Shown here piece by piece: positions 1 through 64,000 of a stretch of 64,000 nt of DNA. Origin of the DNA: Euborellia annulipes. Its lineage: Eukaryota > Arthropoda > Insecta > Dermaptera > Anisolabididae. The stretch is from positions 1 through 64,000 of the forward strand of contig JAKCPI010012593.1 in the NCBI GenBank assembly GCA_023213315.1, read 5' to 3'. Position 1 is the first letter of the stretch. Each line of letters opens with the position of its first letter. A program made the position numbers and the translations under genes. A model generated the notes under the pieces. The model had not been told where the DNA came from and ran no database searches. It worked only from the letters and a program-made list of their open reading frames with translations.

Positions 1-15
1 TAGTGTGGTTGGGGA

Positions 16-276
16 CAGCGGCGTAACTAGCCTTTGAGGGCGGAGGGGGCGAAGCTCAACTAGGGCGCCGTTTGTTTAAGCTTTAATATAATTTAAAAAG
101 AAAACTATCAATTTTTTGGACAATCTATGGAAAGAATATGATAAAATCACCGTTCCTGGGATATATCTTAAATCCCCTAGGGCGCCTATGTCTGTATTGA
201 GGGGCACCAAAGGCTTGATGAGCCTGGGGCGGAGGGGGCAAGCGCTCCCCTTCGCCCCCACCTAGTTACGCTACTG
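16..276. mobile_element. hAT MITE, CAGTGGCGTAACTAG family
   Basis: Ends CAGCGGCGTAACTAG and CTAGTTACGCTACTG, bounded by perfect 8-bp duplication GTTGGGGA at 8-15 and 277-284. Non-coding, 261 bp. Confidence 0.85.
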
Positions 277-439
277 GTTGGGGACTAAATATAAGCGTAT
301 TTCTTTAAAGCTTACGGACAATAGCTTGTTCGAACATTTTCAGTTATGTGATTCTTGAATGGAGCATGGAAGAAAATAATTATTGACTCACCTCTCTCCC
401 ATTCAAGAAATGTAAGAACGAAAATGAATGAATAAATTA

Positions 440-605
440 TTACCTACTCGTTTAAAATTGTACACAGACAGACCATGTGGCGAAAACCACCAGGGGTCCT
501 CAAAACGTGTATATCCATCAAAATTTCACCATCGAATTTTTGACATGAATCCAATACTTTCTCTCTATAAATATTAACATATATAGGTAAGAGAAAGTTA
601 AAATA
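440..605 (-). repeat. Foldback family A arm fragment
   Basis: ACAGACAGACCATG, CGAAAACCAC and GGTAAGAGAAAGT blocks of one arm end; truncated on its left side. Confidence 0.6.
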
Positions 606-659
606 GAATAAGTGACTAGAATTCTACATATAGCCATTACATTCTATATAAATATGTAT

Positions 660-2238
660 TTTTACTTTCTATATTTATATATATAGAGAGAAAGTAGAGA
701 ATACATGTCGAAAATTCGAGATTTTGATGGAAATACACGTTTTGAGGTTCCCTGAATCGAAAAAAGGGGTTTTCGTGACATGGTCTGTCTATGTGTCTGT
801 GAACAAAATATCTCAAGAACGAAAAGAGCTAGGAGGTAGAAATTTTATATTTAAGTTAGGCACCCTGCTGATACGTGACACGAAGCTTTTCAACAAAATA
901 GGCCAAAGAGTACTAGTACTTTACTAGTACTTTACTGATGCACTTATTCAGTTTTTTTCAATTATCGCAAAATTTTGATGAAAATTCAAAAATCAATTAT
1001 TTTTTAGATGCTCTTTAAAATGTATATTCTCGTTTCGCCCTCAAAATTGTTTCAAGCATACTTTATTCTTGTACTTCAAAGGAAAGATAGAAGAAGTGGT
1101 AACAAAATATAAATATTTCCCATGTTTATAAATTTTACATTTTGAATTCAAATATACCGTACTGTCAAAAACTAACAAGTAAATATATGTCGATACAAAA
1201 AAATCAGGTGGAACCAGCACAGAACACAACTTTCAATTATCGAAGGTAGGAAAAAGTTGTCTGCTATGCGACCAACCAGATTTTTAAATATATATTATAT
1301 GTTTCATTATGTAAAATGTTAGATATTGAAAAAGAAAGTTATTATTATAAACAAATTATTAATAAGTATTAGATATTAAAAAATCTGGTGTGACTGGCGC
1401 ACAGCACACAACTTTCTCTTACCCTTCGGTAAGAGAAAGTTGCGCACTGTGCTGGTCACACCAGATTTTTTGTGTCGAGATATATTTAGTTTCCGATAGC
1501 ACCTTAGTTTCAAACTTGCATTTTAAATGTTGACTGCTTCAAATAAACTATGGTTATTTTTCAAAATTTTAATCTCATATTTGGACATTTTATACACAAT
1601 ATAGAATCGTAAATAAATACAAAATTTCATAAGAATTGGAAAAAAAAATTTTAAATGCGTAAAAAGTTCCAAAGGGGACCCCCTTTTGAATCGAAATTAA
1701 CATACAAATCCCTATAGGAAATTAACATTGTTTCTATGCGAAGATAAGGTGGAAAGGGAATTTAAAAAGAGTAGAGAGAGACGATAATGTTTGCAAGTGG
1801 GAGAGATATATATATGTTTTCTTTGAAACAATTAAAACAGAAATAAAAAAAAATAAATGGGAATTTAAATAATAATTGATTTTTAATCTAATAAAAAGAA
1901 AAAGATTTAAATTCCGTTACCATGGCAACCAGTTCTATCTTTCTATGAAGAACAAGAGTAAAGTGGTCTTCAGAAGATTTCAACGGCAAAATGAGAATAT
2001 ACATTTTAAAGAGCATCTAAAAAATAGTTAATTTATGAATTTTAAAAAAAATCCTTGGAGGGAATTTTGAGAAAATCGAAAAAAACTGAAAAAGTACATC
2101 AGTAAAGTACTAGTACTTTTTGGCCGATTTTGTTCAAAAGCTTATTTTGAGATTCTTCAAAGGTACCTAAGTTAAATATAAAATTTCAATCCGGTAGCTC
2201 AATTCCTTCATGCTAAAAATCTGTCCACACATACAGAC

Positions 2239-2277
<39 letters not shown>

Positions 2278-2430
2278 TACACACAGACCAATTTGCGGGA
2301 CCCACTTTTTTTGGACTCAGGGGACCTCAAAACATGTATATCCATCAAAATCTCGACATCGAATTTTTGACATGATCGCAATACTTTCTCTCCTATATAT
2401 TTCATATATAGGCTAAGAGAAAGTAAAAGA
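660..2430. repeat. Foldback family A copy, diverged, with an enlarged centre
   Basis: Left arm from about 660 (TATAGAGAGAAAGTA...), centre hairpin at 1384-1467 (CTGGTGTGAC... / ...GTCACACCAG), right arm ending in AGAGAAAGTAAAAG at about 2430. Arms contain the recognisable blocks CAAAATATCTCAAGAACG, AGTACTAGTACTTT and CTTCTGAAGACCACTTTACT in opposite orientations. 1550-1910 is an extra AT-rich segment not in the full copy at 12047. Confidence 0.7.
2229..2285. repeat. (AC)n microsatellite within a family A arm
   Basis: About 20 uninterrupted AC units with imperfect flanks; expansion of the ACACAGACAGACC motif common to the arm. Confidence 0.9.
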
Positions 2431-3008
2431 TAAAATAAATTTCGTATTATTCGGGTTGAAGGTTCGATTAAAAGAAAAGAAAAATTGGCGTGTACAACTT
2501 GACATATATAGATTGGTGAATTGCAATTGCACATCGATCTGGATTAAATAAATGCTGCCGCCCGGTTAAGGAATTTGCCATTCACACATGGCGGAATGTT
2601 AATTGACCACCCGAGAGATATTCGCGCTCGAAACCTTAATAACTTTCAATTAAATTGGAGAGTGAGGGAGAAAAAAAAATTTAATCACATGTGACCATCA
2701 CCATTTAACATTCTTAAGCACTTTCCCTATAAAATTATTTATTTATAATAAATTTATTTTTATATTTTTACGAAAGAGGGTGTCATGACTTTTCTTATAA
2801 AAACTTTGGTTTCACAGAGGTGAAGGAATTCGCGTCTAAAATTATTATTTAAATGATATAATCTGATTACGTATTTAAAAAATTATTCATATTCAAATAA
2901 TAATCAAGATTTTTTATATAAAATTTCATAAAGCTTATGAAAATTTCGAGTTTTTTTAATTTAACAAAATCATAAAAAATTTTTCAGGGGCTTCTAGTCT
3001 ATTACAAT

Positions 3009-3255
3009 CAAGGGCGGATCCAGAGAAGTGGGAGGGGGGAGGGTAATCTGGTGTGATTGGTCGCACAGCACACAATTTTTTCTTACTTTCTTGCATTCGG
3101 TACTTGTTTACCAGAATATATATAAAAAATCAAATTTGTAAACATTAATTTTTAAAATTTTACATTAAAAATAAAATTTTATTACCAAAAAAAAATATTT
3201 TTCTCAAATCTCAATGGAGGTGGGGGTGTAATTACCCCCTTTACCTTCGCCCATG
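3009..3255. mobile_element. hAT-type MITE, AAGGGCGGATCC family
   Basis: Ends CAAGGGCGGATCCAG and ACCTTCGCCCATG, with perfect 8-bp duplication ATTACAAT at 3001-3008 and 3256-3263. Contains a piece of the CACACCAG hairpin sequence. Confidence 0.8.
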
Positions 3256-3310
3256 ATTACAATTTTTACTAAAATGATGCAATACAATACAAATGATCCA
3301 GGGGAATTTT

Positions 3311-3555
3311 TCAGGGAGAGGGAGGGGGTAATCTGGTGTAACTAGTTCCACACCATACAATTTTTTCTTACTTTCGGTAATTAAAAGTTGCATTCGGTAC
3401 TTGTTTACCAGAATATACATATATACAAATCAAATTTCAAGTAGTAATTTTTAAAATTTTATATTAAAAATAAAATTTCATTCCAAAGAATATTTTTCTC
3501 AAATCTCGGGGGGGGGGGGTAAGAAGGATAATTACCCCCTTTGTATCGGCCCTTG
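3311..3555. mobile_element. Partial second copy of the AAGGGCGGATCC MITE
   Basis: Internal sequence parallels 3040-3255 and it ends TATCGGCCCTTG; the left terminus is lost, so no duplication can be defined. Confidence 0.6.
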
Positions 3556-4009
3556 AAATAATGTATTCTGATTACGTATTTAAAAAAAAATTAAATTTAT
3601 TCATATTCAAATAATAATCAAGATTTTTTTAAAATATAGAATTTTTAAGGGGGTGAGGTCAAGAATTTTTAGTATAGGTGAAGGGGGAAGGGGTAGTGAG
3701 GTAATCAAAGGGGAGGGATAATTCAGGAATTTATTATATTTTAGTGCCGGATTCAAATTAGCATTACTAATAAAGAACCTCTGTCTGATTAAAATCATAA
3801 TATTCATATTTTTTGTATCATGGGACCGTTAGTGAACATTTTTGTACTATTATATGAGAAAATAAATATACTAGTTGTTTATTTGATATACAATTAATGA
3901 AAGAAGCCGGGGCCAGCTGCACAAAATGACTTGAAGGGTTGCAGGTTGTCGAACTCCGCTCCAGAAAGGCGCGGATTATTTTTTAGAAGAAATAATACTT
4001 CAAATATAT

Positions 4010-4810
4010 CTATTACTTTCTGTTGCCTATATATGTTAATACGTATATAGAGAAAGTATTGGATTCATGTCAAAAATTCGTTGTCGAGATTTTGATAGAT
4101 ATACAAGTTTTGAGGTCCTCAGAATTCAAAAAATCTGGTGTGACTGGCGCACATCACACAACTTTCTCTTACCTTCGGTAATCGAAAGTTGTGTTCTGTG
4201 CTTGTCACACCAGATTTTTTGTGTCGACATATATTTAGTTCCCGACAGTACGGAACATTGGAATTCAGATGTAAAATTTATAAGTATGGGAAAATATTTA
4301 TATTTTGTTACCATGGCAACCATTTCTCCTATCCTTCCCTATGAAATACAAGAGTAAAGTGGTCTTCAGAAGATTTCAATCGCAAAATGAGAATATACAT
4401 TTTAAAGAGCATCTAAAAAATAATTGATTTTTGAATTTAAAAAAAAATCGTTGGAGCAAATTTTGAGAAAATCGAAAAAAACTGAAAAAGTACATCAGTA
4501 AAGTACTAGTACTCTTTGGCCGATTTTGATTAAAAGCTTATTTTTCCGGTCCAGGAGGGTGTTTAACTTAAATATAAAATTTCAGCCTCATAGCTCAATT
4601 CCTTCATGCTTAAAATTGAACACAGACACACCCACCCACCCACACACACACACAGACAGACCATGTCGCGAAAACCACTTTTTGGATTCAGGGGACCTCA
4701 AAACGTGAAGATCCATCAAAATCTCGACATCGAATTTTTGACATGAATCCAATACTTTCTCTCTATATATATATTACATATATACATAGGTAAGAGAAAG
4801 TAAAAAGTGG
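4010..4810. repeat. Foldback family A copy
   Basis: Left end TTACTTTCTGTTGCC, right end TAGGTAAGAGAAAGTAAAA; centre hairpin 4130-4219 where TCTGGTGTGACTGGCGC faces GCTTGTCACACCAGA. Left arm is shorter than the right arm. Confidence 0.75.
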
Positions 4811-5128
4811 TTTTCGCGACATGGTCTGTCTGTGAACAAAATATCTCAAGAACGAACAGTCGTATAGAGGTTGAAATTTTATATTTAAGTAAAGCATCTC
4901 CTTGAGGAGTGAAAACAAGCTTTTGAACTAAACCTGCCAAAGTGTACTAGTACTTTTTCAGCCTTTTGAGCCAGGCAGTACGATGATTTTATTTAAGCGA
5001 TACCAAATGGCCTAAACAAAAATACATGGAACCACAATAAATATATTTACAAATAATGGGTATCGTAAAAAGTCCTAAATGACCTAAGTTGCCTAAAAGA
5101 CTGTGTGTATGTGAGTGTGAATGGGGAA
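4801..5128 (+). repeat. Family A arm followed by a SINE-1 3' part
   Basis: 4801-4960 is an arm fragment (TGGTTTTCGCGACATGGTC to GTACTAGTACTTTTT). 4960-5128 has the SINE-1 body (CCAGGCAGTACGATGATTTT, then AAAAGACTGTGTGTATGTGA) without its tRNA head. Confidence 0.6.
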
Positions 5129-5179
5129 AAAGTGCGTGTTTAAAATATATATATACAGGGGTATATACCCTGGTATATA

Positions 5180-5802
5180 CAGGGTGTCCGGTAAAGAATG
5201 GATAACCTTGAAATGTCTTATAGTATAACTTATGGCCTTTCAGAAAAAAATTGAAACAAAATATATCATAAGTAGTACCTAAGATATGATTTTTTTAAAA
5301 GAAAGGTCTAATTCTTTTACCTTGTTTTACTTTTATGAACACTACGATCAGAAATGAATGGATTCCATCGGTTTGTTGTTATTTTATTATTATACACGAA
5401 CTATGCTAATAGATAAACAGTGAATAGTATGAATAGCTATTGGACTTTTTTATTAAAAAATTAGCAAATTCCAATAAAATAGCCAGGTGGTCGTTTTAAC
5501 AATGATTCAAAGTAAATAAATTTTTAATAAAAAAAGTGCAATAGCTAGTCATACTATTCACTGTTTATCTATTAGCATAGTTCGTGTATAATAATAAAAT
5601 AACAACAAACCGATGGAATCCATTCATTTCTGATCGTAGTGTTCATAAAAGTAAAACAAGGTAAAAAAATTAGACCTTTCTTTTAAAAAAATCATATCTT
5701 AGGTACTACTTATGATATATTTTGTTTCAATTTTTTTTCTGAACGGCCATAAGTTATACTATAAGACATTTCAAGGTTATCCATTCTTTACCGGACACCC
5801 TG
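5180..5802. mobile_element. Long terminal-inverted-repeat element with TA/TATA target
   Basis: Begins CAGGGTGTCCGGTAAAGAAT and ends with its complement; the arms are about 290 bp and nearly identical, separated by a short AT-rich loop at about 5450-5535. TATA flanks both ends, compatible with a Tc1/mariner-type TA duplication. It encodes no transposase. Confidence 0.75.
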
Positions 5803-5829
5803 TATATTGGCGAAAACTAAATTTATATC

Positions 5830-5935
5830 GACACAAAAAATCTGGTGTGACAGAGAAGAATAGAATACAACTTTCCTTTATCAAAGGTAAGAGAAAGTTG
5901 TGTGCTGTGTGACCAGTCACACCAGATTTTTTTAA
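5830..5935. repeat. CACACCAGATTTTTT hairpin (family A centre)
   Basis: AATCTGGTGTGACAGAGAAG faces its near complement ending CACACCAGATTTTTT across a short loop. Confidence 0.7.
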
Positions 5936-5959
5936 ATTGAAAAGGTAATTATTTAAACG

Positions 5960-6860
5960 AAAGCATAGAACTACTAAATGAAGATATTTCACGTTAAATT
6001 TGACAAAAAATATTTCTCGATCTACATTATTGTTAGGTTGTGATATTAATTTTAATTACTCAAAGAGATCTTAGGATTTTCACAGGTCAAGGAAATAAGT
6101 AAAAATAAAAAAGTTTTAAACCCCAGAATACTAGATGTTTGTATTTTAAAATATAACCCTAAATTTCTACTTTTATATTATATATAAAAAACGTACTCTA
6201 GTGTTCATAATAAAAAATTCTAACTACAGAATAGACTTCAAGTACTTCATTCATCTCTCTTTTCTTCTCCTTTATTGTCTACTTTTTTTTCGCTCGTAAA
6301 TTTCAAAGGTGACTCTTGTCTATAAATGCCATTTACTGTATATTTATAACTTTTGTACTGTACTATTCGAAGCCTGTCTATTTGTCTCTATCTCTTTCTC
6401 TCTTTTAATTTCCTTATTGGTCCTTGTGACTAAATGTTTCTCCATTTGTATTAATCAATCTGTTGTTGCTATATTTGGTCGTTACATCTCTCATTCGCGG
6501 GGTGACAAGAAGGGGAAAAAAACAGGCACAAATCAAAGTCTGTGTACTTTTAATTTATATTTCGCTCCAGTCGTTTGATTTTTATGGTTACTTCTGAAGG
6601 TAACAATAAGTTATTGTGACTTATATACATAAAATAAATTTTTTTTTATTATTAAATATACTTTAAAATAAAAATAATACTATATATCAGAGTTAGTCAA
6701 AAGCTTGTCAGAAATTTTTTTTTTTATTGATACTATAAGAAAATATCTTCAAGTTAGATGAAGATCAAAACAATCTGTTTGTCTGTTTTTTTTTTTTTTT
6801 TTATTTTTTGTACTTTTGTATATTGTACTAATCCGGGGCAGTTATTTTTACTTTCTCTTA
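5960..6860. other. AT-rich DNA with no gene seen
   Basis: Low-complexity AT-rich sequence with a CT-rich stretch near 6250-6420 and long T runs at 6715 and 6788. Open frames here have no coding character. Its origin is not recognisable. Confidence 0.6.
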
Positions 6861-6869
6861 GCTATAATA

Positions 6870-7660
6870 AAAAAAACTTAAAAAAAAATGGTTTTATTTA
6901 AATTGAACTAAAAAGAGAGAAATAATTTAATTTAATTTATTTATTGTTAAAATTGTTGAATATTTATGTCTTAAAGTAAAAATGTGAGGCGCACTTTGAT
7001 AACTTAAGGAATTGTATATATTAGAGCCAGTGGCGGATTAATGCAATTTTGTCGGGGGGGGGCGGTTTTTTTATTTTTTTTATTTAAGGCCTTTGTGGGC
7101 ATCTATGGCCATTTAGACCCCTTTCCTATTTATTTAAATTGATTGGTAACAAATTTAATTGAAATTAAAGCCCGGAAATCATAATTTCTTTAGATTACTA
7201 GTTTTTATAACATTGTGAATTTCTTCTCGGGGGGGGGCGATCGCCCCCCCTTTAATCCGCCCTTGATTAGAGCCTCGGAATCACACCCCACGCTTTTATT
7301 TTAAATAATAAATATTCAACAATTTTAACAAGAACAATTAAATTATTTCTCTCTTTTTAGTTCAATTTAAATAAAAGCATTTTTTTAAAAAGTTTTTTTA
7401 TTATATTTTTATTTTAAACTTTTTAGCCTTTTTTATTATAGATGGAGTATTAAAAAAAGGAAGGGAGGAAGCGTGAGGCATCAAATAAAGTACCACATTA
7501 GTTTGGTCTATTTTGGTAAAAAGTTACTGATAATTTGCGTCATCAAAAAAGACCCTTAAATATCAAATTTCACACCTCTAGCTCATCGGGAAGTGTCCTA
7601 AACAAAGACTAAAAGATGGTGACCTTGAAAGAGTAAGTTAAATAAAAGCATTTAAAAAAA
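6870..7660. repeat. Foldback family B copy with one monomer
   Basis: Arms 6880-7020 and 7275-7390 (AAAGAGAGAAATAATTTAAT against its complement) followed by a single copy of the 145-bp monomer (TCAAATAAAGTACCACATTA to CTCATCGGGAAGTGTCC). The same order occurs at 30485-32570. A MITE sits in the loop. Confidence 0.7.
7028..7265. mobile_element. hAT MITE in the loop of a foldback, carrying a SINE fragment
   Basis: Ends CAGTGGCGGATTAATG and TTTAATCCGCCCTTG; perfect 8-bp duplication ATTAGAGC at 7020-7027 and 7266-7273. Inside, 7060-7135 resembles a reversed SINE-2 body. Confidence 0.85.
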
Positions 7661-8375
7661 AAATTTTTTGATGATCTATTAGACGAATTATAGATTCCGA
7701 ATAAAATTTTGAAATAGAATTTTTAGAGAATGAATTTGAAACAATATTTGTCTAAAAAATAGCGGAAATAATTTTTCAAAAAGCTAATATACGAAATATA
7801 TGAAATGATCGGAAAAGGAATGGAGAGTATGGGGAATCCCCCAGCTGAAGAGAAATTAAATCTTCCAGTCAGATTGGCACCAATGGCATTCACTCTCTCT
7901 CTCTCGCTCTTTCTATCACCAGTTGAAAAAAAAAGAAAGACTTGTGACCATGAGAATAAGACGTTATTAAATATTCACACGGAGAAAAGGTATTACATTT
8001 CTATCGATTATCTTGACATATTTGTGAAAATTAATATTTAATTAATACTTATTATATAATATTCAATATAAAGCTAACGGTATTTTTTTTCTATTTGATT
8101 CTCAACTGTGTTTTAAATTGATTTCGGCTAGTATCCCAGAATCCCAAGAAGAAATCGCAAAAATGAGATTAAAAAAAAATTAATTTGACTGTAGGGGGGG
8201 GGGGGGTAAAAAACTTAAACCTAAAAAGAGGCTATAAATAATTGGGCAGACTATTCCATAAAGTTCATTTTAATTAATTTCTAGAAGTATTTAATAACTC
8301 AAGCGTTTTAGAGTGGAAGTTGGTTATTTATATACATGTATTAACAAATGTTTATTTGTTGGTGAACTAAACAAC

Positions 8376-8475
8376 CTATGACCCCCGGAAATCGAACCCA
8401 GGATTCCCAGCCTTTCCGAGGCATCGGTGTGCTACCCTTTGCATCAGGCCACCAGACCAACACCAAGCCATGGCT
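8376..8475 (-). mobile_element. tRNA-derived SINE head (SINE-4)
   Basis: Minus strand shows box A-like TGGCCTGATGCAAAGGGTAG and box B-like GGGTTCGATTTCC about 45 bases later, the usual pol III promoter layout. Not a functional tRNA: the cloverleaf is not complete. Confidence 0.55.
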
Positions 8476-8579
8476 TTTGGCCCGCAAACAAATAAACTCA
8501 AATATATGTGAATTACAATAATTCTTTCTATAATTTGTAAAAAAAGAATTGCAGCTTATTTCGTTTATTAGGCCCACTA

Positions 8580-9045
8580 GGCTGACCTTTCGGCCTTGGC
8601 CAAGACCATCTTCAGCGTTATAATTAAACAGAGTATATTTTAAATTTTACAAAATTATAACATTATGGCATAAATCAGAGAGTTATTTGTACAAGGAAGA
8701 GGTTTGCAGCCAAAAGAAATGAGCATCTATTATTAAATAAATTATTTATTCCGGACGTTTGGCTGCAAACCTCTTCCTTTTACAAATAATTCTATATACA
8801 GCCACTTAATTATAATAATTATATCCACGAGGTCAAGATGCACCAACAACTGTTCGACAAGTACGGTGACATCTTCAGGAGGTATATCAAAGAACCTGGA
8901 AGACTGAGGATGGCAGAGTAAATCTATGCCGAAATGTCCGAAATAAAGAGTTTATTTAATAATAGAGGCTCTTTTCTTTTGGCTGCAAACCTCTTCCTTT
9001 TACAAATAATTCTATATACAGCCACTTAATTATAATAATTAAATC
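8580..9045. repeat. Diverged hammerhead-bearing repeat cluster
   Basis: Contains a minus-strand core at 8584-8615 and a plus-strand core at 8904-8938 (CTGAGGA, stem II GGCA/TGCC, GAAAT-GTC). A direct repeat of about 60 bp (TGCAAACCTCTTCCTTTTAC...) lies at 8764-8822 and 8985-9042. Confidence 0.55.
8829..8918 (+). pseudogene. Possible captured cytochrome P450 exon fragment inside a repeat
   Basis: Thirty codons read EVKMHQQLFDKYGDIFRRYI, KEPGRLRMAE and then stop. H--LFDKYGDIFR resembles the N-terminal segment of P450 proteins (the ...YGDI... region before the first beta sheet). The upstream 60 bases are directly repeated at 8983-9042, and a hammerhead-like core starts at 8904, so the gene piece seems trapped in a transposon. 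No haem-binding region is present. The match is short and could be chance. Confidence 0.35.
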
Positions 9046-9139
9046 AGAGAGATTATAATTACCTTGAGGACTGTCAATATATATTAAATATCTGTAACTG
9101 AATATTCATGGAATATATATTTGAGTTATTGATTGTATG

Positions 9140-11418
9140 CAGGGCCGCAGTCAGACTTGACGGGCCCCGGGGCTACTTGCTAATACGGGCCCTCCCCCCC
9201 CCCCCATTAAAAAAAACAAATTTTTTTTTAGTATAAAAGGCTATTGTGGCATTCATGCCAACAATTTTTTACACACTTTTTGACACAACTTTTAGAGAAA
9301 GAGTTACAATAATTTATCGAGGCCAGATCCGGACAGGGGATTTCCGGGGGAATCTGGGGGTATGGAAAATTTTTTAAAAATTAGCCACTGAAATCTGCGT
9401 TTTTAGCTATCCTGAGTCGTGAAAAATATCAAACTTGATTTGAGGTTAAAAGGACCGGGCCCCCTGAAGAAAAAAATTTCAAGAAAATGATTATTTTAAT
9501 TGAAATTTTAAGAAAAATTTAAGCTTAAAGGGCTCGGGCCACTGAGGAAAAAAATTTCAAGAAAATGATTTTTTTTAATTGAAATTTTAAGAAAAATTTA
9601 AGCTTAAAGGGCCCGGGCCCCTGAGGAAAAAAAATTTCAAGAAAATGATTATTTTAATAGAAATTTTAAGAAAAATTTAAGCTTAAAGGGCCCGGGCCCC
9701 TGAGGAAAAAAATTTCAAGAAAATGATTTTTTTAATTGAAATTTTAAGAAAAATTTAAGCTTAAAGAGCCCGGGCCCCTGAGGAAAAAAATTTCAAGAAA
9801 ATGATTTTTTTAATTGAAATTTTAAGAAAAATTTAAGCTTAAAGGGCCCGGGCCCCTGAGGAAAAAAATTTCAAGAAAATGATTTTTTTAATTGAAATTT
9901 TAAGAAAAATTTAAGCTTAAAGAGCCCGGGCCCCTGAGGAAAAAAATTTCAAGAAAATGATTTTTTTAATTGAAATTTTAAGAAAAATTTAAGCTTAAAG
10001 AGCCCGGGCCCCTGAGGAAAAAAATTTCAAGAAAATGATTTTTTTAATTGAAATTTTAAGAAAAATTTAAGCTTAAAGAGCCCGGGCCCCTGAGGAAAAA
10101 AATTTCAAGAAAATGATTTTTTTAATTGAAATTTTAAGAAAAATTTAAGCTTAAAGGGCCCGGGCCCCTGAGGAAAAAAATTTCAAGAAAATGATTTTTT
10201 TAATTGAAATTTTAAGAAAAATTTAAGCTTAAAGAGCCCGGGCCCCTGAGGAAAAAAATTTCAAGAAAATGATTATTTTAATAGAAATTTTAAGAAAAAT
10301 TTAAGCTTAAAGAGCCCGGGCCCCTGAGGAAAAAAATTTCAAGAAAATGATTTTTTTAATTGAAATTTTAAGAAAAATTTAAGCTAAAGGGCCCGGGCCC
10401 CTGAGGAAAAAAATTTCAAGAAAATGATTATTTTAATAGAAATTTTAAGAAAAATTTAAGCTTAAAGAGCCCGGGCCCCTGAGGAAAAAAATTTCAAGAA
10501 AATGATTTTTTTAATTGAAATTTTAAGAAAAATTTAAGCTTAAAGGGCCCGGGCCCCTGAGGAAAAAAATTTCAAGAAAATGATTTTTTTAATTGAAATT
10601 TTAAGAAAAATTTAAGCTTAAAGAGCCCGGGCCCCTGAGGAAAAAAATTTCAAGAAAATGATTTTTTTAATTGAAATTTTAAGAAAAATTTAAGCTTAAA
10701 GAGCCCGGGCCCCTGAGGAAAAAAATTTCAAGAAAATGATTTTTTTTAATTGAAATTTTAAGAAAATTTAAGCTTAAAGGGCCCGGGCCCCTGAGGAAAA
10801 AATTTCAAGAAAATGATTTTTTTAATTGAAATTTTAAGAAAAATTTAAGCTTAAAGAGCCCGGGCCCCTGAGGAAAAAAATTTCAAGAAAATGATTTTTT
10901 TAATTGAAATTTTAAGAAAAATTTAAGCTTAAAGGGCCCGGGCCCCTGAGGAAAAAAATTTCAAGAAAATGATTTTTTTAATTGAAATTTTAAGAAAAAT
11001 TTAAGCTTAAAGAGCCCGGGCCCTCTGAGGAAAAAAATTTCAAGAAAGTGATTTTTTTAATTGAAATTTTAAGAAAAATTTAAGCTTAAAGGGCCCGGGC
11101 CCCTGAGGAAAAAAATTTCAAGAAAATGATTTTTTTAATTGAAATTTTAAGAAAAATTTAAGCTTAAAGAGCCCGGGCCCCTGAGGAAAAAAATTTCAAG
11201 AAAATGATTTTTTTAATTGAAATTTTAAGAAAAATTTAAGCTTAAATGGCCCGGGCCCTCTGAGGAAAAAAATTTCAAGAAAGTGATTTTTTTTAATTGA
11301 AATTTTAACCATGAAAATTATTTTTTATTAGAATTTTAAGGTGGGAGCGCAATGGGCCCGGGCCCCCTCGGAGGGCCCGGGCCCCGGGGATATAGCCCCC
11401 CCCCTGTCTGCGGCCCTG
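9140..11418. mobile_element. hAT element swollen by an internal minisatellite
   Basis: Ends CAGGGCCGCAGTCAGAC and CCTGTCTGCGGCCCTG; perfect 8-bp duplication ATTGTATG at 9132-9139 and 11419-11426. Its inside is almost wholly a tandem array (see separate entry). No transposase frame. Confidence 0.85.
9454..11310. repeat. 78-bp minisatellite, about 24 copies
   Basis: Each unit runs GCCCGGGCCCCTGAGG, an A-run, TTTCAAGAAAATGATT, AATTGAAATTTTAAG and AAAAATTTAAGCTTAAA. Neighbouring units differ by one to three bases; an AGAGCCC/AGGGCCC variant alternates irregularly, pointing to recent unequal exchange. Confidence 0.95.
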
Positions 11419-12046
11419 ATTGTATGCTTATATTGACAACCTGCAATCTCTGATTTATGCCATGTTATAATCTTATAATTTTGTAAAATTTCACAAATAA
11501 AATATAGGTTCACAACAGCAAAATATTTCCACATCTTTACCTTAATGAAATTCCTGTACTCTACTTTTAAATCATTAAGAAAAATTACTTTGAAAAAACT
11601 AGATAAATTAATAAAATTGAATTGATTTGTCAATTAGCACGTTTACAAACCCTTAATTACCCAGCTAAACGTCTAGCAACACCCAAGGCCATTCATGTTA
11701 TTCGACCTAATTATGTATTTTTATTTGACTTGAATGATTTGTTTGTCTGTCTGACAGTTTTTTGATCTTCATTTGGAATCTAAACATTTTTTGACTTTCT
11801 ATTTATTTAGCATCGGGGCATCAGATTTTTATTTATTGCTCATTAATTTGTTTGAATTATATACACAATATTAGATCAGAAGAGAGATAGTTCTTTAATT
11901 CATACTGTATATACGATCTTCCGGGATTTTAGTTTATTTATCGAAGTGGCAGATATCTCAATTCAATATTATTTTTAAATCCATAAATTTCTATCCCTTT
12001 CTTCAAGATGAAGCAGAAAGAGTATTTATATGAACCAATCACAAAT

Positions 12047-13275
12047 CTTTTTACTTTCTCTTACCTCTATATATATTACTTTCTCTTACCTATGTAAATA
12101 TGTAATATATATATATAGAGAGAAAGTATTGGATTCATGTCAAAAATTCGATGTCGAGATTTTGATGGATCTTCACGTTTTGAGGTCCCCTGAATCCAAA
12201 AAGTGGTTTTCGCGATATGGTCTGTCTGTCTGTCTGTGTGTGTGTGTGTGTGTGTGTCTGTGAACAAAATATCTCAAGAACGAAAAGAGCTAGGAAGTTG
12301 AAATTTTATATTTAAGTTAGGCACTCTCATGGGACGTGACACGAAGCTTTTGAACAAAATCGACCAAAGAGTACTAGTACTTTACTGATGCACTTTTTCA
12401 GTTTTTTCGATTTTCTCAAAATTTGCTCCAACGATTTTTTTTAAATTCAAAAATCAATTATTTTTTAGATTCTCTTTAAAATGTATATTCTCATTTTGTG
12501 ATTGAAATCTTCTGAAGACCACTTTACTCTTGTTCTCCATAGAAAAGATAGGAGAAATGGTTGCCATGGTAACAAAATATAAATATTTTGTCATACTTAT
12601 AAATTTTACATCTGTGAAAATCGAATGCTACCTTACCTCTTACCTTCGGTAATCGAAAGTTGTGTTCTGTGCTTGTCACACCAGATTTTTTGTGTCGACA
12701 TGTATTTAGTTTCCGACAGTAGGGTACATTCGATTTTCAAGTTGTAAAATTTATAAGTATGGGAAAATATTTATATTTTGTTACCATGGCAAACATTTCT
12801 CCTATCTTTTCTATAGATAGTACAAGAGTAAAGTGGTCTTCAGAAGATTTCAATGACGAAATGAGAATATACATTTTAAAGAGAATCTAAAAAAGAATTA
12901 ATTTTTGAATTTAAAAAAAAATCGTTGGAGCAAATTAAGAGAAAATCGAAAAAGAAACTGAAAAAGTGCATCAGTAAAGTACTAGTACTCTTTGGTCGAT
13001 TTTGTTCAAAAGCTTCGTGTCACGTCCCATGGGGGTGCCTAACTTAAATATAAAATTTCAACCTCCTAGCTCTTTTCGTTCTTGAGATATTTTGTTCACA
13101 GACCACACACAGACAGACAGACCATGTCGCGAAAACCACTTTTTTGGATTCAGGGGACCTCAAAACGTGTAGATCCGTCAAAATCTCGACATCGAATTTT
13201 TGACATGAATCCAATACTTTCTCTCTATATATATATATACATTAACATATATATAGAGGTAAGAGAAAGTAAAAA
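12047..13275. repeat. Full-length foldback family A element
   Basis: Best complete copy. Starts TACTTTCTCTTACCTCTATA and ends with its complement; two arms of about 550 bp are near-perfect inverted copies around a centre at about 12670 with TGTCACACCAGATTTTTT. Arms include a GT-microsatellite, CAAAATATCTCAAGAACG, AGTACTAGTACTTTACTGAT and GTTGCCATGGTAACAAAATA. No protein is encoded; transcripts would fold into long duplex RNA. The element class is not known to me. Confidence 0.8.
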
Positions 13276-13354
13276 AAATGAATATTTTTTCAACAAACAA
13301 TGAAATATCACAAGTAGAAAATGGCATGGGTGGGACTTAATATTGTCCCTCACT

Positions 13355-13590
13355 GTACATCAGTAAAGTACAGGTACTCTTTGGCTGATTTTATTTGAAA
13401 GCTTCGTGTTGCATGCCAGAGGGGTACCTTACTTCAACCTAGTAACTCATTTCCTTCATACTTTATTTTGAACAGACAGAGTGCGGGACTCACTTTTTTG
13501 AACTCAGGGAACCTCAAAACGTGTATTTCCATCAAAATTTTGACATGAATTCAATACTTTTTTCTCTATTTTCATATAGGTAAGAGAAAG
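13355..13590. repeat. Foldback family A arm fragment
   Basis: ACATCAGTAAAGTAC to GGTAAGAGAAAG in the right-arm orientation; diverged from the copy just upstream. Confidence 0.6.
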
Positions 13591-14099
13591 ACAAGTAAAA
13601 ACAATCATTTCTCTCATCCTTATGAAATTATTTACATATCAAACATAAAAAAGGGCGTAATATTCTTAATCTTGACGAAGGACGCGATCAGCGTTCTAAA
13701 CGTTAGCCTATTCATTTATTCTTCCTGGTTAAGTTTAAGTTACACCCTTGAGAAGCACAGGTGTTATAGCGACCTTATAGAAAGAAATAGCAAGGCAAAT
13801 AATTCACGAGTTCATTAAGCCAGTTAGGTAGTTAAATGTTTATAATAACAATAATCGTAAAATAATAATAGTCATAAAAATTGTAATTTATTATTTATAA
13901 TATTTATAAGCGAAGGTTGATTATATATCAAGAGATGATGTTCTGTTTGTAGAATAAGAGCAATCACGGTATTTTTAAATATCAAATAAAAGTCGAAACT
14001 TTGTATGTTTTGGTTTCTGAATGTTTACTGAAAGATAGGCAGCCTAAATGACTTTACATTTCATTTTAATTTATTTAGAATATAAAAAAATTGGATGAT

Positions 14100-14440
14100 T
14101 TTTACTTTCTCTTACCTCTATATATGTTAATATATAGAGAAAGTATTGAATTTATGTCAAAAATTCGATGTCGAGATTTTGATGGATATACAGGTTAAGA
14201 GTGTTTTTGGTCTGTCTGTCTATATGTGTGTGTGTCTGTGTTCAATTTTCAGTATGAAGGAATTGAGCTATGAGGCTGAAATTTTATATTTAAGTTAGAC
14301 ATCCCCCTGGAGGGTCAAAATAAGCTTTTAAACAAAATCGCCCAAAAAGTACTAGTACTTTACTGATGTACTTTTTGATTACCAAAGGTATGAGAAAGTT
14401 GTGTGCTGTGTGTCCAGTCACACAAGATTTTGTTTAAAAT
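14100..14440. repeat. Foldback family A arm and partial centre
   Basis: TACTTTCTCTTACCTCTATA at the left, AGTACTAGTACTTTACTGAT, then a half centre ending CAGTCACACAAGATTTT. Confidence 0.6.
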
Positions 14441-14645
14441 TCAAAAATCAATATTTTTAAAGGAAAAAAAAATAGGAAAATGGTTAAAATGGTAACAAAA
14501 TATTAATATTTTATATTTTAAAATCTTGAATATATAATAAGAATCGGGGAAAAAAATCTCGCAAAAACTGGGGGAAGACAGAAAAGAAGGAGAGAAGGGG
14601 GGAGAAGAAAAAAAAAAATAAGCAAGACCCCATTTGACACTGAGA

Positions 14646-14790
14646 ATGTAGTAGTAAGTCATAAGAGTTGCCTATCTTCCAGGTAAAGGATTATTGTAAT
14701 CACGATTAATTACCACTAAAAGTGTCATCGGGGAGAAATCTATTGCCTGGAAGATAGGCAGCCAATATGACTTACTAATACAATCTCAGT
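14646..14790. repeat. Short inverted-repeat MITE
   Basis: GTAGTAAGTCATAAGAGTTG and CCTATCTTCCAGG on the left face CCTGGAAGATAGGCAGCC and ATGACTTACTA on the right. Related motifs occur at 14030 and 37060. Confidence 0.65.
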
Positions 14791-15007
14791 GTCTGTGTGA
14801 GCTTACTTGAATAAATGGAGTAATTTTCCAAATGATTTCTAAAAAGAAATTTTGAATTGTATGTTTGGGGGAGTTTTATACATAAAATAAAAAATAAAAA
14901 AAATATTTTTATGAATGTATATAATATATATATCGAGTAGTATATATGAGATTTGAGGCTCATATACTCCAGCCTATTCAGTGATACTTTCCAATTTACA
15001 TTATAAC

Positions 15008-16019
15008 TAGAGCCCGGATTTTTATGCAGTGAAAACCGCTAAATATGCCATATAATATGCAGTAAAAGTATTAAAATATGCAGCCAAATATGCAATATAT
15101 TTATGGCAAAAATATTAAGTAAATGGCTTCAAATTAAAGGTAAATCATGATTTCTACTGATGTAAAACTAATGATGTTTTATTTTTGGAAGAAAATGATA
15201 GAAAAAAAATTGGTCTCACAATAAAAACTAAATTTAATTAAAAAAAAAAAAAAAAAAAACAGAGAGCAATCCATTGCGAAATTTTTGAATCAAACGAGGA
15301 TCCCTGTTTTGGCATTTTTTTTCTTTAATTAATTTGACTTCGAACTATGGAACACGACTAAGGGCGAATCCAGAGGTGTTTCTCGGGGGGGGGGGGGGGG
15401 TAATCGGGTGTGACTGGTCGCACAGCACACTATTTTTCCTTAATTTCGGTAATTTAAAGGCGCATTTCTGTACTTCTTTGCCAGAATATAAATACAAATC
15501 AAATTTTTAAGTATTAATTTTTAAAATTTTACATTAAAAATAAATTTTTTTTTTTTTCGAAAAAAAAGTATTTTTTCAAGTCTCAGAGGGGGGGGGGGTA
15601 ATTACCCCCTTTACCCCCCCCCCCCCTTGTATCCGCCCTTGAACACAACTGACTTGATATTCATCCAACGAAAATTCTAGCAAAATTAAATTTATTTCTT
15701 TAAAGAGGATATAAAGAATAAAAAATATATAGTTATTTATTTTTTACAATGTAATAAAGGATTCAAACTTTTTTTTTTTGTTTTTAGAAAAAAAAATTAA
15801 AAAATTAAAATAAATTGAAACTTTTACTGGAAAAAAATTTAAAATATCCAAAAAGTCTTAAATATGCAACTTTATGCAATATTGACCAAATATGCAAAAA
15901 TATGCAATATAGAATTTGAACCCTAGCTCCAAGGGGGCATGATTCGGATAGAAAATTGCTTTTCAGTGACGTACCTATTAGCAAATAGAATATGCAATTG
16001 CATAGGAATCCGGGCTCTA
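15008..16019. mobile_element. hAT-type element with TAGAGCCC ends
   Basis: Ends TAGAGCCCGGATTTTTATGC and GAATCCGGGCTCTA; perfect 8-bp duplication ATTATAAC at 15000-15007 and 16020-16027. Subterminal TATGCAAT/ATATGCAG words are repeated many times near both ends, like transposase-binding sites. A second MITE is nested inside. Confidence 0.8.
15359..15641. mobile_element. Nested AAGGGCGGATCC-family MITE
   Basis: Ends TAAGGGCGAATCCAGAGG and GTATCCGCCCTTG; duplication AACACGAC / AACACAAC, one mismatch, at 15351-15358 and 15642-15649. Confidence 0.7.
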
Positions 16020-16029
16020 ATTATAACAA

Positions 16030-17040
16030 TAATTTTACTTTTCAGAGGTTCCAAATAAACTCTAAGAATGTTTCTGGATTACTTTAATAAGTAAATTAAG
16101 TAATAATCGGTGATTATTGTGAAAGTGTTGGCTAGAGTGATCTCACAAATTTATTAGGGCTATTATGGGACAACAAAAAGAAGTTTCGCAATTTGCTACA
16201 CCCCCTAAGGGTTTATTTTAAAGGCCATTGAGAGGTGGAGGCCGCCCTTATCTTATTTCTTGACCTCATATATTATTATATATAAATCCTTTGACCTAAA
16301 ATGACCCTGGTTTAAGAAAAAAAAAAGAAATTAACTTGACATTTTACGAGTTGTTTGGTATTTAATAGCAACATGTTTGACATGAATTATTTACACAATA
16401 TTTTTTTTAATTAAACGCTCTAAGCAATTTTAAAAATCAATCTATCACTAAATGAGATGGCGAGTTTTAATTTTTATAGAATTTTTTTTTTTTTTTTTCT
16501 TTCAAAAAAAATATTGCCTAAAGTTATTGAATGAATGAAAAGTAATTGCGATTTCCGTAATCGGATTTGCAAACGGATTTAAGATTATCTGAATATATTA
16601 CGATGATGAAATAGAATGAGAAAGAGAGGGACAAAAAACTTATGGGATTCTTTTTATTGGAGAAAACTTTTAATAATCGATTTAAAGTTATTTGTTGAGT
16701 GATTGTTGAAATGTAAATATTACTGTATAAGCTTCAAGTAACGTTTCAGTCTTCATCAAAGATAAGAATGATTTTAAAAAATATTAATATTTAAATAAAA
16801 TTCACACTACTGTATTTTATTTAAATTAAATAAATATTCGTATCAAAAAGAAAAAACTCTATATTTTCTTGGAACTTAATGCAGTGGGGTCATTTGAAAG
16901 GGGCTCTGGTTTTTATAGAATTTTATATTATTCTTAACAAAATATTTCAAAATACGGCTATTATATAAACTGTACGAAATTAAACAATTAAATTAGATAT
17001 CTTTTAGCCAAATTTGTGTACGTATTTGTATATAAATTAA
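16030..17040. other. AT-rich DNA with no feature recognised
   Basis: Low-complexity sequence with T runs; no splice-bounded open frame or repeat that I can name. Confidence 0.5.
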
Positions 17041-17049
17041 TATCTAGTG

Positions 17050-17292
17050 CAGTGGTTCCCAACCGGTGTGCCCCGGCACCCAAGGGTGCCGCGAGATTGG
17101 CCAAGGGGTGCCGCGAGATTTTGAGATAAACAAAAAAAAATTAAAGTTTATTATATTATGGTGTACTTTACTTATTATATATCAATTAAATTAATTTTTT
17201 TTTTTAATTGAAGGAAGGGTGCCCTTAGTGTGTAATGTTATTCCCAACGCACCTTTGGGGTGCCGTGGACTTCAAAAGGTTGGGAAACCCTG
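17050..17292. mobile_element. hAT MITE, CAGTGGTTCCCAACC family
   Basis: Ends CAGTGGTTCCCAACCGG and GGTTGGGAAACCCTG; perfect 8-bp duplication ATCTAGTG at 17042-17049 and 17293-17300. Confidence 0.85.
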
Positions 17293-17554
17293 ATCTAGTG
17301 TTTAATTTGTATATCTAATTTTAATTTACAAAATGTTTTAATGATATCGAAATTAATTAAATTTAAATAAAGAAAGTTGTTGTCCGATGTGTGGTTAGTC
17401 ACACCAGATCTTTTGGTATTTATATAGAAAAATTTTATTCATAAGTTTAGTCCAAATTAGCCCAACCAATTCCAAACTTGTAAAATTGGGTCTATTTTTT
17501 TACAAAAATTTTAAAAGGTAGATTAGAAATTTCATTTGTTAATTTGTTTAAAGT

Positions 17555-17665
17555 CTTGGGCTTGGAGTAGGGGTTAGCGTGCTGGCCTTGTATTCCCAAG
17601 CAGCCCGATATGATTTTATTTAAGCCATTTGAATACCAAATGGCTTAAATAAGAATCTCTCCATT
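17555..17665 (+). mobile_element. SINE-1 5' half
   Basis: tRNA-like head GGAGTAGGGGTTAGCGTGCT, damaged box B, then CCATTTGAATACCAAATGGC; the tail is lost. Confidence 0.55.
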
Positions 17666-17849
17666 CAATTGAAATAGACGATAAATTGGTACTAGAAGCC
17701 AATGCTCTTCAACTGTGAAAATATTTTTAACGAGGGGGGATGAAAAATATGTATTTCTATACATATGTCTATTTAAATAAAAAAAAATATTTTGCAACGC
17801 TTATTAATTAATTAGAAAGAGAGAAAGAGAACGCGGAACTTTTTAATTT

Positions 17850-18130
17850 CTAATATTTTCGCCAGTCGAGGTAGGGCGGGGGCGGCGGGGGGGGGGGGGG
17901 CAATTGCAAAATTTTAACCGGTGACGAACTTTTTTTTTTTTATTAAGAAGGAGAAATCGTGTGCCTTTTAAAGGCAGATTGAATCCGGATGTAGGCGGCT
18001 TGGCAGGTAGGTAGATAGGTAGGTATCTCTTTTTCTCTCTCTCTTGGTAACGGGTTAAGCCGGGCGGGTAACTCGTAACTGGTAACTGGCGACCGACCGC
18101 CAACTGACTGGAAATGCCCACAACAAGTTT
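17850..18130. other. GC-rich island of unknown role
   Basis: Unusually GC-rich for the window, with a G run at about 17888-17900, GGTAGGTAGATAGGTAGG and CCGGGCGGGTAACTCG. No splice-bounded frame was found. It may be an unrecognised repeat or a regulatory island. Confidence 0.3.
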
Positions 18131-18570
18131 ACTTCCAAGTGGTATGCAGGCTCGTTTTTTTTTTTTTTACTTTTTTATTCACTTGTTTAATGATTAATCA
18201 ACGAATGCATTTGAACTCGATACATAGAAATTTTGTTATATTAAAAGTCGTCAATTACTCAATTAACCGTCTTAAACCTAATTAACAGGCCTATAAACAT
18301 AACATACATGATGAGCGATATATAATTTTTTTTATTGAAATTCCAATATTAAATGTATTATGTAAAAAAATATTTTTGAAAGTAGTAGAAAATTATGTGG
18401 AAAGTGTAATCGTCATAAATATATTTAGAATTGAATTTAGGATTGGGCTGGGGAATTAAAATTTCATTGACTCGAGAAAGATCATACAAATTGCACTGCA
18501 CGCCATCTAACAAGCATGAATGGAACTACGTCACAATTCTAGACGCCTGATAGGGCTGCAACCCCATAAG

Positions 18571-19095
18571 CAGTAGCGTATCTAAGGGGGGCGCTCGCCC
18601 CCTCCCCCGCCCCAGGCGCATCCGCTTTTTCCCAAAATCGGCATTTTTTTTGAAATTTTCATAATAAATTCATTTTATATCTTTCATTTTATACAGGGGC
18701 GTATATAGAAATTTTTTTTCGGGGGGGGGGGGGCCCGAACTGAAAATTTTTCTGCGGAAAATTTTTTTTTTAAGAAACTAAATTTTTTTTCACACGAAAT
18801 TTTTCACAGAACATTTTTTCCTTTGCGGAACCAAAGTTTTCCATCCTGCGGAAAAATGTGTTGCGCTAATGTCTGTATATCCCTATATATGTATATGTGT
18901 TTGGGAAATTTCGGGGGGGGGGGGGCGGACCCCCTCGGCCCCTTATATACGCCCCTGATTTTATATCACACAAATCCAGAGAAAAATTACAAAAAAAGCC
19001 CGTACGAGATTCGAATACTAAAAAAAAAGGCCGAACGAAAAACGGCGCCCCAGTTGAGCTTCGCCCTTCCCCCTCAAAGGCTAGTTACGCCCCTG
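18571..19095. mobile_element. hAT MITE, CAGTGGCGTAACTAG family, with a second MITE inside
   Basis: Ends CAGTAGCGTATCTAAG and CTAGTTACGCCCCTG. No matching 8-bp duplication is visible at its ends (CCCATAAG against GGACTGGG), so one flank was rearranged. Confidence 0.6.
18694..18957. mobile_element. Nested hAT MITE, CAGGGGCGTATATAGAAA family
   Basis: Ends CAGGGGCGTATATAGAA and TTATATACGCCCCTG; perfect 8-bp duplication ATTTTATA at 18686-18693 and 18958-18965. Confidence 0.8.
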
Positions 19096-19184
19096 GGACT
19101 GGGCTTTTTAGTTTAAATTTGAATTTAAATATCGAATATTTTTTTTCACTTTTGAGATATTTATGTTCAGAACTTTTTCCTGTC

Positions 19185-19320
19185 GCGGGTTCGCATCTTG
19201 TCTTATGCGACAATTTATTTCAATTGGATTGGCTTCGAATTCCATTGAAATAAATAGACAGGGGTCTAAATGGCCTCCGTTGCCGAAAAGACCATAATAA
19301 ATTTAAAAGAAAAAAAAATT
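19185..19320 (+). mobile_element. SINE-2 fragment
   Basis: Box B-like CGCGGGTTCGCATCTTG, then TATTTCAATTGGATTGGC, TCTAAATGGCCTCCGTTGCC and an A-rich tail; lacks box A. Confidence 0.55.
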
Positions 19321-19961
19321 TGCTGAATATACTTTAAAATACAAGCGCCACTTTTTTGTTAAAAAAAAAAAAAATTCATTTTAGAAGAAAAGAAAAAAAT
19401 TTTGTTTATGGAGTGACTCTATTGCAGCCCCCTCCTTACTCCAAAAATGTATTTGAAAGATTAATAAATAAAAAAATTTTTGTAATTTTTACTTTGATTT
19501 TAAATAAGTTGGTAGACTCTTTCAACGATATAAATAAATTTGGCAACTAAGTCAAGAGCAATAAAAGTTCAACGGTCATAAAAGAAGAAAAGACATTTTT
19601 CACAAGCTGTTCACATCACATGTATTTATTTATTTTCATACAAATTTGGAATAAAACAAAAAATACCTTTTCGTTTAGTCCCAAGTAAATATAATAATTA
19701 ATATCGACTATAATATGGATTGTTATTTTATAATTAAATACCGAATAGATAGAGTTTTATTTGATTATAATCAAAATTCTTTGTTCTAATGTAAATGACG
19801 TTTTGAATAAAAATTATGAAATCTTTACAAAACAAACATAATTCATAATGTTCTTTAATCATGATTCTAAATTGAATGAATTTTTAGTAAAATAAAATCA
19901 TTTTTTTCAAGTGATAAACATTAGGTAAGTTAAAATTTGTATTTTCTGAAAATTTTTTACG

Positions 19962-20118
19962 ATACTCAGTATGTTTCAATTGGGTGTCCAGGCATTTTTA
20001 TTTAAGTCATTTGGTATCCAAATGCCTTAAATAAAATCTTCGGACTGCCTGGAGTCCGAACCCGCGACGTTCGGTATAGAAGGTAGGCACGCTACCAACT
20101 ACTCCAAGCCCCGTGGGA
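19962..20118 (-). mobile_element. SINE-1 copy
   Basis: On the minus strand: GGCTTGGAGTAGTTGGTAGC, GTCGCGGGTTCGGACTCC (box B), then GGCATTTGGATACCAAATG. Tail missing. Confidence 0.65.
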
Positions 20119-20577
20119 ATGAAGTTTATTTAAAGATCATTTTATATGATAATCTTAATCCAAATACGAAGAAACAAACGGATAAGTTTCATGTTGGAAT
20201 TACCAAAATCTACTCCTGATTTAGGAAATGGAAGATAATCTCATCCCCAGTAACAAGCACAAAGGGCCCAATTTGTGAAGGCAAGGCCTAAGTAGGGATA
20301 TTCATCCCTAAATGTGAATCTATATACAAAGATATAAAAACAAACTGTAAAAAGAATTTAATCGATCTTTATAATAAACAATTTTCCTATATTCAATTGA
20401 TCTAAATGAATTTTCCCTGAATTGTTGGCAAACTGAACCCACCCACCTTGGCGTTTAAGATTATCAAAGATTTTTTTAATTAATTAACCAATTTTTTGAG
20501 AAAAAAAAACGATTAATACAATTTTTAACGTTAATACTAATAAAATGTTTGTTTGGTTAATCAAGAGAAAAACTCAC

Positions 20578-20690
20578 CATATATTGGAATATCCGAAATC
20601 CTTGAAGAAGCAGCATCACTGTGAGCAGCATCTGACGCTGAACTGACGATTCATCGTGCTCGATTCATCAACTGATAGCAGTCTCTCCAT
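20578..20690 (-). other. Possible short minus-strand exon (coding status unclear)
   Basis: A GC-richer 113-bp island between a T-rich tract ending TTGTTAAAG and a strong donor ATG-GTGAGT. Two readings compete. One starts at ATG 20631 and gives MLLTVMLLLQGFRIFQYM up to the donor, which looks like a signal-peptide first exon with a 5' untranslated part. The other uses an internal AG and reads SASDAAHSDAASSRISDIPI-Y, in a phase compatible with exon 6 of the Shroom-like gene. Neither has outside support; the internal acceptors have poor pyrimidine tracts. Confidence 0.3.
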
Positions 20691-21182
20691 CTTTAACAAA
20701 TTAAAAAGAGAAGAATTATTAAATAAGAAATTGTTTAAAATAAAATAATGTAACCTAAAAAAACATGTTGGTAAGTAGAATGTGAATATTCCATTATCAT
20801 GCTTTATTAACTAATTAAAAGTTAAGTATTTATTTAAATCAATATAAATATTAATCTAATTTTTTTTAGAGTATAGGATGATATAATAAATTAAGCAAAC
20901 TACCTGAATATTGTAATTCTCAATTGATTTTATTGCACATAGACACTTATTTTCACACAAGACAGCTCACTACTAAAGCGTCTCAAGATGGCGATCAAAG
21001 AGTATACTTATCTTATACTCTTTGATGGCGATGTCTTTGATGAAAAAAAAATATGGTAGGTCAAATTAATTAAAAAAATAAAAAATCTGGTGTGACTGGT
21101 CGCACAGCACACAACTGGCTCTCACTAAATTATTAATAATAACTTAATTATTTGTATTTTATACAAATAATGTATGTTTAAT

Positions 21183-21890
21183 CAGTGGCGTACCGAGGGG
21201 GGGGGCGAGGGGGCGGTCCGCCCCAGGCCCCGAGCCGGCATAGGCCCCCATATATTTATAAAAAAAAATTTAATGAAAATTTCCCTTTTAGAGGCTCCGG
21301 GGCCCTCAGGGCTCAAGTAAAAATGGAAAAATTTAGATAAAAAAAACAAAATTTAATGAAAATTTCTCTTTGAGAGGCCCCGGGGCCCTCAGTGCTCGAG
21401 TAAAAACAAAATTTAATACCATAAAATTATTCAAAATTTAATGAAAATTTCCCTTTGAGAGGCCCCGGGGCCCTCAGGGCTCGAGTAAAAACAAAATTTA
21501 ATACCATAAAATTATTCAAAATTTAATGAAAATTTCTCTTTGAGAGGCCCCGGGGCCCTTAGGGCTCAAGTAAAAACAAAATTTAATGAAAATTTCCGTT
21601 TGAGAGGCCCCGGGGCCCTCAAGGCTCAAGTAAAAACAAAATTTAATGAAAATTTCTCTTTGAGAGGCCCCGGGGCCCTCAGGGCTCAAGTAAAAACAAA
21701 ATTTAATCAAAATTTCCCTTTGAGAGGCCCCGGGGCCCTTGGGGTTCAGGGATATACGGTATTTTAAAAATATTTTTGTGTATGGAGGAGAGGGATATTT
21801 AAAGATGAGCACCCCAAAAAAAAAAAATTCAATATAAGGCCCCCTCTTCTAGTGCCGCCCCAGGCCCCCAACTGCCTCGGTACGCCTCTG
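21183..21890. mobile_element. hAT MITE with internal tandem repeats, CAGTGGCGTACCGAGG family
   Basis: Ends CAGTGGCGTACCGAGG and CCTCGGTACGCCTCTG; perfect 8-bp duplication TGTTTAAT at 21175-21182 and 21891-21898. The interior 21285-21745 is a tandem array with GAGGCCCCGGGGCCCTCAGG repeated about seven times, in which units of about 60 bp alternate with two longer ones. Confidence 0.85.
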
Positions 21891-22152
21891 TGTTTAATAC
21901 ACATCAACTAACAACTCCACACTAGGACTCAATGCTTTGTCATTTGAGTTCATACTCTCAATAATTCCACTGATAATGGTCATATTTAATTAAAACCTTT
22001 CCTGAACATTAAATTAAAACGTTTCCTGAACAGAGAGTTTCATTTTGTGGAGACTAAATTCTTGGCTGCCTGCTCCTTTCAAGTGTATATTATAAAAATT
22101 ATATATAATACATAGGATCTCGGCACATTAATTATATCAACTATGCTTTAAA

Positions 22153-22350
22153 GTGGTGTTTCTAGGACGGCGTACGATATGGGGCTTCTCGGACGACAAC
22201 TATGAGAATGACTTGGCTTCACCGGGAGATATGACCGAGCTTGGCCTGTCGGGGACAACATCATTGGATAGGGTGAAGTGGAGAGACAAGGTGAGGACCG
22301 CCGACCCCGCAGCGGAAATAATCAGGCGGAAAAAGAAGAAGAAAATCCAA
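22153..22350 (+). mobile_element. RTE-type LINE 3' tail
   Basis: The frame contains DDNYENDLASPGDMTELGLS and SLDRVKWRDKVRTADPAAEI, similar in character to the extreme C-terminus of RTE-clade reverse transcriptases (W-R-V-ADP), then ends in a purine-rich AAGAAGAAG tail. The GCCGACCCCGCAGCGG stretch just before the tail matches the style of the fragment at 59300-59512. Confidence 0.5.
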
Positions 22351-22917
22351 ATGATTTAAATAAATATTTGTCATAATACTTGAACACATATTCCTTCATT
22401 TTCAATTTGACATGTCATCTCTCGGCCAGGGATTGGAAGGTGATAAGATTTTTCATTAACTTTGTCCAATTTTTTATTTAATATCAAAATTTTCATTTAA
22501 AAGATTTAAAAATCCGAATGTATTGAATAATTCAGTAAATTTAGTCACTTTATAGCTTTATATAAATTGAATATATTTATTCTTGTTTTATAAATTGCGT
22601 TACCACCCTTCTTTTTTTTTTTTTTTGCCCTTTAAAGATGAAAAAAATAGAAGGATGATATTTAATAATCTCTCCTCCCTTTTTGTCTGAGGAAGGAGCT
22701 TATTTATAATTCGTTATCGAACAGACTCCGTGCCTTTTTTTTGTGATCTTGAATTTATTATATAAAAAAAAAAATCCATATTGCAAACATGATTTAATAA
22801 TAATGGTGTTCATTATTTTATAACGCGCGTAACAAAAAATACATTTGTGATTTTCAAACCATTTTTATTGTCTCTTAATGATATTGAAACAAAATTCACA
22901 AAAAAAAGAGGGATAGA

Positions 22918-23270
22918 GATTCTATTAGTTTCTCTTACCCTATATATGAAATACAGTATACAGAGAGGAAGTATTGGATTCATGTCAAAAATTCGATGTC
23001 GAGATTTTGATGGATATACACGTTTTAAGGTTCCCTGAATCCAAAAAAAGTAGTTTTCCCAACATTGTCTGTCTGTGAGCAAAATATCTCAAGAACGAAA
23101 AGAGCTAGGAGGTTGAAATTTTATATTTAAGTTAGGTATCCTCCTGGGACGTGATACGAAGCTTTTGAACAAAATCCGCCAAAAAGTACTAGTACTTTAC
23201 TGATGTAGTTTTTCACTTTTTTTCGATTTTCTCAAAATTCGCTCCAACGATTTTGTTTAAAATTCATCAA
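22918..23270. repeat. Foldback family A arm
   Basis: TTCTCTTACCCTATATATG, GATGTCGAGATTTTGATGG, CAAAATATCTCAAGAACG and GTACTAGTACTTTACTGATG; no opposite arm nearby. Confidence 0.65.
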
Positions 23271-23336
23271 CATTTTTCATAGACCAATATATTAATATGA
23301 TATAAAATTATATATATATATATATATACTGTATTT

Positions 23337-23799
23337 GGAAGAGGTACCAGGGAGCCTTCCTGGTGAACAGCAGCCAGGGTGAATAAAAATTTTTATACTT
23401 TGTTGCCGACGTTTCGGGCGCTAGTCGCACCCATCCTCAGGGCAAGCAAATTGTCAAAATATAGTACCAGTTATGCGGCCCCGGAAATCAATTGCTGTTT
23501 AAATGCGGTGTCAGGTACAACGTCTTGTGAATTTTTATAAAAAAACATTTTAAGAATTTGTACATACCTTCGATTCAAAGAAATAATAATACATGTATCA
23601 ACATGAAATGAATTCCCGGTGCCGCATAACTGGTACTATATTTTGACAATTTGCTTGCCCTGAGGATGGGTGCGACTAGCGCCCGAAACGTCGGCAACAA
23701 AGTATAAAATTTTTTATTCACCCTGGCTGCTGTTCACCAGGAAGGCTCCCTGGTCCCTCTTCCAAATTGAATATCTACAGTCATTCAACCAACAAATTC
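23337..23799. mobile_element. Hammerhead-bearing foldback element, 14-bp target duplication
   Basis: Arms of about 155 bp (23337-23490 and 23612-23765) are nearly perfect inverted copies around a loop of about 120 bp. Each arm carries the same core: minus strand 23408-23440, plus strand 23660-23692 (CTGAGGA, stem II GGGTGC/GCGCCC with one G-T pair, GAAAC-GTC). Flanked by TATATACTGTATTT at 23323-23336 and 23800-23813. Confidence 0.75.
23656..23698 (+). ncRNA. Hammerhead-ribozyme-like motif
   Basis: Stem I TTGCC/GGCAA with further pairs after a 2x2 internal loop; core CTGAGGA; one spacer base T; stem II GGGTGC-GACTA-GCGCCC; GAAAC; GTC cleavage triplet. Stem III would be only A-U and C-G with no loop, so activity would need a dimer through ACGT. 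The identical motif lies on the opposite arm. Confidence 0.5.
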
Positions 23800-23819
23800 T
23801 ATATACTGTATTTATAATT

Positions 23820-25250
23820 ATTCATTTAAATTTTAAGATAACAAATTTGCCCAATCAAACACAAACTCATCTCGCGAATTTGCTATCTTAAACGATATAT
23901 TGACTGCCTTATTTACAGTCTTTTTGAGCGTTGATTGAAAAAAATTCGACCTTTTTTCAAGCAAAGCTCTACCTAATTATTATTAAAATTTGGTTGAAAT
24001 TTTTCTTTTGTTCACAGGCAATTTAATCGAGCAAAACTAAAAGGAAAATATGAATCTAAACCCAAAAACAGTTTCAAAATCAACGAATAAGCTCTTTCTA
24101 CAAAAGGAATCACCAAACTTAATTGGATAAAATTTTGAGCTTCAACTGGACAGCAGTATTTATTTTTTAAAGTAATAATTGACTACATTAGTTGTTAATT
24201 AAATAATTAGACGGTTGCCAAAAATGATTATTATATTGCCTTTAGGCTTTAGTTTTGAATTCCTGTTAATGATTCTCTTATTAAAATACCTATTCACATT
24301 CCATGATAAAATTTCAAATCCAAACAAAACATAAAAGGAATGAAAGAAAAAAAAACTCATTGATGAGAACAATTATGCATGATAGAAATGACGTCACGTT
24401 CTAAGTAAACGATCTCTACGAGTAGGCTAACTAACTAATTATGTGGGATTTTCTCGACGGCGGCGGGCGGCAAGGTCCTTTTACCATCGGTGTGTGTCTC
24501 CCATGAGTCAGCCAACTAAACTTTCTCATTAAAATGGCGAATGTCTGCAAAGTTCTTGGAAGCTGATCTGTCTGTCTGTCTGTCTGCCTATATAGCCCAC
24601 CCATTCTTTCTTAGGAGCTGATGATGACTCGATATCTCTAGAAAGAGTGAAAGAGAGAGCGAGAGTGGAACCTCTTGTCTTCGCAGCCCACACTGCAAGG
24701 GCATTTGTCTTGTATACAAGTTTATTGTAATGACAATTCAAATGCCACTTGTTCCCACTTATTATTTATTCCTTAACTAACCTTCGACGCAAGGAGTTTC
24801 CACCTGGATGCATAAATTATAGCATAAATCATTAATTTACTGCCTCTCTTCAAAATCATTTTTATATTTTACTCTACCAAGAATTGACGCATGAGTATTT
24901 TAAAAAAATTTCATTGAGTAGCACTTTGGGGAGTATGAATATATTTTAACAGATATCATTAAAACAAACCGGTCTAAGGATTAAATCTTTTTCTCTTTTC
25001 TAGTTCTACATTTTTAGATTGCAATATTTGTACATTTTCTTGTCAATCATGTTTGATCTTCTTGATTTGAGTAAATAACAGCTTTTAAATAATCAGCCGT
25101 TGTGCTAGAAGTCTCTGATAATCTAAACTCATAAAATTAAATATTGATTTATTGGTTTAGAGTCAAAAATATATTTTGTAGACCTAATTTAATGCCTCTA
25201 TTAGAAGATGAGAACCCCTGCACTCGAAATATTTAAAATATATCTTTATA
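23820..25250. other. Mostly unique AT-rich DNA with a GC-richer block
   Basis: No repeats recognised. 24450-24740 is GC-richer with GGCGGCGGGCGGCAAGG and a (CTGT)n stretch at 24569-24590. No convincing exon; a regulatory element is possible but unproven. Confidence 0.4.
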
Positions 25251-25254
25251 TATA

Positions 25255-25390
25255 TAACTAGCTTACAAGCGCTCGCTACGCTTCGCTGCGCTACGCTTCG
25301 CTCACACTTGAAAGCTAGCTGGGGGCTTCGCCCCCCAGACCCCTACTGGGGGGCATAGCCCCCCAGACCCCCCGTAGTTTTTTAGGACTT
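25255..25390. repeat. GC-rich hairpin cluster (CGCTACGCTTCGCT / GGGGCTTCGCCCCC)
   Basis: Tight palindromic words, including CTGGGGGCTTCGCCCCCCAG and CTGGGGGGCATAGCCCCCCAG-like partners, in otherwise AT-rich DNA. A similar cluster with CCCGCCTCAGGCGGGCTACG occurs at 36778-36830. Element class unknown. Confidence 0.5.
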
Positions 25391-26028
25391 AACGTCTTCT
25401 TTTATGACTAAACTTCTTCTTTATGACTTAAAGTCTTCTTCTATGATTTAACATCTTTTATGGCTTAACATCTTCTTTTATCCACAATTCAACTTTACTC
25501 TAACTCTTACTAATTCATCTTTCACACTTTCACACTCTTTTAATTATTCATACATACGCTCAGCCTACATCCTGCACCAACCATTGTTACCACTATTATA
25601 TAATCCTGATATCATCCACCAACTTCAGAAAACTTCATTTCTATTCTCATCCTAATCATTTATTTTTTTATAATTTACTAAATTACTCTTTCTTTTTCCT
25701 TTCTTCTTCATTGAACCAAAAAAACAACACTAAGAAAAATTCTATCTACCCTAAATTTTCCAACAGAAAAAAGAAAACACTAAGAAGTTTCATTTTTATT
25801 GTATTTCCAATACATTTTCTTTATTAAACTATATGTTCAATTTTTATTTATTATCAACAAATTATTATATTCGTTATGTTTATCAAATTTTAGGATTTTT
25901 ATTATTTTTGTTATGTTGGTAGAATCTAAATGCATAAGTTGCTATCCATTCAAAATGATAAAAACAAAAGATTTGACTAAATTTTATAAAATTTCAGGAT
26001 TTTTATTTAATCAAAACGTTCACTAAAA

Positions 26029-26073
26029 AAGGATAGGCTCCGGTTCGCCTGGGGAGAACCCTCGCCAATCCTT
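26029..26073 (+). other. Compact structured hairpin of unknown role
   Basis: Three nested helices: AAGGAT/ATCCTT, GGC/GCC and GGTTC/GAACC, separated by an A-A mismatch and a small internal loop, closing a 9-base loop. Thermodynamically notable against the AT-rich surroundings. Confidence 0.4.
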
Positions 26074-26159
26074 TATTGCCATTGTCAAAGAGAAAACAAT
26101 GAAAAATCAAAAGGTCTACAAACATATTAGGTTTTTTGCCACGAAATGGCTTAAATAAG

Positions 26160-27560
26160 CAGGGATGGGCGTTAATCAGTTACATGTATTTGAAATACAA
26201 GATACCAAATACAATATTAATTGGTATTTTGTATTTCGTTACAGCATAGGCAAAATAATTGCTATCTTGTATTTCGTTACATTTTTTAGTAATTGGTATC
26301 TGAAATTCGAGATACCAAATACTTTTTTTTTTTTTAATTTGCCGCAGTATAAGAATCTTGCAGAGGGAGCTGAAATCGTTTTAATTTATTTAATATTACT
26401 GTATGTATGTAATCGTCGTGTGGGTTCTTTGCTCTGAATCTTAGTAAAAACCAGTAAAGAGAAGTCAATCAAAACGCCAAATTTTCACTCTTCGTTAAAA
26501 AACTTTTTTGCTTTTTTCTTTCAACCAGCTCTGAACGACTAAATCTTTGTTCTTCTGCCCCAGTTGAAAGATTGTTTTCATTTGCGGGTTTATTCATTCT
26601 CCATCAAGGTCCAGATTATCCGACAAAACTTTTGAAAACTTGGTTTTTTCAAACCTTTTCATATTTTTATAAATAAATTTTTTTAGTGTCATGAATAATT
26701 TTATTGTTTTCGATTTTCCAAAGGTATTCTCCAATATAAGTTTAGCTGCCACTTTCCTAAACTAAATTTATTTAGGGTTCCAGATAGAGCCCTGCACGGG
26801 CCGATTTTTTTTGGCCCGGACCGGTTCCGTGTCCGTATTTTTTTTTTTTGACTTCCCTCCCGTACCCGGCCCGTAATTTTTTACCATTCTTCAGGCCCGC
26901 CCGGAATTTTTTCAAACCCGCCCATTCCCGCCCGAGATTTAGTGAATGAATGAACGAATGTCTATTAAAATTAAATATACAAATTAAACACTAGGTTATT
27001 TGTTTCAAAGTTTTTATTAATTAAAAATTAACACTTAATACGTATTAAGTGTTAATTTTTAATTAATAAAACCTTTGAAACAAATAACCTAGTGTTTAAT
27101 TTGTATATTTAATTTTAATTTACAAAATGTTTCAACGAGAACCAACGGTCGAAAGTTTAAATCTTATTAGAACGAATGTCTAATAATTTTTAAATAAAAT
27201 TTCATTTGCATGCTCGTCCGCCCGAACCCGTTTATTTAGACTTGCTACCCTCCCGTATCCGCCCGTAATTTTTTTCATGGCCTCCAAAGCCCGCGGGCCG
27301 GGCGGGTAACGGGTCTACGGGCCAACCCGTACCCGTGCAGGGCTCTAGTTCCAGAATTACCCCTCCAAAAAGTATTTTAAAATCAAGGAAAAATTTGTTT
27401 GTAATTGGTATTTTCAATGTATTTGAAATACGTAATTGGTATTTTGTATCTCGTTACACAAACCCGTGAATAATTGGTATCTTGTATTTCGTTACAAAAA
27501 TCTGAAGTAATTGGTATTTTGTATCTCGTTACTCAAAATCGAGTAACTTGCCCATCCCTG
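26160..27560. mobile_element. 1.4-kb hAT element inserted in a SINE, with another hAT nested in it
   Basis: Perfect 11-bp ends CAGGGATGGGC / GCCCATCCCTG, 8-bp duplication TAAATAAG at 26152-26159 and 27561-27568. Subterminal AATTGGTATTTTGTAT / TCTCGTTAC words are repeated on both sides, likely transposase sites. No transposase frame is seen. Confidence 0.9.
26785..27347. mobile_element. Nested hAT MITE, TAGAGCCCTGCACGGG family, with a palindromic core
   Basis: Ends TAGAGCCCTGCACGGG and CCCGTGCAGGGCTCTA; perfect 8-bp duplication GTTCCAGA at 26777-26784 and 27348-27355. GC-rich subterminal CCGCCCG repeats. The middle, about 26965-27120, is a long palindrome centred near 27043. Confidence 0.9.
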
Positions 27561-27743
27561 TAAATAAGAATGCTTGGAACCCAAATACACCGTACATATA
27601 CCTGGTGGGCCATTAGTGCGTGAGCTGATTAACGGATATTTTTAAAGTTTTCAATTTTATTATAAGGATTATAAAAATTTCTCAGCTATATTGTAATATT
27701 GGATGGGAGAAAGTAACGATTTGCAAAACATCAGTTGATTGTA

Positions 27744-27779
27744 CTGAAGATGATTCCATATCACTGGAGTCGAAATATT
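27744..27779 (+). ncRNA. Solo hammerhead-ribozyme-like motif
   Basis: CTGAAGA, one spacer base, stem II GATTCCA-TATCAC-TGGAGTC (7 bp with one G-T pair), then GAAAT-ATTT. The cleavage triplet is ATT, so stem III and the site are altered; probably inactive. Confidence 0.4.
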
Positions 27780-27985
27780 TACAATTAAACGGACAATACG
27801 CAAAAGTATTTATTTTTTGGCCCACGGTTTTTATAATAAAATTGATTCTCCTTAGGGCCATCTACAAACAATTTTTAAAGTTTGTTGATCGTGCCTAATG
27901 TGGGGCCTTTAGGGCTACAAATTAAAAATAATTTTATTCCAATTGCAATTTTTATACAGGTAGATCCATATCAAAGTTATGTTTA

Positions 27986-28335
27986 TAGTGGAGAATTGGA
28001 GATATCAGCCAAATTGGGATTGTCCAGGTTAATAAAACTTCCAGGATAAGACGTTTCGGCCTGAATTTATTTCGCCATCTTCATTTATCGGAAATTATAC
28101 ACACAGTGCAAGTGCACATGTGATCAAACCAAGACTTGTCAATAATAAAATATATTTGATTCATACCAAATTCTATGGTTCCTGTGCCCAAGTTCAGAGA
28201 ATCCTGAAGATGGCCAAATAAATTCAAGCCGAAACGTCTGATCCTGGGAGTTTTATTAACCTGGACAATCCCAATTTGGCTGATATCTCCAATTCTCCAC
28301 TATAATCACATCACTCACAGCCACAACCTCAAAAG
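27986..28335. mobile_element. Hammerhead-bearing foldback element, 14-bp target duplication
   Basis: Arms 27986-28090 and 28200-28305 pair (TTGGAGATATCAGCCAAATT against its complement). Cores at 28050-28083 (minus) and 28204-28238 (plus, CTGAAGA...GCCGAAACGTC). CAAAGTTATGTTTA flanks at 27972-27985 and 28336-28349. Confidence 0.75.
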
Positions 28336-28353
28336 CAAAGTTATGTTTATTTA

Positions 28354-29380
28354 AATGGAACGCCCTGTATATTATTGCATATTTGGATTCTACGGCCAAT
28401 TTTAGTATGACTTTATGTCATGAAATATATTCCAAACCAAACCGTTTAGCCGCAAATTGAGTTTTTGTGAAAAAACTGCTGTCTGAAAAAAATTGAATAT
28501 CGCGCGAACCATAAAACTTAGAGGACTGTTCTTTTGTGATGTTACTAATCATGAAATGTACTATTGTAGGCCAGATGGGTATTCTTGTGTTGGGAATAAT
28601 GGCCATGCAAATTAAGAAAATTACAATCATGGATCAACCAAGGATAACTCCATTTTTTCAATTATTCTATAATTTATAACGAAAAAAAAATTTTATTATA
28701 GACAAAACAATTTTTTTTTAAATCCAAACGCAAAACAAAATTGTAATAAATAGAAAAGATAAGCTTAATATTCGAAAATGTATTTAAATTTCCTTTAAAA
28801 TCATTTATTTGAACTTTTTGAAAACGGAAATTAGGGCTGATTCGATTCTGCCCCAACGGTTTAATTATAAATCTGTGGTTTCTATCGATATAGCGGACTA
28901 TGGAACCTAAGATGCCATTGTTAGAATTCATAGATGAAATATCAATAGGACTTCTCTCCATTTCCAATGTTTCAGTAGCAAGAGGGCCTCAGCATAGATT
29001 TTCTTCTCAAATGTCAAAAGATTTTTGATTGGTTAGAAGAGATCATTTGGTAGAAAAAATTGAAATATATCGTCATTCCGGACATTGCAAAATATGTACA
29101 AAAAATTACACCCTGATACATGTTTTTTTATAATTTGGAATATAAAGAGGTATGGGATAAAAAAGTAGATTTACTTATGTGTATAAATTAATTAAATAAA
29201 TAAAAATAAATAAAAAGGCATTTCAGAAAAAAATAACTACTTGGGGAGATACTATGTCAAAAAACAGGTTGTGAGATAGTTCAAATTCAACTGATTCTTA
29301 CAAAAAATTTATAAGGGTTTATAAAAAAGGAAAAATATGCATCACAAAACTATTTTCGCCTTCATGCCAACAATTTTTTT
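28354..29380. other. Unassigned sequence, possibly an old transposon
   Basis: Two medium-length minus-strand open frames (28418-28630 and 28674-28967) have no recognisable domain or splice context. GAACGCCCTGTATA at the left resembles a transposon end. I see no gene. Confidence 0.4.
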
Positions 29381-29386
29381 TCACGC

Positions 29387-29645
29387 CCCCGAGTTTGGCG
29401 TAGTAGGTAGAGCGCTTCCCTCCTATACCAAACGTCGCGGGTTCGGACCCAGGCAGTCCGATGATTTTATTTAAGCCATTTGGATACCAGATGGCTTAAA
29501 TAGAAATGCCTGAACCCACAATTTATATATTAATCACAACGGTTATCGTCTAAAGTCTTAAATGGCCTGAGTTGCCGAAAAGACTGTGTGAATGTGTGTG
29601 TGAGTGTGAGTGTGAATGAGAAAAAAGTGTGAATGTTTTTTAATG

Positions 29646-29674
<29 letters not shown>
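29387..29674 (+). mobile_element. SINE-1, near full length
   Basis: tRNA-like head GTTTGGCGTAGTAGGTAGAG with box B CGCGGGTTCGGACCC, body GGCAGTCCGATGATTTTATT and AAATGGCCTGAGTTGCCGAA, a GTGTGTGTGAGTGTG stretch, then an A tail of about 31. Confidence 0.8.
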
Positions 29675-29677
<3 letters not shown>

Positions 29678-29934
29678 TTCACAGTTTTTGACACAGTTAT
29701 ACATATGATAGATATTTATTTAAATTATTAAGATATTTACAATTTGTTAAAATTCCCTAAACAGTAATAATAATAATACCTAAACTGTTTTTATAAAATT
29801 GCTTTCTTTTGCCATTTGAGATTCCAATTCAAGAAATACACGACAGAACTAAATTTGCAAGTTCAAGTTGGTTTTCCTAAAAACAAAATAATAATAATAG
29901 GACTTTATTAAAAAAGATTATTTTATCGATGCAT

Positions 29935-30480
29935 ATGGGTCATTCCATGCCAAATCGACAAATTTTTTTTCTGACCCCCGCGGATTTCGCTGAAAATTTC
30001 CTATCTTTTATGGATTTATGAAAAAAAAACTGCTCTTTTTTTCAAATAACTATAACTTATTTTAAAATTGATATTTCGGAACCCCGCAAGGCTATAAAAA
30101 TTTTGTTTTTTAATGTAGTTTTCAGAAAAAAATACAAAAATTATTTCAGAAGCCCGGATATATGAAATATTTCAGTTTATTTGAAAAAAACCCTAATTTT
30201 AAATCGACCATTTTTTTTTTATTTTTTTTTTTAACTCAAAAAAAAACTTCAACTAATTCTACAATTACCCCCGTCAAATGACGTTGCATATCGCCAAGAA
30301 ATTTGAAATTTTGATGTCCTCTCATAAAGTCACTTTTGCTCCAAAAAGAAATTTAATATCAAAGGGCTTTCGATAGTATCTATTTGTATTTTAAATTTTA
30401 TCAAAATCGCCCCAGCAACCTGTAGCTTTGGCTAAAAATTTGAAAATTGAAAAAAGAAAATAAAATAAAAAAAAGATTTT
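29935..30480. repeat. Unclassified repeat-like block starting GGGTCATTCCATGCCAAA
   Basis: Runs of A/T with CCCCCGCGGATTTCGC near the start and AACCTGTAGCTTTGGC near the end. Looks like a diverged transposon but no termini can be defined. Confidence 0.35.
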
Positions 30481-30484
30481 TAAA

Positions 30485-30727
30485 AAATGCTTTTATTTAA
30501 ATTGAACTAAAAAGAGAGAAATAAGAAAGAAATAATTTAATTGTTCTTGTTAAAATTTTTTAATATTTGACTTAAAATAAAAGCGTGGGGCGCTTCGAAG
30601 TGATTCCGAGACTCGCGCCCCACGCTTTTATTTTAAGTCATAAATATTAAAAAATTTTAACAAGAACAATTAAATTATTTCTTTCTTATTTCTCTCTTTT
30701 TAGTTCAATTTAAATAAAAGCATTTTT
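30485..30727. repeat. Foldback family B palindrome
   Basis: AAATGCTTTTATTTAAATTG and about 110 bases more face their complement; the centre near 30605 has GCGTGGGGCGCTTCGAAG and GCGCCCCACGC. Confidence 0.8.
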
Positions 30728-30799
30728 TTAAAAATCTTTTTTTTTATTTTATTTTTATTTTAAGCTTTTTAGTCTTTTAGTCTTATCAAAAATCATCAA

Positions 30800-32510
30800 T
30801 ATGATAAAGTACCACATTAGTTTGGCCTCTATTGATTTGGTTCAATTGAAAAATTATTCATTATCATAAAAAAATGACCCGTAAATATCAAAATTCAAAA
30901 CTATAGTTAATAGGGCCTTATTTGCGTGAGGCTTCAAATAAAGTACCACATTAGTTTGGTCTATTTTGGTAAAACCAAACTCACAATTTGCGTCATCAAA
31001 TATGACTCTTAAGTATTACATTTCACACCTCTAGCCCATCGGGAAGTCTTTTGAAATTACATTAATTCACGAAGGGTTTCAAATAAAGTACCACATTAGT
31101 TTGGTCCATTTTGGTAAAACCAAACTCACAATTTGCGTCATCAAAAATGACTCTTAAGTATTACATTTCACACCTCTAGCCCATCGGGAAGTCTTTTGAA
31201 ATTACATTAATTCGCGAAGGGTTTCAAATAAAGTACCACATTAGTTTGGTCTATTTTGATCAAAACCACCATATAGTGGCGTCATCAAAAATGACTCTTA
31301 AGTATTACATTTCATACCTCTAGCCCATCGGGAAGTCTTTTGAAATTACATTAATTCGCGAAGGGTTTCAAATAAAGTACCACATTAATTTGGTCTATTT
31401 TGATCAAAACCACCATATAGTGGCGTCATCAAAAATGACTCTTAAGTATTACATTTCACATCTCTAGCCCATCGGGAAGTCTTTTGAAATTACATTAATT
31501 CGCGAAGGGTTTCAAATAAAGTACCACATTAGTTTGGTCTATTTTGATCAAAACCACCATATAGTGGCGTCATCAAAAATGACTCTTAAGTATTACATTT
31601 CACACCTCTAGCCCATCGGGAAGTCTTTTGAAATTACATTAATTCGCGAAGGATTTCAAATAAAGTACCACATTAATTTGGTCTATTTTGATCAAAACCA
31701 CCATATAGTGGCGTCATCAAAAATGACTCTTAAGTATTACATTTCACACCTCTAGCCCATCGGGAAGTCTTTTGAAATTACATTAATTCGCGAAGGGTTT
31801 CAAATAAAGTACCACATTAGTTTGGTCCATTTTGGTAAAACCAAACTCACAATTTGCGTCATCAAAAATGACTCTTAAATATCAAATTTCACACCTCTAG
31901 CTCATCGGGAAGTCTTTTGGGAAATTACATTAATTCGCGAAGGGTTTCAAATAAAGTACCACATTAGTTTGGTCTATTTTGATCAAAACCAACCATATAG
32001 TGGCGTCATCAAAAATGACTCTTAAGTATTACATTTCACACCTCTAGCCCATCGGGAAGTCTTTTTGAAATTACATTAATTCGCGAAGGGTTTCAAATAA
32101 AGTACCACATTAGTTTGGTCTATTTTGATCAAAACCACCATATAGTGGCGTCATCAAAAAATGACTCTTAAGTATTACATTTTTCACACCTCTAGCCCAT
32201 CGGGAAGTCTTTTGAAATTACATTAATTCGCGAAGGGTTTCAAATAAAGTACCACATTAGTTTTTTGGTCTATTTTGATCAAAACCTCCATATAGTGGCG
32301 TCATCAAAAAAAATGACTCTTTTAAGTATTACATTTCACACCTCCTAGCCCATCGGGAAGTCTTTTGAAATTACATTAATTCACGAAGGGTTTCAAATAA
32401 AGTACCACATTAGTTTGGTCCATTTTGGTAAAACCAAACTCACAATTTGCGTCATCAAAAATGACTCTTAAATATCAAATTTCACACCTCTAGCTCATCG
32501 GGAAGTGTCC
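30800..32510. repeat. Tandem array, about 145-bp unit, roughly 11 copies
   Basis: AAATAAAGTACCACATTAGT recurs at 30936, 31081, 31226, 31370, 31514, 31658, 31802, 31949, 32095, 32242 and 32395 (spacing 144-153). Two subtypes differ in the middle: CCAAACTCACAATTTG and CACCATATAGTGG. The end units share one subtype, the central ones the other. Confidence 0.95.
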
Positions 32511-32599
32511 TTAACAAAGCCATAAAGTTGGTGACCTTGAAAGAGTAAGTTAAATAAAAGCATTTAATTAAAATTTTTAAAAAGAACCATAGTTTATTT

Positions 32600-32760
32600 C
32601 AAGCAGTCAACATTAAATCAAGTTTGAAACTAAGGTGCTATCGGAAACTAAATATATCTCGACACAAAAAATCTGGTGTGACCAGCACAGTGCTTTTAAC
32701 TTTCTCTTACCGAAGGGTAAGAGAAAGTTGTGCGTCTGATTTTGTGTCGAAAAGAAATAT
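32600..32760. repeat. Family A centre hairpin copy
   Basis: GACACAAAAAATCTGGTGTG, then TTTCTCTTACCGAAGGGTAA and a truncated second half; the flank AAGCAGTCAACATT matches the one at 1530. Confidence 0.6.
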
Positions 32761-32917
32761 GATGTTTTAGTATATAAATAAAAAAAGTAAAAATTCGAAA
32801 TATCTTTTTTATTTAAATGAAGCTGTGTGGAAATCTCCTTAGCTGAAACAAAAAAATCATTGTGTGGTTTTATGAAACCACGATGCAAGTGAAACTTTTT
32901 CCGGATCATGGAGGCGT

Positions 32918-33170
32918 CGAGTGAAAGATAAATTTTAGTGGGGGGGACGTCCCCCCAAAAGAACTTTCGGAGGTCTGGAATATCATTTTTCAATTAATTA
33001 GATCATAGAGAAGCGTCATTTTAAATTTTAATAAAATCGAGTGAAAGATAAATTTTAGTGGGGGGACGTCCCCCCAAAAGAACTTTCGGAGGTCTGGAAT
33101 ATCATTTTTCAATTAATTAGATCATAGAGAAGCGTCATTTTAAATTTTATTAAAATCGAGTGAAAAAAAA
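32918..33170. repeat. 120-bp tandem duplication
   Basis: CGAGTGAAAGATAAATTTTA through TTTTAAATTTTAATAAAAT occurs twice, with a third start at 33157. Units include the palindrome GGGGGGACGTCCCCCC. Confidence 0.85.
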
Positions 33171-33369
33171 ACAATAATTTTAGGGGGGGGGGGGTAGGGG
33201 GTGTAGAGCGGAAATTATATAATAGTATAGATATAGATAATCAATTTTGTTTTATATAGGCTTATTTTATTTATATTGTGATGAAATAAGTATAAATTCC
33301 GTAGCGTAGTAAAAAAAAAACACATTTATATAAAAGTTTTCATAATAGTCCATATATATAATTTATTAT

Positions 33370-33630
33370 TTTGGCCCACGGGTCGTGGTTAGGGGTTAGC
33401 GTGCTGGCCTTGTATACCAGGAGTCGCGGGTTCGGACCCAGGCAAGTCCGATGGCATTTGGATACCAAATGGCTTGAATAAAAATGCCTAACCCCCAATA
33501 CACATTTATTTATATATATATCGGTTATAGTTTGTCTTATATGGCCTCAGATGCCGAAATGACTTGTATGTATGTGTGTGTGAATGTGAGTGTGACTGTG
33601 AAAAAAGTGTGTTTAAAAAAAAAATTTTGA
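33370..33630 (+). mobile_element. SINE-1 copy
   Basis: Head GTTAGGGGTTAGCGTGCTGG, box B GCGGGTTCGGACCC, body with CCAAATGGCTTGAATAAAAA and an A tail at 33617. Confidence 0.75.
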
Positions 33631-33659
33631 AACGAGTTGGAATATATATTCACCTCAAT

Positions 33660-34025
33660 CGATTATTTGGAAACAATCAATGTTAAAAAAACACCGATTA
33701 TTTCTCTATAATTAGTTATGAAAAAATAATAGATTATTTCCGATTAATCGGTTCTCCGATTATTCCGGTTATTTTCGATTAATCGGTTCTCCGATTATTC
33801 CGATTATTTTCGATTAATCGGGAAACCGATTATTCCGATTATTTTCGATTAATCGGGAAACCGATTATTCCGATTATTTTCGATTAATCGGGAAACCGAT
33901 TATTCCGATTATTTTCGATTAATCGGTTCTCCCGATTAATCGATTATTTTTTTTATAATAATCGATTATTTTTTAAGAAAATAATCGGTATAAAAACGAT
34001 TAATCGATTATTTTTCCCAGCCCTA
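33660..34025. repeat. Truncated TAGGGCTG hAT element with CGATTA repeats
   Basis: Many copies of CGATTATTTTCGATTAATCGG in alternate orientation, ending TTTTTCCCAGCCCTA. The left terminus is not found. Compare the complete copy at 37171. Confidence 0.6.
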
Positions 34026-34279
34026 GTTGAGGAGCGTGCAATTAAAAATTAGAGAAACATGTTTTAAAGAACCAAAAATAGGTAAACAAAAAAAACTTTC
34101 ATATCGAATTTATTAAAACGAGTTTAATTAAATTTTAATAATTAGGAAAATATTAGGTGAATATATTTGATTAGTAATTGGGGATTAAAAGTGATAATAG
34201 ATATATAAAATTTAAAAATTCATTTAATGTTCTGGAATTTGATAAAATTCTCGAATATGACACAAGAGTGATGAAAAAT

Positions 34280-34610
34280 TGAATTAATTTTTACTTTCTC
34301 TTACCTATATTTGTTATGTTAATATAGAGAAAGTATGGTATTCATGTCAAACTTCGTTCCTGGCGGGGGGTGCCACGACCTCACATATTTTTTTATATTT
34401 CCAAATATACAAAATTTCTAGGGATATCTGGTTGTGTGATGCGACCCTAGAAAATTTTATATTTGGAAATGAAAAAAAAAACTTTTATTTCAATTTAAAA
34501 ATATAATTCGACAAAAAAAGCTGGTGTGACAAACACAGAACACAACTTTCAAATACAGAAGGTAAGAGAAAGTTGTGTTCTGTGCTTGACACACCAGTGT
34601 TTTTTTAATA
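34280..34610. repeat. Family A fragments around a small inverted repeat
   Basis: TACTTTCTCTTACC end at 34304, then ATATTTCCAAATATAC / ATATTTGGAAAT arms (34395-34470), then a centre hairpin (CTGGTGTGAC/GACACACCAG) at 34520-34595. Confidence 0.55.
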
Positions 34611-34800
34611 AATTAATTATTCTTTTTTTATTTTTCATATAAATGAGTCTATAAACATTTCACCTATATTACTGAGGTATATTTTCTACTCAAGTTTATA
34701 ACGTTTAAACAGTGATTAGAGCATTACAGATTAATCTTATCTAATTTTATTTTTAAAAGATGAAATATGAAAGAGATTATATGGTAGCCTATTTATATTT

Positions 34801-35185
34801 TTACTTTCTCTTACCTCTATATATGTTAATATATAGAGAAAGTATTGGATTCATGTCAAAAATTCGATGTCACGATTTTGACGGATATACACGTTTTGAG
34901 GTCCCCTGAATCCAAAAAAAGTGGTTTTCGCGACATGATCTGTCTGTGTGTCCGTGAACAAAATAACAAGTAAGAGAGGAAAAAGCTAGGAGGTTGAAAT
35001 TTTATATTTAAGTGAGGCACCTCCTGGGACGTGTCACGAGTACTAGTACTTTACTGATGTAAATTTTCAGTTTTTTTTTTTCTATCTTCTCAAAATTCGC
35101 TACAAGGATTTTTTTTTTAAATTCATAAATCAATTATTTTTTAGATGCTCTTTAAAATGTATATTCTCATTTTGCCATTGGCCGA
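34801..35185. repeat. Foldback family A arm
   Basis: TACTTTCTCTTACCTCTATA through TCTTTAAAATGTATATTCTC; it runs straight into a solo hammerhead-like motif at 35195. Confidence 0.65.
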
Positions 35186-35194
35186 ACCCTAGCT

Positions 35195-35226
35195 CTGAAG
35201 ATGGTCGCATAGTCGACCGAAACATC
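35195..35226 (+). ncRNA. Solo hammerhead-ribozyme-like motif
   Basis: CTGAAGA, spacer, stem II GGTCG-CATAGT-CGACC, GAAAC-ATC. Core intact; stem III closing base changed. Confidence 0.4.
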
Positions 35227-35404
35227 GCTATGGGTTCGAATATAATAAAGAAATAGACAAAGCCTTTTATTTATCCTGGTACATATTGATTCAGCTATTC
35301 ACCTCGCTAACAAATGTTAGTTTAAATAGACAAAAAAAAAAGTTCAAATGATATAATTTATTTTTATATCTTAATAAATTATTTTTAAAATTCATTAAAA
35401 TTGA

Positions 35405-35408
<4 letters not shown>

Positions 35409-35467
<59 letters not shown>
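35409..35467 (+). repeat. Pure poly(A) tract of about 58
   Basis: Longest homopolymer in the window; may be a retroelement tail or an assembly slip. Confidence 0.9.
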
Positions 35468-35469
<2 letters not shown>

Positions 35470-37160
35470 GGCCTTAAGGAATGTAGGTCTAATTTAAGTG
35501 AAAGTACTATTTTTTTTTAACCTATACCTATATGATAAAAAAAAATTTGAATAGGGTTATTGTGAAATTTAAAAATTTTCTGGTATTATTATGCTTTTTA
35601 ATCTGATGGCTACTTTTTTTTTAATTTATTTCCCAAACCTCTTTTAATTTTCGCATATTGTAAACATGCAACAACGAACGAAAGAGGAGAGAAAAAGAGA
35701 AGAGAGAGAGAAATACATGAATGGTGAATTGCAGCAGAAAAGACCTTGGAAATGAGTGTGCGAAATGTTTAACAAACTCAAAACAAATGACAGACAGAAC
35801 CGTTGACCGTCTCATCAACAAAGCTTGTTGTTGTTATCATTAAACAAAAAAAGAAGACATTATGTACGAATTCTTCCGTCAACGTCGCGAATAGTCTAAA
35901 ACCGGAAATTTGTCTGATGTAGTTTATTTCCGTGAAAAACATGGATTGCGTGTTCTTAAAAATGTTATGATTATTATCGTTAACTTTTTTTGTTTCCCGT
36001 CTTCTTTTTTTTTTTTTTTTTTTTTATTCACTCTGCAAATGCCATTCCAATGCGGTCACTCGGAGGACGTCTTCATAGTCGTCGCAAGAACACGTATATT
36101 TTTTCTACATCGCCTGCATATAATCAGAATCCTCGTAATATATGCTAAGCCAATGGTGGGAATACCCTTGCGCTAGAATCCAAGGTTGTTGGCTCTCTTT
36201 AATTAAATAAGACAGGCCAGAGTATGATTAATAATCTCTACGAGTCTAATTCTAATTATACCAAAAAAATAATTCTCATGAAAAACAGGTGGACCATCAT
36301 AAATAGATACTCTAATAACAAATTTGCATATTCCAAAAGATAGGAAGAAGATATTTTACTAAATCGACTAAAGTCATAGGCCTCTAAAAGAAAAAAAAAT
36401 TCTGATTCCGAGTGTAATGTCCTTTATAACGAGATTTAACTTTTCAAAGTCATGTTTGTGAATATTTGTTTTCTAATAGCCTACTCTCTATTTACTACTT
36501 GATTAATTAGCTACAAAATTCAATGAATAATTTCTGGGTAGACAGTAGAGCAACTAAGAGAAATTGGAAAATATTTTTTTAAAAATCACAAGAAAAAAAG
36601 AAATTTTTTTAATCGAGGTGGTTACGATCAGCAGTCAGTGGGAAAACTAAATTTCTCAAAAATTGGAAAATATCATAAAAATTTTAAAATTGTAGAAAAA
36701 GATACAAATTTTGAAAATTTTTCGAAATATATTATAATCAACTCAATAGAATTATTGTGCCTATAACAAGTGGTAAAGCCCGCCTCAGGCGGGCTACGCC
36801 CACTGGACCCCCTAGCTTGCCTTTGGCGAGCAAATGCATCAAATTTATTTTTGATTCTACTGACTTTGGAAATTTTGCCCTTCGAGGAGCAATTGAAAAA
36901 TTTTAAAGTTTTAAATTTCCCTCACTCCACTTCCTCTATCTCTGGGCCAATCAGCGAGAGGAAATGGTATACAGGAACATAAAAAGGATGTCAGTGGCTA
37001 GCGCTTTATATTCAATTAGTATTGATATTGATTTTTTAAGAGCCGCATGAATGACGCCTGAAAGATAGGCAATACAAATGACTATTTTTCCGTCTAGGGA
37101 CCATTCAGTTTTCAATTTCTTGTATCTGCTATCGATAACGGGACAAACTAAACGAATCAT
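35470..37160. other. Mostly unique AT-rich DNA
   Basis: Contains a T run at 36006-36025, the GC-rich hairpin cluster at 36778-36830 and the word GAAAGATAGGCAATACAAAT near 37060. No exon or gene identified. Confidence 0.4.
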
Positions 37161-37170
37161 TTATTATAAT

Positions 37171-37382
37171 TAGGGCTGTGCAAAATAGTCAATTGTTTAC
37201 CGATTATTTTCTTAAAAAATAATCGATTATTAAAAAATAATAACCGATTATTGGGTAAACAATCGATTATTTTTCATCGGATGAGACTCGTATAGCCCAC
37301 TAAAAAAAAGGTCAAATGATTTTCGCGAGAGGAAAAAAAAAATGTATAACCGATTAATTTTTTCCATAATCGAACACACCTA
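37171..37382. mobile_element. hAT MITE, TAGGGCTGTGCAAAA family
   Basis: Starts TAGGGCTGTGCAAAATAG and ends ATCGAACACACCTA; perfect 8-bp duplication ATTATAAT at 37163-37170 and 37383-37390. Contains ATAATCGATTATT words. Confidence 0.75.
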
Positions 37383-37397
37383 ATTATAATATGCACC

Positions 37398-37700
37398 CAG
37401 GGCCGGCTCTAGGATTTTGGCGCCCCGACGCAGAACAGTAATTGTCGCCTCACAACCAGGGGCGTATATAGAAATTTTTTCGGGGTAAGAGGGGGGCCTG
37501 AACTCAAAAATTAAAAAAAAAAAATTTTTGCCGCCCTTCAAAAAGTTTTTCTTTCGCGGAACATAAGTGTTCCGCCCCGCGCGGAAAATTTTTTTCCCCG
37601 TCCGTGTAAATTATTTTACCTTTTTTTTTTAGAGACTAGAAATTTTTGCCGCCTTCGAAAATTTTGCGTAAATTATGGCAACCTTATACGGCGCTTCGCC
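37398..37700. mobile_element. Two truncated hAT MITE left ends, nested
   Basis: CAGGGCCGGCTCTAGG at 37398 matches the family of 48541; CAGGGGCGTATATAGAAA at 37458 matches the family of 18694. Neither right terminus is found. Confidence 0.55.
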
Positions 37701-38742
37701 ACCTAACTTAATATTGTTTAACTTTACAACAAAATGCTGGTTAACGAATAAAGATAGCTTGAAGTTACGACGATTATTTCTTTAATAGACCTACCTCCTC
37801 AAAAAAAGACAGTCCCATCAAAGTGGGGGCGAGGATGAAAAAGTAATTCAAGGGGAGAAAACAGCGTGAAAATGAAAAAATAATAATTCCTAAAATAATT
37901 GTATCAAAAATATACAGAAGTAACAAGAAATTCAAGGAGTCATAAGTAATTAAAACTGATAATCAAGTTAGAATATTTCTTGTCTGAAAAAATAGTAAAT
38001 TATAGTTTTTTTTTATTGAGGTATTTTTCGGCATCGGAGGCCATTTGGACCCTATTTCTATAAAAGACTGTAAATTTGTTAATTTTTTTTTTTTAATTAA
38101 CAAGGTTCGTTAAGCTTCCTCCTAATAATTTAATAAAAGAATTTGACCCATTTATTCATCAATAAATTTCATTTTCTCTTCTTTAATAAAAATATAGAAA
38201 TATATTTTATTTTTGTTGTTTAAACATTTTTGATTTCGCATATAAAATGAATAATTTCACACTCTCTCTAGCCTAATTTGAGTTATGTTTTATTATTTAT
38301 TTTAATAAGAACGAGAAAAAAAAGTGTAAATAATAAATATGTTAAAAAAAAAAAAATGAAATGAAGAAATAAATAAATTTTGACACTTCCTAACATTTCC
38401 TTTCCTCCATCAGAAAGAATTTTTTAAATAATTTATTATAGCCTACTCCCAAACATGATTAAATAATTTTTTTCGTCACGGGAATTATGATCATCAATAT
38501 TTCTAACAAAAGTAATCTTAATCGAATGATATTTCCAATTATTTTTAAAATAATTTTTTTATTAGTTCCCGACACGATTTAATATAATTTGAATTTCCAA
38601 ATTACATATACCTTATTTAAGCTATTATTTTTGAGAAAGCAGAAAAAAATAATGCAGTCAGGAAAAATAAAATTTTTGTTTATAAATTTATATTGTCCGA
38701 CGTTTCCAAGAGGCAACCTTGTGTTCATAATAAACAAACCTC

Positions 38743-38775
38743 CCGAGGAAGGGTGCGACTTGCGCCCAAAACGTC
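38743..38775 (+). ncRNA. Degenerate hammerhead-like motif
   Basis: CCGAGGA, stem II GGGTGC-GACTT-GCGCCC, then AAAAC-GTC. Same subfamily as 23660; the GAAA is mutated. Confidence 0.35.
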
Positions 38776-38902
38776 AGTCAAAAAACTAACTTATCAGGTG
38801 GAAATTCTAACTATATTAAATCGTATCTGTTATTTAAAATAAATAGGGTTGGGAACTAAATGGTCATGGATGCCGAAAAAAAACCCTTAAACAAAAGAAA
38901 AA

Positions 38903-39050
38903 GTCTGGTGTGACTGGTCGCACAGCACACAACTTTCGATTACCGAAGGTAAGAGAAAGTTGTGTTCTGTGCTTGTCACACCAGATTTTTTTGTGTCGAG
39001 ATATATTTAGTTTCCGATAGTACGGTACATTTGAATTTGAATAACCTATT
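38903..39050. repeat. Family A centre hairpin
   Basis: TCTGGTGTGACTGGTCGCAC faces CTTGTCACACCAGA; the adjoining arm resumes after the SINE at 39305. Confidence 0.7.
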
Positions 39051-39052
39051 TG

Positions 39053-39304
39053 CCCTCGGGGCTTGGAGTAGAGGTTAGCGTGCTAACCTCGTATACCAAA
39101 CGACGGGTTCGGACCCCAGGCAGTCCGATGATTTTATTTAAGCCATTTGGATACCAAATGGCTTAAATAAGAATGCCTGGACCCTAAATAATATATATTC
39201 ATAACGGTTATCGTCAAAAGTCTTAAATGGCCTAAGTTGCCGAAAAGACTGTATGAATGTGTGTGTGGTTGGAAGTGTGAATGAGAAAAAAGTGAGAAAG
39301 TGAG
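39053..39304 (+). mobile_element. SINE-1 with 13-bp target duplication
   Basis: Inserted in a family A element. AATAACCTATTTG occurs at 39040-39052 and 39305-39317. Head GCTTGGAGTAGAGGTTAGCG, box B GACGGGTTCGGACC. Confidence 0.85.
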
Positions 39305-40110
39305 AATAACCTATTTGTTTATTTATATTTTGTTCCCGTGGAAACCATTTCTCCTATCTTTTCTATGGAGTACAAGAGTAAAGTGGTTTTCAGAAGATTT
39401 CAATGCCAAAATGAGAATATACAGTTTAAAGAGAATCTAAAAAATAATTGATTTTTGAATTAAAATCGTTGGAACGAATTTTGAGAAAATCGAAAAAACT
39501 GAAAAAGTACATCAGTAAAGTACTAGTAGTTTTTAGCCGATTTTAATTAAAAGCTTATTTTCACGCCATAGGGGGATGCCTAACTTAAATATAAAATTTC
39601 AACCTCTTAGCTCAATTCCTTCATGCTTTAAATTGAACACACAGACAAAGCATGACGCGAAAACCACTTTTTTGGACTCAGGGAACCTCAAAACGTATAT
39701 ATCCATCAACATCTCGACATCGAATTTTTGACATGAAACCAATACTTTTTCGCTCTTATACTTATATATATTTATATTATATACTCTATATCATAGGCGA
39801 ACCAGGGGGGGTTTAGGGTTAACCCCCCCAGGAAATAAAAAAATCAAAATATATATATTACAAATAGAAAAGAAAAAGTATAATCATTTCGGTTCGCAAA
39901 AGAGGAAATATTCGGGGGGCGCATGGGAAAAAAATTTGGTTCCACGGGGCGGCAAAAATTTAGCGTCTCTTTTTACGGACTGGAAAAAATTTCCCCGCAA
40001 GGAAAAATATTTGAGATCACCCCCCCCACGGAAACCCCCAGAAATCTGTTGCTTTTTATATATATATATATATATATTTATATTATATACATATAGGTAA
40101 GAGAGAGTAA
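39305..40110. repeat. Family A right arm with a truncated MITE near its end
   Basis: Arm from ATTTATATTTTGTTCCCG to GGTAAGAGAGAGTAAAAG; interrupted at 39793-40045 by a copy of the CATAGGCGCAACCAGG MITE that lacks its right terminus. Confidence 0.65.
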
Positions 40111-41400
40111 AAGTAATAGTGACTAATTCTTAGAAAGAGTGGTCCGCTTTGGAGTAATCAATCTCGAAAAAGGTGAGTTGATAATTTGAATTGTCTACCT
40201 TTCAAATAAATACGAATTTCTGCAACAAGTGGACATTCGACAGATTTGCACCCCTTAAATAAACATTCGGTATATAAATAAATATTTAGCGACTGAAATA
40301 AATAGCTAATTAAAGGAGAGTTTTGTAAAAATTATCATATTAGAATTATTGTAACTGAAAATAAGATATTTGGAAAAAAAATACGAATGAGTATTTCAAA
40401 ATTGAAGTCAAAACGCTATCTCCACTTAATGCATTCTTTGTTTATAAAGAAAAAGTATGCATAAATATCTACAACTAAATAAACAAGAATAGTTTTAAAA
40501 AAAATCACTTGAAATGTTTTTCTTTTTAAGGTGAAAGTTAATCTAAATGTTTTAAAGAACGTGAAATATGTTTAAAAAAAAAAAATATACCAAGCTGATC
40601 AATCCGATCGATTTGAGGGAGGAAGTGAACGTCTTTTACGTATGTACATTTATTATTAGACAAAGAGCAAAGTGTGGAACGAATGGAATCTATCATCTGA
40701 TGCTAATGGATGGGCCCTGGGTTCGATGCTCGGCTACTCCCCCACACTTAAACAACTTCCGGCAACGATCGTTTACCGAAATGGAGCATCAAATCCGCTA
40801 GTCAATCGGAGTAAGTTATTTAAAAAAACAAAACAAAACAAAGAAATTAGGGAAAGAGAAAATTTCCTTTTGTGCTGCGAGGTCAAAACTATTAAAGACA
40901 AGTTAAATAGTCAAGGATTGTGATGACATAATGATAATAAATCTTAAGGAGAGAGTGGACACAGATATCATAATAATATCACTTTAATTATTTGCATTAA
41001 AATCTTTTATTGTTTGTGCTCAATTACCATAAAATAGGAATATTAAAAAAAAATCCTCAAATTATTTATTTTTATTATTTTCGAAAGGATTAAAGAGAGG
41101 TGACGTTTTAAAAATTTTAGTTTTCATCCCTTCTTCCTTGTTTCCCAAATAAGTCCTTAAATAAAAATTGGCATTTTGTTAGAAGATTTTTTTTTTTTTA
41201 TATAACCTATCCATCCGTGAAAAAAAATTACGAGTTAACGGAATAATATTTTGACGTTAATTTACTGTGACATTTAAATATGTCTTTTTATATTTTTATT
41301 CAAAATTGTATAAAATTTATATAAATAATATAAAAAGACTCACTGAGAATTGTTAATTGGGTAGTGAAAAGAGTTAGTTGCAGTATAAAAAATTTTTCCA
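40110..41400. other. AT-rich DNA without a recognised gene
   Basis: A box B-like GGGTTCGATGCTCGG at 40719-40733 hints at a SINE remnant. No splice-bounded frames. Confidence 0.4.
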
Positions 41401-41639
41401 AGATATTTTTTTTTAAAACCTTAGGACAGTGGTTTTCAAACTTAAGGGGTTGTTTTGGCTAATTCTTCTATTGATATTCAAAAAAAAAATATAGATTTAT
41501 ATAAAAATATTTAAAATAATTTTTTTTGCAAAAAAAAAGTTTTTTTTTTTTTTTAAATCTCGGGGGGGGGGGGGGGGGTATCCGCCCTTGCTAGGGAGGC
41601 GCGCCCCACAGTTTGGAAAACGCTGGTATAAGGGTATTT

Positions 41640-41870
41640 TATGGCTGGTGGAATTTGTAACAGGAATGAAAGTTAGAAAAAACGCAACCAGAATTTTTTC
41701 TTTAAAAATATATTTTAACAGCTTACGTTTCGGCCTTGGTCAAAGCCATTCTTGGATGACCACTAACAGGGGTCCGAGGATGGCTTTGAAAAAAGCCGAA
41801 ACGTCAGCTGTTAAAATATATTTTTGAAGAAAAAAATTCTGTCTTCGTTTTTTCTAACTTTCATTCCTGA
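41640..41870. mobile_element. Hammerhead-bearing foldback element
   Basis: Arms pair over AGGAATGAAAGTTAGAAAAA and its complement. Plus-strand core 41774-41805: CCGAGGA, stem II GGCTTT-GAA-AAAGCC, GAAAC-GTC. The minus-strand core at 41724-41753 is degraded. Confidence 0.65.
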
Positions 41871-41884
41871 AGAAAAATATTTTT

Positions 41885-42150
41885 CTCAAATCTTATTTTC
41901 ACGCCTTGGGGGGGGGGGGTGCCTAACTTAAATATAAAATTTCAACCTCGTAGCTCAATTCCTTCATGCTTTAAATTGAACCCAAACAGACACAGAGACA
42001 GAACATGTCGCGAAAACCACTTTTTTGGAATCAGGGGACCTCAAAACATGTATATCCATCAAAATCTCGACATCGAATTTTTGACATGAATCCAATACTT
42101 TCTCTCTATAGGCCTATATAGGTATATTAACTTATACATATAGGCAAGGG
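41885..42150. repeat. Foldback family A arm fragment
   Basis: TTATTTTCACGCC, AAATATAAAATTTCAACCTC and GACATGAATCCAATACTTTC; ends GCAAGGGAAAGTAAAAA. Confidence 0.6.
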
Positions 42151-42759
42151 AAAGTAAAAAATTCAAATACTGATTGAGATTAGTTCTATATATAAAAAGA
42201 AGCGGAAACTCAGCCTAGTAAAATTCTAAGTGGACTAATCATATCTTACTTTTCTACCTAAAGAAAAAATCCCTCAATATTCTATAAGGGATTCAATGGA
42301 TTCCCGATTCGAAGTTACCCAGTGTTATTATTATCTGTTTCTGAGAGTTTCGAAATCTTCAAAAATTAATTCCGCCCCAGTAATAAGAAATTTTAGAATG
42401 ATATTAAAATGTTTCTACCCCACTATCCTATTTGCTAAATATTGAATATACATTTTAACTCAAACGGATTATTTTTTTTTTTAACTTATTTTTTAGTAAA
42501 AGTATTAAAAAAAAACATTAATATCTTTATGCATTATAGGGGATGGGGCATTAACCCCCCTGGTTAATGCCTTCCTTCATATCTCCCCCCCTCCCCCGCC
42601 CCCTTAAGGAAATGCGAGCCTTCACTGCGAAATTACTCGCAAAATAATTTGAATACATTTATAAATAATTATTTTAATTTTTATTTTATTTTAATTTTCA
42701 ACCCTTAATCCACCCTTGTGTAAAAGTATATTAAGGAAATTTGATTAACAAAAATATAA

Positions 42760-42915
42760 CGTCGCGTGTCCGATTTGGATACCAAATGGCTTAAATAAGA
42801 ATGCCTGGACCCCCAATATGAATATTATTAATTAATAACGGTTATAGTATAAAGTCTTATATGGCCTGAGTTGTAGAAAACACTGCGTGAATGTGTGTAG
42901 GAGTGTGAGAAAGTA
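42760..42915 (+). mobile_element. SINE-1 3' part
   Basis: TTGGATACCAAATGGCTTAA, then TTATATGGCCTGAGTTG and an A-rich tail. Lacks the tRNA head. Confidence 0.6.
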
Positions 42916-43204
42916 TTTAAAAAAAAATAAATAAATAAATAAAAAACTAATTTTTTTTCAATGACACCTACACTCCCCTCCCCCTTTCAACAGCTTATAT
43001 TCTCCCTCTACCCTCTGTGAAATACAAAATATTTAATTTCATATTCAAAAGAATCCTTTTTCGAAGCCAAATATTTGTTTCTATCATTTTTTTCAACGAT
43101 AAAATGCATAATAATTACCTTTAATAAGACTCTCAAGAGGGTGTGTTGGCTGACGGAGTGGTCAGGGTGGGTTACACTATATTAATTATTCACTTTAAAT
43201 CACT

Positions 43205-43275
43205 TAAAACACAACTTAAAAAAAGAGAGCAAGCAGTAGGCGCGCCTGCCGCTCGGCCACCCACTCGACTGAACG
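43205..43275 (-). other. tRNA-Ser/Leu-like box A segment
   Basis: Minus strand reads GAGTGGGTGGCCGAGCGGC followed by AGGCGCGCC, as in the 5' half of tRNA-Ser or -Leu. No matching 3' half or box B follows within 100 bases, so it is a SINE head or a tRNA remnant. Confidence 0.35.
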
Positions 43276-43579
43276 AGAGACTTGTCTTTGTCTGTTTGTA
43301 TAGGAATAAAAGAAATAGATGAAAATAACAATTCCCTTTTTATTAAAAGTAAAAAAATACCTTTTGCTCTAATCTAACTATATTTAGAGATGGAAAATAA
43401 TGTCAACAAGTGATTTGGAATATTCCAAGGCCTTTCTTACATAATCAACCCTTCATCCCCTCTAATCAAAATAATAAACTCTATTTTTTGAATGTTTTCT
43501 ATTTATTTGGCTTCAATTTAGCTAAAATAAATTAAAAAAACATTTTTTTCAATTTTTCAACCCCTAATCCAATCTTTTT

Positions 43580-43712
43580 TTTTTTAACATTCACACTTGT
43601 TTCCCATTTAAAATTAGGCCATTTAACGACTTTAAACGATACTCGAATGTTTAATATATCTGGTCCAGGCATTTTTATTTAAGCCATTTGGTATCCAAAT
43701 GGCCCAGAATCT
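43580..43712 (-). mobile_element. SINE-1 fragment
   Basis: On the minus strand: ATTTGGATACCAAATGGCTT, AAATAAAAATGCCTGGACC and AAATGGCCTAATTTT before an A tail. Head absent. Confidence 0.55.
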
Positions 43713-44370
43713 TTTAAATATTATTATTTGATTTATAAAACTAGCAATCATTTAGAAAATTGATCTTGGTGGCCAATATCAATTCGCCCCTCCCCTTAGA
43801 CTAGTCCGCGCCTCCCTAGGGAGGTGCACCTCACAGTTTGGAAAACGCTGCCTTAGGATTTCGACAACAAATTTTTTAATTTAGATAAAATAATTTGAAT
43901 TTGTGAATCTTGAGATTTAGAATTTTATACAATAAGGGAGAGTAGAGCCCTGGAAGAATGCAAAACTACGACCGAGATTCAACCCTTAACTTCTTACAAA
44001 ACAAAAAACTTACAAGGATCTAATCAAGCAGAAGAGGAAAGCATACACTGACCAAATAATTAAAAACCTTTGCGGTTTAGTAAAGTACCAAACTAAATAC
44101 TCTTTAGCCAACTTTGTTGAAACGTGAGACCCGAAGTTTAAGTATAAAATTTGAGTATCGAGTGATTTTTCGTTTTTGAGTAATTCCCTTCAAGCTAATT
44201 GGGGAATCCTTTTTTTTTAATGGGAATTTTAAGAAAAGCAATAATACAGGAACATAGGCGCAACCAGGGGGGGGGTTCAGGGTTTTAACCCCCCCCCCCC
44301 CCCAGGAGATAAAAAAAATCAAAATATATATATTACAAATAGAAAAGAAAAAATATAATCATTTCCGTTC

Positions 44371-44855
44371 CGCCATACAGAGGCGTGCAATTAGACTGAT
44401 AGGTGATTCTACCCTTACTGCATCCCTACAGTCACTAGATCATAGAAGAAGAGTATCTTCACTATCTCTCTTCTACAGGTATTACCATGGCCAATGCTCT
44501 GCCGAATTAAAATCAATTATCCCACCCAATGCAACATATTCACGGAACACAAGAGAGGCATCTTCCCAGCATCCCTATGCTGTTCAGATCACGACTAACA
44601 GAACAAAACAATTTCATTCTTCCTTTGTCCCCATGACCTCCCGTGATTGGAACAAGCTCCCTGCGTCTATCTTCCCCAAAACCTACAATCTTCAGACTTT
44701 CAAGTCTAACCTCAACAGGCATCTTCTCAGTTCCCGCAGTTGAGTTTCCCCTTTATGCTTCTCCTTTTGTTTTTATTTTCTTCCTGGCTGCATGTGACTA
44801 TTGGTCATTATAGGTCTTCGGCCTTATGCCCCATTCAAAAAAAAAAAAAAAAAAA
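44371..44855 (+). mobile_element. 5'-truncated LINE insertion with poly(A) tail
   Basis: The whole insertion, including the reading frame, 3' untranslated region and A-tail, is absent from the related MITE copy at 39870-39905, where the sequences left and right of it are continuous apart from a few substitutions. That copy acts as a natural empty site. No long target duplication is clear because of the A-rich target. Confidence 0.75.
44372..44743 (+). CDS. C-terminal fragment of a non-LTR retrotransposon reverse transcriptase ORF (jockey/CR1-like)
   Basis: A 123-codon open frame starting without Met and ending in TGA: AIQRRAIRLIGDSTLTASLQ, SLDHRRRVSSLSLFYRYYHG, then SFVPMTSRDWNKLPASIFPK and YNLQTFKSNLNRHLLSSRS. 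The pattern Q-RRA-RLIGD, LFYRYYHG-CS-EL and R-WN-LP is the hallmark of the C-terminal region after the reverse transcriptase domain in jockey/CR1-type LINE proteins. A short 3' untranslated region of about 95 bases and an 18-A tail follow. The 5' end is truncated at about 44371, as usual for target-primed insertions. The polymerase domain itself is missing, so the fragment cannot act alone. Confidence 0.8.
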   Translation, partial: AIQRRAIRLIGDSTLTASLQSLDHRRRVSSLSLFYRYYHGQCSAELKSIIPPNATYSRNTREASSQHPYAVQITTNRTKQFHSSFVPMTSRDWNKLPASIFPKTYNLQTFKSNLNRHLLSSRS

Positions 44856-45119
44856 AGAGGAAATGTTCCGCGGGCGGCGCATGGAAAAAAAATTTGGTTC
44901 CGCGGGCGGCACATGGGGAAAAATTTGGTTCCACGGGGCGGCAAAAATTTAGCGTCTCTAAAAAAAAAAGATAAAATATTTTTACGGACTGGAAAAAATT
45001 TCCCCGCAAGGCAAAAAAACTTCGGTTCTGCGAAAAAAAAAAATTTTCACAGAAAAATATTTGAGATCAGCCCCCCCCCGGAAAACCCCCCAGGAGCAAA
45101 TCCTGGTTGCGCCACTGTA

Positions 45120-46520
45120 CAGGAATTTAAAACAATTAGGCCTAAATCTCCTTCATGGAAATTTAGATAAATATTGACTGATTTTAACAGGATTTGATCT
45201 TCGTAGAATTTAGGATTTTTTCACAATAAATTTAATGAATTTCAAGTGAAATATCAAAAAATGTGGATTAAGGAAATAACTTAAAAAAAACGAATAATTT
45301 CTCGATACTCAAATTTTATACTTAAGCTAATTACTGAAGTCGCGTAGGTCTTGAGGAATTTCAACGAAATAGGGTAAAGAGTACTAGTACTTTTAAACTA
45401 AATTTTAAAGTTTTAATTTATTTATTTTATTCTAAAATTTCTAAAACTATAATTTTTTATATAATTACATATCCAATAAATTTACAAATGTTACTTAGTA
45501 AATTTAATTTTACTTATCATTTTTATGGTTGACATTTAAATAATAAAAAAAATATTTAAAACTAAAATAGGGTAAAGAGTACTCGAACTCTGCTAATGAT
45601 TTTTTTTTCTGAAAATCGGCTTTAATGAAGACACGCACTTAAAAACATGAAACATATCACCTAGAGTTTTTGATTAATTTCAATTAAGTTTAACTAATTA
45701 TAATGTTTCAACCAAAGGGTGCCATATTAAAATTAGTCAAAAATTTACATCATCGATAGTCATTTTCTCTTTCCTGGGGGGGGGGGGGGTTGGCCCCTAA
45801 ATCTCCCTCCCCTGATTGCGCCACTGAAGTAAACCAAGTCTGATTCATTTAAAGTCCAAGAGATTGTTACGCTTAAAAAGCCTTTTATTTTAATGCGGCA
45901 GCAGTATAATAATTTTATTTGTAAATCTCTTGCAACATTCTGATCCTAAATACAGGATCTAAATATTATAATTTCAAAATGAAATGTCATTTAAAATTTT
46001 TTTTATTATTTAAATGTCAACCATAAAAATGATAAGTAAAATTGAATTTACTAAGTAACAGTTGTAAATTTATTGGATATGTAATTATATAAAGAATTAT
46101 AGTTTTAGAAATTTTTTTAGAATAAAATTTAAAACTTGTTCTTTAATAAAACAGTGAGTGTTAAATATGGAAAAGTCAAGGGGGACGTACACTCACTTGC
46201 AGGGTCAAAGAAAATAAAAACTGGTGTGATTGAGCACTACTATCTCTTATCTTAGATGTTTGAAAGTTGTGGGATGTGCTGTCAAATAAGATTTTTTTGT
46301 CTCGCGATTTATTTAATTAAGCCCAAGAGGTAGAAAGGTTATTAGAAGAAAATATTTAAATTTTGTTAGCAAGAACCATCCCTATAACACGCGAAAACAA
46401 GATATGAGATTGACTAGATTATATATAAAATTTTACTCGATAAATATCGTAACATTTATAATCTGATTGTAATGATAGAAAATGTATATTCTATTCGACG
46501 TCATTCTTTGTATCCAATTA
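45120..46520. other. AT-rich DNA with transposon scraps
   Basis: 45350-45480 and 45960-46140 are partly inverted copies (CTAAAACTATAATTTTT, TACATATCCAATAAATTTAC) forming a large diverged inverted repeat; a MITE right end GATTGCGCCACTG lies at 45814-45826; a degenerate CACACCAG hairpin at 46220-46300. Confidence 0.45.
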
Positions 46521-46528
46521 TTATTCCC

Positions 46529-46560
46529 CTGATGATGGTCTTAAATGGTAGCGAAACGTC
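46529..46560 (+). ncRNA. Solo hammerhead-like motif with canonical CTGATGA
   Basis: CTGATGA ... GCGAAAC-GTC. The core is exact but stem II is poorly paired, so it is likely a relic. Confidence 0.35.
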
Positions 46561-46691
46561 GGCCCTGGCTGCCTTGCTCTTTCATTTAAAACTTTCTTCA
46601 ATAACAGATATAAGTAATATAAAGTAAAAATTAATAATCATTTCAAGTTACAAACCTATCAAAAATCTAGATTAAATCTATCTTGAACTAT

Positions 46692-46877
46692 AGGACGTAA
46701 CTAGAGAATTTGGCTGGGGGGAGGGGCCATGGGACCAGCTATTCTCCGGTGGGCCTGGAAAGCCCCATATTTTCACAATTTTTCTTGGGACAAGGAGCTT
46801 TTTGGGGGGAGGGGGGGACACGAGCCTTCTGGGGGGGGGCCAGACCCTCCCCCCGGCACCCCCTAGTTACGCCCATG
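46692..46877. mobile_element. hAT MITE, CAGTGGCGTAACTAG family, degraded
   Basis: Left TAGGACGTAACTAGAG, right CCTAGTTACGCCCATG; no clear duplication. GGGCCTGGAAAGCCCCATAT is shared with 55745-55770 in opposite orientation. Confidence 0.5.
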
Positions 46878-46879
46878 CC

Positions 46880-47930
46880 TATATAATATTTATATCGATA
46901 ACCAGTAATCTTCCATTATATTTAAAATTTGTAATATTTGTTGAAAGAATGTTAAATGACCAGAAAAATAAAAACAAAAATATATGACGAAATTTAAAAT
47001 GTCAACTTGAACGAATCTAATTTTTAATCAAATTAATTCAAGTATAAAAAAGTGCGAAATCAAACGAATAAATAAATAAATAGAAATAGTGAAATAAAAT
47101 TTAATTTCCTTAAAAAGGCATCACTAAGCCTCACGATTGACTATAAAACGCTAACATGAATCCATTGTGACTCCAATGGAGTTAAAGTATGAGAAATGAA
47201 AACTCATCAGACAATAGTTTATAATTAGGCTATAATCGATAAATCTAAATATTTCATTATTTTCAACTAGTAATATTACAAGAGTAGTAACTGTGATTTA
47301 TTATGAGGGCCTTGAATGAAGAGCCTTCTATTAAAACGCTTTCGTTTCAAAGGGTTCAATCGAGATTCCTTCTGGATGTTGTCGCCTTGAGAAACCATAA
47401 CAGTCGATGGCGAAACCGTTTATTTCCTCCCACGAGTGATAATTAAATTATGAAATAGCATCGAATGCAAAATTAGTAATTAAAGTGACCCTGTTGGTAA
47501 AATTAAGAACGGACCTTCACGCTCTCTTTTGGTTTAGGAAAAAAAAAAGAAAAGTTCTATTATTATTAAATACATCTTTTAAAATCAAAGTTTAAAGTGT
47601 ATTAAGGATAGGCCACCGAACTAATGGATTTCTTAATTAATTAGAGCTCCTATGGAAATAACCAAGCATCAGTTAATTTTTAAGGAGATATTTAACATGA
47701 CATGCAAGGTTGGCTCGAAAATAGTAAAAGATTGACCAAACCTTGAAGTAATTAATACAAAGGCATAAGTATATTTGAGAAAAGTATCATTATTAACATA
47801 TTATTATTAACAAATAGGAAGGGGGGGGGAGGAACTTGGAAACTGGTTTAGCTCAAAAGTACCTATGTATACACTAAAAAAAAAGGAAATCAAAATTTCC
47901 TGGGTGGAAATGGGAAATTTAGAAAGTTTG
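46880..47930. other. Mostly unique DNA, no gene recognised
   Basis: 47100-47530 is less AT-rich and free of recognised repeats; no exon structure was found. It could hold regulatory sequence, but I see no specific motif. Confidence 0.35.
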
Positions 47931-47939
47931 AACTCTGAG

Positions 47940-48320
47940 GCTGAACGCAAAACGTTCTTGGACAAAACGTTTTGTTCAAGAGCAAAACATTTTGCTCAAT
48001 GCCAACGCACACCGATTAGACAAAATGTTTTGCCATTCAGCAAAATGTTTTGTCATTGAACATAAATGTTTGGAGCGTTTTGCTCAATCGGTGTGCGTTG
48101 GCATTGAGCAAAGTGTTTTGTCATTGAGCGTTTTTGCTTAATCGCTGGGTGTTGGCATTGGACATTGAGCAAAAACGCTCAATGACAAAAACATTTTGCT
48201 CAATGTCAACACACACCGTTTGAGCAAAACGCACAATGACAAAACATTTTGTTCAATGATGTCGAATGAATGCTCAATTGTGTTTTGCCTCCTCGGTGTG
48301 CGTTGTCCCATAGTAAAGCA
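47940..48320. repeat. Irregular array of CAAAACGTTTTG-type inverted motifs
   Basis: Words such as GAGCAAAAC, CAAAATGTTTTG, CAATGACAAAACATTTTG and GGTGTGCGTTGGCATTGAGC recur about a dozen times in both orientations at uneven spacing. Confidence 0.75.
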
Positions 48321-48540
48321 TTGAAAAAATTTGAAGCTCACTTGTACCCCAGAGAAAAATAGGATAAATGGTAACAAAATATAAATAAATATTATACATT
48401 TTGTCCTCTTGGATTTTAATGTAATAAACTAAATATATTGTACCTGTATGTCACCCAAAAAAATCTAGCCTTGACTCCCATAGCCTTTGGTCCTTAATAA
48501 ATCGGAACAATATTTCTTAGCCCGAAATGATAACCACGAC

Positions 48541-48734
48541 CAGGGCCGGATCTAGGGGGGGGGGGGGGCAGTGGGTGCATTTGCCCCGGGCGGCAGATTT
48601 CAGGGGGCGGCAATTAAAGAAAGATTTACTAAAAAAAAAGGTAAAATAATATGAATTTTGTATAGAAAATTTTAAGGAGGGGGCGGCAAATTAAATTTTG
48701 CCCCCCCCTAAAAAATCTCGTAGTTCCGGCCCTG
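48541..48734. mobile_element. hAT MITE, CAGGGCCGGATCTAG family
   Basis: Ends CAGGGCCGGATCTAG and GTAGTTCCGGCCCTG; perfect 8-bp duplication ACCACGAC at 48533-48540 and 48735-48742. Confidence 0.85.
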
Positions 48735-48744
48735 ACCACGACTA

Positions 48745-49590
48745 TTTTTTTTTACAACGCTTTTTGAATAGTATTATTGGCTTAGGAAGACGAACAACCA
48801 CTGACTAAACGTCTTATAGAATTCGAAAAGTTTTTATCGAAATCTAATTGCGATAAATAATATGAAAAATATTTATTAAGGCGACAAGTTTTTCGTCTGT
48901 AATAATATCAAGATTTATTTATGTATCCTTGAAAGACATCACAAGACATAACGAGACATTGTCATTTAAATTAATAGCCAAATGGACATTCTACCTGAAG
49001 GGCAATTAAACAAAAAAATAGAATTAAAAGTGCTTTTATGTTTTTCTTATACTAAGGTCAAATAAAATCCCCACACCCATATGATGATGGGTTCGATTCC
49101 CTCCGATGAGATTTGAACCTCTCACATTCTTTCAGGTCGGATATCAAAAGAATATTTTGGAACTAGTCACCAGTCAGGGACAACAAATCGGCCATTGAAC
49201 TAAAAAAGAATTCGTGGATATTGAGTAAACCTAATGCATTCATCATGTTCGCTCTCTCGTGACCTCGACGAGGACGTCTATTTTTATTTCTCGAAATAAG
49301 AGGGATGTAAAGAGAAAGAGGCGATGGAGCGAGGAAGGAGAAACGGAGATGTTTTGCGGTCTCATCGGGTTTGATTTGGTCCTCAACAGCATCTTAACCG
49401 TTTGTTATTGGGTGAATTACTCAACCGGCTCTTCGGACAATTGCTCTCAATTATTTTTCCAATTTTTATTTAATTTTTTTTTCAGATTTAAGATTAAAAG
49501 AATATTTTTTTCTAATATCGACAAGGCCAAACAAGGTTGGATCTCAGAACGGCGAAGATAATTAACTGTGCGCTAATCATACAATAAGCT
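48745..49590. other. Mostly unique DNA with a GC-richer block
   Basis: 49255-49450 is GC-richer. GGGTTCGATTCC at 49088 is a perfect box B without box A nearby. No splice-bounded exon is convincing. Confidence 0.35.
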
Positions 49591-49872
49591 TTACCAGTCT
49601 CTTAATGGTGATGTAGACAGGAAAAAAACAAGACGATTGCAGCCAAATATTCTTTTATTTAAATTCTCGCCCTCACAGCTGACGTTTCAGACTGAGGTCT
49701 AGATCATCTTCAGAGCCGGCTGGCTCAAAAAGTGTGGATATTGCTGAAGATGGTCTAGTCCTCGGGCAAAAGCGTCAGCCGTGAGGGCGAGAATTTAAAT
49801 AAAAGAATATTTGGCTGCAATCGTCTTGTTTTTTTCCTGACTCCATCACCAATAAGCCTCAAACAGTAAAGA
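49590..49872. mobile_element. Hammerhead-bearing foldback element
   Basis: Arms pair over GGTGATG, GATTGCAGCCAAATATTC, TTTTATTTAAATTCTCGCCC and complements. Minus-strand core 49681-49713 (CTGAAGA, stem AGAC/GTCT, GAAAC-GTC); plus core 49744-49776 is degraded (GCAAAAGC-GTC). Confidence 0.7.
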
Positions 49873-49948
49873 GAATTTTTCATGAGAATATAGATTGATA
49901 AAAACGTTGCTACACTGCCATGTCAACTAAACTGACGATTTAACTTCA

Positions 49949-49997
49949 ATTTCGTCCTGATGAAGAGTGCGATCGGCACTCGAAACGTCGACAAAAT
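49949..49997 (+). ncRNA. Best hammerhead-ribozyme-like motif in the window
   Basis: Stem I ATTTCGTC/GACAAAAT (one C-A mismatch); core CTGATGA at 49957-49963; one spacer A; stem II GAGTGC-GATCG-GCACTC, six perfect pairs; GAAAC 49982-49986; GTC 49987-49989, so predicted cleavage after C49989. Stem III is just A-U and C-G without a loop; ACGT could pair between two molecules. The spacer base after CTGATGA departs from the textbook fold. Confidence 0.55.
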
Positions 49998-50105
49998 AGA
50001 CTTATTTTTTCCGTCTTGGCTGTCCATATACAACATCCTCATATTATAATATCACAGAGTTTCACCAGTCTCTTAAGTATAAATTTTATAAAATTAATAT
50101 ATTGT

Positions 50106-50330
50106 CAGTAGCGTATCCAGGTGGAGAGAAGGGGGGCGCTCGCCCCCCCCGCCCCTCGCGCATCCGCTTTTTTTTTGAAATTTAAGATTAAATTCATTTT
50201 TATCACAAATCCGGAGAAAAATTACAAAAAAAGTCCGAACGAGAATCCTAAAAAAAAAAAAGGTCGAACGAAAAACGGCGCCCCAGTTGAGCTTCGCCCC
50301 CTCCGCCCTCAAAGGCTAGTTAAGCCACTG
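50106..50330. mobile_element. hAT MITE, CAGTGGCGTAACTAG family
   Basis: Ends CAGTAGCGTATCCAGG and CTAGTTAAGCCACTG; 8-bp duplication TATATTGT / TGTATTGT with one mismatch at 50098-50105 and 50331-50338. Confidence 0.8.
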
Positions 50331-50439
50331 TGTATTGTGTAAGTATTTTGGTCCTTAATGCCGATATTTCAGTATTCAAATGGATATATGAATTCCGAAC
50401 GTTAATTTTACTTTTTAAAAATTATAAAATCAATTGAGG

Positions 50440-50690
50440 TGGTGTTTCAGATAGACAAAGATGAAATAGTTTTTCTTATTTATTCTTATCGGCGTTTCGA
50501 GAAGCTCATCGTTTTCTTTCACAGGACGGATTAGTTGTCGGGTATACAAATGACATGTATAAATTTATGATAGTAATAAATTTATACATGCAATCCGTTC
50601 CGAGGAAGAGAATGATGAGCAACTCGAAGCGTCGATAAGAAATAAGAAATAAAAATTTATGAGGATGTGGTATATAGGCAGCCAAAGGAG
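50440..50690. mobile_element. Degenerate hammerhead foldback
   Basis: Arms with TTATTTATTCTTATCGGCGT and ACTCGAAGCGTCGATAAGAA; cores degenerate (CCGAGGAAGAG...CTCGAAGC-GTC at 50598-50632). Confidence 0.55.
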
Positions 50691-50779
50691 AAAAAATAAG
50701 ACTATATTTTGTGCCGTTCGCACTCGACCTCCAAACAGCACAAGGGGATTTTTATTTAAAAACTCACTCTACCAGTAAA

Positions 50780-50995
50780 TCCTGGAGCTCAAATGAGTTC
50801 CAATTAATTTGAGAAGACGACTAGCCCATGGGATAAACAAGAAAATCTTATAATCTTGAGTTGAAGACAACTCGAGTTCAAATCTAACCTCATGGAAAAA
50901 TATTATCCAACTCCTCCTGAGGAAGGAAACGGGAACCCACCTCAGTATTATTCCCATGAAAGTACTTCTCAGAGTAAACACAACTTGTCACCACT
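50780..50995 (+). mobile_element. SINE-3 (tRNA-like)
   Basis: Box A-like GACTAGCCCATGGGATAAAC and box B-like CTCGAGTTCAAATCT, then CCTGAGGAAGGAAACGGGAA and TATTATTCCCATGAAAGT. A second copy lies at 58625-58828. Confidence 0.6.
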
Positions 50996-51724
50996 GACAC
51001 TAATGAATAAAAAGAAAAAAAAATGAAGTATTTTTTTAAAATATTATTAGAAATTATCATTCTATGAAATAGAAATTATAGCCATGCTAGTTTGGTTACC
51101 TAATTTGCAGGCGAACAAATCACGAAATAAAATAATAATAAAATGATAAAAGATTTTAAATGAAAGCGAATCAAATTTAATAATGATCACTGTGATCGGT
51201 AATAAAATAAAAAAAAATACTAATAGAACAAATGCGATTGGGGAGAAAGTAGCGAAAATAAGAACAATTATACAATCAATTTCTAATTATGACTTCCTAA
51301 ATTATCATGGTCTGTCTAATAAAAGTTCATTTTTGGTTATTAGTAGGTGAACAACCCAAATGAATACTAATATATTCGGTTGATCATTTGTGTTTTTATC
51401 TTCAAGCAATCAAAAACAACGCAGTCAAAAAATAATATTTGTGAGGATGAAAATTCAAATTCGAAAATATGACACTATCTTTCAAATTGATCAATAAAGA
51501 AAGAAAAGAAGACAATTTCTCATTAAAGATTTCCAATATTTTAAGATAATTATTTTTAAAACAACCCTTATGAGTTGATCTAAGTTTTTAAATGTCTGAA
51601 GAAGTGAAAAAAGCATGTTCAAAATGTGGGTTGGAAATCTCGCTATAGACTGTTTTTCTTTTTATTCAAATTAAAATTAGATCTCTTGTTGTTAACGCAA
51701 TTTCAAAAACGCGGTATGTCAGCA

Positions 51725-52100
51725 CCTAAACAGGTCTATTCTCTAAAAACAGACGTTAAAATTTAACATCAACAAATGGGTGTTAAAAAGTAAAGTAATA
51801 ACACCAGCGTCAAAAGAAAACCAAGTTTTAACAGCGACGTAAACATGTTGCTTTGATCTCAAAGCTATCAAATATAACCTTACATTTTAGATTAAAGATG
51901 CCATTTTGATGCATTAAATACGGCGTTAAAATATTAAAGGCATCCCCTAGACATGCCGTTAATTTTTAACACTATTGATTAAATGTTAACTCTTTGGCGT
52001 TAAAGTCTTTGCTTACAGAATAACAATTTGAGTTAAAATGAATTAACGCTGTTTACAGATGTTAAAAGTTAACGTTTTTGCTTATAGAATAGACCTGAAA
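51725..52100. repeat. Inverted-repeat element, CAGGTCTATTCT family
   Basis: Left CAGGTCTATTCTCTAAAAAC, right GCTTATAGAATAGACCTG; subterminal GTTAAAA/TTTTAAC words throughout. A shorter relative lies at 60585-60780. No duplication could be set. Confidence 0.65.
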
Positions 52101-52798
52101 ATAATATTAAACGATAAATTCCACGGTTTATTATTTATTATAAAAAGTTAAAAAAGTGTAGTTGGAATAAAATAAAAAAAATATTTTTAATAGAATGAAA
52201 AAATAGTAGGTATATATTCATTTATTTTTGCTTGCTGCAACAATTACAACTCCAAACTAACTAATGCATTTTCAATTAACTGCCTCAAAAACACTAAAGG
52301 AATTCTGGAGAAATTAATCAAAAAACTCATTAGTTAGTTGGTGATTGTTGTCTACATTCAAGCAAGCAAATACTAATGAATTTATAACTCTGTGATAAAT
52401 AGATGTTCAGTGAATAATCAAAAGAAATCTCTTCAAATTTTCTCTATGTGATATAGATTTATTGTTTTAAAAAGAATATAGAAATATATATTGTATATAT
52501 ATATATATTTCATATTTTATTCAAAAGCAATAAAGTAATCACATATTGAAAACGCATGAGTTTATTTTTTCTTCTAAAAATCAAAATAATTAAGTAAATA
52601 AAAAGTTTGAAATTTATTTTTTGTGAATTTTTCAAAGGGCTTCTAATTATTCTATCTATGATTTAAATATAGGCTTTATAAAAGAGAGTGCGTAGTTAAC
52701 TTTCTAGCTGCCATTCCACTAACTTTAATGATCTATTTTGAATAGAGGAGAAATAATTTGTGAGAAGTTCCCACAATTGTACTATGAAAATCACTCAC

Positions 52799-52956
52799 CG
52801 AGCAGGGGCGACGGGTTCTTCTGAAGGCGGAAGACTCAAGCCTGCCATCCTTACGACGGCCTCCAATTTGCCATCCACACTTGACGAATGCGATGACGGT
52901 CGAGGTCGACGAGGAGGAGGTCGGAACTGCTCATCGACTGCGAGTTTGCCATTCAC
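52799..52956 (-). CDS. Internal exon 6, last confident exon of the Shroom-like gene in the window
   Basis: 158-bp exon, acceptor ATTTACAG, donor GTGAGT, phase 0 in and phase 2 out (CG). It encodes VNGKLAVDEQFRPPPRRPRP, then SSHSSSVDGKLEAVVRMAGL and SLPPSEEPVAPAR. The pattern basic-Pro-rich, then acidic-Ser, continues the scaffold character. The next exon must start with one base that completes CG to Arg. I found no strong candidate for it within the next 30 kb to the left, so the following intron is very long or the next exon is short and hidden in repeats. Confidence 0.8.
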
Positions 52957-53194
52957 CTGTAAATCAGAATAGAATATATGTTATCTAATAAAAACCATAT
53001 CCACCATATTTGGCCAAATTGATTAATTTTATTTCAATTTTCCTATCGACCCCAATTAATTTACATAGGTACATTAGTAATATAGGACCCATTGCAATTG
53101 TTTATTCATGTGATTATATCATTGTTTTATTGAAAATCTTAATCTTAATTAAATTAGGATCTCAAACCAGAAAATCTTCTCTTAAATAAAAACA

Positions 53195-53500
53195 CAGATT
53201 CCAGGTTGAAGAGGATGGGACTTTAGATATATAAATAAGACAAAAAATTTTTATCTTATTTTTTTATTAAATTTTTTGGCCGATTTGATGCGCTGTTAAG
53301 GTTCGTCCTATAAGACATCATCAGGGCTTCAATGTTCTTAAATTGATGATGTCTTATAGGACAAGACTTAACAGCGCATTAAGTCGGCTAAAAAATTTAA
53401 TAAAAAAATAAGAGAAATAAAAATTTGTTTGTTTTATTTAGGCCTATATATCGAAATTGCCATTTTAGTTCAACCTGGAATCTATGTTTTTATCTTATAC
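53195..53500. mobile_element. Hammerhead foldback element in the Shroom-like gene
   Basis: Arms from CAGATTCCAGGTTGAA to TTCAACCTGGAATCTATG. Minus-strand core 53300-53324: CTGATGA, spacer, GTCT-TATA-GGAC, then GAACC; the GAAAC is damaged. Confidence 0.65.
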
Positions 53501-53518
53501 GTTTGAACATAAGTTTAA

Positions 53519-54285
53519 ATTAAAAATATAAATATTGGAGTGGAGTCAATCATAGAAAGAATAAAAAAAAAATTTTCTGACGACGTTTCGAGCGCCAATC
53601 ATGCGCTTTCTCGGGACAGTCTAATGTCAATTCTTACGGATTATATTAATTTTAGTATCATTTGGCATCAACAATCTGAACTTAAACTGTTGATGTCAAA
53701 TGATATTAAAATTAATACAATACGTGAGAATTGACATTAGACTGTCCCGAGAAAGAGAGTGATTGACGTATGAGAAATGGTTGCCATGGTAACAAAATAT
53801 AAATATTTAACCATGTTTATTAATTTTACATCGCCACCGGGTTTGGCGTAGTAGGTAGGGTGTCTACCTCCTATACCAAACGTCGCGGGTTCGGACCCCA
53901 GGCAGTCCGATGATTTTATTTAACCCATTTGGATACCAGATGGCTTAAATAGAAATGCCTGAACCCCCAATAGATATTTTCAATACAACGGTTATCGTCA
54001 AAAGTCGTATATGGCCTGAGTTGCCGAGAAGAATGTGAATGTGTGTATGAGTGTGAGTGTGAATGAGAAAAAAAGTGTGAATGTTTAAAAAAAAAAAAAA
54101 ATTTACATCTTGAATCAAATGTACTGTACTGCCGCAAACTAAATATATGTCGACACAAAAAAAAGGGACAAGCACAGAACAGAACTTTGGATTACCGAAA
54201 GTAAGAGAAAGTTGTGTGCTGTGCAACCAGTCACACAAGATTTTTTATTCTTTCCTTGGCTCCACTCCATTATTTATATTTAATA
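53519..54285. mobile_element. Hammerhead foldback split by family A DNA and a SINE
   Basis: Left arm AATATTGGAGTGGAGTCAAT near 53530; right arm end TTGGCTCCACTCCATTATTT near 54255. Minus-strand core 53582-53614 (stem II AGCGC/GCGCT perfect, GAAAC-GTC, but CCGAGAA). Family A fragments occupy 53765-53832 and 54102-54240. Confidence 0.65.
53833..54101 (+). mobile_element. SINE-1 with target duplication, inside family A DNA
   Basis: TTTACATC at both ends (53825-53832 and 54102-54109). Head GGGTTTGGCGTAGTAGGTAG, box B CGCGGGTTCGGACCC, A tail of about 14. Confidence 0.8.
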
Positions 54286-54487
54286 CTCACAAAATACAGA
54301 AAAAATCTTAAGTTAAAAATTTTTCATATTTTTTTTAAAACAATGAAATAATCATATGAGAAAACGCATGGAAGACTTGGGGGACTTAAATATTGACCAA
54401 GACTTAACCAGTTCCCAGTAAGTAAGTAATATCAAGGAGCTCCCATCCTGTCACTTGACTTGTTATTAAAAAATAACATGAACATAC

Positions 54488-54761
54488 CAGGAGTTTATGG
54501 GTATGAGTCTTGCAGGGGTCGTTTCGCCAGGAGGCAAGTTCAGGGGGTGGTGGTGGTAGAGGTTCATCACTTGGAGGAAGTTCGTCAAGTGACGTAGGCG
54601 ATGGTGGAGGTGGAAGATCGGGACTTGGTCCCCGTACCGATGCAGGTGCTCTTAGATGCGGTTTTTTAGGTGGTCGTTCAGGTACCCAATCGTCAATCGA
54701 GATCGATGGACCAACGATTAGTGGACCAAGGCTGTCTGTCGCTAGTGAACCGCAGCTAGAA
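54488..54761 (-). CDS. Internal exon 5, proline-rich, of the Shroom-like scaffold gene
   Basis: 274-bp exon, acceptor TTTTTCAG, donor GTATGT, phase 2 in and phase 0 out. It encodes SSSCGSLATDSLGPLIVGPS, then ISIDDWVPERPPKKPHLRAP, then a proline-rich tract (PDLPPPPSPTSLDELPPSDE followed by PLPPPPPELASWRND) ending CKTHTHKLL. The polyproline runs flanked by acidic residues resemble EVH1 (Ena/VASP) or profilin/SH3 ligand sites found in actin regulators, consistent with a cytoskeletal scaffold. The WVPERPPKKPHLR core looks conserved. It is clearly coding: no stop over 91 codons and GC far above the surrounding DNA. Confidence 0.85.
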
Positions 54762-54769
54762 CTGAAAAA

Positions 54770-56030
54770 TTAAAAACACAAATTTCATTAGTCAAACTAT
54801 TTAAATTTCTCTATAATAGTAAATAATTAATAGAAATTTTACTTTTCAATCTCTCTGCTAACCATTTTTTTATTAAATAAATAAAACGATTGAATATTAT
54901 TATAAAATGGAATTATTATATAGTGGAAACAGCCAAAATAAAATATATATTTTGATTTCTAGGTTTACTTTTGATTTTCTTATTCTGGTCTTTATAATTT
55001 AAAAAATAAATCCTTTTGATTAACTCAAACCGATTTAAAGAGAAACAATTTCTTAAAAATGGTTAAAAGTTACCTATATATATAGCAAGAAAACGATTTT
55101 TAAGACCAGCAGCTTTTTAAATTTTAAATTCTATTACTCTTCTAAACCAAACAGCACAACGTTATTAAACTTGTCCGAGTTAGGCAAAACAAGTCAAGGA
55201 ATGAAAAGAATAGATAAAAAAAGAGAATATAGAAAAATTGGAAGAATAGAATCTCAACAATTCTGAAAGATGCTTAGCAAATCATTATTATAAGATATCT
55301 CAATTGAAATCCGATTTAAATTTATATTAGCTAAATTATATGAAGTTTTTAAAATTTGTCAGTAAGTATATCTAAAGAAAGAGATAAATATTTATTTAAA
55401 TTTTATAAATAATCACGGTCAAGAGAAAAATATTTGAACCTAATGACAATCTAAAGAAATAATTAAAATAAAAAGGGCATGAGAGAGTTTAAAATATGCT
55501 TGCCAGGTTTTTTTTTTTTTTTATTTATAATAACAAAATTAAATTAAAAATTAGATTAAAAAAAACTAAAAAAATTAAAGTATGCTGGGATAGATTGTTA
55601 AGATTATGGAGAAAAATACACCATTTGCTAAATAAATTATTTTAATGTGGAATGCATCCGCTGGTGTATTTTTCTCCATAACCAACCCGCCCCCCCCCCC
55701 GCCCCCCAGAAAGAAACCCCGACCCAAGAAAAATTGAGTCAATATGGGGCCTTCCAGGCCCCCCGGAGGATGGCTGGTCCCATTTTAAATATAAGCTTTG
55801 ATCAAAGCCAAGTTTTGTTTTTATAATAAAAATGATAGAAAGATTTATACCGGGTATATATATATGCGTTTGGCGCGCACTGTATATATATATATATATA
55901 AATATTTTCATATCCTTTAGTTGCCAGAGAGATGGAAAGATTTTTCCTTATTTAAAGAAAATAAATAAATAAATACTAATATTTCAACCGAAATTATTCG
56001 ATTTATGTAAGAAGAAAATACAATAAGTGA
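54770..56030. other. Intron sequence between exons 5 and 4
   Basis: AT-rich. At 55600-55690 ATGGAGAAAAATACACCA faces its complement around a short loop; 55680-55790 is a C-rich MITE fragment related to 46692-46877; TA repeats near 55856-55900. Confidence 0.6.
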
Positions 56031-56041
56031 TGTTTGCATAC

Positions 56042-56112
56042 CTGTATTGATGCCGAGGACTATCTTTAAGGTGGTTCATATCGAGTGAATTGATTTCTCT
56101 TGAGGAAGCCAA
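56042..56112 (-). CDS. Internal exon 4, 71 bp, of the Shroom-like scaffold gene
   Basis: Small exon with acceptor TTATTTTCAG and donor GTATGC. It enters in phase 0 and leaves in phase 2 (AG, completed to Ser by the next exon). It encodes LASSREINSLDMNHLKDSPR-HQY. Joined to exon 3 it gives SWRELASSREINS. The matching phases on both sides and the strong polypyrimidine tract support it despite the small size. The function of the peptide is not recognisable; short exons of this kind are often alternatively spliced. Confidence 0.75.
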
Positions 56113-56119
56113 CTGAAAA

Positions 56120-57480
56120 TAAAAGAACAAAAAGTTATTAATGCTATTTTATATTAATATGTGTATGGATGTGGCTACTACTCATTGGTTTCCCTTAGCG
56201 TTAGAGTAGAATAATTTAAATAAGTTCTGACCCTATTCATTTTGTACCTTCTATGTCAAATGATCAATTTTATCAAATATTTAAAAATGGAAGAAAGCTT
56301 TCAGAGTTTTCTATTTTTGCAAAATATGGTAATTGCAAAGTATTTTTAAAGATCCGAAATAACAGCCGTTCTGGGATTAGGAAAATTTCTCCACATACTA
56401 TTCCCCGATAAAGGCCATGAAGCTTTTGAAATGTCATTGTTTTTAAAAATGATCAAGAATATTGACTCTAATTTGTACACAAAAATTCAATTCCTATATT
56501 GAATGTATTTTTAAAATTAAAATTAATAATAATTATTTTTAAAAAACAATGAAAATTTAAAAGCTTCAAAGTATAGATACATTATTGGTTGTTAGTACAA
56601 AATTCAAATGCTAGTATTTGTTTTATAGCATAAAATATATCTAATTTTTAAGGAAAAATCGATCAACTTTGAAATGTCCAAAAATATCCTCAAACAAAAC
56701 AATTGTCAAAAATAAAAATTTATATGTGAGATGAAATGTTCCATTTCTATTGTGATTATCATTATAGATAGAGGGTAGGAAAAAAACTGAATTTTTTCTT
56801 TAGTAGACATTTTAATTAGGCTTTTTGGCAATCGATTATGTCAAGCGTTGATTGAATAAATTATTTAATCTAACAAAAAATCTTTATATATATAAAATTC
56901 GGAATTTTAAAAATTTCAAAATATATTTAGACAGAGCTACACGATGCTACGAATACCTTCCAACGTTGAACGCAAGATACAGTAGTTTGTAGCATCATTA
57001 AGCCGATGTGCTACCAATATCAAGTTTATTTACAAATGTTTCAACGCAAGAGTTGGAAACTTTTTGTTTCAAGTGCGATGATTCTATGAAACAAACTATC
57101 ATGCATTAAACATGTAGATTCACCTTTATTTCATAAATAATCACATATAGGCGGAAAAGAAGGGATGATGTTTTTTGGTCTGGTGCGAGTGGATGCACCT
57201 GAATAGACTGGACTTCTTGGATTCAAATTCCGAGAGTGCAAAGGGGCGACATTAGTTTTAAAAAAATGGAGCAATTCATCGTGTATATTAATTTTTTATC
57301 TTTCTTATTTTAAGATATTTTTTAATTTTTGGAGTTGACTGATTCTTTTTTATCTTATATATCGGTATATATATTCTGGAAGCCTTCAGCGATGTATGTG
57401 AAGATAAATTTTCTCGGGTAGGGCCCCCCCCCTCCTAAATAATTTATCTATATACACACATATATATATAAATTAATTAA
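56120..57480. other. Intron sequence between exons 4 and 3
   Basis: AT-rich with no recognised repeat up to 57170; T/TA-rich with a C run near 57425. No further exon seen. Confidence 0.6.
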
Positions 57481-57495
57481 TAAATATGTTCTGAC

Positions 57496-57853
57496 CTCTC
57501 TCCAAGAACCTCTTCTCATAGCCGCCATTGAACCTGTCGATGCTCGTGGTCGAGGCGGAGGATCCGGTGGAGGCTGTGTTTGACAAGGTACAGAAGGAGG
57601 ATGTCCGGAGGCTAGATGAGGCTCTGATCTCCAAGTGGAAGACCCGTGTTGGTGTCTCTCATAAAACGAGAGCAACGCCTTCTTTTGGATGGCTTTTAAT
57701 GTAGGATCGGATACTCTATGTTTTTTTTCTGGATCCAAATAAGTGTATCTTGTCTCTTTTTGTTGTTGCTGTTGTTGTTGTTGCTGCCTCTCTAATTCGG
57801 AGATTCTTTCGGCGACAGATAATTTCGTTTGCGATAAGGAGAGGGGTAGAGTT
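57496..57853 (-). CDS. Internal exon 3 with the KAIQKKALLSFYERH block (possible ASD1-like region)
   Basis: 358-bp exon with acceptor TTGTTTCAG and donor GTCAGA; completes the split Arg codon and ends on a codon boundary. It encodes about 119 residues: SRTLPLSLSQTKLSVAERIS, a short helical start ELERQ running into a polyglutamine tract (CAA/CAG mixed), then TRYTYLDPEKKHRVSDP directly followed by TLKAIQKKALLSFYERHQ, then a Pro-rich segment with PPPDPPPRPRASTGS and AAMRRGSWRE. The KKHRVSDP to SFYERH block, Lys-rich and amphipathic, is the best conserved piece and is why I suggest the actin-binding (ASD1-like) part of Shroom. The PPPRPRAS stretch would suit SH3 or EVH1 partners. A donor of the form GAG-GTCAGA is weak but gives the only open continuation. 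No C-terminal ASD2 (Rok-binding coiled coil) was found in the window. Confidence 0.85.
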
Positions 57854-57889
57854 CTGAAACAATAATAATGAAAATATAAATAAAAAGAT

Positions 57890-58183
57890 TGAATAATAGA
57901 ACGTGGCTGTAGCTGATATGTTTAATGGAAAGAGGATGCAGCCAAATAATAGAGCCTCTATTCAGTAACGAAAACTCTTTATTAGGGACGTTTCGGTTGG
58001 GATCTACCCTGCCATCTTCAGCCTTCAAAGAGCATATTTATATTTTTCATATATAAATAGAGTTGTCATGATTTAACAATACAAGAGATGGCAGGGTAGA
58101 TCCCAGCCGAAACGTCCCTAATAAAGAGTTTTCGTTACTGAATAGAGGCTCTATTATTTGGCTGCATCCTCTTTCCATTAAAC
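57890..58183. mobile_element. Hammerhead-bearing foldback element, 14-bp target duplication
   Basis: Flanked by ATAAATAAAAAGAT at 57876-57889 and 58184-58197, 37 bp upstream of the exon 3 acceptor on the transcribed strand. Arms pair over GGAAAGAGGATGCAGCC and AATAGAGCCTCTATTCAG. Cores 57987-58021 (minus: CTGAAGA...ACCGAAACGTC) and 58085-58114 (plus). Confidence 0.8.
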
Positions 58184-58303
58184 ATAAATAAAAAGATCTT
58201 AGAATAAAGCCAATTTTTAACAAAACTTTTTTGTATTTTTATGTGAATTTCTATTTTTCTTCAATTTATTATTATACAAGATATGAAAGGTGAATCCAAT
58301 TTT

Positions 58304-58514
58304 TTGGAGTTTAGGCTTTCACAGTTGGAAAGAATTAGATTTTCGGTTTAACTGCGGTTTATTTGTAAAAATTACAACGTTTCGGCCACTCATACTATGG
58401 CCTTCTTCAGGTACAATTCAGCTGAATTGAAGAAGGCCACAGGCTGAGTGGCCGAAACGTTGTAATTTTTACAAATAAACCACAGTTAAACCGAAAATCT
58501 AATTCTTTTAATAA
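58304..58514. mobile_element. Hammerhead-bearing foldback element, 13-bp target duplication
   Basis: TGAATCCAATTTT at 58291-58303 and 58515-58527. Arms pair over AGAATTAGATTTTCGGTTTA and complement. Cores 58376-58410 (minus, stem II GGCCA/TGGCC, GAAAC-GTT) and 58427-58461 (plus, stem II GGCCAC/GTGGCC). Confidence 0.8.
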
Positions 58515-58624
58515 TGAATCCAATTTTGTTAACATTTTGTATTTCGCTTGCTGAATACAGGTCAATAAAGGTAAATGAGAAATGGCTAATAAAAAAAATT
58601 CGCGTGGGCTGAATGAGAATTAAG

Positions 58625-58828
58625 GAGGCGATTAGCCGAAAGGATAAAGTAGTTAAGCTTATAATTCTTTTTTGAAGACAACTTGAATTCATATCCACCT
58701 CATGTAAAAAAAATTATCTAACTCTATTTGAGATTCCTCCTGAGGAAGTAAACGGGAACCCACCTCAGTATTATTCCCATGAAAGTTATTCCTCAGAGCC
58801 ACGTGTCAGTTCTGACTCTAATGACTTA
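58625..58828 (+). mobile_element. SINE-3 second copy
   Basis: Box A-like GATTAGCCGAAAGGATAAAG, box B decayed, shared 3' block CCTGAGGAAGTAAACGGGAA and TTATTCCCATGAAAGTTA. Confidence 0.6.
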
Positions 58829-59225
58829 AGAGAGAGAGAATGAGAATTAAGGAGTCTGCATATTACTTTGTTTTGTTGGTCTTTTAGTATTAAAAGAAAA
58901 AAAATAACTAATTGAAATAAAATATTTTGCCAAAAAGATTTGGACCATCAGTTTGACTTGACATGCTTGGTTCAAAGTATATATTTATCAGGTTTTTATT
59001 ATCTCAAGTTTGAGATCTTTCTTTGGGTTTTATATAGTAGTGCACTTATCACATTATTTGGAGAATATGAAAAACAAAGGGAGGGAAATGCACTAAGTCT
59101 ATTTGTTATTCAAATAAGTCGTGTACATTAAATTATTCAACGCTTATATATATTTTAAAACTGGGAGAAGTCGAGATTCTACTATAAATTTGGTTTATAT
59201 ATATATATATATATACTTCGTTATT

Positions 59226-59812
59226 AAATTATATATATGAGAAGCGGAAAGTGAAAAGGGATCTCTTGTCGGAGAGGTAAAATTATCGATTTAAAGATGC
59301 TCAGGGGCCCACATCTTGTGGTAACGTGGATGGCGTCACGAGTTACCTGAGCTTGGACTGGCAGTCCTGCTCTTTACATATCTGTCCCTTCCTTTTATAT
59401 TTTCAACAAGCGTCAGACGGTGCGACGGGCCGACATGTGGTATTTCTACTGGTCTCAAAAAACCCATTCGCCGACCCCGCACTGGGGGAATAAGGCTAAG
59501 AAAGAAGAAGAATATTCCCTATACAGGTTTAATCGGTAATTTTAGCGATGAAAATCCGATATACCGTATATTACAAAATAATCGATTTAGTAACTTCAAA
59601 TATAGAAAATAAATAGTTTTTCATTATATTTAAATGAGTTTTCCTGTTTTTTATATCTATAACTTTGAAAGGCTGTAACCTTTTTTAGTTTTTGAGATAT
59701 CATAGTGATTTTGGTCTTAAAATGTTCAAGAAATTATCCCCTACAATAAAATATTAATAACTCCATCTGTGATATTTCCGACAAGAAGTTCCTTTTCACT
59801 TTCCGCATCACA
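59226..59812. repeat. Inverted-repeat element with an RTE tail in the loop
   Basis: AAGCGGAAAGTGAAAAGG and CTCTTGTCGG on the left face CCGACAAGAAG and CCTTTTCACTTTCCGC on the right. Confidence 0.6.
59285..59512 (+). mobile_element. RTE-type LINE 3' tail fragment
   Basis: GC-rich stretch ending CGCCGACCCCGCACTGGG, GGAATAAGGCTAAG and an AAGAAGAAG-type tail, the usual 3' signature of RTE elements in arthropods. It sits in the loop of an inverted repeat (59226-59812). No intact frame remains. Confidence 0.5.
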
Positions 59813-60009
59813 TATATAGTGATACCCTTTCAAGGGACAAATTTGTTTTGTTGATATCTTAAAATATCTAAAATATCTTTAGATTGCAATATAACAATGA
59901 CCCTTAGAAGTGGATATTGGCTGAGATGGGAGACTTAATTATTTATCTTCATTATTTATTACAGCATTATTAAGCATATCTAAAGACAAGGAAAATAAGA
60001 GGTAAACTC

Positions 60010-60110
60010 AGTTTTGACCTCAGTACTAGCCTCGTATACCAACGGTCGCGGGTTCGGACCTCAGGCAGTCCGATGATTTTATTTAAGCAATTTGGATACC
60101 AAATGGTTTA
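60010..60110 (+). mobile_element. SINE-1 fragment
   Basis: CTCGTATACCAACGGTCGCG, box B GGGTTCGGACCTCAGG, GTCCGATGATTTTATTTAAG; tail absent. Confidence 0.6.
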
Positions 60111-60584
60111 GAGATATTAAAAACAAAAAAATGACACGGAACCGACAAAAAAAATAATACGGAACCGAAACATCAGCTGTGTGAATTGACCAAATAAAGA
60201 AATAACCTTAGCTGCATTTCTCATTTTTACCCTCTTATTAATATAACATCTCAGCTATAAATTGTTTATGCAAAAAAATGAAAAATCATTTAATCCATGC
60301 ACATCATGGAGCAGTGAGAAAAAATTTGGAGGAGTGAGAAAAAATAGCTAAGTTCTTTACAGTCGGTCTGAAAGTTTTGGTCTGGGAGATAGAGCGCTAA
60401 ACCTTCAAACAAAAGAAAAGAATTCTATCTCCCATCTCCGCCAATATTAATACCAAAAGTTTAATTCGATGAATAAATAGTAAATTGTTTTTTTATATAT
60501 TACACATTTCAACAAAACATATTTTGGCCACTTGAATGAGTAAAACTTATTAAATATATTAAATAATAATTGAAAGGACACAAT

Positions 60585-60780
60585 CAGGTCTTTTCTCTAA
60601 GCAAAAACGTTAACTTTTAACAGCTGTAAACAACGTTAATTCATTTTTACACCTCTGACTCAAATTGTTAATCTGTAAGCAAAAAAATAGCATTTTTTAA
60701 CGCTGATGTTATTACTTTACTTTTCGACACCCATTTAATGATGTCAAATTTTAACGTTTGTTTTTAGAGACTAGACCTGA
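60585..60780. repeat. CAGGTCT inverted-repeat element, short copy
   Basis: Left CAGGTCTTTTCTCTAAGC, right TTTTTAGAGACTAGACCTG; internal sequence is the reverse orientation of 51725-52100. It ends about 80 bp from the exon 2 donor. Confidence 0.65.
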
Positions 60781-60863
60781 ATGGGTTTTATATATTAAAT
60801 TGAAATTATTAATACTAGCTTTAAATTTTTGTTTTTGTTACTTCTTAGGCGTAAGTTACTCAC

Positions 60864-61358
60864 CGTGAAGTCTGATGTGGCTCCACGGTGTAGGTGTTAA
60901 CAGGGAAAAGTCTTAGTTTGTTATGCTGATTGTTTCTCTGGACTCGAGCTTGCCAGCCGTTGTTGTTGGGTGTAGCTTGACCACCTCCACCCAAATAGAG
61001 TACACTTTCAGAATGATGTCTTTGAGGTGTCTGCACACGAGCACTATGTGCAATTAATTGACGAGAGGCTGCAGCAGCAGCCGCAGCTGCTGTTTGGTGT
61101 GGAGGAGCACAAGAACTGCTGGCTACACTAACGTCACTCAAAGAACCATGCCATTTGAGTGTTTCGCTGCTAGAAGCTGAGCCACTACTTGTTGTGACGA
61201 CACTTTCACGACCGGCTCCGGATGAAGATTCTTCCACACCAATACCCGATGAGGCTGCAGAGGAAGTTGCCCAGTGATGGTGATGCGAAGACGGGGTTTG
61301 AGGTCCTGCTGCAGCTCCGCCTTGGCCTGGACCGGTAACTTCGCTATCTCGGCGAAGA
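60864..61358 (-). CDS. Internal exon 2 of the Shroom-like scaffold gene (tentative family)
   Basis: 495-bp exon bounded by TTACAG and GTGAGT; enters in phase 1 remainder (completing CG to Arg) and leaves in phase 2 (CG again). It encodes about 165 residues: RLRRDSEVTG, a Gly/Ala-rich part, four His in a row, a Ser-rich part, SETLKWHGSLSDVSV, an eight-Ala run, then SRQLIAHSARVQTPQRHHSE-SVLYLGG, and an Asn/Gln-rich tail ending VNTYTVEPHQTS. The block from RQLIAHS to SVLYLGG and the WHGSLSDVS block read like conserved islands inside low-complexity sequence. Shroom proteins are long, poorly conserved actin-binding regulators of apical constriction with such islands; that family link is inference. 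Homopolymer Ala and His runs suggest repeat-driven length variation. Confidence 0.85.
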
Positions 61359-61429
61359 CTGTAACCAAAATATTATACATATATATTAGAAATATTATTT
61401 TGTAATAAGGATAATGGAAAACATAAACG

Positions 61430-61591
61430 CCCTCGGTTCTTGGCGAATGGTTAGCGTGCTGGCCATTTGTACCAAGGATCGCGGGTTCATATCCCGTCTT
61501 ATGGGACAATTTATTTCAATTGGATTGGGTACCAGACGGGGTCTAAATGGCCTTCGATGCCGATAAAGATCTTAATGAATAAAAAAAAAAA
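61430..61591 (+). mobile_element. SINE-2 full copy
   Basis: Head TTGGCGAATGGTTAGCGTGC (box A region), box B CGCGGGTTCATATCCC, body TTTCAATTGGATTGGGTACC and AAATGGCCTTCGATGCCGAT, A tail. Confidence 0.75.
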
Positions 61592-61908
61592 AATAACAAA
61601 CTTTTGAGGAGATTAATGAATTCTTCTTCCTCTAAAAGATGAAATTGTCAATATTGAGATATTTTTAATAAAAGCTCTAATTTTATTTGAACAAATTGAA
61701 TATAGTTAACAAAATTATTAATTATTATTAATATTTAATGTATCAAAATATGTATCTAGAGGCTTCAAAAATATCATTATACCGGTAAACAATATATTTC
61801 ACAAATATAAATAGGAAAGAAATGCTGAATGAATGCAATAAAGGCCCAAAGCTAAAAATCTTAATTTTGACTTTTTGTAAAAATTGGCTTCTAAAACTAT
61901 ATTTTAAT

Positions 61909-61913
<5 letters not shown>

Positions 61914-61944
<31 letters not shown>

Positions 61945-62035
61945 CATTTAAGGTCTTTTTAGGCAGCGAAGGCCATTTAGACTTCCGTCTCTATTTATTT
62001 CACCTGGATTGGTAGCCAATTCAAATGAAATAAAT
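61914..62035 (-). mobile_element. SINE-2 3' part with a long A tail
   Basis: A tail read as about 30 T on the plus strand (61914-61944), then GGCAGCGAAGGCCATTTAGA and ATTTCACCTGGATTGGTAGC. Head absent. Confidence 0.7.
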
Positions 62036-62615
62036 AAAACAATAATTGGTTACAAAACATGTAGCTTTCGGTGCAATAATTTAAAATTCTATTTATTATT
62101 TATTATTTTCTACTCTGTAACACAAAATTGAGTTTAATCTATATACCCTAGAGTCTTGCTAATCCGGACTTTGATATTCCGGCATATCGACAATCGACTA
62201 GGCGTGTTGAAAAGTCACTTCTTCGGGAGATTAAAGCAAAAAAAAAAGATAATTTAAGAAAACAAAGTGTCATTACAGATTTTTTTCTTTATTACATTTT
62301 GGATTATATTAAATATTTTGGGTAATCCAGCATTTTCAGAATCCGGCAAAGTGGCGGTTCCGTTTTGGCAGGATTACCAAGACTCTACTGTACTATAGAA
62401 CAAGGCCAAGAAAATAAAGTTATTTGAAAACTACAGACTGCTTAATTCTCATATGAAACTCTCGAATTATTTTTTGAATAGTCTTTCTCAATATTTCGCA
62501 TTTTTGAGTTGAGTAACTTTTGTATTTCAGCAAGTTAAATAATTATAAAAGATACTTTTTGCAAATATAAATAGAGTAGCTTTACTATTTATATATAAGT
62601 TTTTATGGAAATTAC

Positions 62616-62872
62616 CGGTCGAGGAAAGGGGTAGTGGTGGTAGAATCCGAGCTGCTCACGTAGCTGTGGTAGCCCTCGGAGTGGGCGTAAGAGGCCTGGT
62701 GCACGTGTTGATTGCTTCCTCGTAAAGAATCCTCGTACACTCGGGCATATTCTTCGAGATCGGCTTGTGTCAGGGATGCTGCGCCTCCAGATGACGACGA
62801 CGTTTGTGGTTGGGCTGTTTTCAATGATTGTTGAACTTGAGGACCCGGCTCTTGCGCGACTCGCATATAATC
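62616..62872 (-). CDS. Internal exon 1 of the Shroom-like scaffold gene (tentative family)
   Basis: 257-bp exon, open throughout, preceded by TTTGACAG (acceptor) and followed by GTAATT (donor). It enters in phase 0 and leaves in phase 2 after CG, which the next exon completes to Arg. It encodes 85 residues: DYMRVAQEPG, a Gln/Ser-rich stretch, an acidic segment LTQADLEEYARVYEDSLRG, then SEGYHSYVSSSDSTTTTPFL-DR. The Ser/Thr run followed by a basic FLDRLRRDSE block formed across the splice junction looks like a conserved linear motif in a cytoskeletal scaffold. GC content is clearly higher than in the flanking introns. No enzyme domain is visible. The Shroom assignment comes mainly from exon 3 downstream; any large Ser-rich adaptor is the alternative. 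Confidence 0.75.
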
Positions 62873-62879
62873 CTGTCAA

Positions 62880-63600
62880 AGAACCAAATGTCACGTCAGA
62901 GATGTCATGCTCAGGAAAAAAATAAAATTCTTTCCTTATGAAAAGGCCAAAAGATCAAACACCTTTTATAATTTAAAATATATGTATAATGTATATTTAT
63001 AAGATTTTTCAGGGGATCAACATATTTTATTTCCCTGGGACGAGAATAGAATTCAATCAAAAATTCCTGTGCAAAAGAAAAGGCTTGGTTATACTGATAT
63101 GAACAGTTTAGTTTTTGATATAATAAGATTTCATTTTAATCAGGGTTTTCCAGAATGCTTATGATGCAAGAGGAAAAAAGAAAGTTGTGAATCAGATGGA
63201 TTAATTTATTCATTGATACCGATTCAGAATAAAGTAAAAAGTAGGAAAAAAAAATGTTGATATTATTTTTATAAGATATTTTAAAGCTTCCCCCATCTAA
63301 TAAAAGAAGGGAAAAAGATATAGAATAATTAAACAAATAATAATGAACAGCTTTCATTCATGTTCAACAACAATAATATATATTATGATTGTATGAGGTA
63401 TACAAAATTTTTTCGGTTCCTTTGTCAGATGGGTAAAACTTAGACGTCAAAATTGTGGATGCAGAATTTATTTAAACAAATTTTAACTCCTTTTGTTTAA
63501 TCGCGATTTTAATCATTTAAATTTTGATGTCCCTGGGGCAACTGGGCAACTACAAAATTCATTTCTTATAATATAGGTCTATGAAATTTTGGAATTTAAA
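62880..63600. other. Intron sequence upstream of exon 1
   Basis: AT-rich; no repeat or exon recognised. Confidence 0.5.
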
Positions 63601-63690
63601 CGGGGCGGCATTTTGGCCGGCCGGGAGGGGGGAGGGGCGCGAAAATTATAATTTTGGCCCCGGGCGCAAGTTTTCGTAGGTGCGGCCCTG
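63600..63690. mobile_element. Right end of a CAGGGCCG hAT MITE
   Basis: GGCCGGCCGGGAGGGG, then CGTAGGTGCGGCCCTG; the left end is not identified. Confidence 0.45.
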
Positions 63691-63861
63691 GGGACAAGCA
63701 TCCTCATGCGTTTTCTCATCTGATTATTTCATTAATTTTTAAAGAAAATACAAAATTAAAAAAATATTTTGTAGTTCAAACGCAAAAGAGAATTCCAATA
63801 AAGATTTCGATAATATTTTATTAAAAAACAATGAAATAATCACATCACGTCTGCCTCTCAT

Positions 63862-63896
63862 CTGAAGAAAGCCACTGAATGAGTGGCCGAAATGTT
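63862..63896 (+). ncRNA. Solo hammerhead-like motif
   Basis: CTGAAGA, spacer AA, stem II GCCAC-TGAATGA-GTGGC, CGAAAT-GTT. Related to the copy at 58427. Confidence 0.4.
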
Positions 63897-63992
63897 TAAT
63901 TTAATACAAACAAACAAAATCAGCCACTGCATTAAGTAACTTTTTGAGTTATTCATCTATAAATGTATGACGAAATGGGTATTTTCTTTTAC

Positions 63993-64000
63993 CTCCAGTT
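63993..64000 (-). CDS. 3' end of a coding exon cut by the window edge (Shroom-like gene)
   Basis: Read on the minus strand the last 8 bases are AACTGGAG followed by GTAAAA, a plausible splice donor. If the exon ends on a codon boundary the last residues are Leu-Glu, which would join in phase 0 to the next exon, giving LEDYMRVAQEP. The rest of the exon lies beyond the window. Support rests only on the donor and the phase match, so this is a suggestion. Confidence 0.4.

Follow-up and report, generated by a model that had tools for sequence, protein, structure and literature searches.

Putative minimal hammerhead ribozymes in the pseudo-LTRs of Penelope-like retrotransposons of Euborellia annulipes, often inserted as head-to-head pairs

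The hammerhead-like motifs scattered through the 64,000 nucleotides of Euborellia annulipes DNA analysed here (contig JAKCPI010012593.1, positions 1-64,000, forward strand, assembly GCA_023213315.1; hereafter the window) are, with high probability and as judged from sequence, minimal type I hammerheads lying in the pseudo-LTRs (pLTRs) of endonuclease-bearing Penelope-like (PLE) retrotransposons that were inserted by two-strand priming. This degree of confidence applies to all parts of the reading jointly.

A preliminary description of the window had listed 16 sites, as examples of at least twenty, at which CTGANGA is followed by one base, a middle stem (stem II), GAAAC and GTC or GTT. The motif is present there, with T or A as the single base, several of the listed numbers (23408, 28050, 49681, 57987 and 58376) being the left ends of minus-strand copies. 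In a mismatch-tolerant scan, 10 window sites reached a score of at least 4 and 14 a score of at least 2; the corresponding numbers in ten Markov sequences were 0-3 (mean 0.6) and 1-5. That description had also proposed searches with Rfam hammerhead models and with a model built from the copies. The former found no hammerhead in the window, either at the gathering cut-off or at E ≤ 10, and none in positions 5700-5900 of locus L022 at E ≤ 10; RF00008 had no match in the genome, though the same search also matched none of 14 controls and so is no evidence of absence. Because Rfam gave no hammerhead match, two models were built from the copies instead: R1 from 31 copies, 18 of which came from the window, and R2 from 20 copies, all outside the window, some of which had been found with R1. 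Both match the window, R1, partly circularly, at 19 sites with E ≤ 3.2e-4 and 26 with E ≤ 1, and R2 at 14 with E ≤ 0.0032, 17 with E ≤ 0.03 and 23 with E ≤ 1. Of the 16 listed sites, 15 were recovered at E ≤ 3.2e-4 by R1, a model partly built from the window, and the weak one, 53582, has a degenerate core (E 0.015 with R1, 7.5e-5 with R2). Listed site 63862 and the partner copies at 58070 and 49732 are absent from the R2 matches in the window at E ≤ 1, and stem II is poor at listed site 46529. The CTGAGGA of a 78-bp satellite at 9393-11409 was rejected as a lookalike, the rest of the motif being missing. Many of the window sites form outward-reading pairs inside palindromes, a feature missing from the preliminary description.

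Stems I and II covary in every set of copies: 97 double-change cells were counted in 31 copies against 45.6 after shuffling, 62 against 26.8 in 23 copies (about one per family), and 59 against 19.4 in the 20 copies from outside the window (0 of 500 shuffles in each case). The covariation claimed earlier for stem II was thereby borne out, and that of stem I, which had not been mentioned, was added to it. All this agrees with the hammerhead-like reading proposed from the letters. In the copies, both stems accompany the conserved core CUGANGA...GAAA...UH, as in the minimal type I (PLE class) hammerhead; stem III is absent or consists of two base pairs (A-C/G-U), the UH site standing at most four bases after GAAA in the aligned copies. 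The stretch from GAAA to UH is mostly GAAAC-GTC, with the variants GAAAT-GTC, GAAAC-ATC and GAAAT-ATT. The evidence supports the assignment of the window sites, as putative ribozymes, to the stem-III-less minimal type I hammerheads known from Penelope-like elements, which were reportedly described by Cervera and de la Pena in 2014 and by Lunse et al. in 2017.

It is conceivable that the structure persists because the PLE protein binds it, or because it serves RNA folding near the start of reverse transcription, and not for self-cleavage in vivo. On balance we lean against this, and still regard it as a substantial possibility. Many cDNAs in this genome run through the hammerhead, so their templates were uncleaved, and in the available part of the Anolis study hammerhead mutants left insertion unchanged and the cleavage site was neither the start nor the end of any read; however, the Anolis hammerhead cleaves once its protein is added (PMC11167929). 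Moreover, the best-conserved positions in Euborellia include letters of the catalytic core (the GA of CTGANGA, GAAA and the U before the cleavage base) while both stems change, which speaks against this alternative.

The assignment to PLE hammerheads gives the following reading of the window, beginning with the paired insertions and relics.
23323-23813: palindromic E23 PLE insertion with its minus arm at 23333-23488, its plus arm at 23607-23767 and a tail, at about 23768-23800, confined to the right arm
23323-23336 and 23800-23813: shared E23 flank word TATATACTGTATTT, its edge overlapping the arms by a few bases
23396-23452 (minus): E23 left-arm minimal hammerhead, spliced form, stem I TTGCC/GGCAA
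23648-23704 (plus): E23 right-arm minimal hammerhead, spliced form
27972-28350: palindromic E28 PLE insertion with arms at about 27980-28083 and 28205-28308, of which the right one bears an AC-rich tail (read by eye)
27972-27986 and 28336-28350: E28 TSD CAAAGTTATGTTTAT
28038-28096 (minus): E28 left-arm minimal hammerhead, stem I GATAA/TTATC, first core base A, not C
28192-28250 (plus): E28 right-arm minimal hammerhead, without a stem I partner
41661-41869: palindromic E41 PLE relic, hammerhead 41762-41817 (plus), decayed partner 41712-41767 (minus)
49582-49857: palindromic E49 PLE insertion with arms at 49601-49713 and 49744-49856, their point of divergence being exactly CTGA
49582 and 49850: shared 8-bp E49 word CAATAAGC
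49669-49725 (minus): E49 left-arm minimal hammerhead
49732-49788 (plus): E49 right-arm minimal hammerhead, decayed
53593-53768: palindromic relic, weak motif 53570-53626 (minus)
57877-58197: palindromic E57 PLE insertion with arms at 57917-58017 and 58086-58186 and a tail confined to the left arm
57877-57889 and 58185-58197: E57 TSD TAAATAAAAAGAT
57975-58033 (minus): E57 left-arm minimal hammerhead, spliced form
58070-58128 (plus): E57 right-arm hammerhead, truncated near its 5' edge
58292-58527: palindromic E58 PLE insertion, arms 58329-58409 and 58428-58508, left-arm tail (read by eye)
58292-58303 and 58516-58527: E58 TSD GAATCCAATTTT
58364-58422 (minus): E58 left-arm minimal hammerhead
58415-58473 (plus): E58 right-arm minimal hammerhead, core TTGAAGA

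The other copies in the window are these.
8572-8627 (minus): minimal hammerhead, stem I decayed
8892-8950 (plus): minimal hammerhead, distant E57 relative, whose tail region 8932-9013 has an inverted partner at 8679-8760 without a core
27732-27791 (plus): solo minimal hammerhead, stem I TTGTA/TACAA
35183-35238 (plus): solo minimal hammerhead, long stem I CGAACCC-TAGC / GCTA-GGGTTCG
38731-38787 (plus): solo minimal hammerhead, E23-like, core decayed
46517-46572 (plus): solo minimal hammerhead, the one with the poor stem II
49945-50001 (plus): solo minimal hammerhead, stem I GTC/GAC
50588-50645 (plus): additional weak copy that lies at an end of the palindrome 50479-50646
63850-63908 (plus): solo minimal hammerhead, stem I decayed

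All window copies are short and non-autonomous, and no open reading frame (ORF) with reverse transcriptase and GIY-YIG domains lies within the window. Elsewhere in the same genome, copies of the motif flank single ORFs of 822 and 852 amino acids that carry both RVT_1 and GIY-YIG (L022 and L021); the hammerhead-ORF-hammerhead unit is an inverted pair with 3.3-kb arms of 99.5% identity in L022 and a direct arrangement in L021. Six frames were scanned with Pfam models: those of L022, L021 and L029 matched both domains, those of L018 and L026 matched RVT_1 alone (the latter below the cut-off), and that of L024 matched DUF4371 alone. Among 20 loci picked for GIY-YIG, four (L017, L026, L028 and L032) were without the motif at E ≤ 0.05; L028 looks bacterial. 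Endonuclease-bearing Penelope-like elements are recognised by such ORFs, by direct or inverted pLTRs, by a tail of 30-40 bp on one end together with a TSD, found here in 21 of 28 distinct pairs, and by a pLTR intron, documented in E23 and E57 by copies with and without it and predicted in other families. The preliminary description had named Penelope-like elements and retrozymes as the candidate sources; the ORFs, inverted pLTRs, tail and TSDs favour the former, and the usual inverted pairing in the families searched speaks against the latter.

Pairs and TSDs were tested within this genome, in detail for two families, on the best 40 of the 1299-1766 first-look candidates per family in each search. 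Adjacent copies on the same contig and less than 2 kb apart were divergent in 22 cases, tandem in 4 and convergent in none in E23, and all 14 were divergent in E57; counted by eye, E28 gave 11 divergent cases and the L020 family 7, with none convergent. A flank word of at least 10 bp was common to both sides in 21 of the 28 distinct pairs and in 22 of 756 mismatched cross-locus flank pairs used as the control, the shared words being mostly 11-14 bp long. Every one of these 21 pairs has a tail of about 30 nt on exactly one arm (the count was 22 of 22 before L047, taken as the insertion of L038, was dropped). In the seven pairs without such a word, one tail was found in L039, L043 and L064, none in L041 and L054, and two, by the cut-off used, in L048 and L060. 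The partner arm was not found in 2 of 35 E23/E57 locus entries (L065 and L069). The arms of E23 and E57 have constant outer ends and a variable 5' truncation at the centre, their 5' ends being spread over positions that extend at least from -60 to +89 relative to the core; a pile-up of truncations exactly at CTGA, drawn from four or five window pairs, was not seen in these two families and was rejected. A search of viral and genome contigs for PLE DNA of other organisms found none.

In some E23 and E57 copies a GT-AG intron ends 3 or 9 nt before the core, and in others it is precisely missing: among distinct insertions with both exon ends found, E23 gave 11 from which it was exactly absent and 3 in which it was exactly present, and E57 gave 8 and 1, respectively. 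Since the intron ends just before the core, stem I crosses the exon junction in these two families; in others this is predicted. The feature is apparently new within a known kind of element. In models whose 5' splice-site weights represent general knowledge, not this species, splicing at the top-scoring site stabilised stem I in 9 of 11 families (equal in L018, worse in L040), and in 10 of 10 when L040 was excluded and two of the sites were picked with the pairing in view; without a forced closing pair, stem I improved in 8 of 12 entries, the exceptions being E23 (L048), L021, L018 and L040. The pattern proposed for a splicing gate, a stem I steadier after splicing and an exon 1 complementary to the strand beyond the cleavage site, was predicted in 9 of 11 families.

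We tentatively suggest, with somewhat less than even confidence, a ribozyme assembled by splicing: the pLTR intron would stop 2-9 nt short of the core, so that the pre-mRNA has only a short stem I, and exon 1 and exon 2 would form the long one after splicing. If this is true, splicing would turn the hammerhead on and mark the spliced RNA for processing, while unspliced RNA would stay intact as the template for full-length retrotransposition. It could also explain poor in vitro cleavage by genomic PLE hammerheads, whose activity was reportedly found to be low by Cervera in 2014. The Anolis hammerhead, for its part, requires its protein (PMC11167929). Two further ideas on splicing were rejected. 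That the splice states of both arms agree as the mark of one shared RNA was dropped on the all-unspliced pairs L041, L048 and L060, which are without a TSD, L041 being an extended palindrome; that short copies are always spliced was dropped on L073 (L020 family), a short palindrome with intron sequence retained in both arms, and L057 and L065, which are unspliced, also count against it.

Insertion by two-strand priming may be pictured as follows. Sense RNA, spliced or unspliced, would be bound by the PLE protein, whose endonuclease would cut the target in a staggered fashion, so that the 3' ends lie about 12-13 nt from each other. Each strand of the target would then serve as a primer for reverse transcription of the RNA: from one, copying would begin at the distal start site, which yields the tail, and from the other at the start site about 30 nt upstream. 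Each cDNA would extend to a variable 5' end, usually through an uncleaved hammerhead, and the two cDNA ends would be joined head-to-head. The hammerhead would form the start of exon 2, as verified in two families, stem I being completed by exon 1 only after splicing. The shared flank words and the single tail per pair fit reverse transcription primed from both target strands, and in the available text on Anolis the PLE protein cuts and extends both strands, with two adjacent start sites bounding the tail (PMC11167929). The choice of start site was the same for both strands in that in vitro work (PMC11167929), so a strict one-tail rule needs an extra coupling step.

Palindromes might instead arise by self-priming on an antisense template, the tail difference being secondary, as was proposed, in the part of the text available, for the Penelope elements of Adineta (PMC3846280). 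Head-to-head palindromes are indeed common, some junctions overlap by 2-8 nt, and the inverted repeats of L041 run on into the flanks, like a fold-back copy. However, self-priming should repeat tail and flank on both sides, whereas all 21 pairs whose shared flank word reaches 10 bp have a single tail. The exact absence of the intron from most E23 and E57 copies tested, moreover, requires a spliced sense RNA. We therefore consider self-priming unlikely; one-tail pairs, TSDs and precise intron loss favour sense RNA copied from both target strands.

Small tandem retrozymes spread as circular RNA would share the hammerhead, the short non-autonomous units and the high copy number, but we find them very improbable, as the copies are inverted with TSD and tail, tandem neighbours account for 4 of the 26 adjacent cases in E23 and none of the 14 in E57, no tandem 150-300 bp units with a canonical type I hammerhead were found, and metazoan retrozymes are described, in the portions available, as tandem repeats that carry canonical type I hammerheads (PMC7229834, PMC7761336). 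Inverted-repeat DNA transposons (MITEs) containing the motif by chance are scarcely credible, for although the short palindromes carry TSDs, the central 5' truncation is variable with constant outer ends, the tail is one-sided, introns are lost, and the same motif occurs on elements with reverse transcriptase and GIY-YIG.

Compared with known systems, the Euborellia copies share with PLE minimal hammerheads the type I order, the lack of stem III, the pLTR location and, according to the available parts of two reports, thousands of dispersed copies in animal genomes (PMC7761336, PMC6155905); they differ in that, in two families, stem I spans a splice junction, with the same predicted for others. 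With metazoan retrozymes they have in common short non-autonomous repeats with type I hammerheads, whereas those are tandem, with canonical hammerheads and tertiary contacts, in the text available (PMC7229834). The Penelope families of Adineta vaga show inverted pLTRs placed head-to-head, an 8-10 bp TSD and a 31-bp tail on one inverted pLTR, and the accessible part of that report does not contain the word hammerhead (PMC3846280); in contrast, most of the Euborellia copies studied consist of a pLTR alone, and they are numerous and in many cases spliced, with the longer flank words given above. The Poseidon PLE of Anolis (PAc) shares the tail between two reverse transcription start sites, the cutting and extension of both strands, and a pLTR hammerhead near the ORF start, again as far as the available text goes (PMC11167929). 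It showed no strand preference of start sites in vitro, whereas the 21 TSD-bearing Euborellia pairs have one end per site, and from these paired insertions one would expect the two start sites to be coupled, which the available part of the Anolis work does not report (PMC11167929). The available part of a review describes PLE hammerheads as being of unknown function (PMC7761336); a stem that crosses a splice junction would offer a concrete, testable role, in which the processing state of the RNA controls the state of the ribozyme.

The preliminary description had placed CTGANGA, one base, stem II, GAAAC and GTC at a series of window sites, and this motif, a minimal type I hammerhead without stem III, was present there on both strands. 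In a mismatch-tolerant scan, 10 window sites scored ≥4, whereas ten Markov sequences averaged 0.6. A covariance model built from 31 copies, 18 of window origin, detected 19 sites in the window at E≤3.2e-4, a number that rose to 26 at E≤1, while a second one, built from 20 non-window copies to lessen circularity (some had been found via the first model), found 14 at E≤0.0032 and did not recover copies 63850, 58070 and 49732 at E≤1. Models built from the copies had been suggested, as had the Rfam hammerhead models; the latter called no window copy, neither at gathering score nor at E≤10, which the lack of stem III would lead one to expect. The unit of a 78-bp satellite (window 9393-11409, ~23 copies) holds CTGAGGA, which was rejected as a lookalike of the core, the remainder of the motif being absent. 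Other repeats are a tandem repeat with a unit of ~144-153 bp at 30846-32578, which has a lone relative at 7433-7666; a 35-bp tandem array at 33697-33961, built around the unit GATTATTTTCGATTAATCGG; and, at 21251-21816, an array of 60/85-bp repeats in which GGCCCCGGGGCCC is abundant.

Stem II had been claimed to stay paired while its sequence changes, and indeed 80% of its cells are paired in the 31 copies; stem I, the stem bordering the cleavage site and an addition of the present analysis, has 59%. Double-change cells numbered 97 in the 31 copies versus 45.6 after shuffling (0/500), 62 versus 26.8 with about one copy per family (23 copies; 0/500), and 59 versus 19.4 in the 20 non-window copies (0/500). 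In the 31 copies the covariation score fell from 0.58 to 0.13-0.20 once the partner was slid by 1-3 columns, and RNAalifold, unaided, predicted stem II as the sole stem.

The motifs form outward-reading pairs, as the arms of inverted repeats, at six places in the window:
23.4 kb, outward-reading pair
28.1 kb, outward-reading pair
41.7 kb, outward-reading pair
49.7 kb, outward-reading pair
58.0 kb, outward-reading pair
58.4 kb, outward-reading pair

Genome-wide family searches, each scoring 40 of 1299-1766 candidates, gave among those scored 22 divergent, 4 tandem and 0 convergent neighbours within 2 kb for E23 and 14 divergent and no others for E57, both families named after window insertions; 11 divergent pairs for E28 and 7 for the family of locus L020, with no convergent ones, were read from the tables by eye. 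Since 28 L020-family matches are 100% identical across the 103-bp hammerhead-to-tail stretch, this family probably moved recently. At window pairs 28083/28204, 49713/49744, 58410/58427 and 41757/41774 the arms part at CTGA or within 1-2 bases, and one arm is without a stem I partner; no parting near CTGA was seen as a pattern across the E23 and E57 families.

Penelope-like elements (PLEs), previously suspected as carriers, were found at loci L022 and L021, where ORFs of 822 and 852 aa matching RVT_1 and GIY-YIG have the motif on either side. L022 consists of hammerhead-ORF units paired head-to-head, with 3.3-kb arms of 99.5% identity; its protein has 220 relatives, of which, among 120 listed, the majority are unnamed and those bearing a name belong to ladybirds, an ant, butterflies, a mealybug, a mantis shrimp and a brachiopod. 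GIY-YIG gave at least 118 genomic matches (150 of 710 candidates scored), and the motif was detected at E≤0.05 in 16 of 20 regions picked from them, L017, L026, L028 and L032 having none at this threshold. The contig of L028 (G000:C21118), with other densely packed frames besides a 609-aa GIY-YIG frame that presumably resembles UvrC, looks bacterial, either symbiont or contaminant. The window holds only short PLE copies, and five PLE proteins detected no PLE ORF in it, the best tblastn match having E=0.22. A host gene fragment at 60860-61372 (-) has a frame akin to insect proteins, one relative being named Shroom by its source, and this makes an insect genome probable.

Spliceosomal introns in the pseudo-LTRs (pLTRs) of PLEs were reportedly noted by Arkhipova in 2003, and are already known according to part of PMC11722881. 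Among copies with both exon ends detected, E23 has 11 distinct insertions whose exon 1-exon 2 distance is exactly 0 and three (L041, L048, L060) in which it is exactly 96; L057, judged by sequence, is a fourth unspliced insertion. In E57 the distance was 0 in 8 insertions, 76 in L065 and 2 in the second arm of L063. The pieces removed from E23 and E57 start with GTGAGT and GTAAGT and end with ATAG and CTAG, and exon 2 starts 3 and 9 nt ahead of the core. Further families have an AT-rich stretch plus YAG 2-8 nt ahead of the core, and their introns are predictions; the copies found of the L020, L022, L021 and L027 families were unspliced without exception.

The 35 E23 and E57 locus entries checked yielded 30 testable pairs (partner not found for L065 and L069; too short or broken for L040, L042 and L063), and 28 after the double entries L045 and L047 were dropped. 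An outer-end word of 10-15 bp was common to both sides in 21/28 pairs, compared with 22/756 comparisons across different loci, and in 21/21 of these a ~30-nt tail beyond the arm was carried by exactly one arm. Such an outcome is very unlikely if start sites are chosen independently, and therefore the two reverse-transcription starts appear to be coupled within a pair. The remaining 7/28 pairs had one tail (L039, L043, and L064 at a contig edge), none (L041, L054) or, by the cut-off applied, two (L048, L060). By eye, window insertions E28 and E58 have a target-site duplication (TSD) and a single tail. The unspliced E23 palindromes L041, L048 and L060, in which the TSD is absent and, in L041, the inverted repeat runs on into the flanks, may have originated as fold-back copies or larger inverted duplications, or may be products of the assembly. 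L051 has a palindrome junction identical to that of L038/L047 but differs from them in its TSD, as though an already completed palindrome had transposed once more as a single unit.

With the closing pair of the hammerhead forced and the top-scoring 5' splice site used, stem I gained stability on joining exon 1 in 9/11 families, L018 being equal and L040 worse. In the best example, L020, exon 1 ends in CAACAGCAG and the strand past the cleavage site is AGCTAGCTGTTG.

Rank, for stem I, of the top-scoring 5' splice site when every upstream position is considered, by family
L020: 1 of 161
E57: 3 of 154
E23: 5 of 160
L041: 9 of 157
L024: 9 of 160
L022: 11 of 161
L016: 19 of 157
L021: 34 of 155
L027: 47 of 158
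L040: 71 of 161
L018: 157 of 157

In an unconstrained duplex calculation 8/12 entries improved, and E23 (L048), L021, L018 and L040 did not. A permutation test of ten families (L040 left out; splice sites of L021 and L018 picked with the pairing known) showed improvement in 10/10, from a mean of -9.05 unspliced to -14.45 spliced, versus -5.99 with downstream strands permuted (0/2000); the eight families free of knowing choice gave -14.79 versus -6.21 (0/2000). Unspliced stem I also beat permuted strands (3/2000), hence the pre-mRNA has some stem, and in 28 copies, related in some cases, that lack an evident 3' splice site, genomic stem I reached -10.65 versus -6.13 (0/2000). Splicing may switch the hammerhead on, with stem I crossing the exon junction in E23 and E57 and predicted to do so in other families. 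However, unspliced RNA was the source of L057 and L065, and the short L020 palindrome L073 was copied from intron-containing RNA; either form of the RNA therefore serves as template, and in Anolis, as part of PMC11167929 reports, hammerhead mutants left insertion unchanged and cleavage-site reads were absent. Among the papers listed for Penelope hammerheads, splicing and pLTR introns, no title or abstract opening mentions a hammerhead stem that spans a splice junction; this scope does not take in Cervera 2014, Lunse 2017, Schostak 2008 and Craig 2021.

Minimal hammerheads without stem III are known en masse from PLE pLTRs in animals (portions of PMC7761336, PMC6155905 and PMC7229834). The exact absence of the intron from most tested E23/E57 copies points to a sense, spliced template, and, judged from the products, intron loss, TSD and single tail together favour priming off both target strands. 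PMC11167929 describes how the PLE protein of Anolis cleaves both strands, extends each of them and begins reverse transcription at two adjacent sites bounding the tail. For the inverted pLTRs of Adineta, the proposal in sections of PMC3846280 is that an antisense template self-primes; these elements, as described there, and E23/E57 are alike in having inverted pLTRs, a TSD and a tail on one side.
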